Source: Mesorhizobium sp. M3A.F.Ca.ET.080.04.2.1
GTDB taxonomy: Bacteria; Pseudomonadota; Alphaproteobacteria; Rhizobiales; Rhizobiaceae
DNA length: 64,000 nt
Assembly (NCBI RefSeq): GCF_003952525.1
Contig: NZ_CP034451.1
Span: 4,688,501-4,752,500 of the forward strand
Direction: 5' to 3'
Part shown: piece after piece, positions 1-64,000 of the stretch
How positions within the stretch are numbered: the stretch's first letter is position 1
Layout of the letters: each line of letters opens with the position of its first letter
Translations under genes and position numbers: made by a program
The notes under the pieces: generated by a model
Seen by the model: the letters and a program-made list of their open reading frames with translations, nothing else
Told to the model about the DNA's origin: nothing
The model's database searches: none

Positions 1-264
1 CTGAAGGCCTTGGTTTCGGCAGTATCTTTCGCCGTAGCGAGAGGGATGCGCCGCATCTTCTGCTGACGCCGATCTGGCGGTGCTTTTTCAGGCTGCGGGC
101 CGGCGCTCCGATCGACGGGCAAGATGCTACAGCGTGCCAAACGGAGCCGCGCATACGGAACTTTCTGCTTTCGGGAGGCAGATTTCGGTCAGGTCGGCCA
201 CCGCCTGCCGGCCTATGATGAAAGGCATCCAAACGCGGATGTGCTTCCACCGGAGATCGAGGAC

Positions 265-933
265 ATGGCTTCTTTCAGGCCCAAATACATCACCTTCGAC
301 TGCTACGGCACGTTGACCAATTTCCAGATGGCAGAAGCGGCGCGCGACCTCTACGGCAGCCGGCTCGACGAGCCGCGCATGCAGGAGTTCATCAAGAATT
401 TCGCGGCGTATCGGCTGGACGAGATCCTGGGCGACTGGAAGCCATATGCCGATGTCATCCACAATGCGCTCGAGCGCACCTGCAAGCGCAACGGCGTCGC
501 CTTCAGTTCCGACGAGGCCAGGATAGTATATGAGCGCGTCCCGAGCTGGGGACCTCACGCCGACGTTCCGGCCGGCCTGGCGAAGGTCGCCAAGGAAATC
601 CCGCTTGTCATCCTGTCCAACGCCATGAACGCGCAGATCATGTCCAACGTCGAGAAGCTCGGCGCGCCGTTCCATGCCGTCTACACGGCCGAGCAGGCAC
701 AGGCCTACAAGCCGCGCTTTAAGGCTTTCGAATACATGTTCGACAAGCTGGGCTGCGGCCCGGAAGACATCCTTCACTGTTCGTCCTCATTCCGCTACGA
801 CCTGATGTCGGCACACGACCTCGGCATCAAGAACAAGGTCTGGGTCAATCGCGGCCACGAACCGGCCAACCCCTATTACGGCTATGTGGAGATCGCCGAC
901 ATTTCCGGTCTCCCCGGCGTGGTCGGACTTTGA
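265..933 (+). CDS. Haloacid dehalogenase type II (HAD hydrolase)
   Basis: A 222-residue HAD-superfamily protein resembling (S)-2-haloacid dehalogenases, which hydrolyse 2-haloacids to 2-hydroxyacids. Motif I, FDCYGTL, places the nucleophile at Asp12. Motif II is ILSN, motif III lysine lies in AYKPRF, and the acidic motif IV region reads HCSSSFRYD, close to the SSNxxD pattern of type II dehalogenases. The start at 265 follows GGAG in a suitable position; upstream in-frame codons lack a ribosome site and look non-coding. The next gene starts 16 bp downstream, so the pair is probably one operon. The family is broad, so the real substrate may not be halogenated. Confidence 0.8.
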   Translation: MASFRPKYITFDCYGTLTNFQMAEAARDLYGSRLDEPRMQEFIKNFAAYRLDEILGDWKPYADVIHNALERTCKRNGVAFSSDEARIVYERVPSWGPHADVPAGLAKVAKEIPLVILSNAMNAQIMSNVEKLGAPFHAVYTAEQAQAYKPRFKAFEYMFDKLGCGPEDILHCSSSFRYDLMSAHDLGIKNKVWVNRGHEPANPYYGYVEIADISGLPGVVGL

Positions 934-949
934 GACAGGCGATTTGCCG

Positions 950-2221
950 ATGAAGCTGGTCTCCTACTGGCACGACACGGCTCCTGTCTTTTCCGGTGGG
1001 GCGCAAGGCCCGGTGGAGGGGCACTACGATGCCGCGATCATCGGCGGCGGCTTCACGGGTCTCGCCGCGGCGCGCCAGCTGGCAAAGGCTGGCGCGAAGG
1101 TGGTGGTGCTGGAGGCGGAGCGGGTGGGCTGGGGCGCATCCGGACGCAACGGCGGGCACCTCAACAACGGCCTCGCCCACAGCTACCTTTCGGCTAAGGC
1201 GGAGCTCGGCAAGGAGCGCGCAATTGCGCTCTACCGGGCGCTGGACGACTCCGTCGACACGATCGAGGCGCTGGTCGCGGAGGAAGGCATCGATTGCGAC
1301 TTCCGCCGCGCCGGCAAGTTGAAGCTTGCCTCCAAGCCGCAGCATTTCGAAGCGATCGCCCGCAACTTCGAAGCCGTCCATGCCGAAGTGGATCCGGATA
1401 CGGCGCTGCTGTCTGCGGCCGACCTCAAGACCGAGATCGGCTCGCCCTTCCATGGCGCGATGCTGTCGAGGAAGAGCGCCATGATGCATATGGGCCGCTA
1501 TGTGGCGGGCCTGGCCACGGCCGCCGCCCGCCACGGCGCCGTCATTCACGAGAACGCGGCGGTGACGGACCACAGGCAGGCCGGCGGCAGGCATGAGCTG
1601 ACCACCTCCCGAGGCCGGATCAGCGCCGACAATGTGCTGGTGGCGACCGGCGCCTACACGACGCCGAATTTCGGCTATTTCCGCCGCAGGATCATCTCGG
1701 TGGGCAGCTTCATCATCGCCACGCGGCCGCTCAGCGATGCCGAGATCGCCGCCACCATGCCGGGCAACCGGACATGCGTGACCTCGATGAACATCGGCAA
1801 CTACTTCCGGCTTTCGCCCGACAACCGGCTGATCTTCGGCGGCCGCGCACGCTTCTCGGCGACGTCGGACCAGCGCTCCGACGCCAGGAGCGGACAAATA
1901 TTGCGGGCCAGCCTTGCCGCTATCTTCCCGCAGCTCGCCAAGGTCGAGATCGACTATTGCTGGGGCGGGCTGGTCGACATGACCAAGGACCGTTTCCCGC
2001 GCGCCGGCTACCATGACGGGGTCTGGTACGCGATGGGCTATTCCGGCCACGGTGCGCAGCTTTCGACCCATCTCGGAATGATCCTGGCCGATGCCATGCT
2101 CGGCCGGGAGGACCGCAATCCGATGAAGGGAGTCGAGTGGCCGTCCATCCCCGGCTATTCGGGCAAGCCCTGGTTCCTGCCGATGGTCGGCCTCTACTAC
2201 AAGGCGCTTGACTGGGTGCAG

Positions 2222-2224
<3 letters not shown>
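950..2224 (+). CDS. FAD-dependent amine oxidoreductase (DAO/PuuB-like)
   Basis: A 424-residue D-amino-acid-oxidase-fold flavoprotein. The Rossmann motif IIGGGFTGLAAARQL is at about residues 29-43, followed by the VLEAE ribose-binding segment and GWGASGRNGGH, which is typical of gamma-glutamylputrescine oxidase (PuuB/GabB-type) and related secondary-amine oxidases. It probably oxidises an amine or N-alkyl amino acid to an aldehyde or imine with FAD. The ATG at 950 was chosen because homology to the family begins there. It follows the dehalogenase closely. Its TAG stop is the first trinucleotide of the heptamer repeat array. The exact substrate cannot be read from sequence; the facing succinate-semialdehyde dehydrogenase would fit putrescine/GABA breakdown. 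Confidence 0.8.
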
Positions 2225-2307
<83 letters not shown>

Positions 2308-2320
<13 letters not shown>

Positions 2321-3765
2321 CCCATATGGAAGCTTTTCATCTCCAGATATTCCTCGATGCCGGCCTGCGCACCTTCGCGCCCGAGGCCGGACTGCTTGAC
2401 GCCGCCGAAGGGGGCTATCTCCATCGAGACCGAGCCGGTGTTGAGCCCCACCATGCCGAATTCCAGCGCCTCGCCGACGCGCCAGGCGCGTTTGAGGTTT
2501 TCGGTGTAGAAGTAGGAGGCCAGCCCGTAGGGCGTGCCGTTGGCCAGCGCGATCGCCTCCTCTTCCGTCTCGAACCGGAACAGCGGCGCGACGGGGCCGA
2601 ATGTTTCCTCGGCGGCGAGCTGCATTTCGTTCGTGGCGCCGGTCAGCACCAGCGGCGCGACATACTGCGGACCCTCGGGCAGAGGCGGGCTCTTCGTGAC
2701 GATCTCCGCACCCTTGGCGAGCGCATCCTCCACATGGCGGTTGATCTTCTCGACCGCCGCCGTGTTGATCATCGGTCCGATGGCGACGCCGGCTTGAGTG
2801 CCCGGCCCAACCGTCATGGCGTTGACGCGGGCGCTGAGCTTGGCGGCGAAGGCCTCATAGACCCCGGCCTGGACGAGAATGCGGTTGGCGCAGACGCAGG
2901 TCTGGCCGCCATTGCGGAACTTCGAAGCGAGCGCGCCCTCGACGGCGAGATCGAGATCGGCGTCGTCGAAGACGATGAAGGGCGCGTTGCCGCCGAGCTC
3001 GAGGCTGAGCCGCTTCACGCTGTCGGCCGCGCCGCGCATCAACAGCGAGCCGACCCGGGTCGATCCGGTGAAGGAGATCTTGCGCACGGTCTGGTTGGCC
3101 ATAATCTCGTTGCCGATCCCGGCCGGCATGCCGGTGACGATGTTGATGACGCCGGGGGGGATGCCCGCCCGTTCGGCGAGCACGCCGAGCGCCAGCGCCG
3201 AATAGGGCGTGAACTCGGACGGCTTGATGACCACCGTGCAGCCGGCGGCCAGTGCCGGCGCCACCTTGCGGGTGATCATCGCGTTGGGGAAATTCCACGG
3301 CGTGATGATGCCGCAGACGCCGACGGGTTCCTTCAGCACGATGATGCGCCGATCGGGCGTGGGCGCGGGGATGGTATGGCCGTTGATCCGGCGGGCTTCC
3401 TCGGCGAACCATTTGACGAAGGAGGCGCCGTAGCGGATCTCGCCCTTGGCCTCGTCCAGCGGCTTGCCCTGTTCCGTCGTCAGGATCAGCGCCAGATCGT
3501 CCAGATGCTGAAGCATCAGGGCATGCCAAGCCTCCAAGAGGGCGGCGCGTTCGGCATTGGTCCTCTTCCTCCAGCCTCGATAGGCGGAGGCCGCGGCCTC
3601 TATGGCCGCACGGGTCTCCGGACCGTCCATGTCGGGCACAGTGCCGATCGCGACTTGCGTCGCCGGATCGATGACATCGACCGTCCTGCCGGAGCCGGCA
3701 GCGACCCATTCGCCGCCGATCAGGCCGGCCTCGCGGAACAGACTTTTGTCTTTCAAGCTCTGCAT
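2308..3765 (-). CDS. gabD: NAD(P)-dependent succinate-semialdehyde dehydrogenase
   Basis: A 485-residue aldehyde dehydrogenase, the usual GabD length. The glutamate motif LELGGNAPFIVFDDADLD and the catalytic cysteine segment NGGQTCVCANR match the succinate-semialdehyde dehydrogenase branch (CVCANR is typical). The reaction would be succinate semialdehyde to succinate in the cytoplasm. It is the last gene of a minus-strand run; 17 bp separate it from the tartrate-dehydrogenase-like gene upstream. The stop codon lies inside the heptamer repeat. The methylmalonate- or glutarate-semialdehyde branches are less likely alternatives. Confidence 0.85.
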
Positions 3766-3782
3766 CGGAAACGACCTTGCTA

Positions 3783-4826
3783 TCAGGTGAGGGCCGCGAC
3801 GACGGCGGCCGTGATGGCATCCGTGCGGTCCTTGCCGGGAGTGGTGCCTATGCCGCGCGCGGTCGTCGCCTCGATCGCCTTGATGACGCGGACGGCCGAA
3901 TCTTTTTCACCGAGGTGATCGAGCATCATCGCGCCGGACCAGATGGCTGCGATCGGATTGGCGATGCCGAGATGGGCGATGTCGGGCGCGGAGCCGTGCA
4001 CCGGCTCGAACATGGAGGGTGCGGAGCGGTCGGGATTGATGTTGGCGGAGGCAGCGTAGCCGAGACCGCCCTGGATCGCAGCGCCGATGTCGGTCAGGAT
4101 ATCGCCGAACAGATTGGAGGCGACGAGCACGTCGAGGCTCTCCGGCGCCATGATCATGCGCGCGGCGAGCGCGTCGACGTGATAGCTCGTCACTTCGACG
4201 TCCGGATACTCCGCGGCCAGCCTGCGCGTGATCTCGTCCCAGAAGACCATCGAGTATTTCTGAGCGTTGGACTTGGTCACGGAGGCCAGCCTGCCTCGCC
4301 GCGCCCGCGCCTGCTCGAAGCCGAAGCGCAGGATGCGCTCGACGCCGGTGCGGGTGAAGATCGAGGTCTCCACGGCGACCTCGTCCAGCGTGCCCTGATG
4401 CACCCGCCCGCCGGCGCCAGAATATTCGCCCTCGGTGTTCTCGCGGATGCACAATATGTCGAAATTTTCGGCCCGCAGCGGACCCGTCACGCCCGGCAGC
4501 AGGCGGTGCGGCCGGATATTGGCATATTGCACGAAGGCTTTGCGGATCGGCAGCAGCAGGCCATGGAGCGAGACGGAATCCGGCACCACCGCCGGCCAGC
4601 CGACCGCACCGAGAAGGATAGCGTCGAAGCCGCGCAAGGTCTCGATGCTGTCCTCCGGCATCATGCGGCCGGTCTCCTTGAAGAAGCGGCACGACCAGGG
4701 GAATTCGGTTCCGGTCAGGGCAAAGCCGGAGTGCTTGGCCACCGTTTCCAGCACCGTCCAGGCGGCGGTGGTCACGTCGGAGCCAATGCCATCACCGGGG
4801 ATCAGAGCTATCGAGTAGGATTTCAT
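3783..4826 (-). CDS. Tartrate dehydrogenase-like (isopropylmalate dehydrogenase family)
   Basis: A 347-residue member of the isocitrate/isopropylmalate dehydrogenase superfamily. It has the N-terminal IALIPGDGIG motif, the substrate-binding RENTEGEYSG segment and SNLFGDILTDIGAAIQGGLG near the metal-binding aspartates. The motif SLHGLLLPIRKAFVQYANIRP is typical of the tartrate dehydrogenase/decarboxylase (TtuC) branch, which oxidises tartrate or D-malate with NAD. Two ATGs lie 6 bp apart; the one at 4826 is better spaced from GAAGAG. It lies 10 bp after the aldehyde dehydrogenase gene, implying cotranscription. D-malate dehydrogenase is the main alternative activity. Confidence 0.8.
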   Translation of the reverse strand: MKSYSIALIPGDGIGSDVTTAAWTVLETVAKHSGFALTGTEFPWSCRFFKETGRMMPEDSIETLRGFDAILLGAVGWPAVVPDSVSLHGLLLPIRKAFVQYANIRPHRLLPGVTGPLRAENFDILCIRENTEGEYSGAGGRVHQGTLDEVAVETSIFTRTGVERILRFGFEQARARRGRLASVTKSNAQKYSMVFWDEITRRLAAEYPDVEVTSYHVDALAARMIMAPESLDVLVASNLFGDILTDIGAAIQGGLGYAASANINPDRSAPSMFEPVHGSAPDIAHLGIANPIAAIWSGAMMLDHLGEKDSAVRVIKAIEATTARGIGTTPGKDRTDAITAAVVAALT

Positions 4827-4836
4827 CGGCATCTCT

Positions 4837-6300
4837 TCACAGGCTGATCAGGACGCTCTTGGTCCTGCGATTGGCGAGGTAGGCCTCGCGGCCAAGGTCC
4901 TTGCCGATGCCGGATCGCTTGTAGCCGCCGGTCGGCAGGATGTGGTCGCGCGAGCGCGAGTAGCGGTTGATCCAGACGGTGCCCGCCTCCAGCTTGCGCG
5001 CGAGACGGATCGTGCGGGACAGGTCGGCGGTGAACAGGCCGGAGGCCAGCCCATAGGTCGGATGGCTGGACAGCGCCAGCGCCTCTTCCTCGGTCTCGAA
5101 GGTCTGGACGGTCAGGACCGGGCCGAAGATCTCCTCGACGATCGCCGGATTGGCCTGATCGGCATTCGCAATCAGTGTCGGCTCGTAGAAATAGCCGGGG
5201 CTCTCCATGGCGCCGCCGCCGGTCAGGCATTCGCCGCCGGCTTCGATCGCGGCCCGCACGAGGGCGTCGACACGCGTGCGCTGCCGGTCCGAGATGATCG
5301 GCGAGTACTGCGTCGCCTCGTTCCAGGTGGGAGCGGGCCGCATCGCCTTCATCCGCTCCACGATGGCCACGGTCAGCCTTTCGGCGACGCTGTTCTCGAC
5401 GATCAGGCGCGTCCCGGCCACGCAGGCCTGGCCGGCGTTGAAGGTCACGCTGCCGGCGATCGCAGTCGCCGCCTTGTCGAGATCGGCATCGGCAAAGACG
5501 AGCTGAGGACTCTTGCCGCCTAGCTCCAGCGTCATCGGCTTGACGCCGGTGCGGGCGACGTTCTCCATGATCGCCGAGCCGGCGCGGGTCGAGCCGGTGA
5601 AACTGACCTTGGCGATGTCGGAGTGGCCGGTCAGTGCCGTGCCGGTGGTTGGCCCGTCGCCGAGCACCACGTTGACGAGCCCTGCCGGCAGGCCAGCCCT
5701 GACGGCGAGCTGCGCCATGTAGACGGCCGAGAACGGCGTCATCTCGGAGGGTTTCAGCACGACCGCATTGCCCGCGGCCAGCGCCGGGCCGAGCTTCCAG
5801 CCGGCCATCGAGATGGGGAAATTCCAGGGCGTGATCGCGCCGACCACGCCATAGGGCTCGCTGACGATCATGCCGAGACTGGCGTCGTCGGTCGGCACGA
5901 GTTCGCTGCCTTCCTTGTCGGCGAATTCGGCAAAGAAACGGATCTGCTCCGCGGTCACGGCAATGTCGCCGGCGACGATCTGACCAACGGGCCGGGTGGA
6001 GCACAGGGCCTCGATTTTGGCGAGGCTTTCGGCTTCCAATTCGATGAGGTCAGCCCAGGCCTGGAGCGCCCTGGTGCGCTCGCGCGGCCGAACGCCGCCC
6101 CAGTTGCTGGCCTTCAGCGCCGACTTGGCGCTTTCCACGGCACGGTCGACCACGTCCACGCCGGCCACCGGGCAGGCCGCATATGCCTTGCCATCCGAAG
6201 GCCGCCGCATCTCGATTGCGCCCGCAACGGAGAGCAGTTCCCCGCCGATGAAGTGGCCGAGAGGAAGGGAGATCGTGTCGGGATCGAAGCTCAGGCTCAT
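4837..6300 (-). CDS. Aldehyde dehydrogenase family protein
   Basis: A 487-residue NAD(P)-dependent aldehyde dehydrogenase. The oxyanion/glutamate motif LELGGKSPQLVFADADLD and the catalytic cysteine in NAGQACVAGTR are intact, as is the PWNFP segment. It would oxidise an aldehyde to an acid in the cytoplasm. Substrate specificity cannot be assigned; the sequence is of the betaine-aldehyde/generic ALDH type. It sits in a minus-strand catabolic run between a small cupin (148 bp upstream) and the tartrate-dehydrogenase-like gene. Confidence 0.85.
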   Translation of the reverse strand: MSLSFDPDTISLPLGHFIGGELLSVAGAIEMRRPSDGKAYAACPVAGVDVVDRAVESAKSALKASNWGGVRPRERTRALQAWADLIELEAESLAKIEALCSTRPVGQIVAGDIAVTAEQIRFFAEFADKEGSELVPTDDASLGMIVSEPYGVVGAITPWNFPISMAGWKLGPALAAGNAVVLKPSEMTPFSAVYMAQLAVRAGLPAGLVNVVLGDGPTTGTALTGHSDIAKVSFTGSTRAGSAIMENVARTGVKPMTLELGGKSPQLVFADADLDKAATAIAGSVTFNAGQACVAGTRLIVENSVAERLTVAIVERMKAMRPAPTWNEATQYSPIISDRQRTRVDALVRAAIEAGGECLTGGGAMESPGYFYEPTLIANADQANPAIVEEIFGPVLTVQTFETEEEALALSSHPTYGLASGLFTADLSRTIRLARKLEAGTVWINRYSRSRDHILPTGGYKRSGIGKDLGREAYLANRRTKSVLISL

Positions 6301-6448
6301 TGGCGATCACTCTGCAGCATCGTCCCGAGCCTAGCGCGTGCCGGCGCGCAGCATGCACCGTTCGGTGCTCCGCCACCGACGAATGTTGCGTGCCGGGAGC
6401 AGGGGACGGCAAAATCTTCCGCGCAGGCCGGCCCTCGCGCGGACCTTA

Positions 6449-6817
6449 TCACCCTACCGTCACGTAGATCTTGCGCACGGTTTCGACGGTTTTCCAAATG
6501 CCGGTGAAACCGGGCTTCATGACGAAGCTGTCGCCGGCGCGATAGGTCACCGTCTCGCCGCCATCGGGCGTGATTTCGACCACGCCGGAGAGGATGTGGC
6601 AGAACTCGAAAGTCTCCCCCTTGATCGAGCGCGTCTCGCCCGGCGTCGCCTCCCAGACGCCGGTATGGACGAGGTCATCCTTGGCGACGTCCTGCGCCCA
6701 GGTCTTGAAAGCAGGGTTGCCGGCAATCAGCCGCTCGGGCAACGCCTTGGATTCGCGCGGCGGAAAAGCTGGGTTGGTGTCGACGGTCTTGAGCAAGGAC
6801 AAGGAAAAACCTTTCAT
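6449..6817 (-). CDS. Small cupin domain protein
   Basis: A 122-residue single-domain cupin. The segment GETFEFCHILSGVVEITPDGGETVTYRAGDSFVMKPGFTGIW carries the two cupin motifs, but only one histidine stands at the usual metal-ligand positions. It resembles DUF861/EutQ-like cupins commonly encoded beside catabolic dehydrogenases. The start at 6817 is where recognisable sequence begins; its ribosome site is weak. A rhizobial palindrome separates it from the reductase gene upstream. Function unknown: a metabolite-binding or small isomerase role is possible. Confidence 0.65.
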   Translation of the reverse strand: MKGFSLSLLKTVDTNPAFPPRESKALPERLIAGNPAFKTWAQDVAKDDLVHTGVWEATPGETRSIKGETFEFCHILSGVVEITPDGGETVTYRAGDSFVMKPGFTGIWKTVETVRKIYVTVG

Positions 6818-6831
6818 GGTGGATCTTACAG

Positions 6832-6891
6832 TCTTTGTTTTGATGCATGTCGTTGTCCCAGAACCGCTGCACCCTTCTGGGCGAGATGCAT
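6832..6891. repeat. Rhizobial-type intergenic palindrome, copy 1
   Basis: Nested inverted repeat: ATGCATGTCG facing CGAGATGCAT, with CCCAGAA facing TTCTGGG inside and the core ACCGCTGCAC near the apex. The same core recurs at 33473-33531 and 51211-51257. It sits between the GhrA-type gene, whose TAA begins at its edge, and the cupin gene, and may act as an intercistronic hairpin. Confidence 0.75.
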
Positions 6892-7814
6892 TAATAGCCT
6901 CGCGTCCGGTCGACGAGCCCGATGGGGTCGAGGCCGGCGCGATGGCGCCTGATGTTGTCGATGACGGCGCGCGCGGCGGTCGTCGGCTGGGCAACGCTGG
7001 CGACATGCGGGGTCAGCATGATCTTCGGATGCGACCAGAATGGATGCCCCGCCGGGAGCGGTTCCGGATCGGTCACGTCGATCATCGCCGCCGAGAGGTG
7101 ATCGCTGTCGAGGGCGGCGACGAGCGCTTCGTGGTCGAGCTGCGGGCCCCGTCCCGTCTGGACGAGCGACGCCCCCTTGGGCAGTTTCGCCAGCAGCTCG
7201 GCATTGAGGAAGCCGCGCGTCTCACCGGTCAGCGGCAACAGGCAGACCAGTATGTCGCTGGCCGGCAGCATTGTCTCCAGCCCCGACACGCCGTCATGGC
7301 AGGCCACGCCATCGATCTGCCGCGGCGAGCGGCTCCAGCCGGCGAGCGGAAAGCCGAACGGCTTCAGCCGATCGAGCACGGCCTGGCCGAGCTGCCCGAG
7401 GCCAAGCACTCCGATCCGGCGCGACCCGGCCTGGAGCTGCGGGATATCACGCCATTCGCCGGCGCGCTGCTGGGCAAGATAGGCCGGCAGGTTGCGGTGC
7501 AGGGCAAGCACGGCAAGCGTGGCGTATTCCTGCATCATGCGGATGATACCTTCCTCGATCATGCGCACGACCTTCACATTCGCAGGCACTTCGTCGAAAC
7601 GGAACTGGTCGACGCCGGCGCCGATGGAAAACAGGATGTCGAGATTCCTGTAGCGGGCGAGATCAGCCGGCGCGGTCCAGGTGATCAGGTAACGCACGGC
7701 CTCGGGATCGACCGTCGCGGCGTCCATCGCGAAGGGCAGGTCCGGCAGTTCCCTGGCCAAGGCCTCGGCGAAGACCGCGCCACGGCGCGCATCGGAGTTG
7801 AACAGAAATGTCAT
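6891..7814 (-). CDS. ghrA: Glyoxylate/hydroxypyruvate reductase A (GhrA type)
   Basis: A 307-residue D-2-hydroxyacid dehydrogenase. The NAD(P) fold motif [13 protein letters not shown] starts near residue 133; WSRS follows as the phosphate-binding region typical of the NADPH-preferring GhrA branch. The catalytic arginine lies in TGRGPQLD, and the histidine in LTPHVAS. It reduces glyoxylate to glycolate and hydroxypyruvate to glycerate. A strong AAGGAG precedes the ATG at 7814, and argE ends 12 bp upstream. No other hydroxypyruvate reductase exists in the window, so it could serve the serine cycle encoded further right. That link is inference, since it lies in a separate operon. Confidence 0.8.
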
Positions 7815-7826
7815 TCGGTTGCTCCT

Positions 7827-8951
7827 TCAAGCCGCGCAACGCGCGGCGAGCGCCTCGATCATCCGCTGGCAGGCGGCGAGTTCGCTGGCGAGAATGTATT
7901 CGTCCGGCTTGTGGGCGCGATCGATATCGCCGGGCCCGCAGATGATGGCATCGAAACCGGCAGCCTGGTAGAGCCCGGCCTCAGTGCCATAGCTGACGGC
8001 GGCGAGCGGCGCTTGGCCAGTCAGCTCGTGCAGCAACGCCGCCAATGGCGCGTCCTGCGGCAGTGACAGCGCCGGATAGGCGCTCATCGCCGTCCACTCG
8101 ACCTGAAAGCCGTCCTCTGCGCAGGCTTCGGCCCTTGCCTTGACCGGCGAGAGCAGGCTGGCCGGGTCGATGCCGGGGATGGCCCGCGCTTCCAACTCCA
8201 GCGTGCAGGTGGCGGGAATGATGTTGACCGATTGACCGCCCGCGACCACGCCCGCCTGCAGCGTGGAATAGGGTGGCTCGAAGGCCGGATCGAACGGACC
8301 ATGCGTCATGCGCTCGGCTTCGCTCACGGCCGCGCTCAACGCATCGGCCATGGCGTGGATTGCATTGAGCCCGAGATCGGGCCGCGAGGAGTGGCCGGTG
8401 CGCCCACGGATCGTCGCGCGGGCGGCAGCCTTGCCCTTGTGGCCGCGCACGGCGCGCATCCCGCTCGGCTCGCCCACCACGACGCCGAGCGGCTTTGCGC
8501 AAAGCTCGGGAAGTCGGGCGATCAGGTGCGGCACGCCGCGGCATCCCACCTCCTCGTCGTAGGAGAAGGCGAGATGGATCGGTCTGGCAAGACGAAGTCG
8601 CGCCAGCGCAGGCAAAGCCGCCAGCGCAGAGGCAAGGAACCCCTTCATGTCCGTGGCGCCGCGTCCGTGGAGCCGTTCGCCGTCCCGGCGCAGCGCGAAA
8701 GGGGGCGAACTCCATTGCGGCTCCCCGGCGGGAACCACGTCCATATGGCCGGAGAGGATATAGCCCGGGACATCGGCAGGGCCGATCGTGGCGAAAAGGT
8801 TGGAACGGTCGCCTTCCGGCCCGGGGAGCACAGTGACCCGCGCCCCGCGCTCTGCGAGGTGGGTCTCGATCCAGCCGACGATGTCACCGTTCGGTTTGCC
8901 GGCGACCGATGGAAAGGCGACGAGACGGTCGAGGATATCGAAGACGTCCAT
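7827..8951 (-). CDS. argE: M20 peptidase, acetylornithine deacetylase (ArgE-like)
   Basis: A 374-residue M20-family zinc amidohydrolase. The metal site is visible: SGHMDVVPAG, GRGATDMKGF and SYDEEVGCRG, with a dimerisation domain in the middle and ICGPGDIDRAHKPDEY near the C-terminus, as in acetylornithine deacetylases. The ATG at 8951 is the start that gives family-typical length; upstream in-frame sequence belongs to the divergent promoter region. It heads the minus-strand operon running to gabD. Because it is linked to catabolic genes rather than arginine genes, another N-acylated amino acid could be the substrate. Confidence 0.8.
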   Translation of the reverse strand: MDVFDILDRLVAFPSVAGKPNGDIVGWIETHLAERGARVTVLPGPEGDRSNLFATIGPADVPGYILSGHMDVVPAGEPQWSSPPFALRRDGERLHGRGATDMKGFLASALAALPALARLRLARPIHLAFSYDEEVGCRGVPHLIARLPELCAKPLGVVVGEPSGMRAVRGHKGKAAARATIRGRTGHSSRPDLGLNAIHAMADALSAAVSEAERMTHGPFDPAFEPPYSTLQAGVVAGGQSVNIIPATCTLELEARAIPGIDPASLLSPVKARAEACAEDGFQVEWTAMSAYPALSLPQDAPLAALLHELTGQAPLAAVSYGTEAGLYQAAGFDAIICGPGDIDRAHKPDEYILASELAACQRMIEALAARCAA

Positions 8952-9190
8952 TCCGGTCCTCAAGGCATTTCGGATTGGCGCGGTCGCTGCCGCCGACCAC
9001 ACGCTTGCACAGTGCCGGAAAGGATGTGCGTGTCCATTCGCGATTGCGTGCCGAAAGCGGAAGTGTTTCAGTCGAATCTTGCGTTGGCGCGCGGCTTTCG
9101 AGCAAATCGTATCGGTCTTGTTGTTTAGCGTTGGCAGGGCAGAGGGCGATCTTCGGCGCGTCGCTCTCAATCCAGCGATCTTTCAGAGGC

Positions 9191-10093
9191 ATGAAAGTGA
9201 AGCCGTCCGAAAGCTTGAAAATCGATGCGTTCTCGATGCGGATCGGCGACGTGGAAGCCGTCGAACTCGACCGGCTGCATGCGCTCTCCCTCGCCGTCGG
9301 ATGGCCGCATCGGGCCGAAGACTGGCAATTCCTGCGCGAAGCGGGACAGGGTTTCGTGGTGCTCGACGAGATCGGCCGGGTCCTTGGTTCCGCCATGTGG
9401 TTCGCGCATGGCGCCGATTTCGCGACCGTCGGCATGGTCATCACCTCGCCGCGGCTTCAGACGCAGGGGGCGGCGCAATGGCTGATGAAGCGGATCCTCG
9501 ATCAAGTTGGGAAGCGCAACCTGCGCCTCAACGCGACGCGGGCGGCAAGACGGCTTTACCTTTCGCTCCATTTCCATGCGGAGAAGACCGTCTATCAACA
9601 TCAGGGGACCGCCGACGCGACCAGGTCGGCTGGGGTGGACGGCGCGCGCGGTGAGATACGTCCGCTACGGGTGGAGGATCTGCCGGCGATCATCGCGCTC
9701 GACGCCGCAGGTTTCGGCGTGCGCAGGACAAATCTTATCGAAAAGCTGTTCGGCCAGTCGGTGGGCTACGGACTCCTTGATGAGGGAGAGCTAAGGGCCT
9801 TCGCCCTTTGCCGGCCGTTCGGCCGCGGCCACGTCATCGGCCCGGTGATGGCCAACACGGACGACGATGCCATCGCCGTGGTCCGGCCGCATGTGGTCGA
9901 ACATTCGGGCAGCTTTCTCAGAGTGGACACTCATATGGAGAGCGGCAAGTTCGCCGCATTCCTGTCGAACAGCGGCATGCCGGTCTTCGACACCGTGCTG
10001 ACCATGTCACGGGGCAAACGCCTGGCCGACTATGCCGCCGGCGACAGCCCACCAACGAGCGCCTATGCGCTTGCCAGCCAAACGCTTGGATGA
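9191..10093 (+). CDS. GNAT-family N-acetyltransferase, two-domain
   Basis: A 300-residue protein with an N-terminal GNAT fold: VLDEIGRVLGSAMWF followed by the acetyl-CoA-binding strand VGMVITSPRLQTQGAAQWLMKRIL at about residues 80-105. A second, divergent GNAT-like half follows (LRVEDLPAIIALDAAGFG onward). This architecture occurs in rhizobial acetyltransferases of unknown substrate. It is transcribed divergently from argE across a 239-bp gap and convergently with tdm. The start at 9191 has only a weak upstream GAGG; ATG at 9236 is an alternative. Confidence 0.7.
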   Translation: MKVKPSESLKIDAFSMRIGDVEAVELDRLHALSLAVGWPHRAEDWQFLREAGQGFVVLDEIGRVLGSAMWFAHGADFATVGMVITSPRLQTQGAAQWLMKRILDQVGKRNLRLNATRAARRLYLSLHFHAEKTVYQHQGTADATRSAGVDGARGEIRPLRVEDLPAIIALDAAGFGVRRTNLIEKLFGQSVGYGLLDEGELRAFALCRPFGRGHVIGPVMANTDDDAIAVVRPHVVEHSGSFLRVDTHMESGKFAAFLSNSGMPVFDTVLTMSRGKRLADYAAGDSPPTSAYALASQTLG

Positions 10094-10179
10094 ATAGTCC
10101 GGCGTCCCGACTGGCCGAAGTCGGCTATGTCGCGGATATCGGGTGACCTTGCCTGCTGCGGGTCGTCACGCCAGACACC

Positions 10180-12543
10180 TTACGATCTTGGTCTTTCCTT
10201 CTTGGGATCATAATGGGCGAAGGGCACGATGCGGGCCGGCAGGCGCTTCTGGTGGCCGTCGAGCTTTCCAATCTCGACCTCGGTGCCGACTTCGGCGTGG
10301 GTCGCGTCGATACGGGCTAGCGCGATGTTCTTCTTCAGCACAGGCGAGCGCGTCGACGACGTGACGACGCCGATCTGGGCGCGGCCAATATGGATGCAGT
10401 CCCCGTGTCCGACGGCGACGTTCGAATCGATATCGAGGCCGACGAGCTTGTGCCGGGGATGCTCCTTGCGCCGAATAAGCGCGTCACGACCGATGAAGTC
10501 GTCCGTCTTGGTCTTGAGCGGAACGGTAAATCCGATCCCGGCTTCGAACGGATCGGTCTGATCGGAGAATTCGTAGTTCGCAAAGATAAGCCCCGCTTCG
10601 ATGCGCACCATGTCCAGTGCGGCCAGCCCCATGGACTTCAGTCCGTGCGGCTGGCCGGCCTCCCACACGGCGTCGAAAACCTTTTCTGCATCGCGCGGGT
10701 GGCACCAGACCTCATAGCCGAGTTCGCCGGTGTATCCGGTGCGCGACACCAAGATCGGAACGCCCTCCGCGTCGCCGATGCGGCCGATCGTGAAGCGGAA
10801 CCATTCGAGCTCGGTCAGCGCCGGCTGGTGAGGTGGTGTCCGGACGATATCCTTGAGGACATCGCGGCTCCGAGGCCCCTGGACGGCGATGTTGTGCAAC
10901 TGGTCGGTCGAAGAGCGGATCAATACTCTTAGGCCGAGCTTCTCAGCCTGCTCGCGCAGCCAGACGCCGGAATAATCGTCACCGCAGATCCAGCGGAAAT
11001 TGTCCTTGCCAAGCCGCAGCAGCGTGCCGTCGTCGATCATGCCGCCATGCTCGTAGCACATGGCGGTGTAGACCACTTGCCCGACTCCCAGCTTCCTGAC
11101 GTCGCGGGTGAGCGTGTACTGCATCAGGGTTTCAGAGTCCGGACCAGTCACCTCGAATTTGCGGAGCGCCGAGAGGTCCATCACGACCGCCTTTTCACGG
11201 CAGGCCCAATACTCCTCGATGGCGCCTTCGCTGGAAAATTCCTGGGGCAGCCAAAAACCCTTGTAGTCGACGAAATTGCGCGTGTGCTTCGAGAAGCTGG
11301 AATGGAAGGCTGTCTCACGGGTCATTTTAGGCTCGGCCTCCGGGGTGGTGCGTCGTGCTACCGCACGCTGAAATTTGTTCAGCCCGGAATAGGTCCGGAC
11401 ATGGATGTCAGTCGGATTCCAGCCATTGGCCGGAGTGGTGTCGTCTGGGCAGGCGGAGGACACACAGACGATATCGGTCAACGCCCGCAGCAGCACGTAA
11501 TCGCCCGGGCGTGACCAAGGCTCGTCGGAATACATGACGCCATGGGCATCGATGCCGGTATTGAAGAAGAAGTTGACCGCCATCCAGCCTGCACGGGACG
11601 TCACGCCGTGGGGAGCGAGCGCGTCGTTGAAGTTCTCGGAGCAGTTGATGTGACCCGGGTAGCCGATATCGTCATAGTATTTCGCATAGCAGGCCAGCGC
11701 AAAAGCGTCGTGCCGGCCACAGGTGTCCTGGACCACCTCGACCAGCGGCTCGAAGTCTTGATCGAAATATTTCGCGTGCAGGCCCGGCATCGGGTAGGCA
11801 TGGCCCATCAGCGAGCGGGTGGCGGTGACGTCGAGGGCGAGATCTCGGCCTTTGTCGAGCTTGCGTGCCGAGAAACACTGGAAGTCGGTACACTGGCGAC
11901 CGTCGACGTCGATGATCTGAATATAGTCGCCGGCTTTCACGAAATAGGCTTTGGCCGTGCTCGACCTTACCCTGAGATCAAGCACTGGCTCGGCGAGCGG
12001 ATCAGGCAGTTCAAATCTGCGGACCGAACGTATGGTAGAGCGCCGGACCAGGACTTCCAGCGGGGTCGTGGTGTCCTGGCCATCGACCGCCATGGGCGCC
12101 CCTGGCGCAGCCACCGCCAGCATGCCCTCGCGCCCGACGATGAAGCTCTGTTCCGCTCCGGCAGGAGTACCGCTGTCGAAAAACCGCACCGCCTCGGCGC
12201 GGCCAAGATCGATGTTGCGCTGCGCAAGGCCAAGCCGGAACTTCTGCAGGCTCTCGTCACCCTGGGCAAGCAGTGCCTTCAAGCCGGAGGCATCGCTGTT
12301 GGTGGGCGCACCGAGGATGCCGGGATCGGTCCGCCCCTGGGCGTCAAAGCTCACCAGCTCGCACGCCTGGCCGCCTTCGAGATTGCGGATCGTGACGCGG
12401 TCCCCTGCGTCGATTTCGATCAGTGCGGCGCCCGAGCCGGGGACTTGATAACGCTCCAGGCCGGGCGCGAGCAGCCCAGGCTGGAGGATCAGGCTGGCTT
12501 TCGGCGGGCCCATCGTCACGGCAGGATAGTCCGCAAGCGTCAT
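10180..12543 (-). CDS. tdm: Trimethylamine N-oxide demethylase/aldolase
   Basis: A 787-residue two-domain enzyme that splits TMAO into dimethylamine and formaldehyde. Residues about 1-400 form a DUF1989-type domain; residues about 410-787 form a GcvT-like tetrahydrofolate-binding domain that can capture the C1 unit. Cysteines 285, 301 and 365 have spacings of 16 and 64. As I recall, these equal the spacings of the three zinc-binding cysteines of Methylocella silvestris Tdm (263, 279, 343), offset by 22 residues. It is encoded downstream of tmm and a GlxA regulator on the same strand. Without the N-terminal half it would be read as a plain aminomethyltransferase, but the fusion and the tmm neighbour settle the call. 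Confidence 0.93.
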   Translation of the reverse strand: MTLADYPAVTMGPPKASLILQPGLLAPGLERYQVPGSGAALIEIDAGDRVTIRNLEGGQACELVSFDAQGRTDPGILGAPTNSDASGLKALLAQGDESLQKFRLGLAQRNIDLGRAEAVRFFDSGTPAGAEQSFIVGREGMLAVAAPGAPMAVDGQDTTTPLEVLVRRSTIRSVRRFELPDPLAEPVLDLRVRSSTAKAYFVKAGDYIQIIDVDGRQCTDFQCFSARKLDKGRDLALDVTATRSLMGHAYPMPGLHAKYFDQDFEPLVEVVQDTCGRHDAFALACYAKYYDDIGYPGHINCSENFNDALAPHGVTSRAGWMAVNFFFNTGIDAHGVMYSDEPWSRPGDYVLLRALTDIVCVSSACPDDTTPANGWNPTDIHVRTYSGLNKFQRAVARRTTPEAEPKMTRETAFHSSFSKHTRNFVDYKGFWLPQEFSSEGAIEEYWACREKAVVMDLSALRKFEVTGPDSETLMQYTLTRDVRKLGVGQVVYTAMCYEHGGMIDDGTLLRLGKDNFRWICGDDYSGVWLREQAEKLGLRVLIRSSTDQLHNIAVQGPRSRDVLKDIVRTPPHQPALTELEWFRFTIGRIGDAEGVPILVSRTGYTGELGYEVWCHPRDAEKVFDAVWEAGQPHGLKSMGLAALDMVRIEAGLIFANYEFSDQTDPFEAGIGFTVPLKTKTDDFIGRDALIRRKEHPRHKLVGLDIDSNVAVGHGDCIHIGRAQIGVVTSSTRSPVLKKNIALARIDATHAEVGTEVEIGKLDGHQKRLPARIVPFAHYDPKKERPRS

Positions 12544-12616
12544 TACCGCCTCCCATGGCCAGGTGCACGATCGACGAGCACCCCTGATTGCATCCCTGAA
12601 GCAGCCGCAACGAACC

Positions 12617-13681
12617 TCATCCGGCCATTGAAAATCTTCGTTGGGACGTCCCGCCGTGATCCACTCCCAGCGCCGGATTCATACGATGGCTGCGCCCGCT
12701 CGCGCGGGCTGCCAATCGTGTTTGATGCGGAGCGCATCCGTAGGCTTCGCGATAGACCTTGGAGAAGTGCGATGGCGAGATAAACCCACATGCCACCGCA
12801 ACTTCCACGACCGGCAGATTTGTGCTCACAAGAAGCAGGTGCCCGCGCTCCAGACGAAGCTCCAGGTAATATCGGTTGGGCGAGCGTCCCAGCTCCCTCT
12901 CGAAAAGTCTTTCGATCTGCCGGCGCGATATTCCGCTCAACGCCACGAGTTCGTCGACCGGCATCGGATCATCCAGGCTTGCCTCCATCAGGCCGATGAC
13001 CTTCATCACCGCCTTGTGGTTGAGCTTGACACGCGAATGAAGCGGCAGGCGTTGCCGGTCTCCGGCCGAGCGCATGCGGAAGGCGATAGCCTTTTCACAG
13101 ATGCGATTGACCACGATCGAACCATGGTCGCGCTCGACCAAGTGCAAGAACATGTCGAACGGCGCATCCCCACCCGAGCAGCTATGCAGGTCCCCGTCGT
13201 GTTCAAACGCCGTTTGAGTGGATTCTACGCCCGGAAACTGCTCGCAAAACAGCGGAAGCTGTTCCCAGTGGACTGCACAACGGCGCCCGTCCGCCAGTCC
13301 GGCCCGCGCAGCAACGACAGTGCCGCTGCCGATGCAAATCAGGGGAATGCGGCGCATGCGGCATTCCCTTAGCCACGCATCGAGTTGCCTGTCCGGGCGC
13401 GGGATCGAGCTGCCGCCGCAGATCACGGCGGCCGAGGTCAAGTTCGATTTCTGGGTTCTCTCCCGCTCATTTCTCAGGCTGGAGTCGATGCTGACAGTCA
13501 GCCCGCAGTTCGACATGACCGGTTGACCATCCTCCGATACGACCTGCCAGCCGTAGACGTTCCTGCCGACCGCGTCATTGGCCAACCGCAGTACTTCTAT
13601 CGCGCAGGAGAAAGCTTGAAGCGAAAAGCCAGGCAAAAGATAGAAACTAAACGATCTGTGCGCCGTGTGTGCAGTCAGCAT
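12617..13681 (-). CDS. GlxA/AraC-family regulator, tmm-tdm module
   Basis: A 354-residue regulator with an N-terminal DJ-1/PfpI-like domain (about 1-190) and a C-terminal AraC double helix-turn-helix (about 230-330; GISRRQIERLFERELGRSPNRYYLELRL then GFISPSHFSKVYREAYG). Family members such as GbdR sense quaternary-ammonium catabolites. The start at 13681 follows AGGAGGAAGCCTGG, an excellent ribosome site. It lies between tmm (143 bp upstream) and tdm (73 bp downstream) on the same strand, so it probably controls TMA/TMAO breakdown and may be cotranscribed with it. The ligand is unknown. Confidence 0.85.
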   Translation of the reverse strand: MLTAHTAHRSFSFYLLPGFSLQAFSCAIEVLRLANDAVGRNVYGWQVVSEDGQPVMSNCGLTVSIDSSLRNERERTQKSNLTSAAVICGGSSIPRPDRQLDAWLRECRMRRIPLICIGSGTVVAARAGLADGRRCAVHWEQLPLFCEQFPGVESTQTAFEHDGDLHSCSGGDAPFDMFLHLVERDHGSIVVNRICEKAIAFRMRSAGDRQRLPLHSRVKLNHKAVMKVIGLMEASLDDPMPVDELVALSGISRRQIERLFERELGRSPNRYYLELRLERGHLLLVSTNLPVVEVAVACGFISPSHFSKVYREAYGCAPHQTRLAARASGRSHRMNPALGVDHGGTSQRRFSMAG

Positions 13682-13751
13682 CCAGGCTTCCTCCTCATCT
13701 TTGCCACCCTCTACCGCCGAACCGTGGGAGTGGTTCTCGTTTCTCCTCTCC

Positions 13752-13803
13752 CCGGAACTATGCGCGAGCACGTCATGGCGTGACGATTCGAGGAGTTCCG
13801 GGA
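13752..13803. promoter_or_regulatory. Inverted repeat in tmm-glxA gap
   Basis: CCCGGAACT (13752-13760) faces AGTTCCGGG (13795-13803), a perfect 9-bp inverted repeat with a 34-nt loop, lying between the tmm stop and the GlxA-1 start. It could be an intercistronic hairpin or a regulator site. There is no T-run, so a simple terminator is less likely. Confidence 0.4.
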
Positions 13804-13824
13804 CGGGTCGCAGCGCGATGCACG

Positions 13825-15165
13825 TCAGTTGCGCAGATAACTCTGCATCGTATCATCGAGCGCATCTTTCCACGGCGTATGATGCTTCGGGGCCATGGTA
13901 CCGGTCATGACCGATCGGTAGCTGTTGTCGCGGAACGCCATGATGTCCTTGATCTTGTGCTTCTTCCACTGGAAGAAAGCCTCGTCGGCGCCGTCGACAT
14001 CGAAACTTGGATAGTCGGTCTCGGCGATCAGTTCCTTGATATAGTTGCCTTGGTAGCGGATCGCGTCATAGCTGTCCTTCCCGGCATCCTCGGCCGCGAC
14101 CCGCTTCTCGACATCGGCGATCAGATCGTTCTTGGACGCAGGCAGGCTAATCCTGCCGAGGACGACGTCGCGCACCCACCAGGCCTGCGCATCGAACATG
14201 TTGAAGGTGTACCACTGATCCTGCATGCCGAGATAAAACAGCGCCGGGTTGTGGACGTAGACGACGCCCTTATAGAGATCGGCCGTGGCCAACCTGTTGG
14301 CGGTGCGCAGCCGCAACTCGTCCGCCATGAACGGGAAATGGTGCTTGTATCCGGTGCAGAGGATGATCGCATTGACGGTCGCGGTCGAGCCGTCCTTGAA
14401 GGTTGCGACATTGCCCTCGACCTTGGTCAGCAGAGGCACCTCCTTCCAGTTGGCCGGCCACTTGAAGCCCATGGCCTGCGTGCGATGGCTGACGGTGACC
14501 GACTTGCAACCATACTTCCAGCACTGGGAACCGATATCCTCGGCCGAGTAGCTGGTCCCGACGATCAGTATGTCCTGGCCGACAAATTCTCGTGCGTCGC
14601 GGAAGTCGTGTGCATGCAGGATGCGACCATTGAATGTGTCGAACCCGGGGAATTCGGGCACGTTGGGCGTTGAAAAGTGGCCCGACGCGACGATCACGTG
14701 GTCGAATTCTTCCGAGTAGGACCGGTCATTGGGAAGATCTTGCACAAGCACGGTGAACTTGCGGGTCCGCGCATCCCAGCTCACATACCTGACGACGCTG
14801 GAGAAGCGTATCCACGGACGCACGCCCGCCTTCTTCACGCGCCCTTCGATATAATCGAACAACACGGCCCGGGGCGGATAGGAAGCAATCTGTTTGCCGA
14901 AGTGCTCCTCGAAGGTATAGTCCGCGAATTCCAGCCCCTCCTTTGGGCCGTTGGACCAGAGATAGCGATACATCGAGCCATGCACCGGCTCGCCAAATTC
15001 GTCCAGGCCTGTGCGCCAGGTGTAGTTCCACAGCCCTCCCCAATTCTTCTGCTTTTCGAAGCAGACAATCTCCGGAATCTCCGTTTGCGGCGCTGCGGAC
15101 GCGAAGGCGCGCAACTGAGCCAAGCCGGACGGACCGGCACCAATGATTGCAATTCGCTTTCTCAT
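13825..15165 (-). CDS. tmm: Trimethylamine monooxygenase (flavin-containing)
   Basis: A 446-residue class B flavin monooxygenase that oxidises trimethylamine to TMAO with NADPH and O2. The FAD motif IGAGPSG is at residues 7-13. The FMO signature [11 protein letters not shown], the NADPH-binding GTSYSAED segment and the CTGY motif follow in the expected order. Length and sequence closely resemble bacterial Tmm (as in Methylocella). The ATG at 15165 is preceded by GGGAGAA; an ATG 15 bp upstream has no ribosome site. It is followed by a GlxA regulator and tdm, giving the first two steps of TMA breakdown on one strand. Two TGGT-N4-ACCA palindromes lie just upstream. Confidence 0.93.
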
Positions 15166-15180
15166 GCTAAATTCTCCCAT

Positions 15181-15224
15181 TGGTTTAAACCAGTTTGTGA
15201 TATTGGTTCTTTTGGTTCAGACCA
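15181..15224. promoter_or_regulatory. Paired palindromic operator candidates upstream of tmm
   Basis: TGGTTTAAACCA (15181-15192) and TGGTTCAGACCA (15213-15224) share the form TGGT-N4-ACCA and start 32 bp apart, about three helical turns. They lie 16 bp upstream of the tmm start codon, in the region shared with the divergent binding-protein gene. The shape fits FadR-type GntR operators, and a GntR gene lies 1.4 kb away, but a GlxA site is also possible. Confidence 0.55.
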
Positions 15225-15343
15225 GTTAGGATCGAATTTCGGCCTTTGTCAACAAATATTCATTTAGGGAAAGTCGATTTGCACGTTCGCATCGGTTGCC
15301 GCAACCGGGATCCGGGTGGGGCCTGCGCCCGGAGAAGCGCCCA

Positions 15344-16657
15344 ATGAGCCCGGCCAGTTTCTCGCAACGGCTTGCCGTGAACGCACAAACCAAACGGCTG
15401 AGCGTCGGGGCGCATCAGACCGTCAAGGTAGGTTTTCTCGGGCCGCTCACGGGGCCAATTCGCTCATGGGGGCTACCAGGACTGAATGGCTGTCGCATCT
15501 GGGTGGACTGGATCAACCGCACCGGAGGAATGCTGATCGGGGGAGCCCGCCACAATGTCCAGCTGCTTGCCGAGGATTGTGGCTATGACCCTGAACGGGC
15601 GGCAGAAGGCGCCAGACGCCTGGTGCAGGACCAGGGCGTGGGGCTGCTGATGATGCTGGGTGGCGACACGTTCCGTCCAATCCAGGATTATCTGATGTCC
15701 CGGAAAGTTCTGACCTCGACGCTGCTGCCAAGCGATCTTTCGCCGGACACGCCGTATCTGATCGCCCCAAGCGAAATCCATCCACTCTACAACGTCACGG
15801 CGGTCGAGTGGCTTGCACGCAATCGCCCGGATCTGCGGCGCGTGGCGATGTGCAGCCAGACGGATGCGTTGGGGTTGCCCTCGCTTGCGACCTATCGGGC
15901 GGCCTTTGCCGCGGAGGGCATCGAGGCCGTGGGGGAGGTCCGCTATGCGCCGGAAGCGACAAATGCCGAGGAAATAGTCGGCGCGATGCTGACCCGCGAA
16001 CCAGACATCCTGTGTTGGTGCACGAGCTACGAGCCGATGGTTCACGCATTGACGGTGGCTGCTTTCCGAGCGGGATTCCGGGGGCAGATCATTTCCTGCA
16101 CCGCGGACAACTATCGTCGGCTGGCCGAGAGGACATCCGTCGAGTTCGTCGAGGGTTTCCTGTTCCAGTTTCCGGACTTCGACGATCCAGAGCTCCGCGA
16201 CAAAGCCTTTTTCTTCAATCGGCCGGCCGAATTCTTCGATGAGTACAACCGCCGCTTTCCAGACAGCTGGACAGCCGTTTCATGGGAATATGTGGCCACG
16301 CTCGACCTTTGGCATGCGGCGGTCGAAAAGGCTGGAACGGCAGCGCCGGTCTCGGTTCTCGCGGCAATGAAGCATGGCGGTCTCGGCGAGCACGCTTTTG
16401 GAATAGCCAAATGGTCGGGTTCGGACCTGTTCGGCAATGACAATGCCCTTATCGGTGATTGGCCGGTGGTGCGTATCACCGGCGGCCAGGCTCGAATTGT
16501 GGCTTTCGGGTCGATCCCGGACTGGCTGCGGCGTCACGGGGTCCGATTGCGGCACGAACTGCGCGCGCTTGGACTGATGTGGGATCAGCGTCATTCCATG
16601 CCGAGCGAGTTGCGGATTTCCGCGGGGCTCGCGATGGCCGACGCTCAATCTTCCTGA
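15344..16657 (+). CDS. Periplasmic-binding-fold ligand protein (AmiC/UrtA/LivK type), no signal peptide
   Basis: A 437-residue type I periplasmic-binding-fold protein. KVGFLGPLTGPIRSWGLPGLNG is followed by VQLLAEDCGYDPERAAEGARRLV, as in UrtA, FmdD and AmiC proteins that bind urea or amides. No hydrophobic signal peptide is visible: the N-terminus is polar for about 35 residues, and no transporter genes are adjacent. The ATG at 15344 follows GGAG; a TTG at 15296 adds no signal sequence. It is divergent from tmm and overlaps the convergent GntR gene by 13 bp. A cytosolic amine sensor, as AmiC is for amides, is the most attractive reading; an orphan transporter component is the alternative. Confidence 0.75.
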   Translation: MSPASFSQRLAVNAQTKRLSVGAHQTVKVGFLGPLTGPIRSWGLPGLNGCRIWVDWINRTGGMLIGGARHNVQLLAEDCGYDPERAAEGARRLVQDQGVGLLMMLGGDTFRPIQDYLMSRKVLTSTLLPSDLSPDTPYLIAPSEIHPLYNVTAVEWLARNRPDLRRVAMCSQTDALGLPSLATYRAAFAAEGIEAVGEVRYAPEATNAEEIVGAMLTREPDILCWCTSYEPMVHALTVAAFRAGFRGQIISCTADNYRRLAERTSVEFVEGFLFQFPDFDDPELRDKAFFFNRPAEFFDEYNRRFPDSWTAVSWEYVATLDLWHAAVEKAGTAAPVSVLAAMKHGGLGEHAFGIAKWSGSDLFGNDNALIGDWPVVRITGGQARIVAFGSIPDWLRRHGVRLRHELRALGLMWDQRHSMPSELRISAGLAMADAQSS

Positions 16658-17364
16658 AGGAGGAGCTTTTGTTCTTCGATCAAAAGCAGCTTGGCAAATT
16701 CGACCGCGCTCTCGATGTCGCGCGCAATGATGGCGTTGAGCAACGTATTGTAGCGTCGTTGATAGTCCTGGATCCGGCGAGGTGTCAGATGCCGCCGGTT
16801 GAGCGCGGCGCGAAAGCCTTGGCGACGCGCCTGGATCAACAGGTCATAGCAGGACGCAAGCAACGGGTTGCCCGCTCCGCGGGCTACCTGGCGGTGAAAC
16901 TCTTCCTCGAGCCGGGCAAACTGGGCCGCGTCGGTCTGAACCAGTTCCATCGCAGACAGAATCTCGCCGAGGCCTTCGATGGCTCGCGGCGACATGTTGA
17001 TGATGGCCAGCCGCATCATCTCGGGTTCTATGATTCCGCGCATGACGAGGAGGTCGAGCGGACTGCTCTCCGCAGCGACGCCTCCCGCGGCATCGTCCGG
17101 ACCTGTCTGCCCCGTGACGTAGCTGCCGCTTCCGGCCCGGCGGCGGATAAAGCCGTGCGTTTCGAGTATGTCGAGCGCTTCGCGAACCGTGTTTCGGGCG
17201 ACGCCAAGTTCGCTGGCCAGCGTTCGCTCCGAAGGCAGTCGTTCGTCGGCCGCGTATTGCTGGGAGCGTATGCGCGCCAACAGCGTATCCACCACCACCC
17301 GCACCGTCGCGCCGATCGAGTGATCCGCAATCAGAGCCAATGCCGCATCATGGTTTGGTGGCAT
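16645..17364 (-). CDS. GntR-family regulator, FadR/FCD subfamily
   Basis: A 239-residue regulator. An N-terminal winged helix (about 25-90: YAADERLPSERTLASELGVARNTVREALDILETHGFIRRRAGSGSYV) is followed by an alpha-helical FCD ligand domain whose histidines (EEEFHRQVARGAGN and later) are typical metal/ligand positions. AGGAAGG precedes the ATG at 17364. It is divergent from dmmD across 368 bp, the usual position for the local regulator of the dmm operon. FCD-type ligands are small carboxylates; the effector here is unknown. Confidence 0.88.
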   Translation of the reverse strand: MPPNHDAALALIADHSIGATVRVVVDTLLARIRSQQYAADERLPSERTLASELGVARNTVREALDILETHGFIRRRAGSGSYVTGQTGPDDAAGGVAAESSPLDLLVMRGIIEPEMMRLAIINMSPRAIEGLGEILSAMELVQTDAAQFARLEEEFHRQVARGAGNPLLASCYDLLIQARRQGFRAALNRRHLTPRRIQDYQRRYNTLLNAIIARDIESAVEFAKLLLIEEQKLLLQED

Positions 17365-17732
17365 CCCAACCTTCCTTTCCTGGCGACCGCCGGGAATTCA
17401 TCAGAACTGCGCCATGACGACAATACCGTGATGGCCCCCGATCTTCGCGAGGACGCGCTTTTGCCGTATTTTGCGGCATCCATGCAAGCGCCGACTCCTG
17501 CCCATGCCTGTGGAGATTTCGCTCGTTGGGATGATGAACCTCCGGGTCTGGCGGCGCGTTTTCCACGCTTTGCGGTCGCCTTCGGTGGTTCAGTTCGACA
17601 GCCGGCCCCGCTGCAGCCGCTTTCCGTTCCACATTTTGCTGACAGGAAAAAATTTTTAACAGCATTATTGATTTTCGCGATCGTTTCTCCCAAACTGGTT
17701 GCCAACAACAGAGACAAAATGGGGATAACGAG
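17365..17732. promoter_or_regulatory. Divergent gntR-dmmD promoter region
   Basis: A 368-bp gene-free interval. It holds TTGGTGGCATCCCAA overlapping the gntR start (17355-17369), an A/T-rich block CAGGAAAAAATTTTTAAC at 17643-17660, and TGGTTGCCA at about 17697-17705 shortly before dmmD. No coding sequence is evident. Divergent promoters for gntR and dmmDABC are expected here. Confidence 0.6.
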
Positions 17733-18866
17733 ATGACCAATTCCTGGAGATTTTCCACGCTCGGCGACCGCCATCGCGCGCTTGGTTCGAAGCTTGAAGA
17801 CTGGAGCGGCATGGGCACCGCCTGGCAATATTCGGGCGATCCGGAGCGCGAGTACCTGGCGATCCGCACCAAGGCCGGCCTCATGGACGTTTCCGGCTTG
17901 AAGAAGGTGCATTTGAACGGCCCTGCGGCCACCCACATCATCGACCGCGCCACTACCCGCAACGCCGAGAAGATCATGCCCGGCCGTTCGGTCTATGCGA
18001 CCATGCTGAACGACGCCGGCAAGTTCATCGACGACTGCGTGATCTACCGCATGGGGCCGAACAGCTGGATGGTGGTGCACGGCTCGGGCGGAGCCCATGA
18101 ACAGCTGACCATGGCGGCCACGGGCCGCGACGTTGCCATCCGTTTCGACGACAATCTGCACGATCTGTCGCTGCAAGGGCCGCTCGCCGTCGACTACCTG
18201 CAGAAGCATGTGGAAGGCATCCGGAACCTGAACTACTTCAGCCATATGCACACCTCGCTTTTCGGTCTGCCCGTGACGATCTCGCGTACTGGCTACACCG
18301 GCGAGCGCGGCTATGAGATTTTCTGCCGCGGCCAGGACGCTCCTGCGATCTGGGACCGGATCCTGGAGGAGGGAGCGGGCATGGGCATCATCCCTTGCCG
18401 GTTCACGACGCTCGATCTGCTGAGGGCCGAAAGCTATCTGCTGTTCTTCCCGTACGACAATTCGGAGAAGTATCCCTTCGAGAACGAAGGTCCCGGCGAC
18501 ACGCTGTGGGAACTCGGGCTCGACTTCACCGTCTCGCCCGGCAAGGTGGGCTTCCGCGGCGCCGAGGAACATTACCGCCTGAAGGGCAAGGAGCGCTTCA
18601 AGATCTATGGCGTCAAGCTCGAAGGCAAGACGCCGGCCGAGGAGGGTGCGCCGTTGCTCAAGGACGGCAAAAAGGTCGGCGTGGTGACGATCGGCATGTA
18701 TTCCCGCCTCAACGAGCACAACATCGGCATTGCCCGCATGCCCGTGGAATGCGCGGTCGACGGCGTGAAGATGACGGTTCAGAATTCGACCGGCGAAATT
18801 CCCTGCGTCGCTCATTCGATGCCATTCTTCGATGCGGACAAGAAGCGTCGCACCGCGAAGGGATGA
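17733..18866 (+). CDS. dmmD: DmmD, GcvT-like tetrahydrofolate aminomethyltransferase of dimethylamine breakdown
   Basis: A 377-residue protein of the glycine-cleavage T-protein family. The N-terminal folate-binding domain includes GLMDVSGLKKVHLNGP and LQGPLAVDYLQK; the segment SRTGYTGERGYEIFC is the conserved GcvT signature. In dmmDABC clusters this subunit is thought to pass the methyl carbon released from dimethylamine to tetrahydrofolate. The ATG follows GGGGATAACGAG. It is the first gene of a tight plus-strand operon with dmmA, dmmB and dmmC. Without that context it would be called a generic aminomethyltransferase. Confidence 0.85.
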   Translation: MTNSWRFSTLGDRHRALGSKLEDWSGMGTAWQYSGDPEREYLAIRTKAGLMDVSGLKKVHLNGPAATHIIDRATTRNAEKIMPGRSVYATMLNDAGKFIDDCVIYRMGPNSWMVVHGSGGAHEQLTMAATGRDVAIRFDDNLHDLSLQGPLAVDYLQKHVEGIRNLNYFSHMHTSLFGLPVTISRTGYTGERGYEIFCRGQDAPAIWDRILEEGAGMGIIPCRFTTLDLLRAESYLLFFPYDNSEKYPFENEGPGDTLWELGLDFTVSPGKVGFRGAEEHYRLKGKERFKIYGVKLEGKTPAEEGAPLLKDGKKVGVVTIGMYSRLNEHNIGIARMPVECAVDGVKMTVQNSTGEIPCVAHSMPFFDADKKRRTAKG

Positions 18867-18910
18867 GTTGCGGTGAGAGCCAACCAAAACGGAGCCGAGG
18901 GTCAAAGTCA

Positions 18911-19510
18911 GTGTTAGAAGGCTCGATTCCAAGCCGCCCCGTCTATGGCGTGCTGGAGATACGGCCGGGGCGGCTGCATCTGATGGTCGCCGACGCCGAA
19001 GGCGCCGAGGCGATCCTCGATTTGGCCGCCTCCGCGCCGGCGGATTTCTTCGCCGCGGCTCACATCATTTATCTGCCCAAGAAATCCGGCGACCGGTTCG
19101 TCGCCAGGTTACAGCAACTTGTCCCTGCCCAACTCTATGTCGGGCCGAGCTACGATGCCGCGCTTCCGCGGCTGAGGCGGGTCCTGGCGGGCGCGCATAT
19201 GGGCCTGCAGGTCTACCTGGCGGGAACCGAAGGACTGATGGGGCAGGCGATGTTGGAGGTCACGCAGGCGGGCGTCCCACATTCCGCGATCCAGACGGAG
19301 CACCGCGGCTCGACCGTGCGCCGCGTGCAGTGCGTGCATTGCAAGGGTATCACCGAAGAGGTGACGCACGATCCTTTCCAATGCGCCCATTGCGGGCTGC
19401 ATCTGTTCGTGCGGGATCACTACTCACGCCGCATTGCGGCCTTCCAGGGCGTGCGCGTCGATGCGGAAGATCCCGGCAACATTCCCGAATCGGTGGAGCG
19501 GTTCAGATGA
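18911..19510 (+). CDS. dmmA: Dimethylamine monooxygenase subunit DmmA
   Basis: A small protein of about 199 residues. Its C-terminus carries a rubredoxin/zinc-ribbon-like pair, CVHCKG and CAHCG, separated by about 14 residues, matching the DmmA family that accompanies the haem-containing DmmC. The GTG at 18911 follows GAGGG at good spacing; an ATG at 18863 that overlaps the dmmD stop is the alternative and would add 16 residues of unremarkable sequence. The stop overlaps the dmmB start by 4 bp, implying translational coupling. It probably assists electron transfer or assembly of the monooxygenase. Confidence 0.82.
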   Translation: MLEGSIPSRPVYGVLEIRPGRLHLMVADAEGAEAILDLAASAPADFFAAAHIIYLPKKSGDRFVARLQQLVPAQLYVGPSYDAALPRLRRVLAGAHMGLQVYLAGTEGLMGQAMLEVTQAGVPHSAIQTEHRGSTVRRVQCVHCKGITEEVTHDPFQCAHCGLHLFVRDHYSRRIAAFQGVRVDAEDPGNIPESVERFR

Positions 19511-20472
19511 GTGCAGGTGCCGCAAAAATACCCGTGACAGTCGCCGAGGTGACACCGGTCAACGAACTTGTCACCCGATTCAAGTTCGTGCGCCGTGATG
19601 GCGGCCCGATGCCTACCTTCTCGGGCGGCGCCCATACGGTCGTGGAAATGAACGACCGCGATCGCGTGCGCCGCAACCCCTATTCGATCATGAGCGACCC
19701 GGGCGACCGGGGGGCCTATTCGATCTCGATTCGCCGCGACGACAATGGGAGAGGCGGTTCGTTGTTCATGCACCGGCAGGTGAGGCCGGGAATGGAGATG
19801 GTCATCTCCAACCCGGTCAATCTGTTCGCGCTGGATTTGCGGGCGCGAAAGCACCTGTTGCTCGCCGGAGGCATCGGCATCACCCCGTTCCTGGCCCAGA
19901 TCAAACAACTCAGCGCCATGAACGGCAACTTCGAACTCCACTATTCCGTGCGCAGCGCGTCGCTCGCGTCCTATGCGGACGAGCTGGTGGCCAACCATCG
20001 ATCCCGCGTTCATCTTTACCATGACGAGCGGGGCGAGCAGATCGACCTGCCGGCATTGCTCGACGGCCAGCCGCTCGGCACCCACGTCTATGTCTGCGGA
20101 CCCAAAGGCATGATCGCCTGGGTGCGCAACACCGCGACGGCGCTCGGATGGCCGCGCGAGGCGGTGCATCACGAAGAATTCCTTGCGCCTGCCTCAGGCA
20201 AGCCGTTCGAAGTCATGCTGGCACGGTCGAACAAGCTGATCCGGGTTGGCGAGCATCAAAGCCTGCTGGAGGCGATCGAGGCAGCCGGCGTCGAGGCACC
20301 GTATCTATGCCGCGGCGGAGCGTGCGGCCAGTGCGAGACGGATGTCCTCGAGCATGAGGGAACGTTCCTGCACAAGGACCATTGGCTGACGCCGACGCAA
20401 TGTGCCAGCGGCACCAAGATCATGCCTTGCGTGTCGCGCTTCGAAGGCAGGACGCTGGTGTTGGATCGATAG
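19507..20472 (+). CDS. dmmB: Dimethylamine monooxygenase reductase DmmB (FMN/2Fe-2S)
   Basis: A 321-residue phthalate-dioxygenase-reductase-type protein. The flavin-binding RRNPYSIMS is at about residues 56-64; the nucleotide-binding domain shows LLAGGIGITPFLAQ and VYVCGPKGM; a C-terminal plant-type 2Fe-2S domain has CRGGACGQC and a distal cysteine. It passes electrons from NAD(P)H through flavin and iron-sulphur to the oxygenase. The ATG at 19507 overlaps the dmmA stop. dmmC starts 16 bp after the stop. The assignment to dimethylamine rests on the operon partners. Confidence 0.9.
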   Translation: MSAGAAKIPVTVAEVTPVNELVTRFKFVRRDGGPMPTFSGGAHTVVEMNDRDRVRRNPYSIMSDPGDRGAYSISIRRDDNGRGGSLFMHRQVRPGMEMVISNPVNLFALDLRARKHLLLAGGIGITPFLAQIKQLSAMNGNFELHYSVRSASLASYADELVANHRSRVHLYHDERGEQIDLPALLDGQPLGTHVYVCGPKGMIAWVRNTATALGWPREAVHHEEFLAPASGKPFEVMLARSNKLIRVGEHQSLLEAIEAAGVEAPYLCRGGACGQCETDVLEHEGTFLHKDHWLTPTQCASGTKIMPCVSRFEGRTLVLDR

Positions 20473-20488
20473 CGAGGAGGACGCTGCG

Positions 20489-21529
20489 ATGACTGTTATC
20501 TTCAAGGAAGAAACCTTCCACGACGACTTCACCTTCCGCAACTCGCCGGAGGCGGTCAAGCGCTTCCCTTTCCCGTTTCCCGAGGACAGCTACATGTACT
20601 CGGTGAACCTGGAGCCGCATAAGTCCTACCGCCCGGGCAGCGTCTACGAGCGGACGTTCGACGTCGACGAGCATTACGTGTCCGAGATGCGCGACCGCGC
20701 TCGCGTCCTTGCCGAAGACCCGTTGCGCTGCCAGTCGCTGCCGCACATGACCCTGGCCGGCTGGGATCTGCTCGAGCTGATCATGACCTCGAAGGCAGAA
20801 GAGTATCCGGAGCTTTTCGAGCTGCACCGCGACGGCGCCAAATGGCACTGGATCAACCGTCCGCTCGGCATCGAGCAGAAGTTCACCTTCCTCGACGAGA
20901 CCACTTTGCCGTATGGCCCGATGGAGTACATCACACGGCAGACCCAGGGCGATTTTGCGGTGCTCGACCAACGCGACGAGAACCTGTGGATGGACGCCGG
21001 CATGGTGACGACACAGGCCGATTGGAGCCTGGATTTCGACATCGGCATGAACTTCTTCGAGTGGCACGCCCCAGTGCCGAAAGCGCACGAGATGGGCATC
21101 TTCCAGCGCGCCTTGAAGTTTCTCCTGAACGTGCAGCAAGGCTCGCCGGCGCGCCGTCTGAACTGGACGATGACCGTCAATCCCCTGCTCGATACAAGCC
21201 CCGAAAACTACCACAAATGGGGCGTGATGAAGAAAGACCTGACGCTCGAGAATATGGGGCAAATGATGCATTTGCGCGTCGAGCTTCAGACCTTCTTCCG
21301 TCTCCCTCGCTCGAACGCCCTCGTGTTTCCGATCCGCTGCTACCTCATCAAGCTCGACGAACTGGTGACGGTGCCGAAATGGGCGAGGCGTTTCCATCGC
21401 GTCATCCGCGACCTGCCGGCCGAGCTTGCGACCTACAAGGGCTTTGTCACCAACCGGCCCAAGATCGTGGAATGGCTGTCGAAATATGACGACGGTGCGC
21501 CGACGTCGCCAGGTATCTGGGCCGACTGA
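20489..21529 (+). CDS. dmmC: Dimethylamine monooxygenase haem subunit DmmC (DUF3445, HODM)
   Basis: A 346-residue DUF3445 protein, now recognised as the haem-dependent oxidative N-demethylase family. Recognisable family segments include FPFPFPEDSYMYSVNLEPH, PLRCQSLPHMTLAGWDLLELIM and LPRSNALVFPIRCYLIKLDEL. It is the catalytic subunit that turns dimethylamine into methylamine and formaldehyde with O2 and electrons from DmmB. GAGGAGGACGCTGCG precedes the ATG. It ends the four-gene dmm operon and is followed 31 bp later by a second GlxA-type regulator on the same strand. Confidence 0.92.
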   Translation: MTVIFKEETFHDDFTFRNSPEAVKRFPFPFPEDSYMYSVNLEPHKSYRPGSVYERTFDVDEHYVSEMRDRARVLAEDPLRCQSLPHMTLAGWDLLELIMTSKAEEYPELFELHRDGAKWHWINRPLGIEQKFTFLDETTLPYGPMEYITRQTQGDFAVLDQRDENLWMDAGMVTTQADWSLDFDIGMNFFEWHAPVPKAHEMGIFQRALKFLLNVQQGSPARRLNWTMTVNPLLDTSPENYHKWGVMKKDLTLENMGQMMHLRVELQTFFRLPRSNALVFPIRCYLIKLDELVTVPKWARRFHRVIRDLPAELATYKGFVTNRPKIVEWLSKYDDGAPTSPGIWAD

Positions 21530-21560
21530 GCAAGCCCTGCACACAGGGCAGGGGACAGAC

Positions 21561-22592
21561 GTGGGAGTGGCTGCCTTGCTGCAACGAAGGCCGCGTGACG
21601 AGCAAAGGCATCTCGGCTTCCTGATCTTTCCAGGCTTCCCCATGGCGTGCCTGACCTCGGCCATTGAGCCGTTGCGCGCGGCAAACGAAATCGTCGCACG
21701 AGACGTTTTCTCGTGGACCGTGGTTGGTGAGACGGCAAGCCGCGTCGTTTCCAGCGCCGCCGTCGGGTTCGACCCCGATATCGGGCTGCAGGACCTGCCT
21801 GGCGTCGATCAGCTCTATTTCCTCTCAGGGCCGAACGGGCGTTTCCAGTCGGCTCGCACCGGCAACGCCGCGATACGCAGGCTCGCCCGTCATGGGACGG
21901 GGCTCGGCGCCTTCAGCGGCGGCATTTTTCCACTTGCGCGCACCGGTCTGATGGCTGACCACAAATGTGCCGTGCATTGGTGCTACGAGGCGGCGTTCAA
22001 GGCCGAGTTTCCAGACGTCCAGGCCAGCGAAAAAGTCATCTGCGTAGACCGGCAACGGCTCACAGCGGCAGGCGCGACGGCCGTGTTCGACCTCATGCTG
22101 CAGCTGATCCAGGATCGGCTGGGCGCTGAGGTCATGACCGAAGTCGCGTGCTGGTTCCAGCATCCTTTCGTGCGCGGGGAGGAGGCGGAACAGAGGACCC
22201 CGGCGCTGCGAAGCGACCGCACCGAGGATATGCTGCCCCGGCCCGTTGCCAAGGCGATACGACTCTTTGCCGAGCATGTGGAGGATCCGATCCAGATAGC
22301 GCGCGTCGCCAAGGCCGTGGATCTGTCCACCCGGCAGCTGGATCGCTCCTTCAGGCGCTCCACCGGACAGAGCCCCCTCAAATACTACCGTCTGCTGCGG
22401 ATGAAGAAAGCGCGCCAGATAGCGCTTTATTCCAACGATTCGATCACCGATATCGCGCTGGCCGTCGGCTATGCGAGCACCACGCCCCTGGTCCGCCACT
22501 ATGTCCAGACTTTTGGCGTGACGCCGCAGGAGGATCGCAAGGCGATCAACAGATTCCGCGTGCGCGGCAACACGCCGCTTCCGGCCGTCTAG
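21561..22592 (+). CDS. GlxA/AraC-family regulator, dmm/mgd module
   Basis: A 343-residue regulator with an N-terminal DJ-1/PfpI-like domain (FLIFPGFPMACLTSAIEPLRAANEI at about 20-44) and a C-terminal AraC domain (VAKAVDLSTRQLDRSFRRSTGQSPLKYYRLLRM, then AVGYASTTPLVRHYVQTFG). I chose the GTG at 21561, which gives the normal family N-terminus, although no strong ribosome site is visible; the longer reading frame runs back into dmmC. It lies 31 bp after dmmC and is probably cotranscribed with the dmm genes, and it faces the mgdABCD operon tail-to-tail. AraC-type direct repeats in the mgdA-sga promoter make that region a candidate target. Confidence 0.85.
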   Translation: MGVAALLQRRPRDEQRHLGFLIFPGFPMACLTSAIEPLRAANEIVARDVFSWTVVGETASRVVSSAAVGFDPDIGLQDLPGVDQLYFLSGPNGRFQSARTGNAAIRRLARHGTGLGAFSGGIFPLARTGLMADHKCAVHWCYEAAFKAEFPDVQASEKVICVDRQRLTAAGATAVFDLMLQLIQDRLGAEVMTEVACWFQHPFVRGEEAEQRTPALRSDRTEDMLPRPVAKAIRLFAEHVEDPIQIARVAKAVDLSTRQLDRSFRRSTGQSPLKYYRLLRMKKARQIALYSNDSITDIALAVGYASTTPLVRHYVQTFGVTPQEDRKAINRFRVRGNTPLPAV

Positions 22593-22638
22593 AGCGGTTC
22601 GCCGTTTCACGGAAACGGCAAACCGCTTTATCTTTTTG
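22593..22638 (+). terminator. Rho-independent terminator after the dmm-glxA operon
   Basis: AGCGGTT-C-GCCGTTTC (22593-22608) pairs with GAAACGGC-A-AACCGCT (22612-22627): a 16-bp stem with one mismatch and a 3-nt loop, followed by TTATCTTTTTG. It begins directly after the regulator's TAG stop and could also limit read-through from the convergent mgd operon. Confidence 0.8.
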
Positions 22639-22643
22639 TTTGG

Positions 22644-22689
22644 GCGCAATTCCGGACGGAAAACCGTTTCATACTTATCCTGGAATTGC
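22644..22689. repeat. Dispersed GCGCAATTCCGGAC repeat, copy 1
   Basis: GCGCAATTCCGGACGG opens a palindromic element that ends in CCTGGAATTGC. A related copy is at 51378-51422. It sits in the gap between the convergent glxA-2 and mgdD genes. Confidence 0.7.
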
Positions 22690-22699
22690 TCGAGAAGTC

Positions 22700-23272
22700 T
22701 CAAGCAACGGATCGGGCCGCCGCCATCAGCGCATGGTGCAATGACGCTGCCGATGAGCGGGGGCCAAGGATGCTGAACTGCAGGCGCGCTTCGCGGCAGA
22801 TCACGATGCAACCGATATGTTCGATTGTTGTGCGGCTCGCCGCGCCGCCGGCCATTGCATGGACATCAAGCGCGCACAGCCGCTCGAATACGGCCGGCGC
22901 TGCTGGCCCTCCTACGTCAAAGCAGGCCCAGCCATCGGTCTGTTCGGTGACGGAAGCATTATCGCCAAAGCCATCCTTGACGATTTGCGCGATGTTCTCG
23001 TGGCTGGTGAAGGGTGCTTCGACGAACCACTGGTCGACACCGGTCCAGACCGCCGTGTAGGGCGCCTTCCCCGAGACCTTCCCGGGTGCAGGCATTTCGA
23101 ATCCGAAGAAGCGCTTGGCGGCAGTGGCGAACTCTGCCTGGCGGTTCAGCCGGGATGCTATCGAAGCCAGCGCCACGCCGATGTTTTCGGCAATGCGGAA
23201 TCCTGGCAGCTCATCGACGCGCGGCGTCGTTCCTCCAAGCGGCGTGGTCGAATGCAGACGATGTTCAGGCAC
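22700..23272 (-). CDS. mgdD: N-methylglutamate dehydrogenase subunit D (sarcosine oxidase gamma-like)
   Basis: A 190-residue SoxG-family subunit. It starts at a GTG that overlaps the end of the mgdC gene by 8 bp, which indicates coupling. Family landmarks include GWACFDVGGPAAPAVFERLCALDV and IEHIGCIVICREARLQFSILGPRSSA. In heterotetrameric sarcosine oxidases and N-methylglutamate dehydrogenases the gamma subunit helps build the complex. With gmaS and mgsABC in the same window, the N-methylglutamate role is preferred over sarcosine oxidation. Confidence 0.82.
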   Translation of the reverse strand: MPEHRLHSTTPLGGTTPRVDELPGFRIAENIGVALASIASRLNRQAEFATAAKRFFGFEMPAPGKVSGKAPYTAVWTGVDQWFVEAPFTSHENIAQIVKDGFGDNASVTEQTDGWACFDVGGPAAPAVFERLCALDVHAMAGGAASRTTIEHIGCIVICREARLQFSILGPRSSAASLHHALMAAARSVA

Positions 23273-26219
23273 GCAGGCGCTCTCCTTCCGGGTCGATGAA
23301 GTGCGGGCTCACAACCTCCACCTCGACCTCCTCATTCTTCAGCGGGTTCACGGCACGCAGCACCTCGCCTTTGCGTGCAGCCCCGTTCTTGAGGAACCCG
23401 AGCCCGATCGAATGGCAGAGGTTGGGTGAATACGCGACCGAGGTGATGTAGCCCTGGTCGTTGGCGGCCTCCGCACGCTCGCGACCCGATATCAAATGCG
23501 ATCCGGCCGTCAGTGGCCGTGCGACGTCCAGGGGACGGAAGCCGACCAAGTTCAATGCGTCGGGCTGGTTCAGCCCTTCGCGCTCGGAGAGGGTGGACCC
23601 GATGCCGTCCTTCTTCTTGGACACCATGCCAGCCATGCCGAGATTGAGCGCGGTCGTGGTTCCGTTGAGCTCGTTGCCGGCCGCATGGCCCTTTTCGACG
23701 CGCATCACGCCGAGCGCTTCAGTTCCATAGACGGCCGCGCCGAACTCCTTGCCGGCGTCGACAAGGGCGCGGATCAGGGCATCGCCATATCGTGTCGGCA
23801 CGGCGATCTCGTAAGCCAGCTCACCCGAGAACGATATGCGGAACAATCGCGCCCGCAGTCCGCCGCACACGCTGATCTCGCCGCACGCCATATAGGGAAA
23901 CGCTTCGTTTGAGATGTCGTGTTGAGGATCGACAATCTTCTGCAGAAGCCGGCGTGCATTTGGCCCGGCGACGGAGAACTGCGCCCAGGCTTCCGTGGTC
24001 GAGATGATCTGCACATCGAGATCCGGCCACAGGCACTGGCGGCAAAACTCCATGTGCCGGAAGACGGCGACCGCGTTGGCTGTCGTGGTCGTCGTGACGA
24101 AGTGATCCTGCGCCAGCCGAGCCGTCGTTCCGTCATCCATGGCCATGCCGTCCTCGCGCAGCATCAAGCCGTAGCGCACCTTGCCGACCGCCAGCTTCCC
24201 GAACGGGTTGGCATAGATGCGATTGAGGAATTCGGCCGCGTCCTGGCCCTGCACGTCGATCTTGCCGAGCGTGGTGACGTCGCAGATGCCGACAGATTGG
24301 CGCGTGGCGAGCACCTCGCGGTCGACCGACTGCCGCCAGTGAATCTCACCAGGACGTGGCAGCCATTGCGTGCGGAGCCACATTCCGGCCTCGACAAATA
24401 CCGCGCCCTGCTCGGACGCCCATTTGTGGCTCGGCGTCAACCGGGTCGGGCGAAAGTCGCGGCCGCAGGAGCGGCCGGCGAGCGCGGCGATCGGCACTGG
24501 CGTGTAGGGCGGGCGGTAGATCGTTGTTCCGGTCGCGGGAATGCTTTGCCCTGTCAGTTCCGCCATCACGGCAAGACCGAGCATATTGGACGTCTTGCCC
24601 TGGTCTGTGGCCATGCCGAGCGTCGTATAGCGCTTGAGGTGCTCAACCGAGCGGAACCCTTCCTGGTGCGCGAGCTTGACGTCCTTGACGGTGACGTCGT
24701 TCTGCTGGTCGATCCATGCCCGACCCTTCGCGCTGCCAACGTGCCAGAACGGCTCTATTCGGATCGGTTGGTCTTCGGCCTGCGGCATGTCCGCAGGCAA
24801 AGCCTTGATGCCGGTTGCGGCCAGCGCTTCGCATGCCGCCGTCACGCCCGAGGCGAGGGCTGCCGCTGTCGAAAAGAGGCCGCTTGCCGAGCCTGCGACG
24901 GTCATGCCCGGTGGGCAGCTGCCGGGCACGAAGGCTGCGATCGACGGCTCCCAGTTCGGGCGCCCGCGCTGGTGGCAGGTCAAATGAACATTCGGGTTCC
25001 ACCCACCCGAGACGCCAAGCGCCTGGCACGGAATGTTCCTCGTCTCGCCGGTGGCAAGCCTGACGGTTATTGAGGCAAGCCCGAGGCGGCCCTTCGTGTC
25101 GATCACCTGCGCGCCCCGGAAATGCTCGGTGCCGGTCACTGTGGCGCCATCGGCCCGGGTATCGATTACTGCGGCGACCTCGACACCTCTGGCCATCAGG
25201 TCCGCTGCGGTGCGCAAGCCATCGTCATTGTTGGTGAAAACGGCGACCTTCCGCGCAGGCGCGGCGGCCCAGCGATTTGCATAGCTGCGCAAGGCCCCGG
25301 CCAACATGATGCCTGGCCGGTCGTTGTTGGCGAAGGCGATGGGCCGTTCGGCGGCACCTGCGCTGAGCAGCGCGCGCTTGCAATAGATCCGCCAGAAAAT
25401 CTGCCGGGGTTTGCCTTGCCCGCGATGGGGCAGGTGGTCCGAGACACGCTCCAGCGCGCCATGAATACCGTGGTCGAACGCTCCTATGATCGTGGTTCGC
25501 GTCATCAGCCGCACGTTGGGCATGCTTTCGAGCTCCGCGCGGGCCTCGCGCGCCCAATCGGTACCGGCTGCGTCACCAACGACGAAAGTTTCGCTGTTCA
25601 GCCGCCCGCCGATCGCGAAGTCCTCGTCCGCCAGGATCACGCGAGCCCCCGCCCGTCCGGCCGTCAGCGCAGCCGCAAGCCCCGCGGGACCAGCGCCGAT
25701 TACCAGCAGGTCGCAATGGAGGAAGCCCTTGTCGTAGACGTCCGGATCCGGCTCCATCGAAAGCCGGCCCAGGCCAGCGGCGCGACGGATCAGGGGCTCA
25801 TAAACCTTCTCCCAGAAGGCCCTCGGCCACATGAAGGTCTTGTAGTAGAAGCCGGCCGAGAAGAAGGGAGACAGGAGATCGTTGATACCCATTGCATCGA
25901 AGGCGAGCGAAGGCCAGCGGTTCTGGCTGGTCGCGGACAGGCCTTCGAAAAGCTCTGCCACGGTGGCGCGTGTGTTGGGTTCGCGGAATGCCCCGTCGCG
26001 CAACTCGACCAAGGCGTTCGGCTCCTCTGAACCGGCTGTCAGGGGGCCGCGCGGCCGATGATATTTGAACGAACGGCCCATCAGCCGCACACCATTGGCC
26101 AGCAGCGCCGAGGCCAGCGTGTCGCCTGCGAAGCCCGTGTAGCGCTTGGCGTCGAAACTGAAACTCATGCCGCGGGAGCGGTCGATCAACCCACCTTCAA
26201 GACGGTTAGCCTGGCTCAT
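23265..26219 (-). CDS. mgdC: N-methylglutamate dehydrogenase subunit C (sarcosine oxidase alpha-like)
   Basis: A 984-residue SoxA-type subunit. An N-terminal 2Fe-2S-like small domain (FAGDTLASALLANGVRLMGRSFKYHRPRG) lacks a cysteine cluster, as is usual for SoxA. A Rossmann domain follows (LLVIGAGPAGLAAALTAGRAG at about residue 170), then a C-terminal GcvT-like folate domain (about 600-984; SFSGELAYEIAVPTRYGD). It binds NAD and tetrahydrofolate, so the released methyl carbon can leave as methylene-tetrahydrofolate. The ATG at 26219 overlaps the mgdB stop by 4 bp; a longer frame to 26309 only reads through mgdB. Sarcosine oxidase alpha is the alternative name. Confidence 0.85.
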   Translation of the reverse strand: MSQANRLEGGLIDRSRGMSFSFDAKRYTGFAGDTLASALLANGVRLMGRSFKYHRPRGPLTAGSEEPNALVELRDGAFREPNTRATVAELFEGLSATSQNRWPSLAFDAMGINDLLSPFFSAGFYYKTFMWPRAFWEKVYEPLIRRAAGLGRLSMEPDPDVYDKGFLHCDLLVIGAGPAGLAAALTAGRAGARVILADEDFAIGGRLNSETFVVGDAAGTDWAREARAELESMPNVRLMTRTTIIGAFDHGIHGALERVSDHLPHRGQGKPRQIFWRIYCKRALLSAGAAERPIAFANNDRPGIMLAGALRSYANRWAAAPARKVAVFTNNDDGLRTAADLMARGVEVAAVIDTRADGATVTGTEHFRGAQVIDTKGRLGLASITVRLATGETRNIPCQALGVSGGWNPNVHLTCHQRGRPNWEPSIAAFVPGSCPPGMTVAGSASGLFSTAAALASGVTAACEALAATGIKALPADMPQAEDQPIRIEPFWHVGSAKGRAWIDQQNDVTVKDVKLAHQEGFRSVEHLKRYTTLGMATDQGKTSNMLGLAVMAELTGQSIPATGTTIYRPPYTPVPIAALAGRSCGRDFRPTRLTPSHKWASEQGAVFVEAGMWLRTQWLPRPGEIHWRQSVDREVLATRQSVGICDVTTLGKIDVQGQDAAEFLNRIYANPFGKLAVGKVRYGLMLREDGMAMDDGTTARLAQDHFVTTTTTANAVAVFRHMEFCRQCLWPDLDVQIISTTEAWAQFSVAGPNARRLLQKIVDPQHDISNEAFPYMACGEISVCGGLRARLFRISFSGELAYEIAVPTRYGDALIRALVDAGKEFGAAVYGTEALGVMRVEKGHAAGNELNGTTTALNLGMAGMVSKKKDGIGSTLSEREGLNQPDALNLVGFRPLDVARPLTAGSHLISGRERAEAANDQGYITSVAYSPNLCHSIGLGFLKNGAARKGEVLRAVNPLKNEEVEVEVVSPHFIDPEGERLRA

Positions 26220-26503
26220 TTGCCGCGTCCTCTCGATCGCGCGACGTCGCGCGCCAGTTCTACCGATGTGATCTCGTGAGTGACGGTATTGCGGGTGACC
26301 ACCAACCAACTCCGGTCGCCCTGCTCATGGAACCAGAGTTCTCGATGCATGCCGGCCGGATTGTCGCGCAGGTAAAGGTACTCATAGAAGCGATCCACGG
26401 CGCCGCTCGCCTGCCAGTCCGGTCTGTCGATCAGGGCAGCATCGCCCAGATAGACAAATTCCTGCGCATCGCGCGGTCCAAGCAAAGGATGGTTGATGAT
26501 CAT
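26216..26503 (-). CDS. mgdB: N-methylglutamate dehydrogenase subunit B (sarcosine oxidase delta-like), zinc cysteines absent
   Basis: A 95-residue SoxD-family subunit. LGPRDAQEFVYLGDAAL, YEYLYLRDNPAGMHRELWFHEQG and VTRNTVTHEI align with the delta subunit. Typical SoxD binds zinc through CPxCG near the N-terminus plus a later His and Cys. Here the N-terminal pair reads HPLLG and the later cysteine is Asp (HEQGD), so only one of the usual ligands, the His, remains. The start at 26503 follows GGCAGAG; the stop overlaps mgdC. The degenerate site may mark the N-methylglutamate branch or a subunit kept for structure only. Confidence 0.83.
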   Translation of the reverse strand: MIINHPLLGPRDAQEFVYLGDAALIDRPDWQASGAVDRFYEYLYLRDNPAGMHRELWFHEQGDRSWLVVTRNTVTHEITSVELARDVARSRGRGK

Positions 26504-26515
26504 CTCTGCCAGCCC

Positions 26516-27766
26516 TCAATGCAGGTTCGGTTGGGCGCCCATGCCCTTTTCGTCGATCATCAGCCCCTTGCGGAACCGGTCCAGGCGATAGGCTGCGGCG
26601 TGGAGATGCGGCATGTCGGTGGCGAGCAGGTGCGCGAAGCACCAGCCGGATGCAGGCGTGGCCTTGAAACCGCCATAGCACCAGCCGCCGTTGAAATAGA
26701 GACCTTGTATGTCGGTCCGGTCGATGATGGGCGAACCGTCCATCGACATGTCCATGATGCCGCCCCAGCTGCGAAGCAGCCGGGCTCGCCCGATCATCGG
26801 CATCAGGCTCATCCCGCCTTCACAGACGTCCTCGATCACGGGAAGATTGCCGCGCTGGGCGTAGGAATTATAACCGTCGATGTCGCCGCCAAACACGAGG
26901 CCGCCCTTGTCGGATTGGCTGACATAGAAATGACCGGCTCCGTAGGTTATCACGCCAGGCAGAAGCGGCTTCAGTCCCTCCGAGACAAAAGCCTGCAAAA
27001 CGTGGCTTTCGATCGGCAGACGCATCCCAGCTTTTGCCATCACCTGCGATGAGGCGCCGGCGACCGCGCAGCCAACCTTCTTGGCGCCGATGAAACCGCG
27101 CGTGGTCTCGACGCCCAGGCACTTGCCGTTTTCGATCCGGAAGCCGGTGACCTCGCAGTTCTGTATTATGTCAACGCCGTGCAGGTCGGCGCCGCGCGCA
27201 TAGCCCCAGGCGACCGCGTCGTGGCGTACCGTGCCGCCGCGCGGTTGCAGCAGCCCGCCTTTGATAGGGAAACGGGCATTGTCGAAGTTGAGAAACGGCG
27301 CGATCTTGCGCACGCCGTCCCGGTCGAGCAGCACCGCGTCCACCCCGTGCAGCCGCATGGCGTTGCCGCGGCGGGTAAAAGCATCCCGCTGTGCGTCCGT
27401 ATGGCAGAGATTCAGCACGCCACGCTGGCTGACCATGGCGTTGTAGTTGAAGTCCTGCTCGAGCCCTTCCCAAAGCTTCATGGAGAATTCGTAGAAAGGC
27501 TCGTTGCCGGGCAAAAGGTAGTTGGAACGGATGATGGTGGTGTTGCGGCCGACATTGCCGCCCCCGATCCAACCCTTCTCGAGGACCGCCACATTTGCCT
27601 CGCCGAACTCCTTGGCAAGGTAGTATGCCGTGGCGAGCCCATGCCCGCCTCCGCCGATCACCACGATGTCGTAGCTCGGCTTCGGCTGCGGTTCGCGCCA
27701 CACCGGCTTCCAGCCGCGGTGACCCGTCAGCGCCTCAGCAATGACTTTGAAGCCGGAGTAGCGCAT
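26516..27766 (-). CDS. mgdA: N-methylglutamate dehydrogenase subunit A (sarcosine oxidase beta-like)
   Basis: A 416-residue FAD-dependent amine oxidoreductase. The dinucleotide fold is VVIGGGGHGLATAYYLA at about residues 32-48, and GGGNVGRNTTIIRSNYL is the beta-subunit signature. This subunit oxidises the N-methyl group of N-methylglutamate (or sarcosine). The ATG follows GGAAGAGGAAGCG. It heads the tight mgdABCD operon (12 bp to mgdB), transcribed divergently from sga across 297 bp. The call as N-methylglutamate dehydrogenase depends on gmaS-mgsABC being 9 kb away; biochemical separation from sarcosine oxidase cannot be made from sequence alone. Confidence 0.85.
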   Translation of the reverse strand: MRYSGFKVIAEALTGHRGWKPVWREPQPKPSYDIVVIGGGGHGLATAYYLAKEFGEANVAVLEKGWIGGGNVGRNTTIIRSNYLLPGNEPFYEFSMKLWEGLEQDFNYNAMVSQRGVLNLCHTDAQRDAFTRRGNAMRLHGVDAVLLDRDGVRKIAPFLNFDNARFPIKGGLLQPRGGTVRHDAVAWGYARGADLHGVDIIQNCEVTGFRIENGKCLGVETTRGFIGAKKVGCAVAGASSQVMAKAGMRLPIESHVLQAFVSEGLKPLLPGVITYGAGHFYVSQSDKGGLVFGGDIDGYNSYAQRGNLPVIEDVCEGGMSLMPMIGRARLLRSWGGIMDMSMDGSPIIDRTDIQGLYFNGGWCYGGFKATPASGWCFAHLLATDMPHLHAAAYRLDRFRKGLMIDEKGMGAQPNLH

Positions 27767-27826
27767 CGCTTCCTCTTCCTATAATTTCGTTGCATTTTCA
27801 GCTATCTAGGCCGATCCGCCACGTCG

Positions 27827-27856
27827 ATTTCGGACGACCACCCTTCCATTTCGGAC
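27827..27856. promoter_or_regulatory. AraC-type direct repeats in mgdA-sga promoter
   Basis: ATTTCGGAC occurs at 27827-27835 and again at 27848-27856 in the same orientation, exactly 21 bp apart. Two half-sites two helical turns apart are the usual arrangement for AraC-family dimers. The pair lies 61 bp upstream of the mgdA start codon, in the region shared with sga. GlxA-2 is the natural candidate to bind here. Confidence 0.55.
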
Positions 27857-27931
27857 ATGCCGGGCAGGTTCCGCAGCATGGCATCAGAAAGCGACTGACG
27901 GCTTCGTTCGACTCTCGAAGCGCAGACCCTC

Positions 27932-27960
27932 CGGCCGGGTAGGGGAAAACCTATCCGGCT
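27932..27960. promoter_or_regulatory. Hairpin upstream of sga
   Basis: GCCGGGTAGG pairs with CCTATCCGGC (one G-U pair) around a GGAAAA loop, about 105 bp before the sga start. It could be an operator or a leader hairpin; no downstream T-run is present. Confidence 0.35.
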
Positions 27961-28063
27961 CGGGGATCATTTTCTATCCGCACAGGTGTTGTTGGTCGTT
28001 GGGCATCGCTTGATGCTTGCTCGCATGGCAATCGCGGGTCAGCCGCTTGTCGAGGAGGATTTC

Positions 28064-29254
28064 ATGGCCGGTTACACCCATCTTTTCATCCCGGGGCCCA
28101 CCAACATTCCCGAAGAGGTGCGGCAGGCGATGAACCTGCCGATGGAAGACATGCGCGCCGCCTCGTTTCCCAACCTGACCTTGCCGCTGTTCGAGGACAT
28201 CAAACGCGTGTTCAAGAACGAGACCGGCCGCGTCTTCATCTTCCCCTCGTCCGGCACCGGCGCCTGGGAAGCGGCGATGACCAATGTGCTCAGCCCCGGC
28301 GACCGGGTGCTGATGTCGCGCTTCGGCCAGTTCTCGCATCTGTGGGTCGACATGGCCGAGCGCCTCGGCTTCGAGGTCGACGTCATCGACTGCGAATGGG
28401 GCACCGGGGTTCCGCTCGATCTCTATGCCGAGAGGCTTCGCGCCGACAAGGCGCATCGCATCAAGGCGGTGTTCTGCACCCAAAACGAGACCGCGACCGG
28501 CGTCACCAGCGACGTCGCCGGCTGCCGCGCCGCGCTCGATGCGGCAAACCATCCGGCGCTTTTGTTCGTCGACGGCGTGTCGTCGATCGGCTCGATCGAC
28601 TTCCGCCAGGAGGAATGGCGCGTCGACTGCGCCGTCAGCGGCTCGCAGAAGGGCTTCATGCTGCCCGCCGGCCTCGGCTTCCTGTCGGTCAGCCCGAAGG
28701 CGCTCGCCGCGGCGCGCGTCGCCACCCACCGGCGCTGCTACTTCTCCTTCGAGGACATGATCCGCGTCAACGATGCCGGCTACTTCCCCTATACGCCGGC
28801 CACGCAATTGCTGCGCGGCCTGCGCGCCTCGCTCGACCTGATCGCCGAGGAAGGGCTGGAGACCATCTTCGCCCGCCACCATCGCCTGGCCGAGGGCGTG
28901 CGCAAGGCGGTCGAGGCCTGGGGGCTGAAGCTGTGCGCCAAGGCGCCGCAATGGCATTCCGACACCGTCAGCGCCATCCTGGTGCCGGAAGGCATCGACA
29001 GCGCCGACGTCGTCAAGCGCGCCCACGGCGCCTACCAGACCTCGCTCGGCGGCGGCCTCAACAAGGTGGCCGGCAAGGTCTTCCGCATCGGCCATCTCGG
29101 CTGGCTGAACGAGGTGATGGTCTGCGCCTCGCTGTCGGCGGCCGAAATGGCGCTGCTCGACTGCGGCGTGCGCCTGGCGCCGGGCTCGGGCGTGGCGGCG
29201 GCGATCGAGCATTTCCGGCGCACGGCCGAAATGCCGGTCGCCCGGGCAGCGTGA
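28064..29254 (+). CDS. sgaA: Serine-glyoxylate aminotransferase
   Basis: A 396-residue class V aminotransferase (PLP). HLFIPGPTNIPEEVRQAMN is the characteristic N-terminus, and the PLP lysine lies in SGSQKGFMLPAG. The enzyme converts serine and glyoxylate to hydroxypyruvate and glycine, a core serine-cycle step. The ATG at 28064 is preceded by GAGGAGGATTTC. It opens the run sga-mcl-mtkA-mtkB with gaps of 10-18 bp, almost certainly one operon. Third codon positions here are more strongly G/C than in the neighbouring mgd genes. Confidence 0.93.
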   Translation: MAGYTHLFIPGPTNIPEEVRQAMNLPMEDMRAASFPNLTLPLFEDIKRVFKNETGRVFIFPSSGTGAWEAAMTNVLSPGDRVLMSRFGQFSHLWVDMAERLGFEVDVIDCEWGTGVPLDLYAERLRADKAHRIKAVFCTQNETATGVTSDVAGCRAALDAANHPALLFVDGVSSIGSIDFRQEEWRVDCAVSGSQKGFMLPAGLGFLSVSPKALAAARVATHRRCYFSFEDMIRVNDAGYFPYTPATQLLRGLRASLDLIAEEGLETIFARHHRLAEGVRKAVEAWGLKLCAKAPQWHSDTVSAILVPEGIDSADVVKRAHGAYQTSLGGGLNKVAGKVFRIGHLGWLNEVMVCASLSAAEMALLDCGVRLAPGSGVAAAIEHFRRTAEMPVARAA

Positions 29255-29264
29255 GGGACGAGCC

Positions 29265-30239
29265 ATGAGCCACACCATCAACCACCTCAAGAAACTGAGA
29301 CTGCAGCGCAGCGAGCTGGCGGTGCCGGGCTCGAACCCGGAGATGATCGACAAGGCGGCCAGCAGCGCCGCCGACTTCATCTTCCTCGACATCGAGGACG
29401 CGGTGGCGCCGCCCGACAAGGAGCGCGCCCGCAACAACATCATCCAGGCGCTCAACGACATCGACTGGCGCGCCAAGGGCAAGACCGTGTCGGTGCGCAT
29501 CAACGGCCTCGACACCCATTACATGTACCGCGACGTCGTCGACATCATGGAACAGGCCGGCGACAAGCTGGACACCATCCTGGTGCCGAAGGTCGGCGTG
29601 CCGGCCGACCTCTACATGGTCGAGGCGATGGTCAACCAGATCGAGATGGCCAAGGGTTACAAGACCCGCGTCGGCCTCGAGGCGCTGATCGAGACCGCGC
29701 TCGGCATGGCCAATGTCGAGGCGATCGCGGCCACCCCCGGCCGGCTGGAGGCGATGCATTTCGGCGTCGCCGACTATGCCGCCAGCACCAAGGCGCGCAC
29801 CGTCAACATCGGCGGGCTCAATCCCGACTATCCCGGCGACCAATGGCACTTCGCGCTGTCGCGCATGACGGTGGCCTGCCGCGCCTACGGGCTTCGCGCC
29901 ATCGACGGACCGTTCGGCGACTTCTCCGATCCGCAAGGCTACACGGCCGCCGCAAGGCGCGCCGCCGCGCTCGGCATCGAAGGCAAATGGGCGATCCACC
30001 CCTCGCAGATCGCTTTGGCCAACGAGGTGTTCTCGCCGCCGGAAAAGGAGGTCGCGCGCGCCCGCCGCATCCTCGAGGTGCTGAAGGAGGCCGAGGCGCT
30101 CGGCAAGGGCGCGGCCGCGCTCGACGGCAAGATGATCGACGCCGCCTCCGAGCGCATGGCGCGCAACGTGCTGGTGGTGAGCGAGGCGATCGAGCGCGCC
30201 GGCCAAGGCCATGGCGCGGCGCCCGGCCAGGCGCATTGA
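29265..30239 (+). CDS. mcl: Malyl-CoA lyase (HpcH/HpaI/CitE family)
   Basis: A 324-residue lyase that splits malyl-CoA into glyoxylate and acetyl-CoA. LRRSELAVPGSNP-type N-terminus (here LQRSELAVPGSNPEMI), FLDIEDAVAP with metal-binding acids, RINGLDTHYMYRD, LETAL (here LIETALGMANVEAI) and FGVADYAASTKAR closely match malyl-CoA lyases of serine-cycle methylotrophs. It starts 10 bp after sga and precedes mtkA by 18 bp. This places the last cleavage step directly beside malate activation, unlike Methylobacterium, where, as I recall, mcl lies after ppc. Confidence 0.92.
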   Translation: MSHTINHLKKLRLQRSELAVPGSNPEMIDKAASSAADFIFLDIEDAVAPPDKERARNNIIQALNDIDWRAKGKTVSVRINGLDTHYMYRDVVDIMEQAGDKLDTILVPKVGVPADLYMVEAMVNQIEMAKGYKTRVGLEALIETALGMANVEAIAATPGRLEAMHFGVADYAASTKARTVNIGGLNPDYPGDQWHFALSRMTVACRAYGLRAIDGPFGDFSDPQGYTAAARRAAALGIEGKWAIHPSQIALANEVFSPPEKEVARARRILEVLKEAEALGKGAAALDGKMIDAASERMARNVLVVSEAIERAGQGHGAAPGQAH

Positions 30240-30257
30240 GATTCCCAGGAGGACAAG

Positions 30258-31442
30258 ATGGACATTCACGAATACCAGGCCAAGGAACTGCTCGCCCGCC
30301 ACGGCGTGCATGTGCCGCGCGGCGGGCTCGCCTACAGCCCCGAGCAGGCGACCTACCGGGCGCGCGAGATCGGCGGCTCGAAATGGGTGGTGAAGGCGCA
30401 GGTCCATTCCGGCGCGCGCGGCAAGGCCGGCGGCATCAAGCTGTGTTCCAATGACGAGGAGATCGCCAACGCCGCCGAAGCCATGCTCGGGCGCAAGCTG
30501 GTGACCCAGCAGACCGGCCCGCGCGGCAAGCTGGTGTCGCGGCTCTATGTCGAGGAGACGGTCAACATCGCGCAGGAGCTCTATCTCGGCTTCGTGCTCG
30601 ACCGCAAGGCCGAGCGGGTCATGATCGTCGCCTCGGCCGCCGGCGGCATGGAGATCGAGGAGATCGCCGAGCGGCAGCCGGATTCGATCATCCGCGCCAC
30701 CGTCGATCCCGGCGTCGGCATGCAGCAGTTCCAGGCGCGCGAGATCGCCTTCGGCCTCGGCCTGGAAAGCAACCTGATCGGCAAGGCCACCGAAACCATC
30801 ATGGGCTGCTACCAGGTGTTCCGCGATTACGACGCCTCGATGCTGGAGATCAATCCGCTGGTGGTGACCCGCGACGGCAATCTGGTCGCGCTCGACGCCA
30901 AGATGTCGTTCGACGAGAACGCGCTGTTCCGCCGCCCGGAGATCTCGGAGCTGCGCGACAAGAGCCAGGAGGACCCGCGCGAGACCTTCGCCAGCGACCG
31001 CGGCCTGTCCTATGTCGGGCTCGACGGCAACATCGGCTGCATCATCAACGGCGCCGGGCTGGCGATGGCGACGATGGACATGATCAAGATCGCCGGCGGC
31101 GAGCCGGCCAACTTCCTCGACATCGGCGGCGGCGCCTCGCCCGAGCGGGTCGCCAAATCGTTCCGCGCCGTGCTCGGCGACAAGAATGTCGAGACCATCC
31201 TGGTCAACATCTTCGCCGGCATCAACCGCTGCGACTGGGTCGCCGAGGGCGTCATCAAGGCGATCCGCGAGGTCGGCGTCGAGGTGCCGCTGGTGGTGCG
31301 GCTGTCCGGCACCAAGGTCGAGGAAGGGCGCAAGATCCTGGCCGAGTCCGGCGAGGCGGTGATCGTCGCCGACACGCTGGCCGAAGCCGCCGAGAAGGCG
31401 GTCGCCGCCTGGCGCGAAGCCGCCAAGAAAAAAGCAGCCTGA
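30258..31442 (+). CDS. mtkA: Malate-CoA ligase (malate thiokinase) beta subunit
   Basis: A 394-residue ATP-grasp protein homologous to succinyl-CoA synthetase beta. [17 protein letters not shown] is the family N-terminus; [17 protein letters not shown] forms part of the nucleotide site, and [17 protein letters not shown] with NFLDIGGGA is the CoA-ligase domain. With mtkB it converts malate, ATP and CoA to malyl-CoA. Placement directly after mcl distinguishes it from housekeeping SucC. AGGAGGACAAG precedes the ATG. Confidence 0.9.
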
Positions 31443-31455
31443 GGGAGGTCGAGAA

Positions 31456-32355
31456 ATGGCAATTCTGCTCAACCGCAGCACCCGCGTCATCGTGCAGGGC
31501 TTCACCGGCAAGATCGGCAGCTTCCATGCCGAGGACATGAAGCGCTACGGCACCAGGCTGGTCGGCGGCGTCACCCCCGGCAAGGGCGGCCAGAGCCATC
31601 TCGGCCTCCCCGTCTTCAACACCGTCAAGGGCGCGGTGCGCGAGACCCGCGCCGAGGCCAGCATCGTCTTCGTGCCGCCGCCCTTCGCCGCCGATTCGAT
31701 CATGGAGGCGGCCGACGCCGGCATCAAGCTGTGCGTGTGCATCACCGACGGCATCCCCTCGCAGGACATGATGCAGGTCAAGCGCTACATGCGCCGCTAC
31801 CGCTTCGAGGACCGCATGCGCCTCGTCGGGCCGAACTGCGCCGGGGTGATCACCCCCGGCCAGGCGCTGATGGGCATCATGCCGGGCAGCATCTACCTGC
31901 CCGGCCGCGTCGGCATCGTCGGCCGCTCCGGCACGCTCGGCTACGAGGCCGCCTCGCAGATGAAGGCGCTCGGCATCGGCGTGTCGACCAGCGTCGGCAT
32001 CGGCGGCGACCCGATCAACGGCTCCTCCTTCAAGGACATTCTGCAACTGTTCGAGCAGGACGAGGACACCGACGCCGTGGTGATGATCGGCGAGATCGGC
32101 GGCCCGCAGGAGGCCGAAGCCGCGCTCTGGGCGCGCGACAACATGCGCAAGCCGCTGATCGCCTACATCGCGGGCTTGTCCGCGCCGAAGGGCCGCCGCA
32201 TGGGCCATGCCGGCGCGATCATCTCGGCCTTCGGCGAATCGGCGCAGGAAAAGGTCGAGATCCTGCGCGGTGCCGGGGTCACAATTGTGCCCACGCCGGC
32301 GGATTTCGGTCCGACCGTCGCCAATGTGCTGGAACAGAGGCTGAAGGCGGCCTAA
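31456..32355 (+). CDS. mtkB: Malate-CoA ligase (malate thiokinase) alpha subunit
   Basis: A 299-residue homologue of succinyl-CoA synthetase alpha. The N-terminal CoA-binding domain includes VQGFTGKIGSFHAEDM and GGVTPGKGGQ; the phosphohistidine motif is GRRMGHAGAI near residue 255. GAGGGAGGTCGAGA gives a strong ribosome site, 13 bp after mtkA. It completes malyl-CoA formation in the serine cycle. The final codons and the TAA lie in a perfect 12-bp hairpin. Confidence 0.9.
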   Translation: MAILLNRSTRVIVQGFTGKIGSFHAEDMKRYGTRLVGGVTPGKGGQSHLGLPVFNTVKGAVRETRAEASIVFVPPPFAADSIMEAADAGIKLCVCITDGIPSQDMMQVKRYMRRYRFEDRMRLVGPNCAGVITPGQALMGIMPGSIYLPGRVGIVGRSGTLGYEAASQMKALGIGVSTSVGIGGDPINGSSFKDILQLFEQDEDTDAVVMIGEIGGPQEAEAALWARDNMRKPLIAYIAGLSAPKGRRMGHAGAIISAFGESAQEKVEILRGAGVTIVPTPADFGPTVANVLEQRLKAA

Positions 32356-32369
32356 GCCCGCCTTCAGCC
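32339..32369 (+). terminator. Hairpin around the mtkB stop codon
   Basis: GGCTGAAGGCGG (32339-32350) pairs perfectly with CCGCCTTCAGCC (32358-32369); the 7-nt loop contains the TAA stop. No T-run follows, so it may act as an mRNA-stabilising or attenuating hairpin instead of a classical terminator. Confidence 0.6.
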
Positions 32370-32605
32370 CAAGGCGCCTGAACTCGCCAGCATCGCGAAT
32401 CGCCGGAACCGTCCGGCGGTTTTGCGTGTGATGGCGCATGGTGAGAGATCATGAATGAAGCGGCGTGTATGGCCCTGCGCTTCGCGCCGGCAGGAGACCT
32501 GCCGTTCACGGGCGCGACCGGCACTCATGTTGCTGACCCGCAGATATTCTTGATGCGGTAACATTCGTCGCATCTGCCCCCTTCCGGTTGCATCCGGTTC
32601 AGCCT

Positions 32606-32628
32606 CTGTTTACTGTGGGTAAAAACAG
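32606..32628. promoter_or_regulatory. Palindrome upstream of the XRE-cupin gene
   Basis: TTTAC-TGTGG-GTAAA (32609-32623) nested within CTGTTT...AAACAG (32606-32628), ending 23 bp before the chosen start codon at 32652. Position and symmetry fit an autoregulatory operator. Confidence 0.4.
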
Positions 32629-32651
32629 TGGCGAACCGAATAGGCGGAGCT

Positions 32652-33365
32652 ATGGCGGCGAAGAAGTCGAGAAGGAAGCCGGCGCAGGAAAGCGCGAACG
32701 CTGAGACACGCAGGGCGGACCGCTCTCTTGCCAGGGTTTCCCCGCTTAAGCAGAATCCGCATGCCGTAAAGGATACGCGCGAAAAGGTACTCGAAGTCGC
32801 GATCGGCCATGAGGTGCGTGCGTTTCGGAAAAAGCTTGGAATAACCGTGGCTGATCTGGCGGCGACGACCAATCTCTCCCTGGGTATGCTGTCCAAGATC
32901 GAGAATGGAATCACGTCGCCGTCGCTGACAACGTTGCAGACATTGTCGCGCGCGCTTGGTGTGCCGCTGACCGCATTCCTGCGGCGCTATGAGGAAGATC
33001 GCAAGGGCGTCTTCGTCAAAGCGGGCGAGGGTTTGGATGTAGAACGCCGCGGAACGCGCGCCGGACACCAGTACAATCTGCTTGGATATATTGCATCAAA
33101 TACCGCCGGTGTCCTGGTCGAGCCGTACCTGATCACGCTCACCGAGGACTCGGATGTGTTTCCGACATTCCAGCACGATGGGATGGAGTTTCTCTACATG
33201 CTGGAGGGCGAAGTCGTTTATCGCCACGGGAGCAATCTTTATCGGATGCTTCCCGGCGATAGCCTGTTCTTCGACGCGGATGCCCCGCATGGTCCGGAGG
33301 AACTGACAAAGCTGCCGATCCGCTACCTGTCCATCATTTCCTACCGCCAGAGCAACGGCGACTAG
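32652..33365 (+). CDS. XRE-family regulator with cupin sensor domain
   Basis: A 237-residue regulator. A basic N-terminus is followed by a lambda-repressor-like helix-turn-helix at about 50-110 (VRAFRKKLGITVADLAATTNLSLGMLSKIENG) and a C-terminal cupin (about 165-225; HDGMEFLYMLEGEVVYRHG and PGDSLFFDADAPHGP). Such proteins often repress nitrogen-compound catabolic operons and sense a small ligand through the cupin. It lies 403 bp upstream of mgsA on the same strand, so it probably controls the methylamine genes. I chose the ATG at 32652 after GGCGGAG; a GTG at 32628 is possible. Confidence 0.85.
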   Translation: MAAKKSRRKPAQESANAETRRADRSLARVSPLKQNPHAVKDTREKVLEVAIGHEVRAFRKKLGITVADLAATTNLSLGMLSKIENGITSPSLTTLQTLSRALGVPLTAFLRRYEEDRKGVFVKAGEGLDVERRGTRAGHQYNLLGYIASNTAGVLVEPYLITLTEDSDVFPTFQHDGMEFLYMLEGEVVYRHGSNLYRMLPGDSLFFDADAPHGPEELTKLPIRYLSIISYRQSNGD

Positions 33366-33472
33366 ACAAGACAGATTCTCTGGTGCCGACTCATTTCACT
33401 GAGGGTGATTTGGAACGACCGATCCGGATCGGCCTGCTCCGACTGACCGCCTAGGCGACACGCGCTTTTAGG

Positions 33473-33531
33473 TCTTTGTCTTTATGCATGTCGTTTTGGC
33501 AAAACCGCTGCACAGTTTTGCGCGACATGCA
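33473..33531. repeat. Rhizobial-type intergenic palindrome, copy 2
   Basis: TGCATGTCG faces CGACATGCA, with GCAAAAC facing GTTTTGC inside and the core ACCGCTGCAC at the apex. It is preceded by TCTTTGTCTTTATG, as copy 1 is by a near-identical stretch. Confidence 0.75.
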
Positions 33532-33683
33532 GTGCGAGTTGCGGCTTCAGATTTCGGCCGATCGCGTTGCCGAGCTGCCGTCCGACTCCTCCCTTTTCCA
33601 AGCCCGACAGCACCGCTGCAGCGCCTGCGGCCGGCGGCTGGCGCGCCATTGCGCCGCGAAATCGGCCGCTCCTTTCTTTTCAG

Positions 33684-33698
33684 GAAAAAAAAATTCAT
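33684..33698. promoter_or_regulatory. A-tract motif shared by mgsA and ppc promoters
   Basis: The 15-mer G-A9-TTCAT at 33684-33698 is repeated exactly at 44237-44251 upstream of ppc. Related AGGAAAAAA stretches precede dmmD (17645-17650 region) and the permease gene. It may be an UP-element-like or regulator-binding sequence. Confidence 0.4.
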
Positions 33699-33768
33699 AC
33701 CAGTTGAGTTCCTGCTGTGAAGCTGCTACGTCTTTCGCATCAGGCTGCAACCGTCGCGAGGTGATGTG

Positions 33769-34665
33769 ATGTGTGGAATTGTCGGACTTTTCTTGAAGGA
33801 CAAGGCACTTGAGCCCAAGCTTGGCTCGATGCTGTCGGAGATGCTGGTCCTGCTGACCGACCGCGGGCCAGACAGCGCCGGCATCGCTATCTACGGAGGC
33901 GGCCAGAAGGACCGTGCCAAGATCACAGTCCAATCGCCGTCGCCGTCCCGCGACTTTCCGGAACTGGCTACCGATCTCGGCAACAAGATCGGCGCCAAGA
34001 TATCGGCGACCATCAAGTCCACGCATGCGGTGTTGGACGTGCCGCTGGCCAAAGCGGAGGAGGCGCGCGCCGCACTGCTTGAACTGCGTCCCAGCTTGCG
34101 GGTCATGGGGGCGGGCCAATCGATCGAGATCTACAAGGAGGTCGGCCTTCCGGAAGCCGTGGTGGAACGCTTCGACGTGCGCTCGATGACCGGCACGCAC
34201 GGCATCGGCCACACCCGCATGGCGACGGAATCGGCGGTGACCACACTGGGCGCCCACCCGTTCTCGACCGGCGCCGACCAGTGCCTGGTGCACAATGGAT
34301 CGCTGTCCAACCACAACAATGTCCGCCGCGAGCTGGTGCGCGAGGGCATGAAATTCGAGACCGAGAACGACACTGAGGTGGCGGCCGCCTATCTCTCCAA
34401 CAGAATGGCGCATGGCAAGAAACTCGGCGAGGCGCTGGAGGGCACGCTGTCCGACCTCGACGGTTTCTACACCTTCGTCGTCGGCACCAAGAACGGCTTC
34501 GGCGTGGTGCGCGATCCGATCGCCTGCAAGCCGGCGGTGATGGCCGAAACCGAACAGTATGTCGCCTTCGGCTCCGAATATCGGGCGCTCGCAAATCTGC
34601 CCGGGATCGAGAACGCCAAAGTCTGGGAACCGGAACCTGCAACCGTCTATTTCTGGGAGCATTGA
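33769..34665 (+). CDS. mgsA: N-methylglutamate synthase subunit A (class II glutamine amidotransferase)
   Basis: A 298-residue Ntn-type glutaminase domain protein. The start was set at 33769 so that the protein begins MCGIVGLF, exposing the catalytic Cys after removal of Met. LLTDRGPDSAGIAIYG and THGIGHTRMATES are the conserved substrate-site segments. In methylamine users this subunit works with MgsB and MgsC to make N-methylglutamate from gamma-glutamylmethylamide or methylamine plus glutamate. It is homologous to rhizobial GlxB. It overlaps nothing and lies 5 bp before mgsB. Confidence 0.88.
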   Translation: MCGIVGLFLKDKALEPKLGSMLSEMLVLLTDRGPDSAGIAIYGGGQKDRAKITVQSPSPSRDFPELATDLGNKIGAKISATIKSTHAVLDVPLAKAEEARAALLELRPSLRVMGAGQSIEIYKEVGLPEAVVERFDVRSMTGTHGIGHTRMATESAVTTLGAHPFSTGADQCLVHNGSLSNHNNVRRELVREGMKFETENDTEVAAAYLSNRMAHGKKLGEALEGTLSDLDGFYTFVVGTKNGFGVVRDPIACKPAVMAETEQYVAFGSEYRALANLPGIENAKVWEPEPATVYFWEH

Positions 34666-34670
34666 GCATC

Positions 34671-35408
34671 ATGAATATTTCGAATGTGGCCACCGCGCCG
34701 GCGCGTGAGGTGGACTTTCCCGAGCGTGTCTTTGATCTCGCAAAAAGGTCGCTGCGCGAGCTCAACCAGGCGCTTCATCAACTGACCCCCGGCTCGAACG
34801 AGACCGCGTGGGAGGTGCTCAACCCGAAAGGCAGCCATTCCGTCGCCGTCGGCGTCGACCAGCCGGTCGCCGTCGATGTGCGCGGCAGCGTCGGCTATTA
34901 TTGCGGCGGCATGAATGCCGGCGGCGCGATCACCGTGCATGGCTCGGCCGGGCCCGGCGTCGGCGAGAACATGATGTCGGGCTCGATCGTGGTCAAAGGC
35001 GACGCCAGCCAGTATGCCGGCGCCACCGGCCGCGGCGGGCTGCTGGTCATCGAGGGCAACGCCTCCTCGCGCTGCGGCATCTCGATGAAGGGCATCGACA
35101 TCGTCGTGCACGGCAATGTCGGCCACATGTCGGCGTTCATGGCGCAGTCGGGCAATCTGGTGGTGCTGGGCGATGCCGGCGATGCGCTCGGCGATTCCAT
35201 CTACGAGGCGCGGCTGTTCGTGCGCGGCAAGGTCGGCAGCCTGGGCGCCGACTGCATCGCCAAGGAGATGCGGCCGGAGCACCTCGAACTGTTGCAGGGC
35301 CTGCTCGACAGGGCCGGCGTGACCGGCGTCAAGGCGGCGGAATTCAAGCGCTACGGCTCGGCCCGCACGCTCTACAACTTCAACATCGACAACGCCGACG
35401 CGTATTGA
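34671..35408 (+). CDS. mgsB: N-methylglutamate synthase subunit B (GXGXG-domain)
   Basis: A 245-residue beta-helix protein homologous to the C-terminal GXGXG domain of glutamate synthase (GlxC-like). Repeated glycine-rich turns such as GSVGYYCGGMNAGG, GYAGATGRGG-type (here YAGATGRGGLLVI) and GNVGHMSAFMAQSG are visible. It is the structural subunit linking MgsA and MgsC. It starts 5 bp after the mgsA stop and is followed 15 bp later by mgsC. G/C use at third positions rises sharply after the first 50 codons. Confidence 0.87.
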   Translation: MNISNVATAPAREVDFPERVFDLAKRSLRELNQALHQLTPGSNETAWEVLNPKGSHSVAVGVDQPVAVDVRGSVGYYCGGMNAGGAITVHGSAGPGVGENMMSGSIVVKGDASQYAGATGRGGLLVIEGNASSRCGISMKGIDIVVHGNVGHMSAFMAQSGNLVVLGDAGDALGDSIYEARLFVRGKVGSLGADCIAKEMRPEHLELLQGLLDRAGVTGVKAAEFKRYGSARTLYNFNIDNADAY

Positions 35409-35423
35409 GAGGGACCCATCAAA

Positions 35424-36752
35424 ATGACCTATCACAATCCGCCGACGACGCCGCGCAAATCCGCGACCTTCGACGACTACACGCTTTCCGAGATCCGCCG
35501 CGCGGCAGCGACCGGCATCTATGACATCCGCGGCGCCGGCGCCAAGCGCAAGCTGCCGCATTTCGACGACCTGCTGTTCCTCGGCGCCTCGATCTCGCGC
35601 TATCCGCTGGAAGGCTATCGCGAGCGCTGCGACACCTCGGTGGTGCTCGGCACGCGCCACGCCAGGAAGCCGATCGAATTGAAGATCCCGATCACCATCG
35701 CCGGCATGAGCTTCGGCTCGCTGTCGGGCCCGGCCAAGGAGGCGCTCGGCCGCGGCGCCACGCTCTCCGGCACCTCGACCACCACCGGCGACGGCGGCAT
35801 GACCGAGGAAGAGCGCGGCCATTCCAAGCAGCTGGTCTACCAGTACCTGCCGTCGCGCTACGGCATGAACCCGCGCGACCTGCGCCGCGCCGACGCCATC
35901 GAGGTGGTCGTCGGCCAGGGCGCCAAGCCCGGCGGCGGCGGCATGCTGCTCGGCCAGAAGATCTCCGACCGCGTCGCCGAGATGCGCACGCTGCCCAAGG
36001 GCATCGACCAGCGCTCGGCCTGTCGCCATCCCGACTGGACCGGGCCGGACGATCTCGAGATCAAGATCCTGGAACTGCGCGAGATCACCGACTGGGAAAA
36101 GCCGATCTATGTCAAGGTCGGCGGGGCACGGCCCTATTACGACACCGCGCTTGCGGTGAAGGCCGGCGCCGACGTCGTCGTCGTCGACGGCATGCAGGGC
36201 GGCACGGCGGCGACGCAGGAAGTGTTCATCGAGAATGTCGGCCAGCCGACGCTGGCCTGCATCCGGCCGGCGGTGCAGGCGCTGCAGGACCTCGGCATGC
36301 ACCGCAAGGTGCAGCTGATCGTCTCCGGCGGCATCCGCAACGGCGCCGACGTCGCCAAGGCGCTGGCGCTCGGCGTCGACGCGGTTTCGATCGGCACCGC
36401 GGCGCTGGTCGCGCTCGGCGACAACGATCCGCGCTGGGAAGCCGACTACAACGCGCTCGGCAGCACGGCCGGCGCCTATGACGACTGGCACGAGGGCCGC
36501 GACCCGGCCGGCATCACCACGCAGGACCCCGAATTGATGAAGCGGGTCGACCCGATCGCCGCCGGACGGCGGCTGGCGAACTACCTCAAGGTGATGACGC
36601 TCGAGGCGCAGACCATTGCCCGCGCCTGCGGCAAGAACAGCCTGCACAATCTCGAGCCCGAGGATCTCGTCGCGCTCTCCATCGAAGCCGCCGCCATGGC
36701 CGGCGTGCCGCTCGCCGGCACCAGCTGGATCCCGGGGAAGGGAGGTCTTTAA
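35424..36752 (+). CDS. mgsC: N-methylglutamate synthase subunit C (FMN glutamate synthase domain)
   Basis: A 442-residue FMN-binding glutamate-synthase-like protein. AGMSFGSLSGPAKEALGRGA, GDGGMTEEERGHSKQLVYQ, KVGGARPYYDTALAVKAGADVVVVDGMQGGTAA and IVSGGIRNGADVAKALALG mark the barrel and FMN site. It catalyses the synthase half-reaction with MgsA and MgsB. It is homologous to rhizobial GlxD. GAGAGGGACCC precedes the ATG. gmaS starts 84 bp downstream. Confidence 0.88.
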   Translation: MTYHNPPTTPRKSATFDDYTLSEIRRAAATGIYDIRGAGAKRKLPHFDDLLFLGASISRYPLEGYRERCDTSVVLGTRHARKPIELKIPITIAGMSFGSLSGPAKEALGRGATLSGTSTTTGDGGMTEEERGHSKQLVYQYLPSRYGMNPRDLRRADAIEVVVGQGAKPGGGGMLLGQKISDRVAEMRTLPKGIDQRSACRHPDWTGPDDLEIKILELREITDWEKPIYVKVGGARPYYDTALAVKAGADVVVVDGMQGGTAATQEVFIENVGQPTLACIRPAVQALQDLGMHRKVQLIVSGGIRNGADVAKALALGVDAVSIGTAALVALGDNDPRWEADYNALGSTAGAYDDWHEGRDPAGITTQDPELMKRVDPIAAGRRLANYLKVMTLEAQTIARACGKNSLHNLEPEDLVALSIEAAAMAGVPLAGTSWIPGKGGL

Positions 36753-36836
36753 GGACAGCCAGCCGTCCCAAGAGAACGAAAACGTCAACGAGGCGCCAGA
36801 GAAAGAAATCGTCTGGCGCCGCACAGGGGAATCGCA

Positions 36837-38177
36837 ATGAACAAGATGGTCGATACGAATGTAGACGCCGGGATGAGCGATCTGCGGGAATTCGCTGCGG
36901 CACGGGGCGTCAAGTATTTCATGATCTCCTACACCGACCTGTTCGGTGGGCAGCGCGCCAAGCTGGTGCCGGCGCAGGCGATCGCCGACATGCAGAAGGA
37001 CGGTGCCGGCTTTGCCGGCTTCGCCACCTGGCTCGACCTGACGCCGGCGCATCCCGACATGCTGGCGGTGCCGGATGCGTCCTCGGTCATTCAGCTACCG
37101 TGGAAGCCGGACGTTGCATGGCTGGCTTCCGACTGCCTCATGGAAGGCAAGAGCGTCGCCCAGGCGCCGCGCAACACGCTGAAGCGGCTGGTCGCCGAGG
37201 CTGCGGAACTTGGGATGTCGGTCAAGACCGGCGTCGAGCCGGAATTCTTCCTTGTCACCCCGGATGGCAAGCAGATTTCAGACGAATACGATACGGCGTC
37301 AAAATCCTGCTACGACCAGCAGGCGGTCATGCGCCGCTACGACGTCATCGCCGAGATCTGCGATGCCATGCTGTCGCTCGGCTGGGGCCCGTATCAGAAC
37401 GACCACGAGGACGCCAACGGCCAGTTCGAGATGAACTGGGCCTTCGACAACGTGCTGGCGACGGCCGACAAGCATTCCTTCTTCAAGTTCATGGTGCGCT
37501 CGATCGCCGAGAAACATGGCCTGCGCGCGACCTTCATGCCTAAGCCCTTCCAGGGGCTGACCGGCAATGGCTGCCATGCCCATATTTCTGTTTGGGATCT
37601 GGCAGGTCAGTCCAACGCGTTCGCCGACAAAAGCATGCCCCTTGGGCTGTCCGAACAAGGCAAGCACTTCCTTGGCGGCATCATGAAGCACGCTTCGGCG
37701 CTTGCCGCGATCACCAATCCGACGGTCAATTCCTACAAGCGCATCAACGCGCCGCGCACGATCTCGGGCGCGACCTGGGCGCCGAACACGGTGACCTGGA
37801 CCGGCAACAACCGCACCCACATGGTGCGCGTGCCCGGCCCCGGCCGCTTCGAGCTGCGCCTGCCGGACGGCGCCGCCAACCCCTATCTGCTGCAGGCGGT
37901 GATCATCGCCGCCGGCCTCGACGGCATCCGCTCCAAGGCCGATCCGGGGCCGCGCAGCGATGTCGACATGTACAAGGAAGGTCACACCATCAAGCACGGC
38001 GCCAAGTTGCCTCTTAATCTGCTGGATGCTCTGCGCGCCTATGACAAGGACAAATCGTTGAAGGCAGCAATGGGTGAAGAGTTCTCATCCGCCTATCTGA
38101 AGCTCAAGCAACAGGAATGGAACTCCTTCGTATCGCACTTCACCCAATGGGAGCGCGACAACACTCTGGACGTGTAA
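36837..38177 (+). CDS. gmaS: Gamma-glutamylmethylamide synthetase (GlnT/type III-like glutamine synthetase family)
   Basis: A 446-residue glutamine-synthetase-fold ligase that joins methylamine to glutamate using ATP. KTGVEPEFFLV and NGCHAHISVWD contain metal and glutamate ligands; NRTHMVRVPGPGRFELRLPDGAANPYL is the ATP/phosphate region. The length and position behind mgsABC fit GmaS; rhizobial GlnT, which also sits beside glxABCD, is the close alternative. AGGGGAATCGCA precedes the ATG. The segment about 37740-37980 has clearly higher G/C at third positions than the gene's ends, suggesting a mosaic origin. Confidence 0.85.
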   Translation: MNKMVDTNVDAGMSDLREFAAARGVKYFMISYTDLFGGQRAKLVPAQAIADMQKDGAGFAGFATWLDLTPAHPDMLAVPDASSVIQLPWKPDVAWLASDCLMEGKSVAQAPRNTLKRLVAEAAELGMSVKTGVEPEFFLVTPDGKQISDEYDTASKSCYDQQAVMRRYDVIAEICDAMLSLGWGPYQNDHEDANGQFEMNWAFDNVLATADKHSFFKFMVRSIAEKHGLRATFMPKPFQGLTGNGCHAHISVWDLAGQSNAFADKSMPLGLSEQGKHFLGGIMKHASALAAITNPTVNSYKRINAPRTISGATWAPNTVTWTGNNRTHMVRVPGPGRFELRLPDGAANPYLLQAVIIAAGLDGIRSKADPGPRSDVDMYKEGHTIKHGAKLPLNLLDALRAYDKDKSLKAAMGEEFSSAYLKLKQQEWNSFVSHFTQWERDNTLDV

Positions 38178-38206
38178 GTCCTCCCACCTTCAAGACATGT
38201 TCCAGG

Positions 38207-38236
38207 ATGCGGCGCCGTTTGGCGCCGCATTTGCGT
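38207..38236 (+). terminator. gmaS terminator
   Basis: ATGCGGCGCC (38207-38216) pairs with GGCGCCGCAT (38221-38230) around GTTT, followed by TTGCGTT, 30 bp after the gmaS stop. Confidence 0.75.
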
Positions 38237-38695
38237 TGAATACCGCCTCTCGCGCATGGACCCACGCGAAGATGGCATTCAGCCGGAGCAAATGCACAAG
38301 CCGTTATCCACCACGAACCGAAGGATCCATATATCTGGAAAGGCCGAGGACCGCGCCAGGCGTGAGGGAAACTCGGCCTGCAGTCCACTTTGGATGTCGG
38401 AGATAAGGTAAGCTGAGGGCCGCTGCAGCTCTGACGGCAATCGCCTCGTGGGGTACCGGATGGCCTTCCGCCAATCGGTAGAGCCCATGGTGACACCAAG
38501 GAATTCCCAGTCCGAGGCTTCCCTTGGGAGTTCAAATCGGCCTCAATCCGTCCGCGCCATCGACATCCGCCCATTCCTGACCCGCGTTTGATGCCGAACG
38601 CAAGGCGCAGCTGTTCATCTCTCACAACCATCGAGCGGTTCGAATCCATCGTTCTGCCTCCGTCTGGAACGAGGGACAGAGCGTCTCGGATGCGA
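38235..38695. other. Gene-free interval between gmaS and fhs
   Basis: About 460 bp between convergent operons. Open frames on the minus strand (for example one ending near 38140) have no recognisable domains and look degraded; G/C content at third positions is not coding-like. It may be the remnant of a lost gene or insertion, but I see no terminal inverted repeats. Confidence 0.5.
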
Positions 38696-38725
38696 AAAGG
38701 GCGCCGCGTTGCCGCGGCGCCCTTT
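38696..38725 (-). terminator. fhs terminator
   Basis: AAAGGGCGCCGCG (38696-38708) and CGCGGCGCCCTTT (38713-38725) form a perfect 13-bp stem with a 4-nt loop, 25 bp past the fhs stop; on the minus strand the stem ends in TTT. Confidence 0.8.
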
Positions 38726-38750
38726 GGCAGTCAGGTCAGCCGATCCTAAA

Positions 38751-40430
38751 TTAGAACAGGCCTTCGATCTGGCCGGTCTCGTTGAGGAAGATCTTTTCCG
38801 AGGACGGCGCCTTGGGCAGGCCGGGCATGGTCATGACCTCGCCGCAGATGATGACGACGAAGCCGGCGCCGGCGGCCAGCCTGACCTCGCGCACCGGCAC
38901 GGTGTGGCCGGTCGGCGCGCCGCGCAGGTTGGGATCGGTCGAGAAGGAATACTGGGTCTTGGCCATGCACACCGGCAGCTTGCCGTAGCCGGCCTGCTCC
39001 CAGGCATGCAGCTGGTCGCGGATCGACTTGTCGGCGATCGCCTCGTCGCCGCGGTAGATGCGCTTGACGATGGTGTTGACCTTCTCGAACAGCGGCATCT
39101 CGTCGGGATAGAGCGGCGAGAACTGCGAAGCGCCGGATTCGGCGATCTCGACCACCTTCCTGGCCAGGTCCTCAATGCCGGCCGAGCCCTGCGCCCAGTG
39201 CTTGCACAGGATCGCCTCGGCGCCCTGCGCCTTGACGAAGTCCTTCATCGCCTGGACCTCGGCCTCGGTGTCGGTGGTGAAGTGGTTGATCGCCACCACC
39301 GCCGGCACGCCGAACTGCTTGACGTTCTCGATGTGGCGGCCGAGGTTGAGGCAGCCCTTCCTGACCGCCTCGATGTTCTCCTTGCCGAGCTCCTCCTTCT
39401 TGATGCCGCCATTCATCTTCATGGCCCGCACGGTGGCGACGATGACGGCCGCCGCCGGCTTCAGCCCCGCCTTGCGACACTTGATGTCGAAGAACTTCTC
39501 GGCGCCGAGGTCGGCGCCGAAGCCGGCTTCGGTGACGACGTAGTCGGCAAGCTTGAGCGCCGTCGTGGTGGCGACCACCGAGTTGCAGCCATGCGCGATG
39601 TTGGCGAACGGGCCGCCATGCACGAAGGCCGGATTGTTCTCCAGCGTCTGCACCAGGTTGGGCTGCATGGCGTCCTTCAAAAGCACCGCCATGGCGCCGT
39701 CGGCCTTGAGGTCGCGGGCATAGACCGGCGACTTGTCGCGGCGGTAGGCGACGATGATGTCGCCGAGGCGCTTCTCGAGGTCCTTGAGGTCGGTGGCCAG
39801 GCACAGGATCGCCATCACCTCGGAGGCGACGGTGATGTCGAAGCCGGCCTCGCGCGGGTAGCCGTTGGCGACGCCGCCGAGCGAGCAGATGATCTCGCGC
39901 AGCGCGCGGTCGTTCATGTCCATGACGCGGCGCCAGGCGACGCGGCGGGTGTCGATGCCGAGCTCGTTGCCCCAGTAGATGTGATTGTCGATCAGCGCCG
40001 ACAGCAGGTTGTGGGCGGTGGTGATGGCGTGGAAGTCGCCGGTGAAATGCAGGTTCATGTCCTCCATCGGCACCACCTGCGCCAGGCCGCCGCCGGCAGC
40101 GCCGCCCTTGACGCCGAAGTTCGGGCCGAGCGAGGCCTCGCGGATGCACACGATCGCCTTCTTGCCGATGCGGTTCAGGCCGTCGCCGAGGCCGACCGTG
40201 GTCGTGGTCTTGCCCTCGCCGGCCGGCGTCGGGTTGATCGCGGTGACCAGGATCAGCTTGCCGTCCCGGTTGCCCTTCACCGACTTGATGAACTCGGCCG
40301 AGACCTTCGCCTTATCATGGCCATAGGGCAAAAGATGCTCGTGCGGAATGCCGATCTTGGCGCCGATCTCCTGGATCTGCTTCTTCTTGGCGGCGCGCGC
40401 GATTTCGATGTCGGACTTGAATTCAGCCAT
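38751..40430 (-). CDS. fhs: Formate-tetrahydrofolate ligase
   Basis: A 559-residue Fhs (FTHFS), the usual bacterial length. The P-loop-like [40 protein letters not shown] and the C-terminal PGLP motif ([13 protein letters not shown]) are intact. It makes 10-formyl-tetrahydrofolate from formate and ATP, or runs in reverse to release formate. It lies 47 bp downstream of folD on the same strand, so together they link formate with methylene-tetrahydrofolate. Third codon positions are almost entirely G/C. Confidence 0.95.
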
Positions 40431-40477
40431 GGGAATTGCCTCGAAGATCGGGTTGTCGGGAATGTATGCTGCCGGAC

Positions 40478-41377
40478 CTAGAACTGTGGCCTCGGCAGGT
40501 TGCTGGCGAGATAGGCCGAGGTCAGCGTGTTGGCCATCAACAATGCGATGGTCATTGGGCCCACGCCGCCGGGTACGGGTGTTATTGCGCCGGCGTGGTC
40601 CGCCGCCTCGGCATAGGCGACGTCGCCGACCAGGCGGTTCTTGCCGTTGCCCTTCTCCGGCGCGGCGATGCGGTTGATGCCGACATCAATAACCGTGGTT
40701 CCGGGCTTCACCCATTCACCCCTGATCATTTCCGGCCGGCCGACAGCCGCGACGAGGATGTCGGCACCACGGCAGAGCTCGGGCAAATTTTTGGTCCGGC
40801 TGTGAGCGACGGTGACCGTGGCGTTCGCGGCAAGCAAGAGGTTCGCCATCGGCTTGCCAACAATGTTGGAGCGGCCCACGACGACAGCGTTTAGACCCGA
40901 AAGATCCTTGCCGTGCACGCGCTCGATCAACAGCATCGAACCGGCAGGTGTGCAGGGAACGAAAGCCGTATCGAGCTCACCAGTGCCGAGCTTGCCGACA
41001 TTGACGAAGTGGAAGCCGTCGACGTCCTTCTCCGGCGCAATCGTCTGGATCACCTTGCCTGCATCGATGTGGCCTGGGAGCGGCAGCTGCACCAGAATGC
41101 CATGGATCGTCCGGTCACGGTTCAAGACCTCGATCAGGTCGATCAGGTAGGCTTCGCTGGTATCGGCGGGCAGCGTATGCTGCAGGGAATTGAAGCCGCA
41201 TTCCTTCGCCGTACGCGACTTCGCTGCTACATAGACCTGGCTTGCCGGATCCTCCCCGACGATGATCACCGCAAGGCCCGGCGTTACATTCCTGGAGGCA
41301 GCCAGGTCGCTGCTCGCGCTTGTCACCTTTGCAATCACGCTGGCGGCAGCCGCCTTGCCGTCGATCACCTCAGCCAT
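40478..41377 (-). CDS. folD: Methylenetetrahydrofolate dehydrogenase/cyclohydrolase
   Basis: A 299-residue bifunctional FolD. The active-site tyrosine and lysine (Tyr49, Lys53 in SQVYVAAK), Gln97 in VQLPLP and Asp120 in EKDVDGFH are all present. The NADP fold shows [16 protein letters not shown], and the C-terminal [11 protein letters not shown] is intact. It interconverts methylene-, methenyl- and formyl-tetrahydrofolate. It probably heads the folD-fhs operon. A second FolD-like gene lies at 49.2-50.1 kb. The promoter interval at 41378-41564 includes TTCATATGAA. Confidence 0.94.
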
Positions 41378-41564
41378 TGCCTCTCTCCGCTCCTGGGAAT
41401 GAATGCCAACGGCACATCATGCGATGCCCTCAGCCGGCCGAACTCGCAATATGGTTGGCAAAAAGCTTGCAACCATTTGCGCGGCAAGTCAACTGTAAGG
41501 AAAGAATATTTCATATGAAGAAAATGAAATTTCGCCTCTGTCCATTTCGAATGTGCGGGGCGGC

Positions 41565-41906
41565 CTAGGCCAGACCTTCCTGCCACTCGACCGGCGCTAC
41601 CATGTTCTGGCAATAGCGCTGAACCAGCCCGGCCCAGTCACCATAGGTATGGGTTCTGCCCGTAGGCGCCGGGGCATCCAGCCTGCGCGCCAGGACGGCA
41701 AGAACGTCGGATGTGCGCATCGGCACGAGGTCGGTGCAATCGCGCATCGCCGAGACAACCTCGGTGACGGGAAAGCACCGGCCTTCCACCGAGACGCGGT
41801 GCCTGTGGATGGCGTCAGGGCTGGTTTCGATCGCCTCAAGGGCCTCATGAAAGGCCTGCTGGAGTGTTATGGGCGAGTGTCCATCGTGGAGGGCAGGCAG
41901 TTTCAT
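41565..41906 (-). CDS. Uncharacterised 113-residue protein upstream of folD
   Basis: I do not recognise this family. The sequence (starting MKLPALHDGHSP) is soluble, with no membrane segment; it contains two cysteines and a C-terminal aromatic stretch THTYGDWAGLVQRYC. Of three in-frame ATGs, the one at 41906 is best spaced from GGAG (GGAGATGATGCCG). It lies 187 bp upstream of folD on the same strand and beyond the permease terminator, so it could be cotranscribed with folD-fhs. Codon use is coding-like. A role in C1 metabolism is only suggested by place. Confidence 0.55.
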   Translation of the reverse strand: MKLPALHDGHSPITLQQAFHEALEAIETSPDAIHRHRVSVEGRCFPVTEVVSAMRDCTDLVPMRTSDVLAVLARRLDAPAPTGRTHTYGDWAGLVQRYCQNMVAPVEWQEGLA

Positions 41907-42222
41907 CGGCATCATCTCCAATCCTTGGCAGAAACGATCCTGAAGATGCGCATTCGCAGGCTCCCGGGAGGACCGCCATCAGACATCTCTGTTGCGCCCT
42001 GGTTTTACCATAAGGAAATAAAGTTGCACAGAGGGCAAGTTCGACCGCGCACCGATATTCGGCATACGGCGTTGCGGTCGTTCGATGGAAACGCCGGTCG
42101 CCGGTGCAAAAAAGAAGCCACCGCCTGCGCGGGCAGGGCGGTGGCTGAACAACCGCGGTTCAGGGTAAACGCGGTCCGGGAGGCGATTTTGTCCGTTCAG
42201 CCGGTGGCTGAATCCGTGCTGC
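41907..42222. other. Gene-free interval between the unknown gene and the permease
   Basis: A 316-bp interval that holds the permease terminator at 42108-42145 and presumably the promoter of the 113-residue gene near 41910-42060. TTTACCATAAGG at about 42004-42015 is A/T-rich. Nothing else is recognisable. Confidence 0.5.
42108..42145 (-). terminator. Permease terminator
   Basis: On the minus strand GCCACCGCC pairs with GGCGGTGGC (42117-42125 and 42137-42145) and is followed by TTCTTTTTT (42108-42116), a textbook rho-independent terminator for the permease gene. Confidence 0.88.
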
Positions 42223-43932
42223 TCAGAGAACAAAGAACCAGTTGGCGATGAGCACCACGACCACACCCGCCACCAGCGTCAGGTAGGGCAGGATGCCAGC
42301 TTTCCTGGTCGCGAGATCGGCGGAATTCATGCCGAGATCGTCCAGCATGTGGTCCGGGAACTTGCCACCGTCCTGGATGTAGTGTCGGAAGCAGAACACC
42401 GGGATGATCAGCGCTGCGGTAATCAGGCCAGCCCACAATGCCATCGGGTTCCACACCTTGGCCCCGGCACCCATGAACATGGCGTTGACGAAGGCGAAGA
42501 CCGCCCCGGTCGCCAGCAGCCAGGTCGGCGCCTTCCAGGGCCGATCGATATGGCCGTTGTCGATGCGGTGGATCCAGCCGGAGTTGAGGTTGAGGAAGTT
42601 GAAGATGATGTAGCCGCAGTTCGACACGGCCAGGATGAAGAAGAAGCTCGTCGCGTCGGCCGAAGCGATTGCCAGCACGATCAGGTTGAAGCAGAGGTCG
42701 GTCCACATTGCACGCGTCGGCGCGCCGTGTTCGTTGACGTGGCTGAGATAGCGCGGCAGCCAGCCATCGACCGAACCCTGGTAGAGGGTGCGCGAAGACC
42801 CGGCCATCGCCGTCATGATGCAGAGCACCAGTGCCAGGATCATCAGCATCACCAGCAAGGCGTGAACCAACTGGCCGCCGCCAACCATGCCAGCCAGCGC
42901 GTCTGCGACGCCCGAGCCATCGACGATCGGCGTCGCCAGCATGCCGTTCAGGCCCAGCACGCCCTGGAAGGTGAAGGGCACCAGGATGAACAGCAGCATG
43001 CACAGCAGGCCGGAATAGAAGATGGCCTTGAAGGTGTCGGTGCCAGGGTTCTTGAATTCGGACGTGTAGCAGACCGCGGTCTCGAAGCCGTAGGTCGACC
43101 AGGCCGCGATAAACATGCCGCCGAGCGCCAGCGTCCATCCCGCGATGTTCCAGGTGCCGGGTTCGGGCGCGTAGGCGGCCGCGAGCGGCACCAGCGGCGA
43201 GAAGTTGTCATAGTTGATCTGTCCGGTGAAGAACGGGACGACACCGACGATCAGCATCGGGACGATCACCAACAGACCAATGTATTTCTGCACGCTGGCG
43301 GTCCCCAGAATGCCGCGATGCTGGATCGCGAAGATCATCAGCATCAGGACCGCGCCGATGAAGAAGGTAGCGTTGAGCGAAAAGCTGACAGGCCCGAGCA
43401 CGTGACTGTAGAGCGTCCAGTTGCGGACGGCAGGCGTTGCGGCGGCCGTCACTGCCGTAATGGCGTCGGCGGCACTCGTGCCGGCGTGGGCGCCGATGTA
43501 GGCCAGGACCTCCGGAGAGTTCTCGGTGAAGATCGGCACCGGCGCCAGCGAGTTGAGGATATACGCTGCAGCGATGGAGCAGCCGAGCGACAGCACCGGC
43601 GACCACGCGAACCAGTTGCACCAGACCGACAACGGCGCGATCAACTTCGAATAACGCAGCCACGCCGTCGCGCCATAGACCGACGCGCCGCCGGATTTGT
43701 TCGGAAACAGACCGGCGATTTCAGCATAGGTGAACGACTGGATGAAACCCATGATCATGGACACGGTCCAGATCAGGAAGGCAAGCTTGCCGGTCGTCCC
43801 GGCAATGCCGCCAATCGAGAACAGGACGAGGGCGGGGACGCCGCTTGCCACCCAGAAGGCGCCTCGCCAGTCAATGGTTCTATGCAGTTGCCCCGCGGCT
43901 CCTTCAGTGTAGGTGTCCGTTAAAGCGCTCAT
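42223..43932 (-). CDS. APC-family amino acid/amine permease
   Basis: A 569-residue membrane transporter of the amino acid-polyamine-organocation superfamily, with about 12 hydrophobic segments; the first reads FWVASGVPALVLFSIGGIAGTTG. GGASVYGATAW corresponds to the conserved TM2-TM3 region. APC permeases are found beside gmaS/mgs genes and may import amines or gamma-glutamyl compounds, or export surplus amino acid. The ATG follows GGGGATT. It is divergent from ppc across 342 bp and ends in a strong terminator. Substrate is unknown. Confidence 0.8.
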   Translation of the reverse strand: MSALTDTYTEGAAGQLHRTIDWRGAFWVASGVPALVLFSIGGIAGTTGKLAFLIWTVSMIMGFIQSFTYAEIAGLFPNKSGGASVYGATAWLRYSKLIAPLSVWCNWFAWSPVLSLGCSIAAAYILNSLAPVPIFTENSPEVLAYIGAHAGTSAADAITAVTAAATPAVRNWTLYSHVLGPVSFSLNATFFIGAVLMLMIFAIQHRGILGTASVQKYIGLLVIVPMLIVGVVPFFTGQINYDNFSPLVPLAAAYAPEPGTWNIAGWTLALGGMFIAAWSTYGFETAVCYTSEFKNPGTDTFKAIFYSGLLCMLLFILVPFTFQGVLGLNGMLATPIVDGSGVADALAGMVGGGQLVHALLVMLMILALVLCIMTAMAGSSRTLYQGSVDGWLPRYLSHVNEHGAPTRAMWTDLCFNLIVLAIASADATSFFFILAVSNCGYIIFNFLNLNSGWIHRIDNGHIDRPWKAPTWLLATGAVFAFVNAMFMGAGAKVWNPMALWAGLITAALIIPVFCFRHYIQDGGKFPDHMLDDLGMNSADLATRKAGILPYLTLVAGVVVVLIANWFFVL

Positions 43933-44274
43933 GGCTTTGAATCCCCATTGTTCGAGTTTTGAGTGTCCCAGCGGGCCGGCTTCTCCTTGCCGGGGGTCCT
44001 GTTTCCTGTCAGGCTTGTTTTTTCCTAATAATAAAGTCTGGCTGCAATCGGCACTTCCGTCAAGCTGTTTTGTGCGCTTACCCCCAGACGGCGCGAGGGC
44101 CGGATAGCTGCGCTGCTCCCGGCACCCATAAGGCCAATCATTCCACCACCCGAACGAATGGGGATTCTACCCATCCGGGCGTTTCCAAACTTGAGTGAAA
44201 CGGTGTCTGCTGGTATATCCGCGTATCCACTAGTATGAAAAAAAAATTCATGGTAGGAATTTTGGAGTTCAGTC
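43933..44274. promoter_or_regulatory. Divergent permease-ppc promoter region
   Basis: A 342-bp gene-free interval. On the permease side, the minus strand reads AGGAAAAAACAAGCCTGACAGG (complement of about 44004-44028). On the ppc side lies the G-A9-TTCAT motif at 44237-44251. An ATG at 44235 would start a 16-codon leader peptide that ends just inside ppc in another frame. Confidence 0.5.
44237..44251. promoter_or_regulatory. A-tract motif upstream of ppc
   Basis: Exact second copy of the 15-mer G-A9-TTCAT found at 33684-33698 before mgsA; here it ends 23 bp before the ppc start codon. Confidence 0.4.
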
Positions 44275-47034
44275 ATGCTCGTTGAGGACATCGGACGGAT
44301 GTTAAGCAGTGACAGCCTGGCCCAAGCACGCGCCGCCGCGCCGGAGGAGGGGCGTCCCGTCAGTTTCCGCGAGGACGTGCGCAGCCTGCTGCTGCGGCTG
44401 CTTGTGTCGGTGGTGAAAGAACGGGAGCCCGAGGTTGCGGCGCTTCTGACCGGACAAGTCAGCATCGGTGAGCTGGAGGAACGGTACCGCATTCCTGCCC
44501 TGCAGGCGACCGGCATCTGGTTTCAACTGCTGACGATTTCAAACGAGCTGCTGGCGATCCGCTCGCGTCGCGAGCTGGAGCAGGCCGGAGGTGCCGACGA
44601 CGTCGTTGGTTCGTTTGCCAACGTGGCCGCCGAGGCCGCCGCCGGTGGCTATTCGGCCGAAATGGTGCAGGAGGTGATGGACGGACTCTGGGTCGGCCCG
44701 ACCATGACCGCGCATCCGACCGAAGCCAAGCGCGTCACCGTGCTGCAAATCCATCGCCGAATCTATCGCAAGTTGACCGAAATCGAGCAACAGCGTTGGG
44801 CGCCGCGTGAGCGCGACCTGCTCGTCGATGACCTGCGTGGCGAGATCGAGTTGTTATGGGCGACCGGCGAGCTCAGGATCGAGCGCCCATCGGTCGAGCG
44901 CGAGATCGCCTGGGGCCTGCATTTCTTCCGCGAGGTTATCTTCGAGGCCACTCCGATACTCTACGAAACCGTCGAGCTGGCTCTACGACGCCATTTTCCG
45001 AACTACGAGCTGAAGGTTCCGTCGTTCATGCGTTACGCCTCCTGGATCGGCGGCGATCGCGACGGCAATCCCAACGTTACGGCACGCACGACAGCCTTTG
45101 CGCTATCGGAAAACCGCAAGGCCGCTGTCGAGTGGCACATCCGTCAACTTCGCCGAATGGTGACGGTGCTCAGTGTCAGCGCCAACGTCGTAGACATTCC
45201 GGATTCCTTCCAACAGGCTCTCGAGCGCGCGCTGGCGGCCAGCGGTGCCGCAGCGGAGATACCGGCGCGGAACCCCAACGAGCCGTTCCGCCAGTTCGCA
45301 GCCGCTCTGCTTGCCCGCCTGGAGATGAATGTCGGCAAGGGGCAGGGTACAGCCTACCCGAACGTGGAGGCCTTCATCGCCGATCTTCGCTGTCTGGAGA
45401 AGGCGCTCGATCAGGTCGGCGCCCGCACCGCTGCTCGTCGCCTGGTTCGGCCTGTCGTGCGACAAGCCGAAAGCTTCGGTTTCAGCACGGTAGCGCTCGA
45501 CATCCGCCAGAACTCGACCGTGGTGAATCGTGTGCTGGCCGAACTCCTTGCCGCCGGCAAGCCCGGCGAGCAAGCACCGCAGCCTGACACGGCCAAATGG
45601 TCGCAACGTATCCGCGAGATTCTGCGTAACGGCGAAAGACCGAAAATCGACCTCGAACGGGTGTCCGATGAAGCTCGCGAATTGGTCGATCTGATGACCG
45701 TGGTGCGGGATGCGGCGGCCGAGCGAAGTGGCGCCATTGGGGCATTCATTCTGAGCATGACCCGCTCGGCGGATGATATTCTTTCCGTCTACGCGCTCGC
45801 ACAATTTTGCGGATTGGCGACGGCTGCCGACGGCAGCGGCACCATCAATCTTCAGGTGGTTCCGCTGTTCGAAACGATCGCCGATCTGCGCGCGGCGCCG
45901 GCAATTCTCGAGCAACTTATCGATGTGTCGATCGTTCGCCGCTCTGTCCGCGAATTCGGCAACCGACAGGAAATCATGCTGGGCTATTCCGATTCCAACA
46001 AGGATGGCGGCTTCCTGGCGGCCAACTGGGAACTGAACAAGGCGCAAAAGCGTCTCGCTGCCCTCGGCGCCAAACGAGGCATCGGCATCCGTTTCTTCCA
46101 TGGACGTGGCGGTTCCGTCAGCCGCGGCGGAGCGCCGACGGGCCGGGCCATTGCCGCGCAACCCGCCGGCACGGTGGCCGGGGCGATGCGGGTGACCGAA
46201 CAGGGCGAGGTAGTCTCTTCGAAATTCGCAAATCGCGGCACGGGGCTGCATCAGCTGGAGATCCTCGCCGCCAGTGTGTTCGCGCACAGCCTGAAGTCTG
46301 CGAACGAAGCGGAGCTGCGCGACAACCCGGAATTCAATGAAGCGCTCGAGGCGCTTACCGGCATGTCGCAGGCGGCCTATGCCGGCCTTATCGGCGAGCC
46401 CGGTTTCATCGGCTATTTCAACCAGGCAAGCCCGGTCGAAGAGTTGGCGCTTCTGAAGATCGGCTCCCGTCCGGCCCGGCGTTTCGGCGCGCGCGACATT
46501 GCTGATCTGCGGGCGATTCCCTGGGTTTTCGCCTGGAGCCAAAATCGCCATCTGCTGACCGGCTGGTACGGTATCGGGAGCGCCATCAACGCGTTCGTGA
46601 CGGTTCGCGGAGAGTCCGGTCGCGAACTGCTGCGCCAGCTGTTTGAGCGCTCACGCTTCTTTCGTCTTGTCATCGATGAGGTCGACAAGACGCTTTACCA
46701 GGCGGATATGGATATCGGTCGCCAATATGCCGAACTCGTCAGCGACCGCGAGATCGGCGAGCGCATCTACCGCAAGATTGCCGCCGAATACGCCCTGACC
46801 AGCCGAATGATCGTCGATATCGCCGGTGGCACCGATTTTTCGCTGCGCTTTCCGGCGTTCAAGCGCAGTTTCGACCGCATCAGGCCGGAGATGGACAGCA
46901 TCCACGCCTTGCAGGTCACACTTCTGCAGGAGGTGCGCGAGCGCGCCAAGGCCTCTTCCGGCTCGCAGCGGGCCGTCAACGCGCTCCTTCTTTCGATCAA
47001 TTGCATCTCAGCCGGACTCGGCTGGACCGGATAG
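44275..47034 (+). CDS. ppc: Phosphoenolpyruvate carboxylase
   Basis: A 919-residue PEP carboxylase, the usual bacterial length. The catalytic histidine segment [10 protein letters not shown], the segment [11 protein letters not shown], the PEP-site [12 protein letters not shown], the catalytic [13 protein letters not shown] and the C-terminal asparagine-glycine region are all visible, though the terminus reads SAGLGWTG instead of the common AxGxRNTG. It forms oxaloacetate from PEP and bicarbonate, the carboxylation step of the serine cycle. GGAG precedes the ATG. glyA starts 29 bp downstream. Confidence 0.94.
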
Positions 47035-47063
47035 CGCCGGGCGACGCGCAGAGGGAGGAACAC

Positions 47064-48368
47064 ATGAACATACCCACAAGGCCAGGCGTCGGCAGCCTGG
47101 TTCAATTCTTTCGCGCAGGCGTGGCTCAAAGCGATGCGGCCGTCAGTGACGCAATGCAGCGCGAACTGCACCGGCAGCGCGACGAGATCGAATTGATCGC
47201 ATCGGAAAACATCGTCTCCAAGGCGGTGCTCGAGGCGCAAGGGTCCGTGCTCACCAACAAATATGCCGAAGGCTATCCGGGCCGCCGCTATTATGGCGGA
47301 TGCCAGTATGTCGACGAAGTCGAGGATCTGGCGCGGGAGCGGGCGAAGAGCCTGTTCGACTGCCGCTATGTCAATGTCCAGCCGCATTCGGGCAGCCAGG
47401 CAAACCAGTCCGTGTTCATGGCGCTGATGCAGCCCGGCGACACGTTCATGGGATTGAACTTGGCAGCCGGCGGACATCTTACCCACGGCTCGCCAGTGAA
47501 CCAGTCGGGCAAGTGGTTCAACGTGGTCTCGTACGGGGTGCGGCAGCAGGACCAGCGCATCGATCTGGACGAAGTCCGGGATCTGGCGCGCAAGCACAGG
47601 CCGAAAGTAATCCTTGCGGGCGGTTCGGCCTATCCGCGCGTCATCGATTTTGCGGCGTTTCGCGAAATATGCGACGAGGTCAACGCAAAATTGTTCGTCG
47701 ATATGGCGCATTTTGCCGGCCTCGTCGCCGGCGGCGTGCATCCTAGTCCGTTGCCGCATGCGCATGTGGTTACGACCACGACGCACAAGACGCTGCGCGG
47801 TCCGCGCGGGGGCATGGTGCTGTCCAATGACGAGGACATCGGCAAGAAGATCAGTTCCTCGGTGTTTCCGGGCCTGCAGGGCGGCCCGCTGATGCATGTC
47901 ATTGCCGCCAAGGCAGTCGCCTTCGGCGAGGCGCTGACGCCGCAGTTCCGGAGCTACGCGACCAATGTGGTGGCCAACGCAAAGGAACTCGCAGATATAT
48001 TGGTATCGGGTGGTGTCGACATCGTGTCGGGAGGTACCGACACACATCTCATGCTTGTCGACCTCAGGCGCAAGAATTTGACCGGCAAGGCCGTCGAAGC
48101 CGCGCTTGGGCGCGCCCACATCACCTGCAACAAGAATGGCATCCCGTTCGATCCGCAGGGACCGGCAGTCACTTCTGGCGTTCGCCTGGGCACGCCAGCC
48201 TGCACCACGCGCGGCTTCCTCGCCGATGAGTTTCGCCTGGTCGGGCAACTGACGATGAAGGTGATCGACGGCCTGTCGGCCAACGGTGAGCAAGGCAACG
48301 GTGAAGTTGAGGCGAATGTGCGCGAAGAGGTCGCTGCGCTGCTTCGCCGGTTCCCGATCTACAATTGA
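47064..48368 (+). CDS. glyA: Serine hydroxymethyltransferase
   Basis: A 434-residue PLP enzyme that condenses glycine with methylene-tetrahydrofolate to give serine, the entry point of the serine cycle. [39 protein letters not shown] and the PLP-lysine segment [14 protein letters not shown] are intact. The ATG at 47064 follows AGAGGGAGGAAC. It lies between ppc and a LuxR-type regulator gene starting 6 bp later. A separate housekeeping glyA elsewhere is likely, making this the methylotrophy copy (inference). Confidence 0.94.
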
Positions 48369-48374
48369 AGAACC

Positions 48375-49097
48375 GTGTCAGGACAATTGGCAAACGAGGT
48401 TGATGAGCTGCGGCACGGGGAGCTTTCGGGTTCAGAAATGAACGCCGCGCCGGTGTCCGCCAATGGCACGTTCAAGGTGCTTGTTGGCGAGCGCAACCCG
48501 CTGGTGGTGACCGCACTCGGCGGCATGATCGATCGCGACAGCCGGTTCGAGATGGTCGGCAGCGTCCAGACCGGTGAAGCGTTCCTGGATTCAGTCGCCC
48601 AAGGCCAACCGGCGTTCGACATCGCGGTGCTGGGCTGGAAGCTCTCCGACATGGACGGCGGCATGGTGCTGTCGGAGTTGCAGCGACGAAAGCTTTCCGC
48701 GCGCGTCATCATTTTCTCCAACGACCACGACGTGGCGATCCTGAAGCAATGCGTGCACCTTGGCGTACAGGGGTTTTGCTACCAGTTCGAGGATCCCTGC
48801 ATACTTTTCGACACGCTGCTGGCGGTCGCGCACGGCCGTATCTGCATCCCCTATGTCGATGTTTCAAGAATCAACGAGTCGCCGCTTTCGAAGCTCACGC
48901 CGCGCGAGCGGGAGCTTCTCAGCGTTCTTGCCGATGGCTGGACGAACCTGCAGATCGCCACACGTACCGGGATCTCGGAAAATACGGTGAAATACCATCT
49001 GAAGAACCTGTATGACAAACTCGATGTCCGTAACCGCGCGATGGCGGTCGGTCTGTTTGCGAGCGAGAGAAACCGTGGCTCCCAACGAAACTCTTAA
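48375..49097 (+). CDS. LuxR/NarL-type regulator with a degenerate receiver domain
   Basis: A 240-residue protein with a response-regulator fold (about 34-155) and a C-terminal LuxR helix-turn-helix (about 172-235; LTPRERELLSVLADGWTNLQIATRTGISENTVKYHLKNLYDKL). In the receiver the phospho-accepting Asp is Gly87 (AVLGWKLSDMDG), the acidic pair reads ER (39-40) and the conserved Lys appears to be Gln137; Ser115 remains. It therefore probably does not act by phosphorylation. It starts 6 bp after glyA, with no histidine kinase nearby. The GTG at 48375 gives this length; an ATG at 48438 is an alternative. Confidence 0.85.
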   Translation: MSGQLANEVDELRHGELSGSEMNAAPVSANGTFKVLVGERNPLVVTALGGMIDRDSRFEMVGSVQTGEAFLDSVAQGQPAFDIAVLGWKLSDMDGGMVLSELQRRKLSARVIIFSNDHDVAILKQCVHLGVQGFCYQFEDPCILFDTLLAVAHGRICIPYVDVSRINESPLSKLTPRERELLSVLADGWTNLQIATRTGISENTVKYHLKNLYDKLDVRNRAMAVGLFASERNRGSQRNS

Positions 49098-49170
49098 AGC
49101 GGGTCGCGCTGAAGGGGATCCAGGCTGCACACTTTTGCGCGACGCGCAGTAAAGCGCGTCGCGCTGAAAG
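49098..49170. repeat. Partial rhizobial palindrome fragments
   Basis: AAAGCGGGTCGCGCTGAAG, then GGCTGCACACTTTTGCGCGACGCGCAG and AAAGCGCGTCGCGCTGAAAG. These share the GCTGCACACTTT core and AAAGCGCGTCG flank with the element near 51177-51257. They lie between the LuxR gene and the convergent folD-like gene. Confidence 0.55.
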
Positions 49171-49222
49171 CATTCTGCCGACGCTCCCGCAATCAATATG
49201 GATCGTGCGCTCGCTCGCGCCT

Positions 49223-50143
49223 TCACTCCGCCGCGAGCTTGTCCGCCACGCCATAGGTCGCCTGGTAGAGCGCGCGCTGGCGGCTGAGCGCGACCATGGT
49301 GTTGCGCAGCAGGATCGCCACCGTGATCGGGCCGACGCCGCCCGGCACCGGCGTGATCCATGAGGCGACGTGCCTGACGCTGTCGGTGTCGACGTCGCCG
49401 ACGATGCGGCTTTCGCCGTCCGGTCCGGTCTCCGCATTGATGCCGATGTCGATCACGGCAGCACCCGGCTTGACCATGTCGGCCTTGATCAGCCGCGGCT
49501 TCCCGACGGCGACGAACAGCGCATCGGCGCGCCGCGCATGCGCCGCCACCGAGCGCGTCATGTGATGGCACACCGTCACGGTGGCGCCCTCGCTCATCAG
49601 CAGGAAGGCGATCGGCTTGCCGACGATCTCGGAATGGCCGACGACCACTACCTCGAGCCCCTTGAGGTCGAGACCCGTCTCTTTCAGCAGTTGGACGGAA
49701 GCAGCTGCCGTGCACGGGGCGAGATCGAGTTGGTTGTAGACGATGTTGCCGATCGAAGCCGGATGCATGCCCTCGACGTCCTTGAGCGGATGCACCGCCG
49801 CCTGCAGCGTCTTGATCGGGATATGCGCCGGGACCGGCCGCTGGATGATGATGCCGGTGACGCGCGGATCGGCGTTGAGCCCGTGGATCGCCGCTTCCAG
49901 CTCGCCTGCTGTGATATCGGCGGCGAAGCGCCGCTCCTCGAAGCCGATGCCGGCAAGCTCGGCCTTGGCGCGCTGGTTGCGGACATAGACCTCGACCGCG
50001 GCGGTGTCGCCGACGGTGATCGACACCAGCTTCGGCGCAAAGCCTTCGGCGGTGGCGATCGCCGCTTCGTCGCGCACGGAAGCGATGATGCGATTTGCGA
50101 CCGGGCCACCCTTGAGATAGCGGCTGTCGTCAGACCGGGACAT
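49223..50143 (-). CDS. Second FolD-like methylenetetrahydrofolate dehydrogenase, altered active site
   Basis: A 306-residue FolD-family protein. The NADP fold (VVVVGHSEIVGKPIAFLL) and [11 protein letters not shown] are intact. Relative to Escherichia coli FolD, Tyr50 is kept (Tyr53) and Gln98 is kept (Gln101), but the catalytic Lys54 is Gln57 (YVRNQRAK) and Asp121 is Glu124 (KDVEG). In the human enzyme, changing the equivalent lysine to Gln abolishes cyclohydrolase but spares dehydrogenase activity, as I recall. This may thus be a monofunctional dehydrogenase for the methylotrophic route. AGGAGGTCTTAGCC precedes the ATG at 50143. Confidence 0.85.
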   Translation of the reverse strand: MSRSDDSRYLKGGPVANRIIASVRDEAAIATAEGFAPKLVSITVGDTAAVEVYVRNQRAKAELAGIGFEERRFAADITAGELEAAIHGLNADPRVTGIIIQRPVPAHIPIKTLQAAVHPLKDVEGMHPASIGNIVYNQLDLAPCTAAASVQLLKETGLDLKGLEVVVVGHSEIVGKPIAFLLMSEGATVTVCHHMTRSVAAHARRADALFVAVGKPRLIKADMVKPGAAVIDIGINAETGPDGESRIVGDVDTDSVRHVASWITPVPGGVGPITVAILLRNTMVALSRQRALYQATYGVADKLAAE

Positions 50144-50389
50144 GGCTAAGACCTCCTGTCTTGGATTCAGATCGATACAGCTTGCGTCGATCATGCCTGT
50201 ACATTATTCTTCTCATTAAAGATATTTTCCATATGTGCAACTCGTCGATGGAGGAGTGCCCGATGCCGAACACGCTCTATCCTTCGAAACGTTGTGGCCC
50301 GCCGCAGCTTCGTCAGGCGCGACTTATGGCGACGCACTTGTCGCTGCCGCACCACCGCTCCAAGAAACCTCGTCCACAGCCCTGACGAT

Positions 50390-50812
50390 ATGGAACCACT
50401 CGCAAGAGACAGCCTTCTCTCGCAGATCGGCGGCGAAACGGTGCTGCGCGGCTTGGTCAACGCCTTCTACGATCTGATCGAGACGGATCCACGCGGAAAG
50501 TCGTTGTTGCGATTGCTTTTTCGCGGACATGGTGTCGACCACGCGCGCGAAGAACAATTCAACTTCCTGTGCGGCTTCCTCGGCGGTCCCCGCCATTATC
50601 TGGAAAAGCACGGTCACATGGACGTGCGCCTCATGCATGCGCATGTGCCGATCTCGGCAGCCGACGCCGAGGACTGGCTGGCGCTTATGGATCAGGCGAT
50701 CGCCAGCATGCAGCTCTCAGGTCCTCCTGTCGACAAGATGCGCGTCGCATTCCGCCGTGTCGCCTTGATGCTGGTCAACGATCTTGGGGAATGGGGAGTG
50801 CGAAAAGCGTAG
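50390..50812 (+). CDS. Group II truncated haemoglobin
   Basis: A 140-residue globin of the 2-on-2 type. Tyr at the B10-like position (LVNAFYDLIE), GGPRHYLEKHGH, the proximal His in LMHAHVPIS and the G8-like Trp in AEDWLALM match group II (GlbO/YjbI) proteins. It likely handles O2, NO or peroxide, as others of the group do. The ATG at 50390 is chosen by homology; no clear ribosome site is visible. It is divergent from the second folD gene across 246 bp. Whether it supports the oxygenase pathway to the left is unknown. Confidence 0.8.
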   Translation: MEPLARDSLLSQIGGETVLRGLVNAFYDLIETDPRGKSLLRLLFRGHGVDHAREEQFNFLCGFLGGPRHYLEKHGHMDVRLMHAHVPISAADAEDWLALMDQAIASMQLSGPPVDKMRVAFRRVALMLVNDLGEWGVRKA

Positions 50813-50863
50813 CGCAGCGGCTCTGTTGGACTAGGCGGAGCGATGCGAACCTCAACGGTTTGC

Positions 50864-50953
50864 TGGCGGAGAGAGCGGGATTCGAACCCGCGTTACGGTT
50901 TCCCGTAAACACACTTTCCAGGCGTGCGCCTTCAACCACTCGGCCACCTCTCC
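50864..50953 (-). tRNA. tRNA-Ser (GGA)
   Basis: On the minus strand GGAGAGG begins the acceptor stem and pairs with TCTCTCC (one G-U pair), followed by G and an encoded CCA. The anticodon loop reads CTGGAAA (GGA), a long variable arm (GGTTTCCCGTAA region) follows, and the T-loop is GGTTCGAATCC. The length of 90 nt including CCA is typical of tRNA-Ser. Confidence 0.95.
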
Positions 50954-51210
50954 GTCCTTGCATTCGCGCCGGCCGGTTTCGCCGCGCGGGTTGGGAGATG
51001 CATCTCCTTCGGGAAGTCCCAGTCGGGACCAGATGGGGGTGCCTTCAACCGGCGGGCAGCCCTTTCCCAGCGCCTGCAGCCGTTCAGGCAAACAAGGCGC
51101 GGGGCTCATCTAGTCGATCCTAAAGCGAATGCCAAGCCATAATGGCATCGCAAAGGCTTTTGCCGTGGATGGCCTTAAAGCGCGTCGCTCTGAAACGGAA
51201 TGAGGCGGCG

Positions 51211-51257
51211 CGCTTTGATTGTCCCGGAACCGCTGCACACTTTCGGGCGACATGCAT
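51211..51257. repeat. Rhizobial-type intergenic palindrome, copy 3
   Basis: CCCGGAACCGCTGCACACTTTCGGG with flanking GCGACATGCAT; only the right outer arm is well kept. Core identical to copies 1 and 2. Confidence 0.7.
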
Positions 51258-51377
51258 CAAGCCGGGCTTTCACAAAGGGGCCGGCGTTGGAATGATGTGC
51301 ACAGGCCGTTTCGGCCGGGTTGCCGCGCTTGACTTCGGCCCCGGCGGCCTGTCGAGTGCCTGAATTCACTGTTTTCT

Positions 51378-51422
51378 GCGCAATTCCGGACGCGACAACC
51401 GCTGTGCTTTTCCTGGAACTGC
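51378..51422. repeat. Dispersed GCGCAATTCCGGAC repeat, copy 2
   Basis: GCGCAATTCCGGACGCGACAACCGCTG through CCTGGAACTGC; related to the element at 22644-22689. Confidence 0.65.
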
Positions 51423-51452
51423 CTGGGCTTTGCGAGGGGGCATCGTCCTGAC

Positions 51453-52154
51453 ATGGCGTCGATCGACCAGCAACCGAGGGGCAGGCCGGACAGCGGGCTC
51501 TCCTACGTCCCGGTAGCCTGGCTGATCATCGTCATGGGCCTATCCGCCTACGGCCTGATCTCGAACTGGCGGCTGATCGGTGACTTCAACCTGCCGGAAA
51601 GCGTCTCCTTCCTGATCTACAGCGGGCTGGCCGGCGGCGTCGTCACCATTCTGTGGGGCCTTTACCTGCTTGGCCTTGCCTTCAACCGGTCGGCGCGTTT
51701 CCCACGCCACTACACCATCTGGCAGGGGGCCATCATTCTGTGGCTCGTCCTGCGGCAGGCCTACACGCTCATGGTGCCCGACTTCGTCTTCTCGGCCGAA
51801 GCGCTGGGCTTCACGATCGCCGAAATCGCCATCGGCCTGCTCTGCATCTATTTGCTGCGGCGCGGTGCCGGAGCCGAAGCGGTCTATGCCAATCCTGAGA
51901 CCGAGCGCCCGTCGCTGCTGGTCTCGCTGCTTGCGGCCTTGCTCGGAATCATCGTCGGCGGCGCCATCGGCGCCTGCGCCGGATTTTTCGCAGGGTCGCT
52001 GATCGCGGACGCAACCCATATGAGCTGCTTCGAGGGCGCCTGCGGGTTTTTCGCCGTCTTCGTCGGCCTTGCAGGGCTGGTGGTCGGGGCGATCGCGGGC
52101 GCAATCTTCGCCGTCTGGCGCGTCAACCGGCGAAAGACAGCGCCGGCGGCCTAA
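51453..52154 (+). CDS. Multi-spanning membrane protein, DUF2569-like
   Basis: A 233-residue inner-membrane protein with about six hydrophobic segments (for example VAWLIIVMGLSAYGLI, GGVVTILWGLYLLGLAF, IAEIAIGLLCIYLLRR and two glycine-rich C-terminal helices). The first 140 residues resemble DUF2569 proteins of unknown function; the C-terminal pair LAALLGIIVGGAIGACAG and VGLAGLVVGAIAGAIF resembles glycine-zipper helices. The ATG at 51453 has only weak ribosome signals. The following small gene may be coexpressed. Confidence 0.6.
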   Translation: MASIDQQPRGRPDSGLSYVPVAWLIIVMGLSAYGLISNWRLIGDFNLPESVSFLIYSGLAGGVVTILWGLYLLGLAFNRSARFPRHYTIWQGAIILWLVLRQAYTLMVPDFVFSAEALGFTIAEIAIGLLCIYLLRRGAGAEAVYANPETERPSLLVSLLAALLGIIVGGAIGACAGFFAGSLIADATHMSCFEGACGFFAVFVGLAGLVVGAIAGAIFAVWRVNRRKTAPAA

Positions 52155-52294
52155 AGATCCCTTCCAAAAAAGGGTGGGGCCGGATTTTTCAGCGGGGAAT
52201 GCGCGGTTCAAAATCGCGTGTCGCGATTGCGCGCCGGCAGCGCAGGCCCTATGTCGGTTGCGGGGCAGATGGGAGCTTTCCCGGGGAGCGTTGG

Positions 52295-52615
52295 ATGCTG
52301 CGTTTCATCTTCCGGCTGGCGGCAATGGTTGCGCTGTCGATTTCCGTGATCATGGCGGTGATCGACGCTACACGCTCGGTCGCGGCATCGGCCCTCGTCA
52401 TGACGCCGCTCAACACCAGTTGGCTCGCGGTGTCGCCCGATACCCGCGCGGCCTTCGAGACCTATGTGCGCGCCAAGGCCAATCCGCTGGTCTGGGACGC
52501 CGCCATCGCCTGGGTGCTCGGCCAGCCGGGCTTCGCGGTGTTCGCGCTGCTGGCGTTCCTGCTCTACGCCGTCGGCTACCGGCGGCGGCGCCATGAATTC
52601 GCTCCCAGCAACTGA
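52295..52615 (+). CDS. Small membrane protein, function unknown
   Basis: A 106-residue protein with an N-terminal hydrophobic helix (LRFIFRLAAMVALSISVIMAV), a soluble middle part with TWLAVSPDTRAAFE-like sequence, and a C-terminal helix (FAVFALLAFLLYAVGYRRRR) with positively charged end. Similar small proteins occur in rhizobia with no known role. The ATG at 52295 follows GGGGAG. It precedes the BmpA gene by 202 bp. Confidence 0.65.
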   Translation: MLRFIFRLAAMVALSISVIMAVIDATRSVAASALVMTPLNTSWLAVSPDTRAAFETYVRAKANPLVWDAAIAWVLGQPGFAVFALLAFLLYAVGYRRRRHEFAPSN

Positions 52616-52817
52616 CACGAACCGCGGTCGCATGGGCTGAACTGGCCCGTCCGTCCGGTTTTCCAAAAGGTCAAAATTCCGCGTGAATTTTGTTTCGGGC
52701 CGTGCCAGATTGGCCGCGAGCGGGAGGGGCACGCACTTCCTGCCGGTGCCGCATGCCCGCCGGAGAACCGGGCAGGTCAGCGGTGCAACGGAAAATAACC
52801 GACAGGGTGTGGATCAC

Positions 52818-53807
52818 ATGAAACGTATCGTTCTCGGCCTCCTGGCCGCAACCGCAATGGTTCTTCCGGCCTTCGCCGCGGATGTGCAGCCGGCCATCCT
52901 CTACGATCTGGGCGGCAAGTTCGACAAATCCTTCAACGAGGCCGCCTTTCATGGCGCCGAGAAGTTCAAGGCCGAAACCGGGGTCGCTTACGTCGAATTC
53001 GAAGTGTCCAACGCCTCGCAGCGCGAGCAGGCGCTGCGCCGCTTCGCCGAGGACGGCCGCAACCCGATCGTGATGGCCGGCTTTGCCTGGGAAGATGCGC
53101 TGAAGAAGGTCGCGGCAGAATATACCGACCTCAACTTCGCCATCATCGACGATGCCGTCGACCTGCCCAATGTCCGCTCGCTGGTCTTCAAGGAGAACGA
53201 GGGCTCCTACCTCGTCGGCATCATGGCGGCGATGGCCTCGAAGTCGAAGAAGGTCAGCTTCGTCGGCGGCATGGACATTCCGCTGATCCGCAAGTTCGAA
53301 TGCGGCTATGTCGGGGGTGCCAAATCCGCGGGCGCAACCGAGGTCATCCAGAACATGACCGGTGACACGCCGGCGGCATGGAATGACCCGGCCAAGGGTG
53401 GCGAGATCGCCAAGACGCAAATCGACCAGGGCTCCGACGTCGTCTACGCGGCCGCCGGCGGCACCGGAGTCGGCGTGCTGCAGGCGGCGGCAGATGCCGG
53501 CAAGCTCGGCATCGGCGTCGATTCCAACCAGAACGGGCTGCAGCCCGGCAAGGTGCTGACCTCGATGCTGAAGCGCGTCGACGTTGCCGTGTACAACGCC
53601 TTCATGGACGGCAAGAACGGCACCTTCAAGGGCGGCGTCGAAAACCTCGGCCTCAAGGAAGGCGGAGTCGACTACGCCATGGATGACAACAACAAGGCGC
53701 TGGTGACCGACGAGATGAAGGCCGCTGTCGAAAAGGCCAAGGCCGACATCATCGCCGGCAAGATCGAGGTGCATGACTACACCTCGGACAACAACTGCCC
53801 ATATTGA
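52818..53807 (+). CDS. bmpA: BMP-family nucleoside-binding periplasmic protein
   Basis: A 329-residue binding protein of the basic membrane protein (PnrA/BmpA) family. A Sec signal peptide is clear (MKRIVLGLLAATAMVLPAFAAD) and has no lipobox. ILYDLGGKFDKSFNEAAF is the typical N-terminal ligand strand, followed by FVGGMDIPLIRKFECGY and GVGVLQAAADAGKLGIGVDSNQ. It should deliver nucleosides to the ABC transporter encoded at 55.1-58.7 kb. The start at 52818 was set by the signal peptide. A strong terminator follows at once. Confidence 0.9.
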   Translation: MKRIVLGLLAATAMVLPAFAADVQPAILYDLGGKFDKSFNEAAFHGAEKFKAETGVAYVEFEVSNASQREQALRRFAEDGRNPIVMAGFAWEDALKKVAAEYTDLNFAIIDDAVDLPNVRSLVFKENEGSYLVGIMAAMASKSKKVSFVGGMDIPLIRKFECGYVGGAKSAGATEVIQNMTGDTPAAWNDPAKGGEIAKTQIDQGSDVVYAAAGGTGVGVLQAAADAGKLGIGVDSNQNGLQPGKVLTSMLKRVDVAVYNAFMDGKNGTFKGGVENLGLKEGGVDYAMDDNNKALVTDEMKAAVEKAKADIIAGKIEVHDYTSDNNCPY

Positions 53808-53831
53808 TCAGCGACGGAGCTGGATTTTTGG

Positions 53832-53864
53832 ACCGCCGGGCGAAAGCCCGGCGGTTTCGCTTTT
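53832..53864 (+). terminator. bmpA terminator
   Basis: ACCGCCGGGC and GCCCGGCGGT form a perfect 10-bp stem with a GAAA loop, followed by TTCGCTTTT; 24 bp after the bmpA stop. Confidence 0.9.
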
Positions 53865-53916
53865 CCGGCAGCCCCCAAAGTGGAGCGAGGCAGCGTTCTG
53901 TGGAAAGCTGAATCGC

Positions 53917-54294
53917 TCAACGTTTGGACATCATCGCCTGGATCCGCTCTTTCAAGATACGATACTGCTCAAGCGAGGTATCAGAAAAGGCTTCGCTGCG
54001 ATCCGATCGAAGATCGAGGTAGGTTGGGGGCACAGGGAATTGACTTTGAGAGAAATCCAGACGCCTGCCATCTACGAGATTGTAAAAATGCCAGGCGCCG
54101 TCGACATCGGTTTTTGCGATATCGCCTCCGAGGAGATCCTGAACGACGAGCGCTGAAACACTGCACTGGCCCTTTGCCGGATTTTCCGGCAACCACTTCG
54201 AGGAAGTCTCGACAGACCAGGCGTTTTGCAAGGCAGATCGCAGAGCCTCGATTGGTTCTGGCTGGCTCATCGTGCTTCCCGGACTGCTGTTCAT
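53917..54294 (-). CDS. YunG-like protein
   Basis: A 125-residue protein. The segment GQCSVSALVVQDLLGGDIAKT followed by WHFYNLVDGRRLDFSQSQF resembles the YunG family, possibly a small cysteine-peptidase-like or transglutaminase-like fold with the Cys, His and Asp in order. This is family resemblance from memory; function is unknown. Its ATG overlaps the stop of the upstream minus-strand gene by 4 bp; a second ATG at 54270 has a better ribosome site. Confidence 0.65.
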   Translation of the reverse strand: MNSSPGSTMSQPEPIEALRSALQNAWSVETSSKWLPENPAKGQCSVSALVVQDLLGGDIAKTDVDGAWHFYNLVDGRRLDFSQSQFPVPPTYLDLRSDRSEAFSDTSLEQYRILKERIQAMMSKR

Positions 54295-54698
54295 AGCGAG
54301 CCGGCGAGATAGCCTAGCGCGAAAACTGCCAGCAGGGCGAGCGCGATCACAAATCCAAGCCTGCGACCGAGGGAATGCAGACCGACTCCGTAAGGCTTGC
54401 GCTCGAGCCTGTGGATCACAATGGGCGGCGGCCTCGCTTCGGCGTCGGCGAGGCCGGCAAGCCGCAGCTGCGGCAGGTCGGCGAGCCCGCGCTGGACAAG
54501 GCGCCAGCGCTCGTCGGAAACCGCGTTTGCCGGCTCTGCCGGACCCAAGCCACGCATGCGCTCGGCAAGCCTCAGCACAGCATTGCGAAAGGCGGGGTCG
54601 ACCTTAAGGTCGCGCTCGGCGCGCGCCCGCTCCCGTTCATCCATCAGACCGAAAACATAGTCGCCGGCCCTTGCGATGCGGTCTCCTTCACCTGGCAT
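54291..54698 (-). CDS. Anti-sigma-like small membrane protein
   Basis: A 135-residue protein. The N-terminal DYVFGLMDERERARAERDLKVDPAFRNAVLRLAERM resembles the zinc-free anti-sigma domain of RskA/ChrR-like proteins. A single C-terminal membrane helix (LGFVIALALLAVFALGYLAGSL) ends the protein. No sigma factor gene is adjacent, so a regulatory role is speculative. The slyX gene is 33 bp upstream on the same strand. Confidence 0.55.
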   Translation of the reverse strand: MPGEGDRIARAGDYVFGLMDERERARAERDLKVDPAFRNAVLRLAERMRGLGPAEPANAVSDERWRLVQRGLADLPQLRLAGLADAEARPPPIVIHRLERKPYGVGLHSLGRRLGFVIALALLAVFALGYLAGSL

Positions 54699-54731
54699 GA
54701 CCGTCCTTCTTAAAGCTCGTTTTCTTACGGC

Positions 54732-54941
54732 TCACCAGTGCGGCGGCTTGGTCACCGGCACGTCGGGAGACGCCTGCTCCTCCAGGGCGAGGAACCGGTC
54801 GGCAAGGGCGGCAAGCTTGCGTTCCATGCGCTCGATCACCTTCCATTGCTCGGCGAGCTGGCCGGACAGTTCCTCGATCGTCTTTTCCTGCTCGGCGGCG
54901 CGGATTTCCAGCGTCGTCAGCCGATCCTCAGGCATGGTCAT
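54732..54941 (-). CDS. slyX: SlyX family protein
   Basis: A 69-residue coiled-coil protein. RLTTLEIRAAEQEKTIEELS followed by QWKVIERMERKLAAL forms heptads, and the C-terminal PPHW matches the conserved PPHY/PPHW ending of SlyX. The function of SlyX is unknown. It is the first of three minus-strand genes facing bmpA, transcribed divergently from the ABC transporter operon. Confidence 0.85.
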   Translation of the reverse strand: MTMPEDRLTTLEIRAAEQEKTIEELSGQLAEQWKVIERMERKLAALADRFLALEEQASPDVPVTKPPHW

Positions 54942-55106
54942 TCAAAACCCGGTCTCCGTGAATGTGAAGCTCTCGGCCACCTTCGAAATTGACAAGCGCG
55001 GGGGGATTTGTCGAGAGTGAATGGCGTTCCGGCCAATTGGCACGGGCGGGGCATCATGCTAGGCGTTTTGACCAAGCGATAAAAAAATAAGAGTGGGACA
55101 GGCTGC

Positions 55107-56639
55107 ATGGCGCAGGCCGCAATCGAGCTCATAGGCATCAACAAGAGTTTCGGCGCCGTGCGCGCCAATCGCGACATCAATTTGGAAGTTGCGCGCGGCA
55201 CGATCCACGGGATTGTCGGCGAGAACGGCGCCGGCAAGTCGACGCTGATGTCGATTCTTTATGGCTTCTACCAGGCCGACAGCGGCGAAATCCGCGTCGG
55301 CGGCAAACCGGTGTCGATCACCACCTCCAACGACGCGATCGCGCTTGGCATCGGCATGGTGCACCAGCATTTCATGCTGGTCGACAATTTCACCGTGCTG
55401 GAAAATGTCATCCTCGGGGCTGAAAACGATGCGCTCTTGAAGAGCAGCATCGCCAAGGCGCGTTCGGAGCTCGAGCGTCTCGAGCGCGAATACGGCCTGG
55501 AGGTCGATCCGGACGCCATCATCGAGGAATTGCCGGTCGGCCTGCAGCAGCGGGTCGAAATCCTGAAGGCGCTCTATCGCGGCGCCGAGATCCTGATCCT
55601 CGACGAGCCGACAGGGGTGCTGACGCCGGCCGAGGCCGACCACCTCTTCCGCATCCTCAAGCAATTGAAGGAGCAGGGAAAGACGGTGGTGCTGATCACC
55701 CACAAGCTGCGCGAGATCATGGCCATCACCGACACCGTCTCGGTCATGCGGCAGGGCACGATGGTGGCGACAAGGGTCACCAAGGAGACCACGGTCGGCG
55801 AACTGGCCGAACTGATGGTCGGGCGGCGCGTGCTGCTCCGGGTCGAGAAGGGTGAGTCGGAAGCCGGCGCGATAAAACTCTCGGTCAAGAACCTGACGGT
55901 GAAGGACCAGCGCGGGGTCACCATGGTCGACGACGTCTCCTTCGACGTGCGCGGCGGCGAGATCGTCGGCATCGCCGGCGTCGCCGGCAACGGCCAGTCC
56001 GAGCTGCTCGAAGCGATCTCCGGCATCCGCCACGCCGTCTCCGGCGAGGTCATGCTGGGCGGCAAGCCGGTCGACCTCACCGGCAAGGCCGATCCGGGCG
56101 AATTGCGCGACCGCGGCCTCGCCCATGTGCCGGAGGACCGCCATCATGTCGGGCTGGTGCTGGCCTTCGAGGAGAACGAGAATTCGATCCTCGGCTATCA
56201 CGACGACGAGCGCTATCTGAAGGGGCCGTTCCTCAACGTCGACGCCATCCTGGCCGACGCGAAGGACAAGATCGAGAAATACGACATCCGCCCCGGCAAT
56301 CCGCGGCTGAAGACCGCCAATTTCTCCGGCGGCAACCAGCAGAAGATCGTGCTGGCGCGTGAGATGGAGCAGGACCCCGGCGTGCTGATCGTCGGCCAGC
56401 CGACCCGCGGCGTCGATGTCGGCGCCATCGAGTTCATCCACAAGCGGCTGATCGCCATGCGCGACCAGGGCAAGGCGGTGCTGGTGGTATCGGTCGAGCT
56501 CGACGAGATACGCTCGCTCTCCGATCGCATCCTGGTGATGTTTGCCGGCCGCATCGTCGGCGAGCGCGGCCCGGAGGCGACAGAAGGCGAGCTTGGCCTG
56601 CTGATGGCCGGTGTCGAGCACCAGGAGGCCGCCGAATGA
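55107..56639 (+). CDS. nupA: Nucleoside/simple-sugar ABC transporter ATPase (double domain)
   Basis: A 510-residue protein with two ABC domains. The first has Walker A GENGAGKST (about residue 37) and Walker B LILDEPT; the second has GNGQS in place of the canonical Walker A and FSGGNQQK as its signature. This is the sugar/nucleoside importer type (RbsA/NupA). It energises uptake of the ligand bound by BmpA. The ATG overlaps with the next gene's start by 4 bp at its stop, so this is one operon with two permeases. Confidence 0.9.
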   Translation: MAQAAIELIGINKSFGAVRANRDINLEVARGTIHGIVGENGAGKSTLMSILYGFYQADSGEIRVGGKPVSITTSNDAIALGIGMVHQHFMLVDNFTVLENVILGAENDALLKSSIAKARSELERLEREYGLEVDPDAIIEELPVGLQQRVEILKALYRGAEILILDEPTGVLTPAEADHLFRILKQLKEQGKTVVLITHKLREIMAITDTVSVMRQGTMVATRVTKETTVGELAELMVGRRVLLRVEKGESEAGAIKLSVKNLTVKDQRGVTMVDDVSFDVRGGEIVGIAGVAGNGQSELLEAISGIRHAVSGEVMLGGKPVDLTGKADPGELRDRGLAHVPEDRHHVGLVLAFEENENSILGYHDDERYLKGPFLNVDAILADAKDKIEKYDIRPGNPRLKTANFSGGNQQKIVLAREMEQDPGVLIVGQPTRGVDVGAIEFIHKRLIAMRDQGKAVLVVSVELDEIRSLSDRILVMFAGRIVGERGPEATEGELGLLMAGVEHQEAAE

Positions 56640-57775
56640 GCACGCCTTACGCCAAGCTGCCGGCCTGGGCCGATTACGGGCTGATCCCGCTGATCAACCT
56701 GTCGGTCGCCTTCGTCGTCGCCGGCTTCGTCGTCATGCTGGTCGGCGAGAACCCGTTCCGCGCCGCCGTCATCCTGGTCGAAGGCGCCTTCGGCAGGGGA
56801 TCCGGCATCGCCTTCACGCTGTTCTACGCCACCACCTTCATCTTCAGCGGGCTGTCGGTGGCGGTCGCCGTCCATTGCGGGCTGTTCAACATCGGCGGCG
56901 AGGGGCAGGGCTACATAGCCGGCCTCGGCATCGGCATCGTCTGCCTCGCCTTCGACAGCATCCTGCCGTGGTGGCTGACCTTCCCGCTGGCGATCATCGC
57001 CTCGGCCGGCATGGGTGCGCTATGGGCGCTGATCCCGGCCTATCTGCAGGCCAAGCGCGGCTCGCATATCGTCATCACCACCATCATGTTCAACTTCATC
57101 GCCGCCAGCGTCATGGTCTATGCGCTGGTCGACGTCCTGAAGCCGGCCGGCTCGATGGCGCCGCAGACGCGCAACTTCCTGCCCGGCGCGGAGCTGCCGA
57201 AGCTCAACTGGATCCTCGAGCTGTTTGGCGCCAAGATCCGCTCGGCGCCGCTCAACGTCTGCTTCCTGCTGGCGCTGGCGATGGCCTTCCTGGTCTGGCT
57301 GCTGATCTGGCGCACCCGGCTCGGCTACGAGATGCGCACCTATGGCCACAGCCCGAAGGCGGCGCGCTATGCCGGCATTTCGGAAACCCGCATCATCCTC
57401 ATCGCCATGGTGCTCTCCGGCGCGCTGGCCGGCATGATGGCGCTCAACCCGGTGATGGGCGACCAGCACAATGTCGCGCTCGACTTCGTCTCCGGCGCCG
57501 GCTTCGTCGGCATCGCGGTGGCGCTGATGGGGCGCTCGCATCCGGTCGGCATCGTGCTGGCGGCGATCCTGTTCGGCATGCTCTACCAGGGCGGCGCCGA
57601 GCTCGCCTTCGAGATGCCGGCGATCAGCCGCGACATGATCGTCATCATCCAAGGCTTGGTGATCCTGTTCGCCGGCGCGCTGGAGCACATGTTCAGGCCA
57701 TACATCCAGGCGCTGTTCGCCTCCTTCAGCCCGAAATCGGTCGGCATGCAGGCGGTCAAGGGCAAGGGGGCCTGA
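56636..57775 (+). CDS. nupB: Nucleoside ABC transporter permease 1
   Basis: A 379-residue permease of the BPD_transp_2 (RbsC/YufP) type. AVHCGLFNIGGEGQGYIAGLG is the typical early segment, and GALAGMMALNPVMGDQHNVALDFVSGAGFVGIAVALMGRSHPVGIV is the conserved cytoplasmic loop and helix. About nine membrane segments are visible. The ATG overlaps the ATPase stop (ATGA). It pairs with the following permease to form the channel. Confidence 0.9.
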   Translation: MSTPYAKLPAWADYGLIPLINLSVAFVVAGFVVMLVGENPFRAAVILVEGAFGRGSGIAFTLFYATTFIFSGLSVAVAVHCGLFNIGGEGQGYIAGLGIGIVCLAFDSILPWWLTFPLAIIASAGMGALWALIPAYLQAKRGSHIVITTIMFNFIAASVMVYALVDVLKPAGSMAPQTRNFLPGAELPKLNWILELFGAKIRSAPLNVCFLLALAMAFLVWLLIWRTRLGYEMRTYGHSPKAARYAGISETRIILIAMVLSGALAGMMALNPVMGDQHNVALDFVSGAGFVGIAVALMGRSHPVGIVLAAILFGMLYQGGAELAFEMPAISRDMIVIIQGLVILFAGALEHMFRPYIQALFASFSPKSVGMQAVKGKGA

Positions 57776-57776
57776 G

Positions 57777-58748
57777 ATGGACACTTTCAACGCCATCATC
57801 CAGGTGCTGGACTCGACCATCCGCCTCTCGGTGCCGCTGCTGCTCGCCTGCCTCGCCGGCCTCTATTCGGAGCGGGCCGGCATCTTCGACATCGGCCTCG
57901 AAGGCAAGATGCTGGTCGGCGCCTTTGCCGGCGCGGCCGCGGCGTCGGTCTTCCATTCCGCCTGGATCGGCCTTGCCATGGCCATCCTGATCGCAATCGC
58001 CTTCGCGCTGGTGCACGGCTTTGCCTCGATCACCCATCGCGGCAACCAGATCGTGTCCGGCGTGGCGATCAACTTCGTCGCCGCCGGCTCGACCATCATC
58101 CTCGGCCAGGCCTGGTTCGAGCAGGGCGGACGCACACCGGCGCTGCAGCCCGGCGAGCGGTTCGAGGCGATCATCTGGCCGGGCGCCGACGCGGTCAGGG
58201 GGGTGCCGATCCTCGGGCCGATCTATTCCGAGCTGATCTCCGGCCATTCGATCCTGGTCTACTTCGCCTTCGCCATGGTGCCGTTCACCTGGTGGGTGCT
58301 GTTCCGCACCCGCTTCGGGCTGCGCATGCGCGCGGTCGGCGAGAACCCGGCCGCCGTCGACACCGCCGGCATCTCGGTCGCCTGGCTGCGCTACCGCGCG
58401 CTGATCTGCACCGGCGTGCTTACCGGCGTTGCCGGCGCCTATCTCTCCATGGTGCAGAACGGCGGCTTCGTGAAGGACATGACCGCAGGCAAGGGCTACA
58501 TCGCGCTGGCGGCGCTGATCTTCGCCAAGTGGAAGCCGGTCAACGCCATGTTCGCCTGCCTGCTGTTCGGCTTCCTCGACGCGCTGTCGATCCGCCTGCA
58601 GGGCACGCCGCTGCCGATCATCGGCAAGGTGCCGGTGCAGTTCATGCAGGCGCTGCCCTATGTGCTCACCGTCATCCTGCTCGCCGGGTTCATCGGCAAG
58701 GCGATCCCGCCGCGCGCCGGCGGTGTGCCTTACGTCAAGGAACGTTGA
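57777..58748 (+). CDS. nupC: Nucleoside ABC transporter permease 2
   Basis: A 323-residue second permease of the same family (YufQ-like). LLACLAGLYSERAGIFDIGLEGKMLVGAF is the hallmark N-terminal segment, and GAYLSMVQNGGFVKDMTAGKGYIALAALIFAKW matches the C-terminal conserved block. It begins 1 bp after the first permease. A 119-bp gap follows before cdd, so the salvage genes may share or have their own promoter. Confidence 0.9.
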   Translation: MDTFNAIIQVLDSTIRLSVPLLLACLAGLYSERAGIFDIGLEGKMLVGAFAGAAAASVFHSAWIGLAMAILIAIAFALVHGFASITHRGNQIVSGVAINFVAAGSTIILGQAWFEQGGRTPALQPGERFEAIIWPGADAVRGVPILGPIYSELISGHSILVYFAFAMVPFTWWVLFRTRFGLRMRAVGENPAAVDTAGISVAWLRYRALICTGVLTGVAGAYLSMVQNGGFVKDMTAGKGYIALAALIFAKWKPVNAMFACLLFGFLDALSIRLQGTPLPIIGKVPVQFMQALPYVLTVILLAGFIGKAIPPRAGGVPYVKER

Positions 58749-58867
58749 GATCGAGAGCGCTGAGCATCTGGAAATACTGGGTCTGGGAAGGTTGGGACAC
58801 ATGCGCAGAATTGGCGCGGCCCCGACGCGACCGGCTTTTGAACAAGATCGTCGGAGAGAAGTACTGA

Positions 58868-59260
58868 ATGTCGCATGATCTGTTCAAGGCGGCGAAGGCG
58901 GCGATGACGAAGGCCTATGCGCCCTATTCGAAATTTCCGGTCGGAGCGGCGCTGCGCACCGAGGACGGGCGCGTCTTCACCGGCGCCAATGTGGAGGTGG
59001 CGTCCTATCCCGAAGGCTGGTGCGCCGAGACCACGGCGCTTGCCCATTATGTGATGGGCGGCGGCGGCAAGATCACCGAGATCGCCGTCATCGCGAAACG
59101 CATGGCCAAATGCTCGCCCTGCGGCGGCTGTCGGCAAAGGCTGGCGGAGTTCTGCCGGCCGGACACGAAACTCTATCTCTGCGACAATGGCGGCGTCGTC
59201 GAGACAGTGACCATGGGCGACATGCTGCCTTTCGGCTTCAAGGGCGACACATTGATATGA
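58868..59260 (+). CDS. cdd: Cytidine deaminase
   Basis: A 130-residue zinc hydrolase that deaminates cytidine and deoxycytidine. The Glu/Cys motif WCAETTAL and PCGGCRQRL provide three zinc ligands and the catalytic Glu. PYSKFPVGAAL is the family's N-terminal substrate loop. CGGAGAGAAG precedes the ATG. It overlaps the purine nucleoside phosphorylase gene by 4 bp. Confidence 0.93.
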   Translation: MSHDLFKAAKAAMTKAYAPYSKFPVGAALRTEDGRVFTGANVEVASYPEGWCAETTALAHYVMGGGGKITEIAVIAKRMAKCSPCGGCRQRLAEFCRPDTKLYLCDNGGVVETVTMGDMLPFGFKGDTLI

Positions 59261-60063
59261 AGGAAGCGCTGGATCATCTGGTCGAGAAACTGGACGGGCT
59301 GGCGCCGGCCACGGCCCTTGTGCTGGGCTCCGGCCTTGGCGGCCTGGTCGACCAGGTCGAGGACGCCCGCCGCATTTCCTATGCCGATCTGCCGGGCTTC
59401 CCGCGCAGCGGGGTCTCAGGCCACGCCGGCGAGGTGGTGGCAGGGCATTTCGCCGGGACCCCGGTGCTGATGCTGTCCGGCCGCGCGCATTATTACGAGC
59501 ACGGCAATGCCGCGGCGATGCGCCCGGCGCTGGAGGTGCTTGCCGGTCTCGGCATCTCGCATCTCATCCTCACCAACGCCGCCGGCTCGCTTGATCCGGG
59601 GATGGGTCCGGGATCGGTGATGCTGATCACCGATCACATCAATTTCTCCGGCTCCAACCCCTTGATCGGGGAGCCGAGCGACCGCCGTTTCGTCGGCCTC
59701 ACCGGGGCTTACGATGCCGGGCTGCGCAAGGCGGTCGAGACGGCGGCCGAAGCGACCGGCACGGCGCTGCATCAAGGCGTCTACATGTGGTTCTCGGGAC
59801 CCTGCTTCGAGACGCCGGCCGAGATCCGCATGGCGCGCATCATGGGCGCCAACGCCGTCGGCATGTCGACCGTGCCGGAAGTGATCCTCGCGCGCTTTCT
59901 CGGCCTCAAGGTCGCCGCCTGTTCGGTCATCACCAACCTGGCGGCAGGCATGACCGGGGCGGAACTCTCGCATCAGGAAACCAAGGACATGGCGCCGGTC
60001 GGCGGCGCGCGGCTGGCGACGATCCTGCGGCGCGTCTTCGAAAACGGCCTGGCCGAAAGCTGA
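59257..60063 (+). CDS. punA: Purine-nucleoside phosphorylase (trimeric type)
   Basis: A 268-residue PNP. ALVLGSGLGGLVDQV is the phosphate-binding strand, GRAHYYEHG carries the phosphate-site His, and FSGPCFETPAEIRMARIMGANAVGMSTVPEV is the purine site with the Glu and Asn region. It splits purine (deoxy)nucleosides with phosphate. The ATG overlaps the cdd stop and its stop overlaps deoA, so all three are translationally coupled. Confidence 0.92.
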   Translation: MKEALDHLVEKLDGLAPATALVLGSGLGGLVDQVEDARRISYADLPGFPRSGVSGHAGEVVAGHFAGTPVLMLSGRAHYYEHGNAAAMRPALEVLAGLGISHLILTNAAGSLDPGMGPGSVMLITDHINFSGSNPLIGEPSDRRFVGLTGAYDAGLRKAVETAAEATGTALHQGVYMWFSGPCFETPAEIRMARIMGANAVGMSTVPEVILARFLGLKVAACSVITNLAAGMTGAELSHQETKDMAPVGGARLATILRRVFENGLAES

Positions 60064-61379
60064 TGCTCCCGCAGGAAATCATCCGCCGCAAGCGCGACGG
60101 CCACAAACTCTCGGCGACGGAGATCGCGACCTTCATCGAGGGAGTTGCGGCGGGCACGCTCTCGGAGGGCCAGATCGGCGCCTTTGCGATGGCCGTGTTC
60201 CTGCAAGGCATGAGCCGTGAGGAAGCGATAGCGCTGACGATCGCCATGCGCGATTCCGGCGACGTGCTCGACTGGTCGGATTTGCCGGGGCCGGTCACCG
60301 ACAAGCATTCGACCGGCGGGGTCGGAGACAATGTCTCGCTGATGCTGGCGCCGATCGTCGCTGCCTGCGGCGCCTATGTGCCGATGATCTCGGGCCGCGG
60401 GCTCGGCCACACCGGCGGCACGCTCGACAAGATGGATGCCATTCCCGGTTACATCACTCAGCCGGATTTGGCGCGCTTGCACAAAACCGTGCTGGAGGCC
60501 GGCTGCGCCATCATCGGCCAGACCGCCGATCTGGCGCCGGCCGACCGCCGGCTCTATGCGATCCGCGATGTGACGGGCACGGTGGAGTCGGTGCCGCTGA
60601 TCACGGCTTCGATCCTGTCGAAGAAACTCGCCGCGGGGCTCGGTTCGCTGGTGCTCGACGTCAAGGTCGGCAACGGCGCCTTCATGGAGAAGTCGCGTGA
60701 TGCGGCGGCATTGGCAAACAGCCTGGTCGAGGTCGCCAATGGCGCCGGGTTGAAAGCCTCGGCATTGGTCACCGGCATGAACGAGCCGCTGGCCTCGGCT
60801 GCCGGTAATGCGGTCGAAGTCCGGAACGCGGTCGACTTTCTCACCGGGCGGTTCCGCGACCGGCGGCTGGAGGACGTCACGCTGGCCCTGGCCGCCGAGA
60901 TGCTGCAGTCGGCGGGTATCGTTTCGTCCAACCAGGACGGGCTCAGGCGGGCCGCCGAGACGCTTGCGGGCGGCCGCGCGGCGGCCGTGTTCTCGCGCAT
61001 GGTTGCGGCGCTGGGCGGACCGGCCGATTTCGTCGAGCGTTCGGAGAAATACCTGCCCAAAGCGCCGATCGAACGGGCGGCAAAGGCGGGCGAGAACGGC
61101 TTCGTCACCGGCATCGCGACGCGCGACATTGGGCTTGTTGTCGTGGCGCTGGGCGGCGGACGCACGCGTCCGGACGACAAGATCGATCACGCCGTCGGCC
61201 TGACCAGGCTCTTGCCGGTCGGCGCGGAGGTGCGGGCGGGCGAGGCGCTGGCGCTGATCCATGCGCGAACCGAGGCGGAAGCGGAGAATGCGGCGATCGC
61301 GGTGCGTTCAGCCTACACGGTCGGAACGTCGAAGCCGTCGGCTGAAAAGACCGTGCTCAGGCGAATCCTGCTGCGCTGA
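60063..61379 (+). CDS. deoA: Thymidine phosphorylase
   Basis: A 438-residue pyrimidine phosphorylase, the usual DeoA length. LPQEIIRRKRDGHKLSATEI is the typical N-terminus; DKHSTGGVGDNVSLMLAPI is the phosphate-binding signature. It converts thymidine and deoxyuridine to bases and deoxyribose-1-phosphate. The ATG at 60063 overlaps the PNP stop (TGATG). It ends the plus-strand nucleoside operon. Confidence 0.93.
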   Translation: MLPQEIIRRKRDGHKLSATEIATFIEGVAAGTLSEGQIGAFAMAVFLQGMSREEAIALTIAMRDSGDVLDWSDLPGPVTDKHSTGGVGDNVSLMLAPIVAACGAYVPMISGRGLGHTGGTLDKMDAIPGYITQPDLARLHKTVLEAGCAIIGQTADLAPADRRLYAIRDVTGTVESVPLITASILSKKLAAGLGSLVLDVKVGNGAFMEKSRDAAALANSLVEVANGAGLKASALVTGMNEPLASAAGNAVEVRNAVDFLTGRFRDRRLEDVTLALAAEMLQSAGIVSSNQDGLRRAAETLAGGRAAAVFSRMVAALGGPADFVERSEKYLPKAPIERAAKAGENGFVTGIATRDIGLVVVALGGGRTRPDDKIDHAVGLTRLLPVGAEVRAGEALALIHARTEAEAENAAIAVRSAYTVGTSKPSAEKTVLRRILLR

Positions 61380-61384
61380 GCGCC

Positions 61385-61951
61385 CTACTGCACGAGCAGC
61401 AGTTCGCCGTTTTCGACCTGATATTTCTGCAGCCTCTGCAGGAAGCTCATGCCGATCAGATTGGTTTGCAGCGCGCGGTCGTCGAGCACCACAGCCTGGA
61501 CGTTGTCGACGGATATCTTGCCGATCTGCAGGCGTTCGAGGGTGACCACCGCGGCCTTGATGGGGCCGTTCGCCGTATTCACCTGCTGGGTAAAATCCGA
61601 CTGGTTGAGCGAGATGCCGATCCGGCGCGCGGTCGAGGTGTTGATGGCGACCAGTGTGGCGCCGGTGTCGATCATGCCGTCGATCTGACGGCCGTTGAAC
61701 CTGAACTGCGAGGTGAAATGGCCGCGCGCGTCGGCGCTGACCACGACCTTGCGGCCAAGCGGCAACAGCGTTGCCGGCTTGTCGGGGGCCGAGGCGAGAC
61801 TGAGGTCCGGCTGGGCGTCCGGCGCCGCCGGCCTGGAAGCGACCGCCGACTTGAGCAGGCTGTCGACCAGTTGCGGATTCGATTGATAGATGATCGGGAT
61901 CGATGCCGAAGTCCCGGTAAACACGCCAAGGATGAGAAGCTTGCGTAGCAT
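61385..61951 (-). CDS. Retropepsin-like aspartic protease (TIGR02281 type)
   Basis: A 188-residue protein with an N-terminal hydrophobic segment (LLILGVFTGTSASIPIIY), a linker, and a C-terminal clan AA domain. The active-site triad DTG is in IDGMIDTGATLVAIN, followed by SFLQRLQKY as the conserved flap-like end. Anchored and facing the periplasm, such proteins are common in alphaproteobacteria; the substrate is unknown. It is convergent with deoA, 5 bp apart. Confidence 0.85.
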   Translation of the reverse strand: MLRKLLILGVFTGTSASIPIIYQSNPQLVDSLLKSAVASRPAAPDAQPDLSLASAPDKPATLLPLGRKVVVSADARGHFTSQFRFNGRQIDGMIDTGATLVAINTSTARRIGISLNQSDFTQQVNTANGPIKAAVVTLERLQIGKISVDNVQAVVLDDRALQTNLIGMSFLQRLQKYQVENGELLLVQ

Positions 61952-62056
61952 GACTGGGCCTCGTGAAGGTCCATTCGTAGCGCCGGCATGGTGATTGCCG
62001 CTTTAACGCGCGGCGGAACCGCGCCCTTGCGTAAACGGCTGGTTAACGCCTTGCGC

Positions 62057-62686
62057 TCACTTGGTCCCGTACATGCGGTCGCCAGCGTCGCCGAGGCCGG
62101 GCATGATGTAGCCCTTTTCGTTCAATTGGCGGTCGATCGAAGCCGTGAAGATCGGGACATCCGGATGCGCCTTGGTGAAGCGCTCGATTCCTTCAGGTGC
62201 TGCAAGCAGGCAGAGGAAACGGATATTGGTCGCGCCGCGGCCCTTCAGCTTGTCGATCGCCGCGATCGCAGAATTGGCGGTGGCCAGCATCGGGTCGACG
62301 ACGATCACGAGCCGGTCGGCCAGGTCGCTCGGCGCCTTGAAGAAGTATTCGACCGCTTCGAGCGTCTCGTGGTCGCGGTAGAGGCCGATATGGGCGACGC
62401 GCGCCGCGGGAACCAGGTCGAGCAGGCCTTCGAGCAGGCCATTGCCGGCGCGAAGCACGGAGGCGAAGACCAGCTTCTTGCCCTCCAGCACCGGCGCTTC
62501 CATCTCCTCGATCGGCGTCTCGATCGTGGTGGTGGTCAGCTCGAGTTTGCGGGTCACCTCATAACCCAGGAGCAACGAGATCTCGCGCAACAGCCGCCGG
62601 AAGCCGGCCGTCGACGTCTCCTTCTTGCGCATGATGCTGAGCTTGTGCTGGACAAGGGGATGGTCGACGACGGTGACGCCCTGCAT
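62057..62686 (-). CDS. upp: Uracil phosphoribosyltransferase
   Basis: A 209-residue Upp that makes UMP from uracil and [24 protein letters not shown] is the standard N-terminus, [21 protein letters not shown] the central segment, and [16 protein letters not shown] the PRPP loop. [15 protein letters not shown] ends it. The start at 62686 follows TGGAGCAGACC. The heptamer repeat lies directly upstream, between it and add on the same strand. Confidence 0.95.
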
Positions 62687-62700
62687 GGTCTGCTCCAGAA

Positions 62701-62857
<157 letters not shown>

Positions 62858-62862
<5 letters not shown>

Positions 62863-63832
62863 GGCCCTTCGCGTCGAGCCGGCTCAGCAGCGCCGCCTTG
62901 GTCTTGCGGTCGACGAAGGCCGCCTCGATCGCCGTTCTGGTTACAGCGGCAAGCGCCTTGTCATCCATCGCGAAATGCTCGGCGGCGAGATCGTATTCGC
63001 GTTTCAGCGAGGTCCAGAAATAGGGCGGGTCGTCGGAATTGAGGGTCACCTTGCAGCCGGCCGCGCGCAATGCCGGGAAGGGGTGCTCGGCGAAGCTTCC
63101 GAACACCTTGAGCGCGATGTTGGAGCCGGGGCAGCATTCCAGCACCACGCCCTGATCGGCGATGCGGCGGACGAGGTCGGGGTTTTCGATGGCGCGCACG
63201 CCATGGCCGATACGGGAGGGGCGGATATGGTCGAGCGCGGCGGCCACACTTTCCCAGCCCATCAGCTCGCCGGCATGGATGGTAATGCCCAGCCCTGCCT
63301 CGCGCGCAATCTCGAAGGCGCGGACATAGTCCTCGAAATCGCCGATCCGCTCGTCGCCGGCAACGCCGAAGCCTGTGACCAGCGGATGGCCGCAGCGCGC
63401 CGCGAAGCGCGCCGCCTGCTCGATTGCCTCGACGCCGACATGGCGCACGCCGGTGACGATCATGCGGCCTTCTATACCGGTCCTGGCCTTGGCCCGGACC
63501 ATGCCTTCGCCAAGCGCGTCGGTATAGGCCTTGGGCGACAGGCCGGCCTTGACGGCATGATCCGGCGAGGTGAAGACCTCGGAATAAATGGCGCCGTCGC
63601 GGGCGAGGCTGGTCAGATAGTGGTCGGTCAGACGGGCGTAGTCCTCCTCGCTGCGGAACAGGTCTGAGGCAAAGTCGTAGGCCTCGAGAAAAGAGGTGAA
63701 ATCGTGCCAGACGAAGGAGCCGTTCTGGATGTAGGCTGAAGGATCCTTGCCGTATTTGCGGGCTTGGGCGACGACGAGCTCGGGCGCCGCCGCCCCTTCG
63801 ATGTGGCAGTGCAATTCCGCTTTCAAGACCAT
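62858..63832 (-). CDS. add: Adenosine deaminase
   Basis: A 324-residue zinc deaminase that converts adenosine to inosine. AELHCHIEGAAAP supplies two metal histidines, TIHAGELMGWESV the third and the catalytic Glu, and LNSDDPPYF the fourth ligand region. The start at 63832 gives the family-typical N-terminus; an ATG at 63886 with GGGAAGAG upstream is a strong alternative. Its stop codon comes from the heptamer array. With upp it forms the minus-strand part of the salvage block. Confidence 0.9.
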
Positions 63833-64000
63833 GCGACCGTTCCGTCCGGTATGCCGTTCCCGCTCGGATTCTGGTTGGAAAATCATGCGAGACTCTTCCC
63901 GAAACTGTCTGGAAGGCGCGGCCGAAAACCGCGCTTCCGACAATAGCGTTGCAACCATCGATCGGCTATGGTCCCGCCGGTTTTATGACGGATCACAACA

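Follow-up and report, generated by a model that had tools for sequence, protein, structure and literature searches.

The gene linkage at this locus is already known from the published "methylotrophy island" of Paracoccus, Roseobacter and Aminobacter. As portrayed in the excerpts of PMC4543880 and PMC8235418, the latter for the pAMV1 island, the Paracoccus and Roseobacter islands carry Dmm, Mgd, FolD, an XRE regulator, GlyA, Ppc, MtkAB and Mcl together, as does the window, the whole 64,000-nucleotide stretch of DNA analysed here, from a soil Mesorhizobium. On Paracoccus aminovorans plasmid II, 16 of the 20 proteins tested match the window, with best matches 33–80% identical, including DmmA, DmmB and DmmC at 51, 55 and 75%, respectively, and the Mgd subunits at 34–80%. 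However, the P. aminovorans stretch is plasmid-borne, contains hpr and gck, encodes an aminotransferase with hardly any resemblance to Sga of the window and, in the part read, lacks mgs/gmaS, Tmm and Tdm. The Aminobacter islands, on plasmid pUSP1 of Aminobacter sp. MSH1 and in A. niigataensis DSM 7050, share with the window sga-mcl-mtkAB, XRE, mgsABC, gmaS, mgd, ppc and glyA in one row, their proteins in the stretch compared (L049) being 57–92% identical where matched, with the delta subunit at 47%. In contrast to the window, hpr and gck lie between mtkB and XRE, the MSH1 island is on a plasmid rather than the chromosome, and the stretches read contain no Tmm, Tdm or Dmm. The TMA-growing isolate Mesorhizobium sp. 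1M-11 resembles the window in having Tmm, the N-methylglutamate (NMG) pathway, a predicted serine cycle and FolD, with no H4MPT pathway according to its authors, who report methylamine dehydrogenase in addition; this likeness is drawn from the description excerpted from PMC4653772, in which gene order is not given.

A preliminary description had listed the genes from Tmm to Mcl in a single block, and all are present with open frames at ∼10.18–50.2 kb, as confirmed by an ORF check and by NCBIfam, Pfam and PDB matches (Table 1). TmoP, a second FolD and a globin adjoin this set; the first two, like the second copy of sga-mcl-mtkAB elsewhere in the genome, are not named in that description. The block combines demethylation genes for TMA, TMAO and DMA (Tmm, Tdm, DmmDABC, TmoP), a complete NMG pathway (GmaS, MgsABC, MgdABCD) and glyA, sga, ppc, mtkAB and mcl. 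It differs from the Aminobacter and P. aminovorans blocks in that both hpr and gck are deleted and is therefore a variant, although possession of these two genes may not be a defining criterion of the kind, given that in P. aminophilus the genes are distributed over different replicons. What is new here is the near-identical second copy of sga-mcl-mtkAB with its signs of gene conversion, the hpr and gck deletion and the genome background of the cycle. Among the matches listed from the open-licence PMC literature, no title or abstract opening concerned either this deletion or gene conversion of serine-cycle genes.

Table 1. Features of the island; scores are in bits, followed by the model cut-off.
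Feature	Position	Strand	Basis
Tdm, TMAO demethylase; left edge	10180..12543	-	NF053776, 1271/1100; PDB 9q59; homology with G083 stops at end of Tdm
GbdR-like AraC-family regulator	12617..13771	-	NF052371, 292/480 (below cut-off)
Tmm, trimethylamine monooxygenase	13825..15180	-	NF058570, 821/675
Periplasmic-binding-protein-type protein	15296..16657	+	PF13458
GntR-family regulator	16645..17364	-	Profile scan; 97% amino acid identity in G083
DmmDABC, dimethylamine monooxygenase (DmmD 17733-18866; DmmA ~18900-19510; DmmB ~19507-20472; DmmC ~20489-21529)	17733..21529	+	NCBIfam/Pfam scans: DmmA PF22290 + PF22289; DmmB also identified; DmmC PF11927; DmmD GcvT-like, named by position and resemblance
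Second GbdR-like AraC-family regulator	21426..22592	+	NF052371, 225 (below cut-off)
MgdABCD, N-methylglutamate dehydrogenase (gamma 22700-23272; alpha 23265-~26210; delta 26216-26503; beta 26516-27766)	22700..27766	-	TIGR01375/01372/01374/01373; sarcosine-oxidase-type alpha 1342/1164, beta 700/529; gamma and delta below cut-offs
sga (28064-29254), mcl (29265-30239), mtkA (30258-31442), mtkB (31456-32355)	28064..32355	+	Profile/PDB matches; MtkA 730/604; MtkB as succinate-CoA ligase alpha, 439/336
Putative gene-conversion tract	28169..32171		1 mismatch in 4003 bases to second copy
Deletion junction, 22 bp in place of ~2.17 kb carrying hpr and gck in G083	32469..32490		Alignment
XRE/cupin (PuuR-like) regulator	32628..33365	+	PF01381 + PF07883
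MgsA, MgsB, MgsC (N-methylglutamate synthase) and GmaS (36837-38177)	33766..38177	+	Profile scans: MgsA and MgsC by Pfam; MgsB PF01493; GmaS TIGR03105, 666/470
Fhs (38751-40430) and FolD (40478-41377)	38751..41377	-	Fhs 937/652; FolD 485/396
TmoP, TMAO permease	42223..43932	-	NF053774, 900/690
Ppc (44275-47034), GlyA (~47064-48368), LuxR-type response regulator (48375-49097)	44275..49097	+	Ppc NCBIfam 741/815 (below cut-off), Pfam PF00311 over cut-off; GlyA 633/335
Right edge: second FolD (49223-50194, -) and bacterial-type globin (50294-50812, +)	49223..50812		Profile scans

Two of the serine-cycle assignments draw on PDB matches. Mcl falls under the NCBIfam cut-offs but matches the malyl-CoA lyase PDB 5ugr (E 2e-123). 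Sga matches the serine-glyoxylate aminotransferase PDB 6pk1, a plant enzyme (E 6e-133), and scores 590 bits with the BhcA model (cut-off 650); its amino donor could accordingly be either serine or aspartate.

A total of 89 same-genus relatives were sampled and stretches were fetched from 14; the best relative that carries a name, M. loti UFLA 01-765, is represented only by a 3.7-kb contig. NMG and serine-cycle genes occur together in 7 of the 14 (G083, G010, G018, G085, G004, G050 and G005) as well as in Aminobacter and, in part, on P. aminovorans plasmid II. The proposal that the block is a unit leading from TMA to the serine cycle therefore holds with respect to synteny and to membership of a published kind. 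It does not hold in full, as the gaps at Hpr and Gck reflect a deletion and the serine-cycle core also occurs in a near-identical copy outside the block, which is thus not the sole source of Sga, Mcl, MtkA and MtkB. Taken jointly, the gene content of the block and the comparison of the two copies given below make it likely that Mesorhizobium here carries, on its chromosome, a methylotrophy island of the published kind in which gene conversion has homogenised the sga-mcl-mtkAB core with the operon typical of the genus.

The absence of Hpr and Gck, correctly noted in the preliminary description, is explained by the alignment to G083, the nearest island read. In G083, as in Aminobacter, hpr and gck follow mtkB, while in the window the sequence on either side of the short replacement still aligns; judged from this alignment, both genes are lost from the island by deletion. 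A GhrA-type gene at 6.9 kb had been put forward as a candidate hydroxypyruvate reductase, but it is not the island Hpr: it lies beyond the homologous edge, since homology with G083 ends at Tdm, resembles GhrA in its PDB matches and, over 75% of the gene, shares 28% identity with the Hpr of the Aminobacter island. It could nevertheless act as a substitute reductase.

The rest of the genome, searched as a one-contig assembly from which plasmids may be missing, contains isocitrate lyase, malate synthase, a glycerate 2-kinase at 2.996 Mb and, besides the GhrA-type gene, a glyoxylate-reductase-like gene at 2.694 Mb. No match in this assembly passes the cut-off for crotonyl-CoA reductase (TIGR01751, best 88 bits against 379), and the ethylmalonyl-CoA cycle is accordingly rejected; the H4MPT cyclohydrolase MCH (PF02289) gave no match in the genome. 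Judged by the markers tested, the serine cycle is probably folate-only, with isocitrate lyase regenerating glyoxylate.

Tmm, Tdm and Dmm are predicted to strip methyl groups off TMA, TMAO and DMA, and methylamine would be converted through gamma-glutamylmethylamide and N-methylglutamate to methylene-tetrahydrofolate, the order of the steps being that of established pathways. The methylene-tetrahydrofolate carbon would either be oxidised by FolD and Fhs or be joined to glycine by GlyA, after which Sga, Ppc, MtkAB and Mcl would carry it further. Since hpr and gck are gone from the island, a closed cycle would have to rely on enzymes encoded elsewhere in the genome to form glycerate.

A serious contender, although we give it somewhat less than an even chance, is that the island now supplies nitrogen and energy rather than assimilating carbon, its serine-cycle genes serving glyoxylate metabolism or being on their way out. 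The deletion of hpr and gck is consistent with this, as are the 44% identity of the genome's closest Hpr relative, the lack of an Hpr match at E<=1e-95 in 42 of 65 same-genus relatives with Mcl, and M. loti, which has gmaS without methylotrophic growth according to the excerpt of PMC4653772. The island's frames are open, however, and 19 genes compared with G083 have dN/dS of 0.04–0.21, a value measured over the whole time since the split; the two reductase-like genes and the glycerate 2-kinase are available, and the only PEP carboxylase match in the genome is the island Ppc. Nitrogen and energy supply would be compatible with gene conversion. A wider and rather speculative proposal is that sga-mcl-mtkAB is a portable module able to work without a dedicated hydroxypyruvate reductase and kept behind two different upstream regions, one for methylated amines and one for central metabolism, by repeated gene conversion; the strain would use methylated amines to make serine, glycine, acetyl-CoA and glyoxylate in a cut-down serine cycle whose C3 branch has either disappeared or passed to general reductases.

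The second copy of sga-mcl-mtkAB lies on the same contig of this genome (G000:C1, 5642.0–5646.3 kb), ∼0.92 Mb from the island, and BLASTN gives 99.4% identity over 4239 positions. Outside the core, the mtkB tail is 77% identical between the two copies and the flanks differ too. Between G000 and G010 the chromosomal mtkB tails share 95% identity, while the island tail is 75–79% identical to island types and 75–77% to chromosomal types, indicating that it is old but not establishing it as island type. Upstream of sga, the junction is shared with G083, being 87% identical to it and 62% to the strain's own chromosomal copy, while 19 island genes compared between G000 and G083 have dS of 0.19–0.64. 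The 5′ edge of the tract is soft: across the opening 105 bases of sga, identity is 94% to that chromosomal copy and 86% to the island copy of G083.

Within-genome closeness with diverged flanks is observed in three of the six two-copy genomes compared, G000, G010 and G083, each copy being closest to the other copy in its own genome (98% alike in G010 and G083); it is absent from G007 and G021, where island and chromosomal copies are 84% alike, and from G073, where the two copies are 86% alike. In a tree in which G083 is covered by 1776 core bases, its whole mtkB not having been found, within-genome pairing receives 100/100 support in all three genomes. AU tests, for groups picked after the identities had been seen, reject trees that unite the three island copies (p-AU 1e-60), the chromosomal copies of all three genomes (p-AU 2e-32) or the island copies of G000 and G083 (p-AU 8e-5). 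Gene conversion fits the identity of the two copies best.

Plain recent duplication, in which the operon was copied once into the island (or back) without conversion of an older island copy, would account for the single mismatch in the core and for the resemblance of the start of sga to the chromosomal copy, and in 60 of the 65 same-genus relatives that have a close Mcl, a single close copy is listed. We consider it improbable, as the mtkB end has diverged between these very copies, G083 shares the upstream junction, and the equal closeness in G010 and G083 would call for independent copying at similar sites. That the identity is an assembly or polishing artefact is highly unlikely: although near-exact 4-kb repeats such as this are a known risk in genome assembly, the flanks and mtkB tail differ between copies on one contig, G010, another single-contig genome, shows 98 rather than 100%, and two contigs of the G083 draft break off at one and the same point within mcl, the pattern expected of a true repeat.

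The probable gene conversion suggests that exchange with an operon of the host can tie a portable methylotrophy island into native metabolism, and the deletion suggests that such an island can shed genes, perhaps owing to substitutes in the host. Assimilation of methylamine carbon without dedicated hydroxypyruvate reductase and glycerate kinase thereby becomes a testable question, as does the role of sga-mcl-mtkAB in the sampled same-genus genomes that have Mcl and no close Hpr.

At the right edge, a tRNA-Ser lies at 50864, just past the globin. Integration at this tRNA was rejected as unsupported, since no second copy of its 3′ end occurs in 92.5 kb (the window and 28.5 kb to its left), the one other BLAST match to it being 19 bases at 95%. 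The periplasmic-binding-protein-type gene also adjoins Tmm and GntR in L121, L122 and L123, and in G010 a relative of the globin adjoins Tdm.

The genome carrying the window consists of one contig of 6.17 Mb; judged by GmaS, its closest named relative is M. loti UFLA 01-765 (97%), and Mesorhizobium forms the majority among the best 28 GmaS loci. The genes for trimethylamine oxidation and the serine cycle that the preliminary description had listed for one 40-kb block were located by NCBIfam and Pfam profile scans, with Mgd gamma and delta, MgsB, Ppc (NCBIfam) and a second FolD scoring below curated cut-offs and assigned from gene order, Pfam or relatives. This second FolD, TmoP, a globin, a binding-protein-like gene and extra regulators (two AraC-type, GntR, XRE/cupin and LuxR-type) are additional to that list. 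The block is a real island, a variant of a published kind; the new observations are a probable gene conversion of sga-mcl-mtkAB and a deletion of the hydroxypyruvate reductase (hpr) and glycerate kinase (gck) genes.

Features of the island and its right flank
Feature	Window coordinates	Observation
Binding-protein-like gene and GntR	15296-17364	Adjoin Tmm; pair also in relatives' loci L121, L122, L123
BLASTN match to 5.644-Mb locus	28063-32300	99.4%
sga-mcl-mtkAB	28064-32355	
Sga	28064-29254	BhcA (aspartate-glyoxylate) model: 590 bits, cut-off 650
Start of sga-mcl-mtkAB	28064-28168	6 mismatches to second copy, 94%
Core	28169-32171	1 mismatch to second copy in 4003 bases
Last 184 bases of mtkB		77% identical to second copy
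Globin, bacterial type	50294-50812	Right island edge
BMP-type ABC transporter and nucleoside-breakdown genes	52683-63958	Right of island; pyrimidine phosphorylase and adenosine deaminase types

Dziewit et al. (PMC4543880) describe, from Paracoccus sp. N5 and Roseobacter strains, compact methylotrophy islands whose genes cover the oxidation of C1 substrates and of methylene-THF as well as C1 assimilation. PMC8235418 places N-methylglutamate pathway (NMG) and serine-cycle genes of P. aminovorans within a 40-kb island on pAMV1, and 17 of 33 genes of A. aminovorans KCTC 2477 on a plasmid. We compared 41 kb of P. aminovorans JCM7685 plasmid II, presumably pAMV1, and a stretch of Aminobacter sp. MSH1 pUSP1. 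Among the 80 best named GmaS loci, read for up to 10 kb on each side with some contigs ending sooner, Mcl, MtkA and MtkB all lie near GmaS in one (A. niigataensis), and two further loci (L081, L116) have just a more distant Mcl. The proposed search for syntenic blocks succeeded in Mesorhizobium as well as in A. niigataensis: stretches were read from 14 of 89 same-genus relatives, and NMG and serine-cycle genes are grouped in seven (G083, on two contigs, G010, G018, G085, G004, G050 and G005). No mgs/gmaS was seen beside serine genes in the stretches from G007, G021, G027 and G088, nor in those from G002, G055 and G073. By coordinates, Mcl lies near Hpr in G054 and G053, with Tdm on the same contig in G054.

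A second Mcl, 100% identical, lies at 5.644 Mb of the same genome. This locus is of the genus type: LuxR stands upstream, and the end of its mtkB matches the chromosomal copy in G010 at 95%; Mcl of at least 86% identity occurs in 65 of the 89 relatives, five of them with two copies. Compared within one genome, the core copies are 100% identical in this strain and 98% in G010 and G083, versus 92–94% between these genomes. In the tree, each within-genome pair is joined with 100/100 support. Constraining to one clade all three island copies, all three chromosomal ones, or the pair of island copies from this strain and G083 was rejected, in tests whose groups were picked after the identities were known and with 1776 core bases for G083. 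Within-genome closeness is not a general rule, because identity between island and chromosomal copies is 84% in G007 and G021, and that between the two copies of G073 is 86%. The upstream junction is 87% identical to that of G083 versus 62% to the strain's own chromosomal copy, and dS between the two islands is 0.19–0.64 across 19 genes. The island operon therefore predates their split, as the junction is common to both. The 5' edge of the conversion tract is soft. The mtkB tail shows no greater similarity to island copies elsewhere than to chromosomal copies, and thus its age alone is established, not its type. In G088 (L025, L156, L157), contigs start within mtkB and show two distinct ends of it (80% and 96%), and Mcl sits on a 3.2-kb contig of its own, as would be expected if this genome too had two near-identical copies.

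The gaps noted previously at hydroxypyruvate reductase and glycerate kinase are real. Contig C14 of G083 has the order mtkB end, hpr, gck, XRE, mgsABC, as in Aminobacter; in the window 22 bp replace the 2170-bp hpr-gck stretch, and both sides align. Beyond mtkB, Hpr (57–98% identical to that of MSH1) is present in the other islands and serine clusters of this kind that were read that far, namely G010, G085, G004, G007, G021, G027, G050, G005, A. niigataensis, P. aminovorans, G018, G083 and G088, with no gck seen beside it in G085, G004, G050 and G005. It does not follow mtkB in the more distant copy of G073 (L032) or the chromosomal operons of this strain, G021 and G002. An Hpr match at E<=1e-95 was detected in 24 of the 89 relatives, 23 of them among the 65 with Mcl, which leaves 42 of the 65 without a match at that threshold. 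The nearest Hpr relative in this genome is 44% identical and belongs to the glyoxylate-reductase group, and the suggested genome-wide check for gckA recovered a glycerate 2-kinase-like gene at 2.996 Mb (34% identical to Aminobacter Gck).

In established pathways, methylene-THF is the branch point between oxidation by FolD/Fhs and assimilation through GlyA. No H4MPT cyclohydrolase match was obtained in the genome, the same search recovering three archaeal control genomes. The corresponding check for ethylmalonyl-CoA and glyoxylate-regeneration genes gave no crotonyl-CoA reductase above cut-off in the genome; isocitrate lyase was found, as was a malate synthase match within a 741-aa frame. The single PEP carboxylase of the genome is in the island. 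Methylated amines probably support growth of this strain. PMC4653772 reports growth on TMA for a Mesorhizobium isolate that has Tmm, the NMG pathway and a predicted serine cycle and lacks the H4MPT pathway, and states that M. loti with gmaS shows no methylotrophic growth.

The aminotransferase of the P. aminovorans stretch is hardly similar to Sga (26% over 149 positions). In the 10- to 50-kb interval, no ABC permease gene was found to accompany the binding-protein-like gene. A relative of the globin adjoins Tdm in G010, L116 and L121 and lies near Fhs in G085 and G004; a globin may thus regularly accompany islands of this kind.
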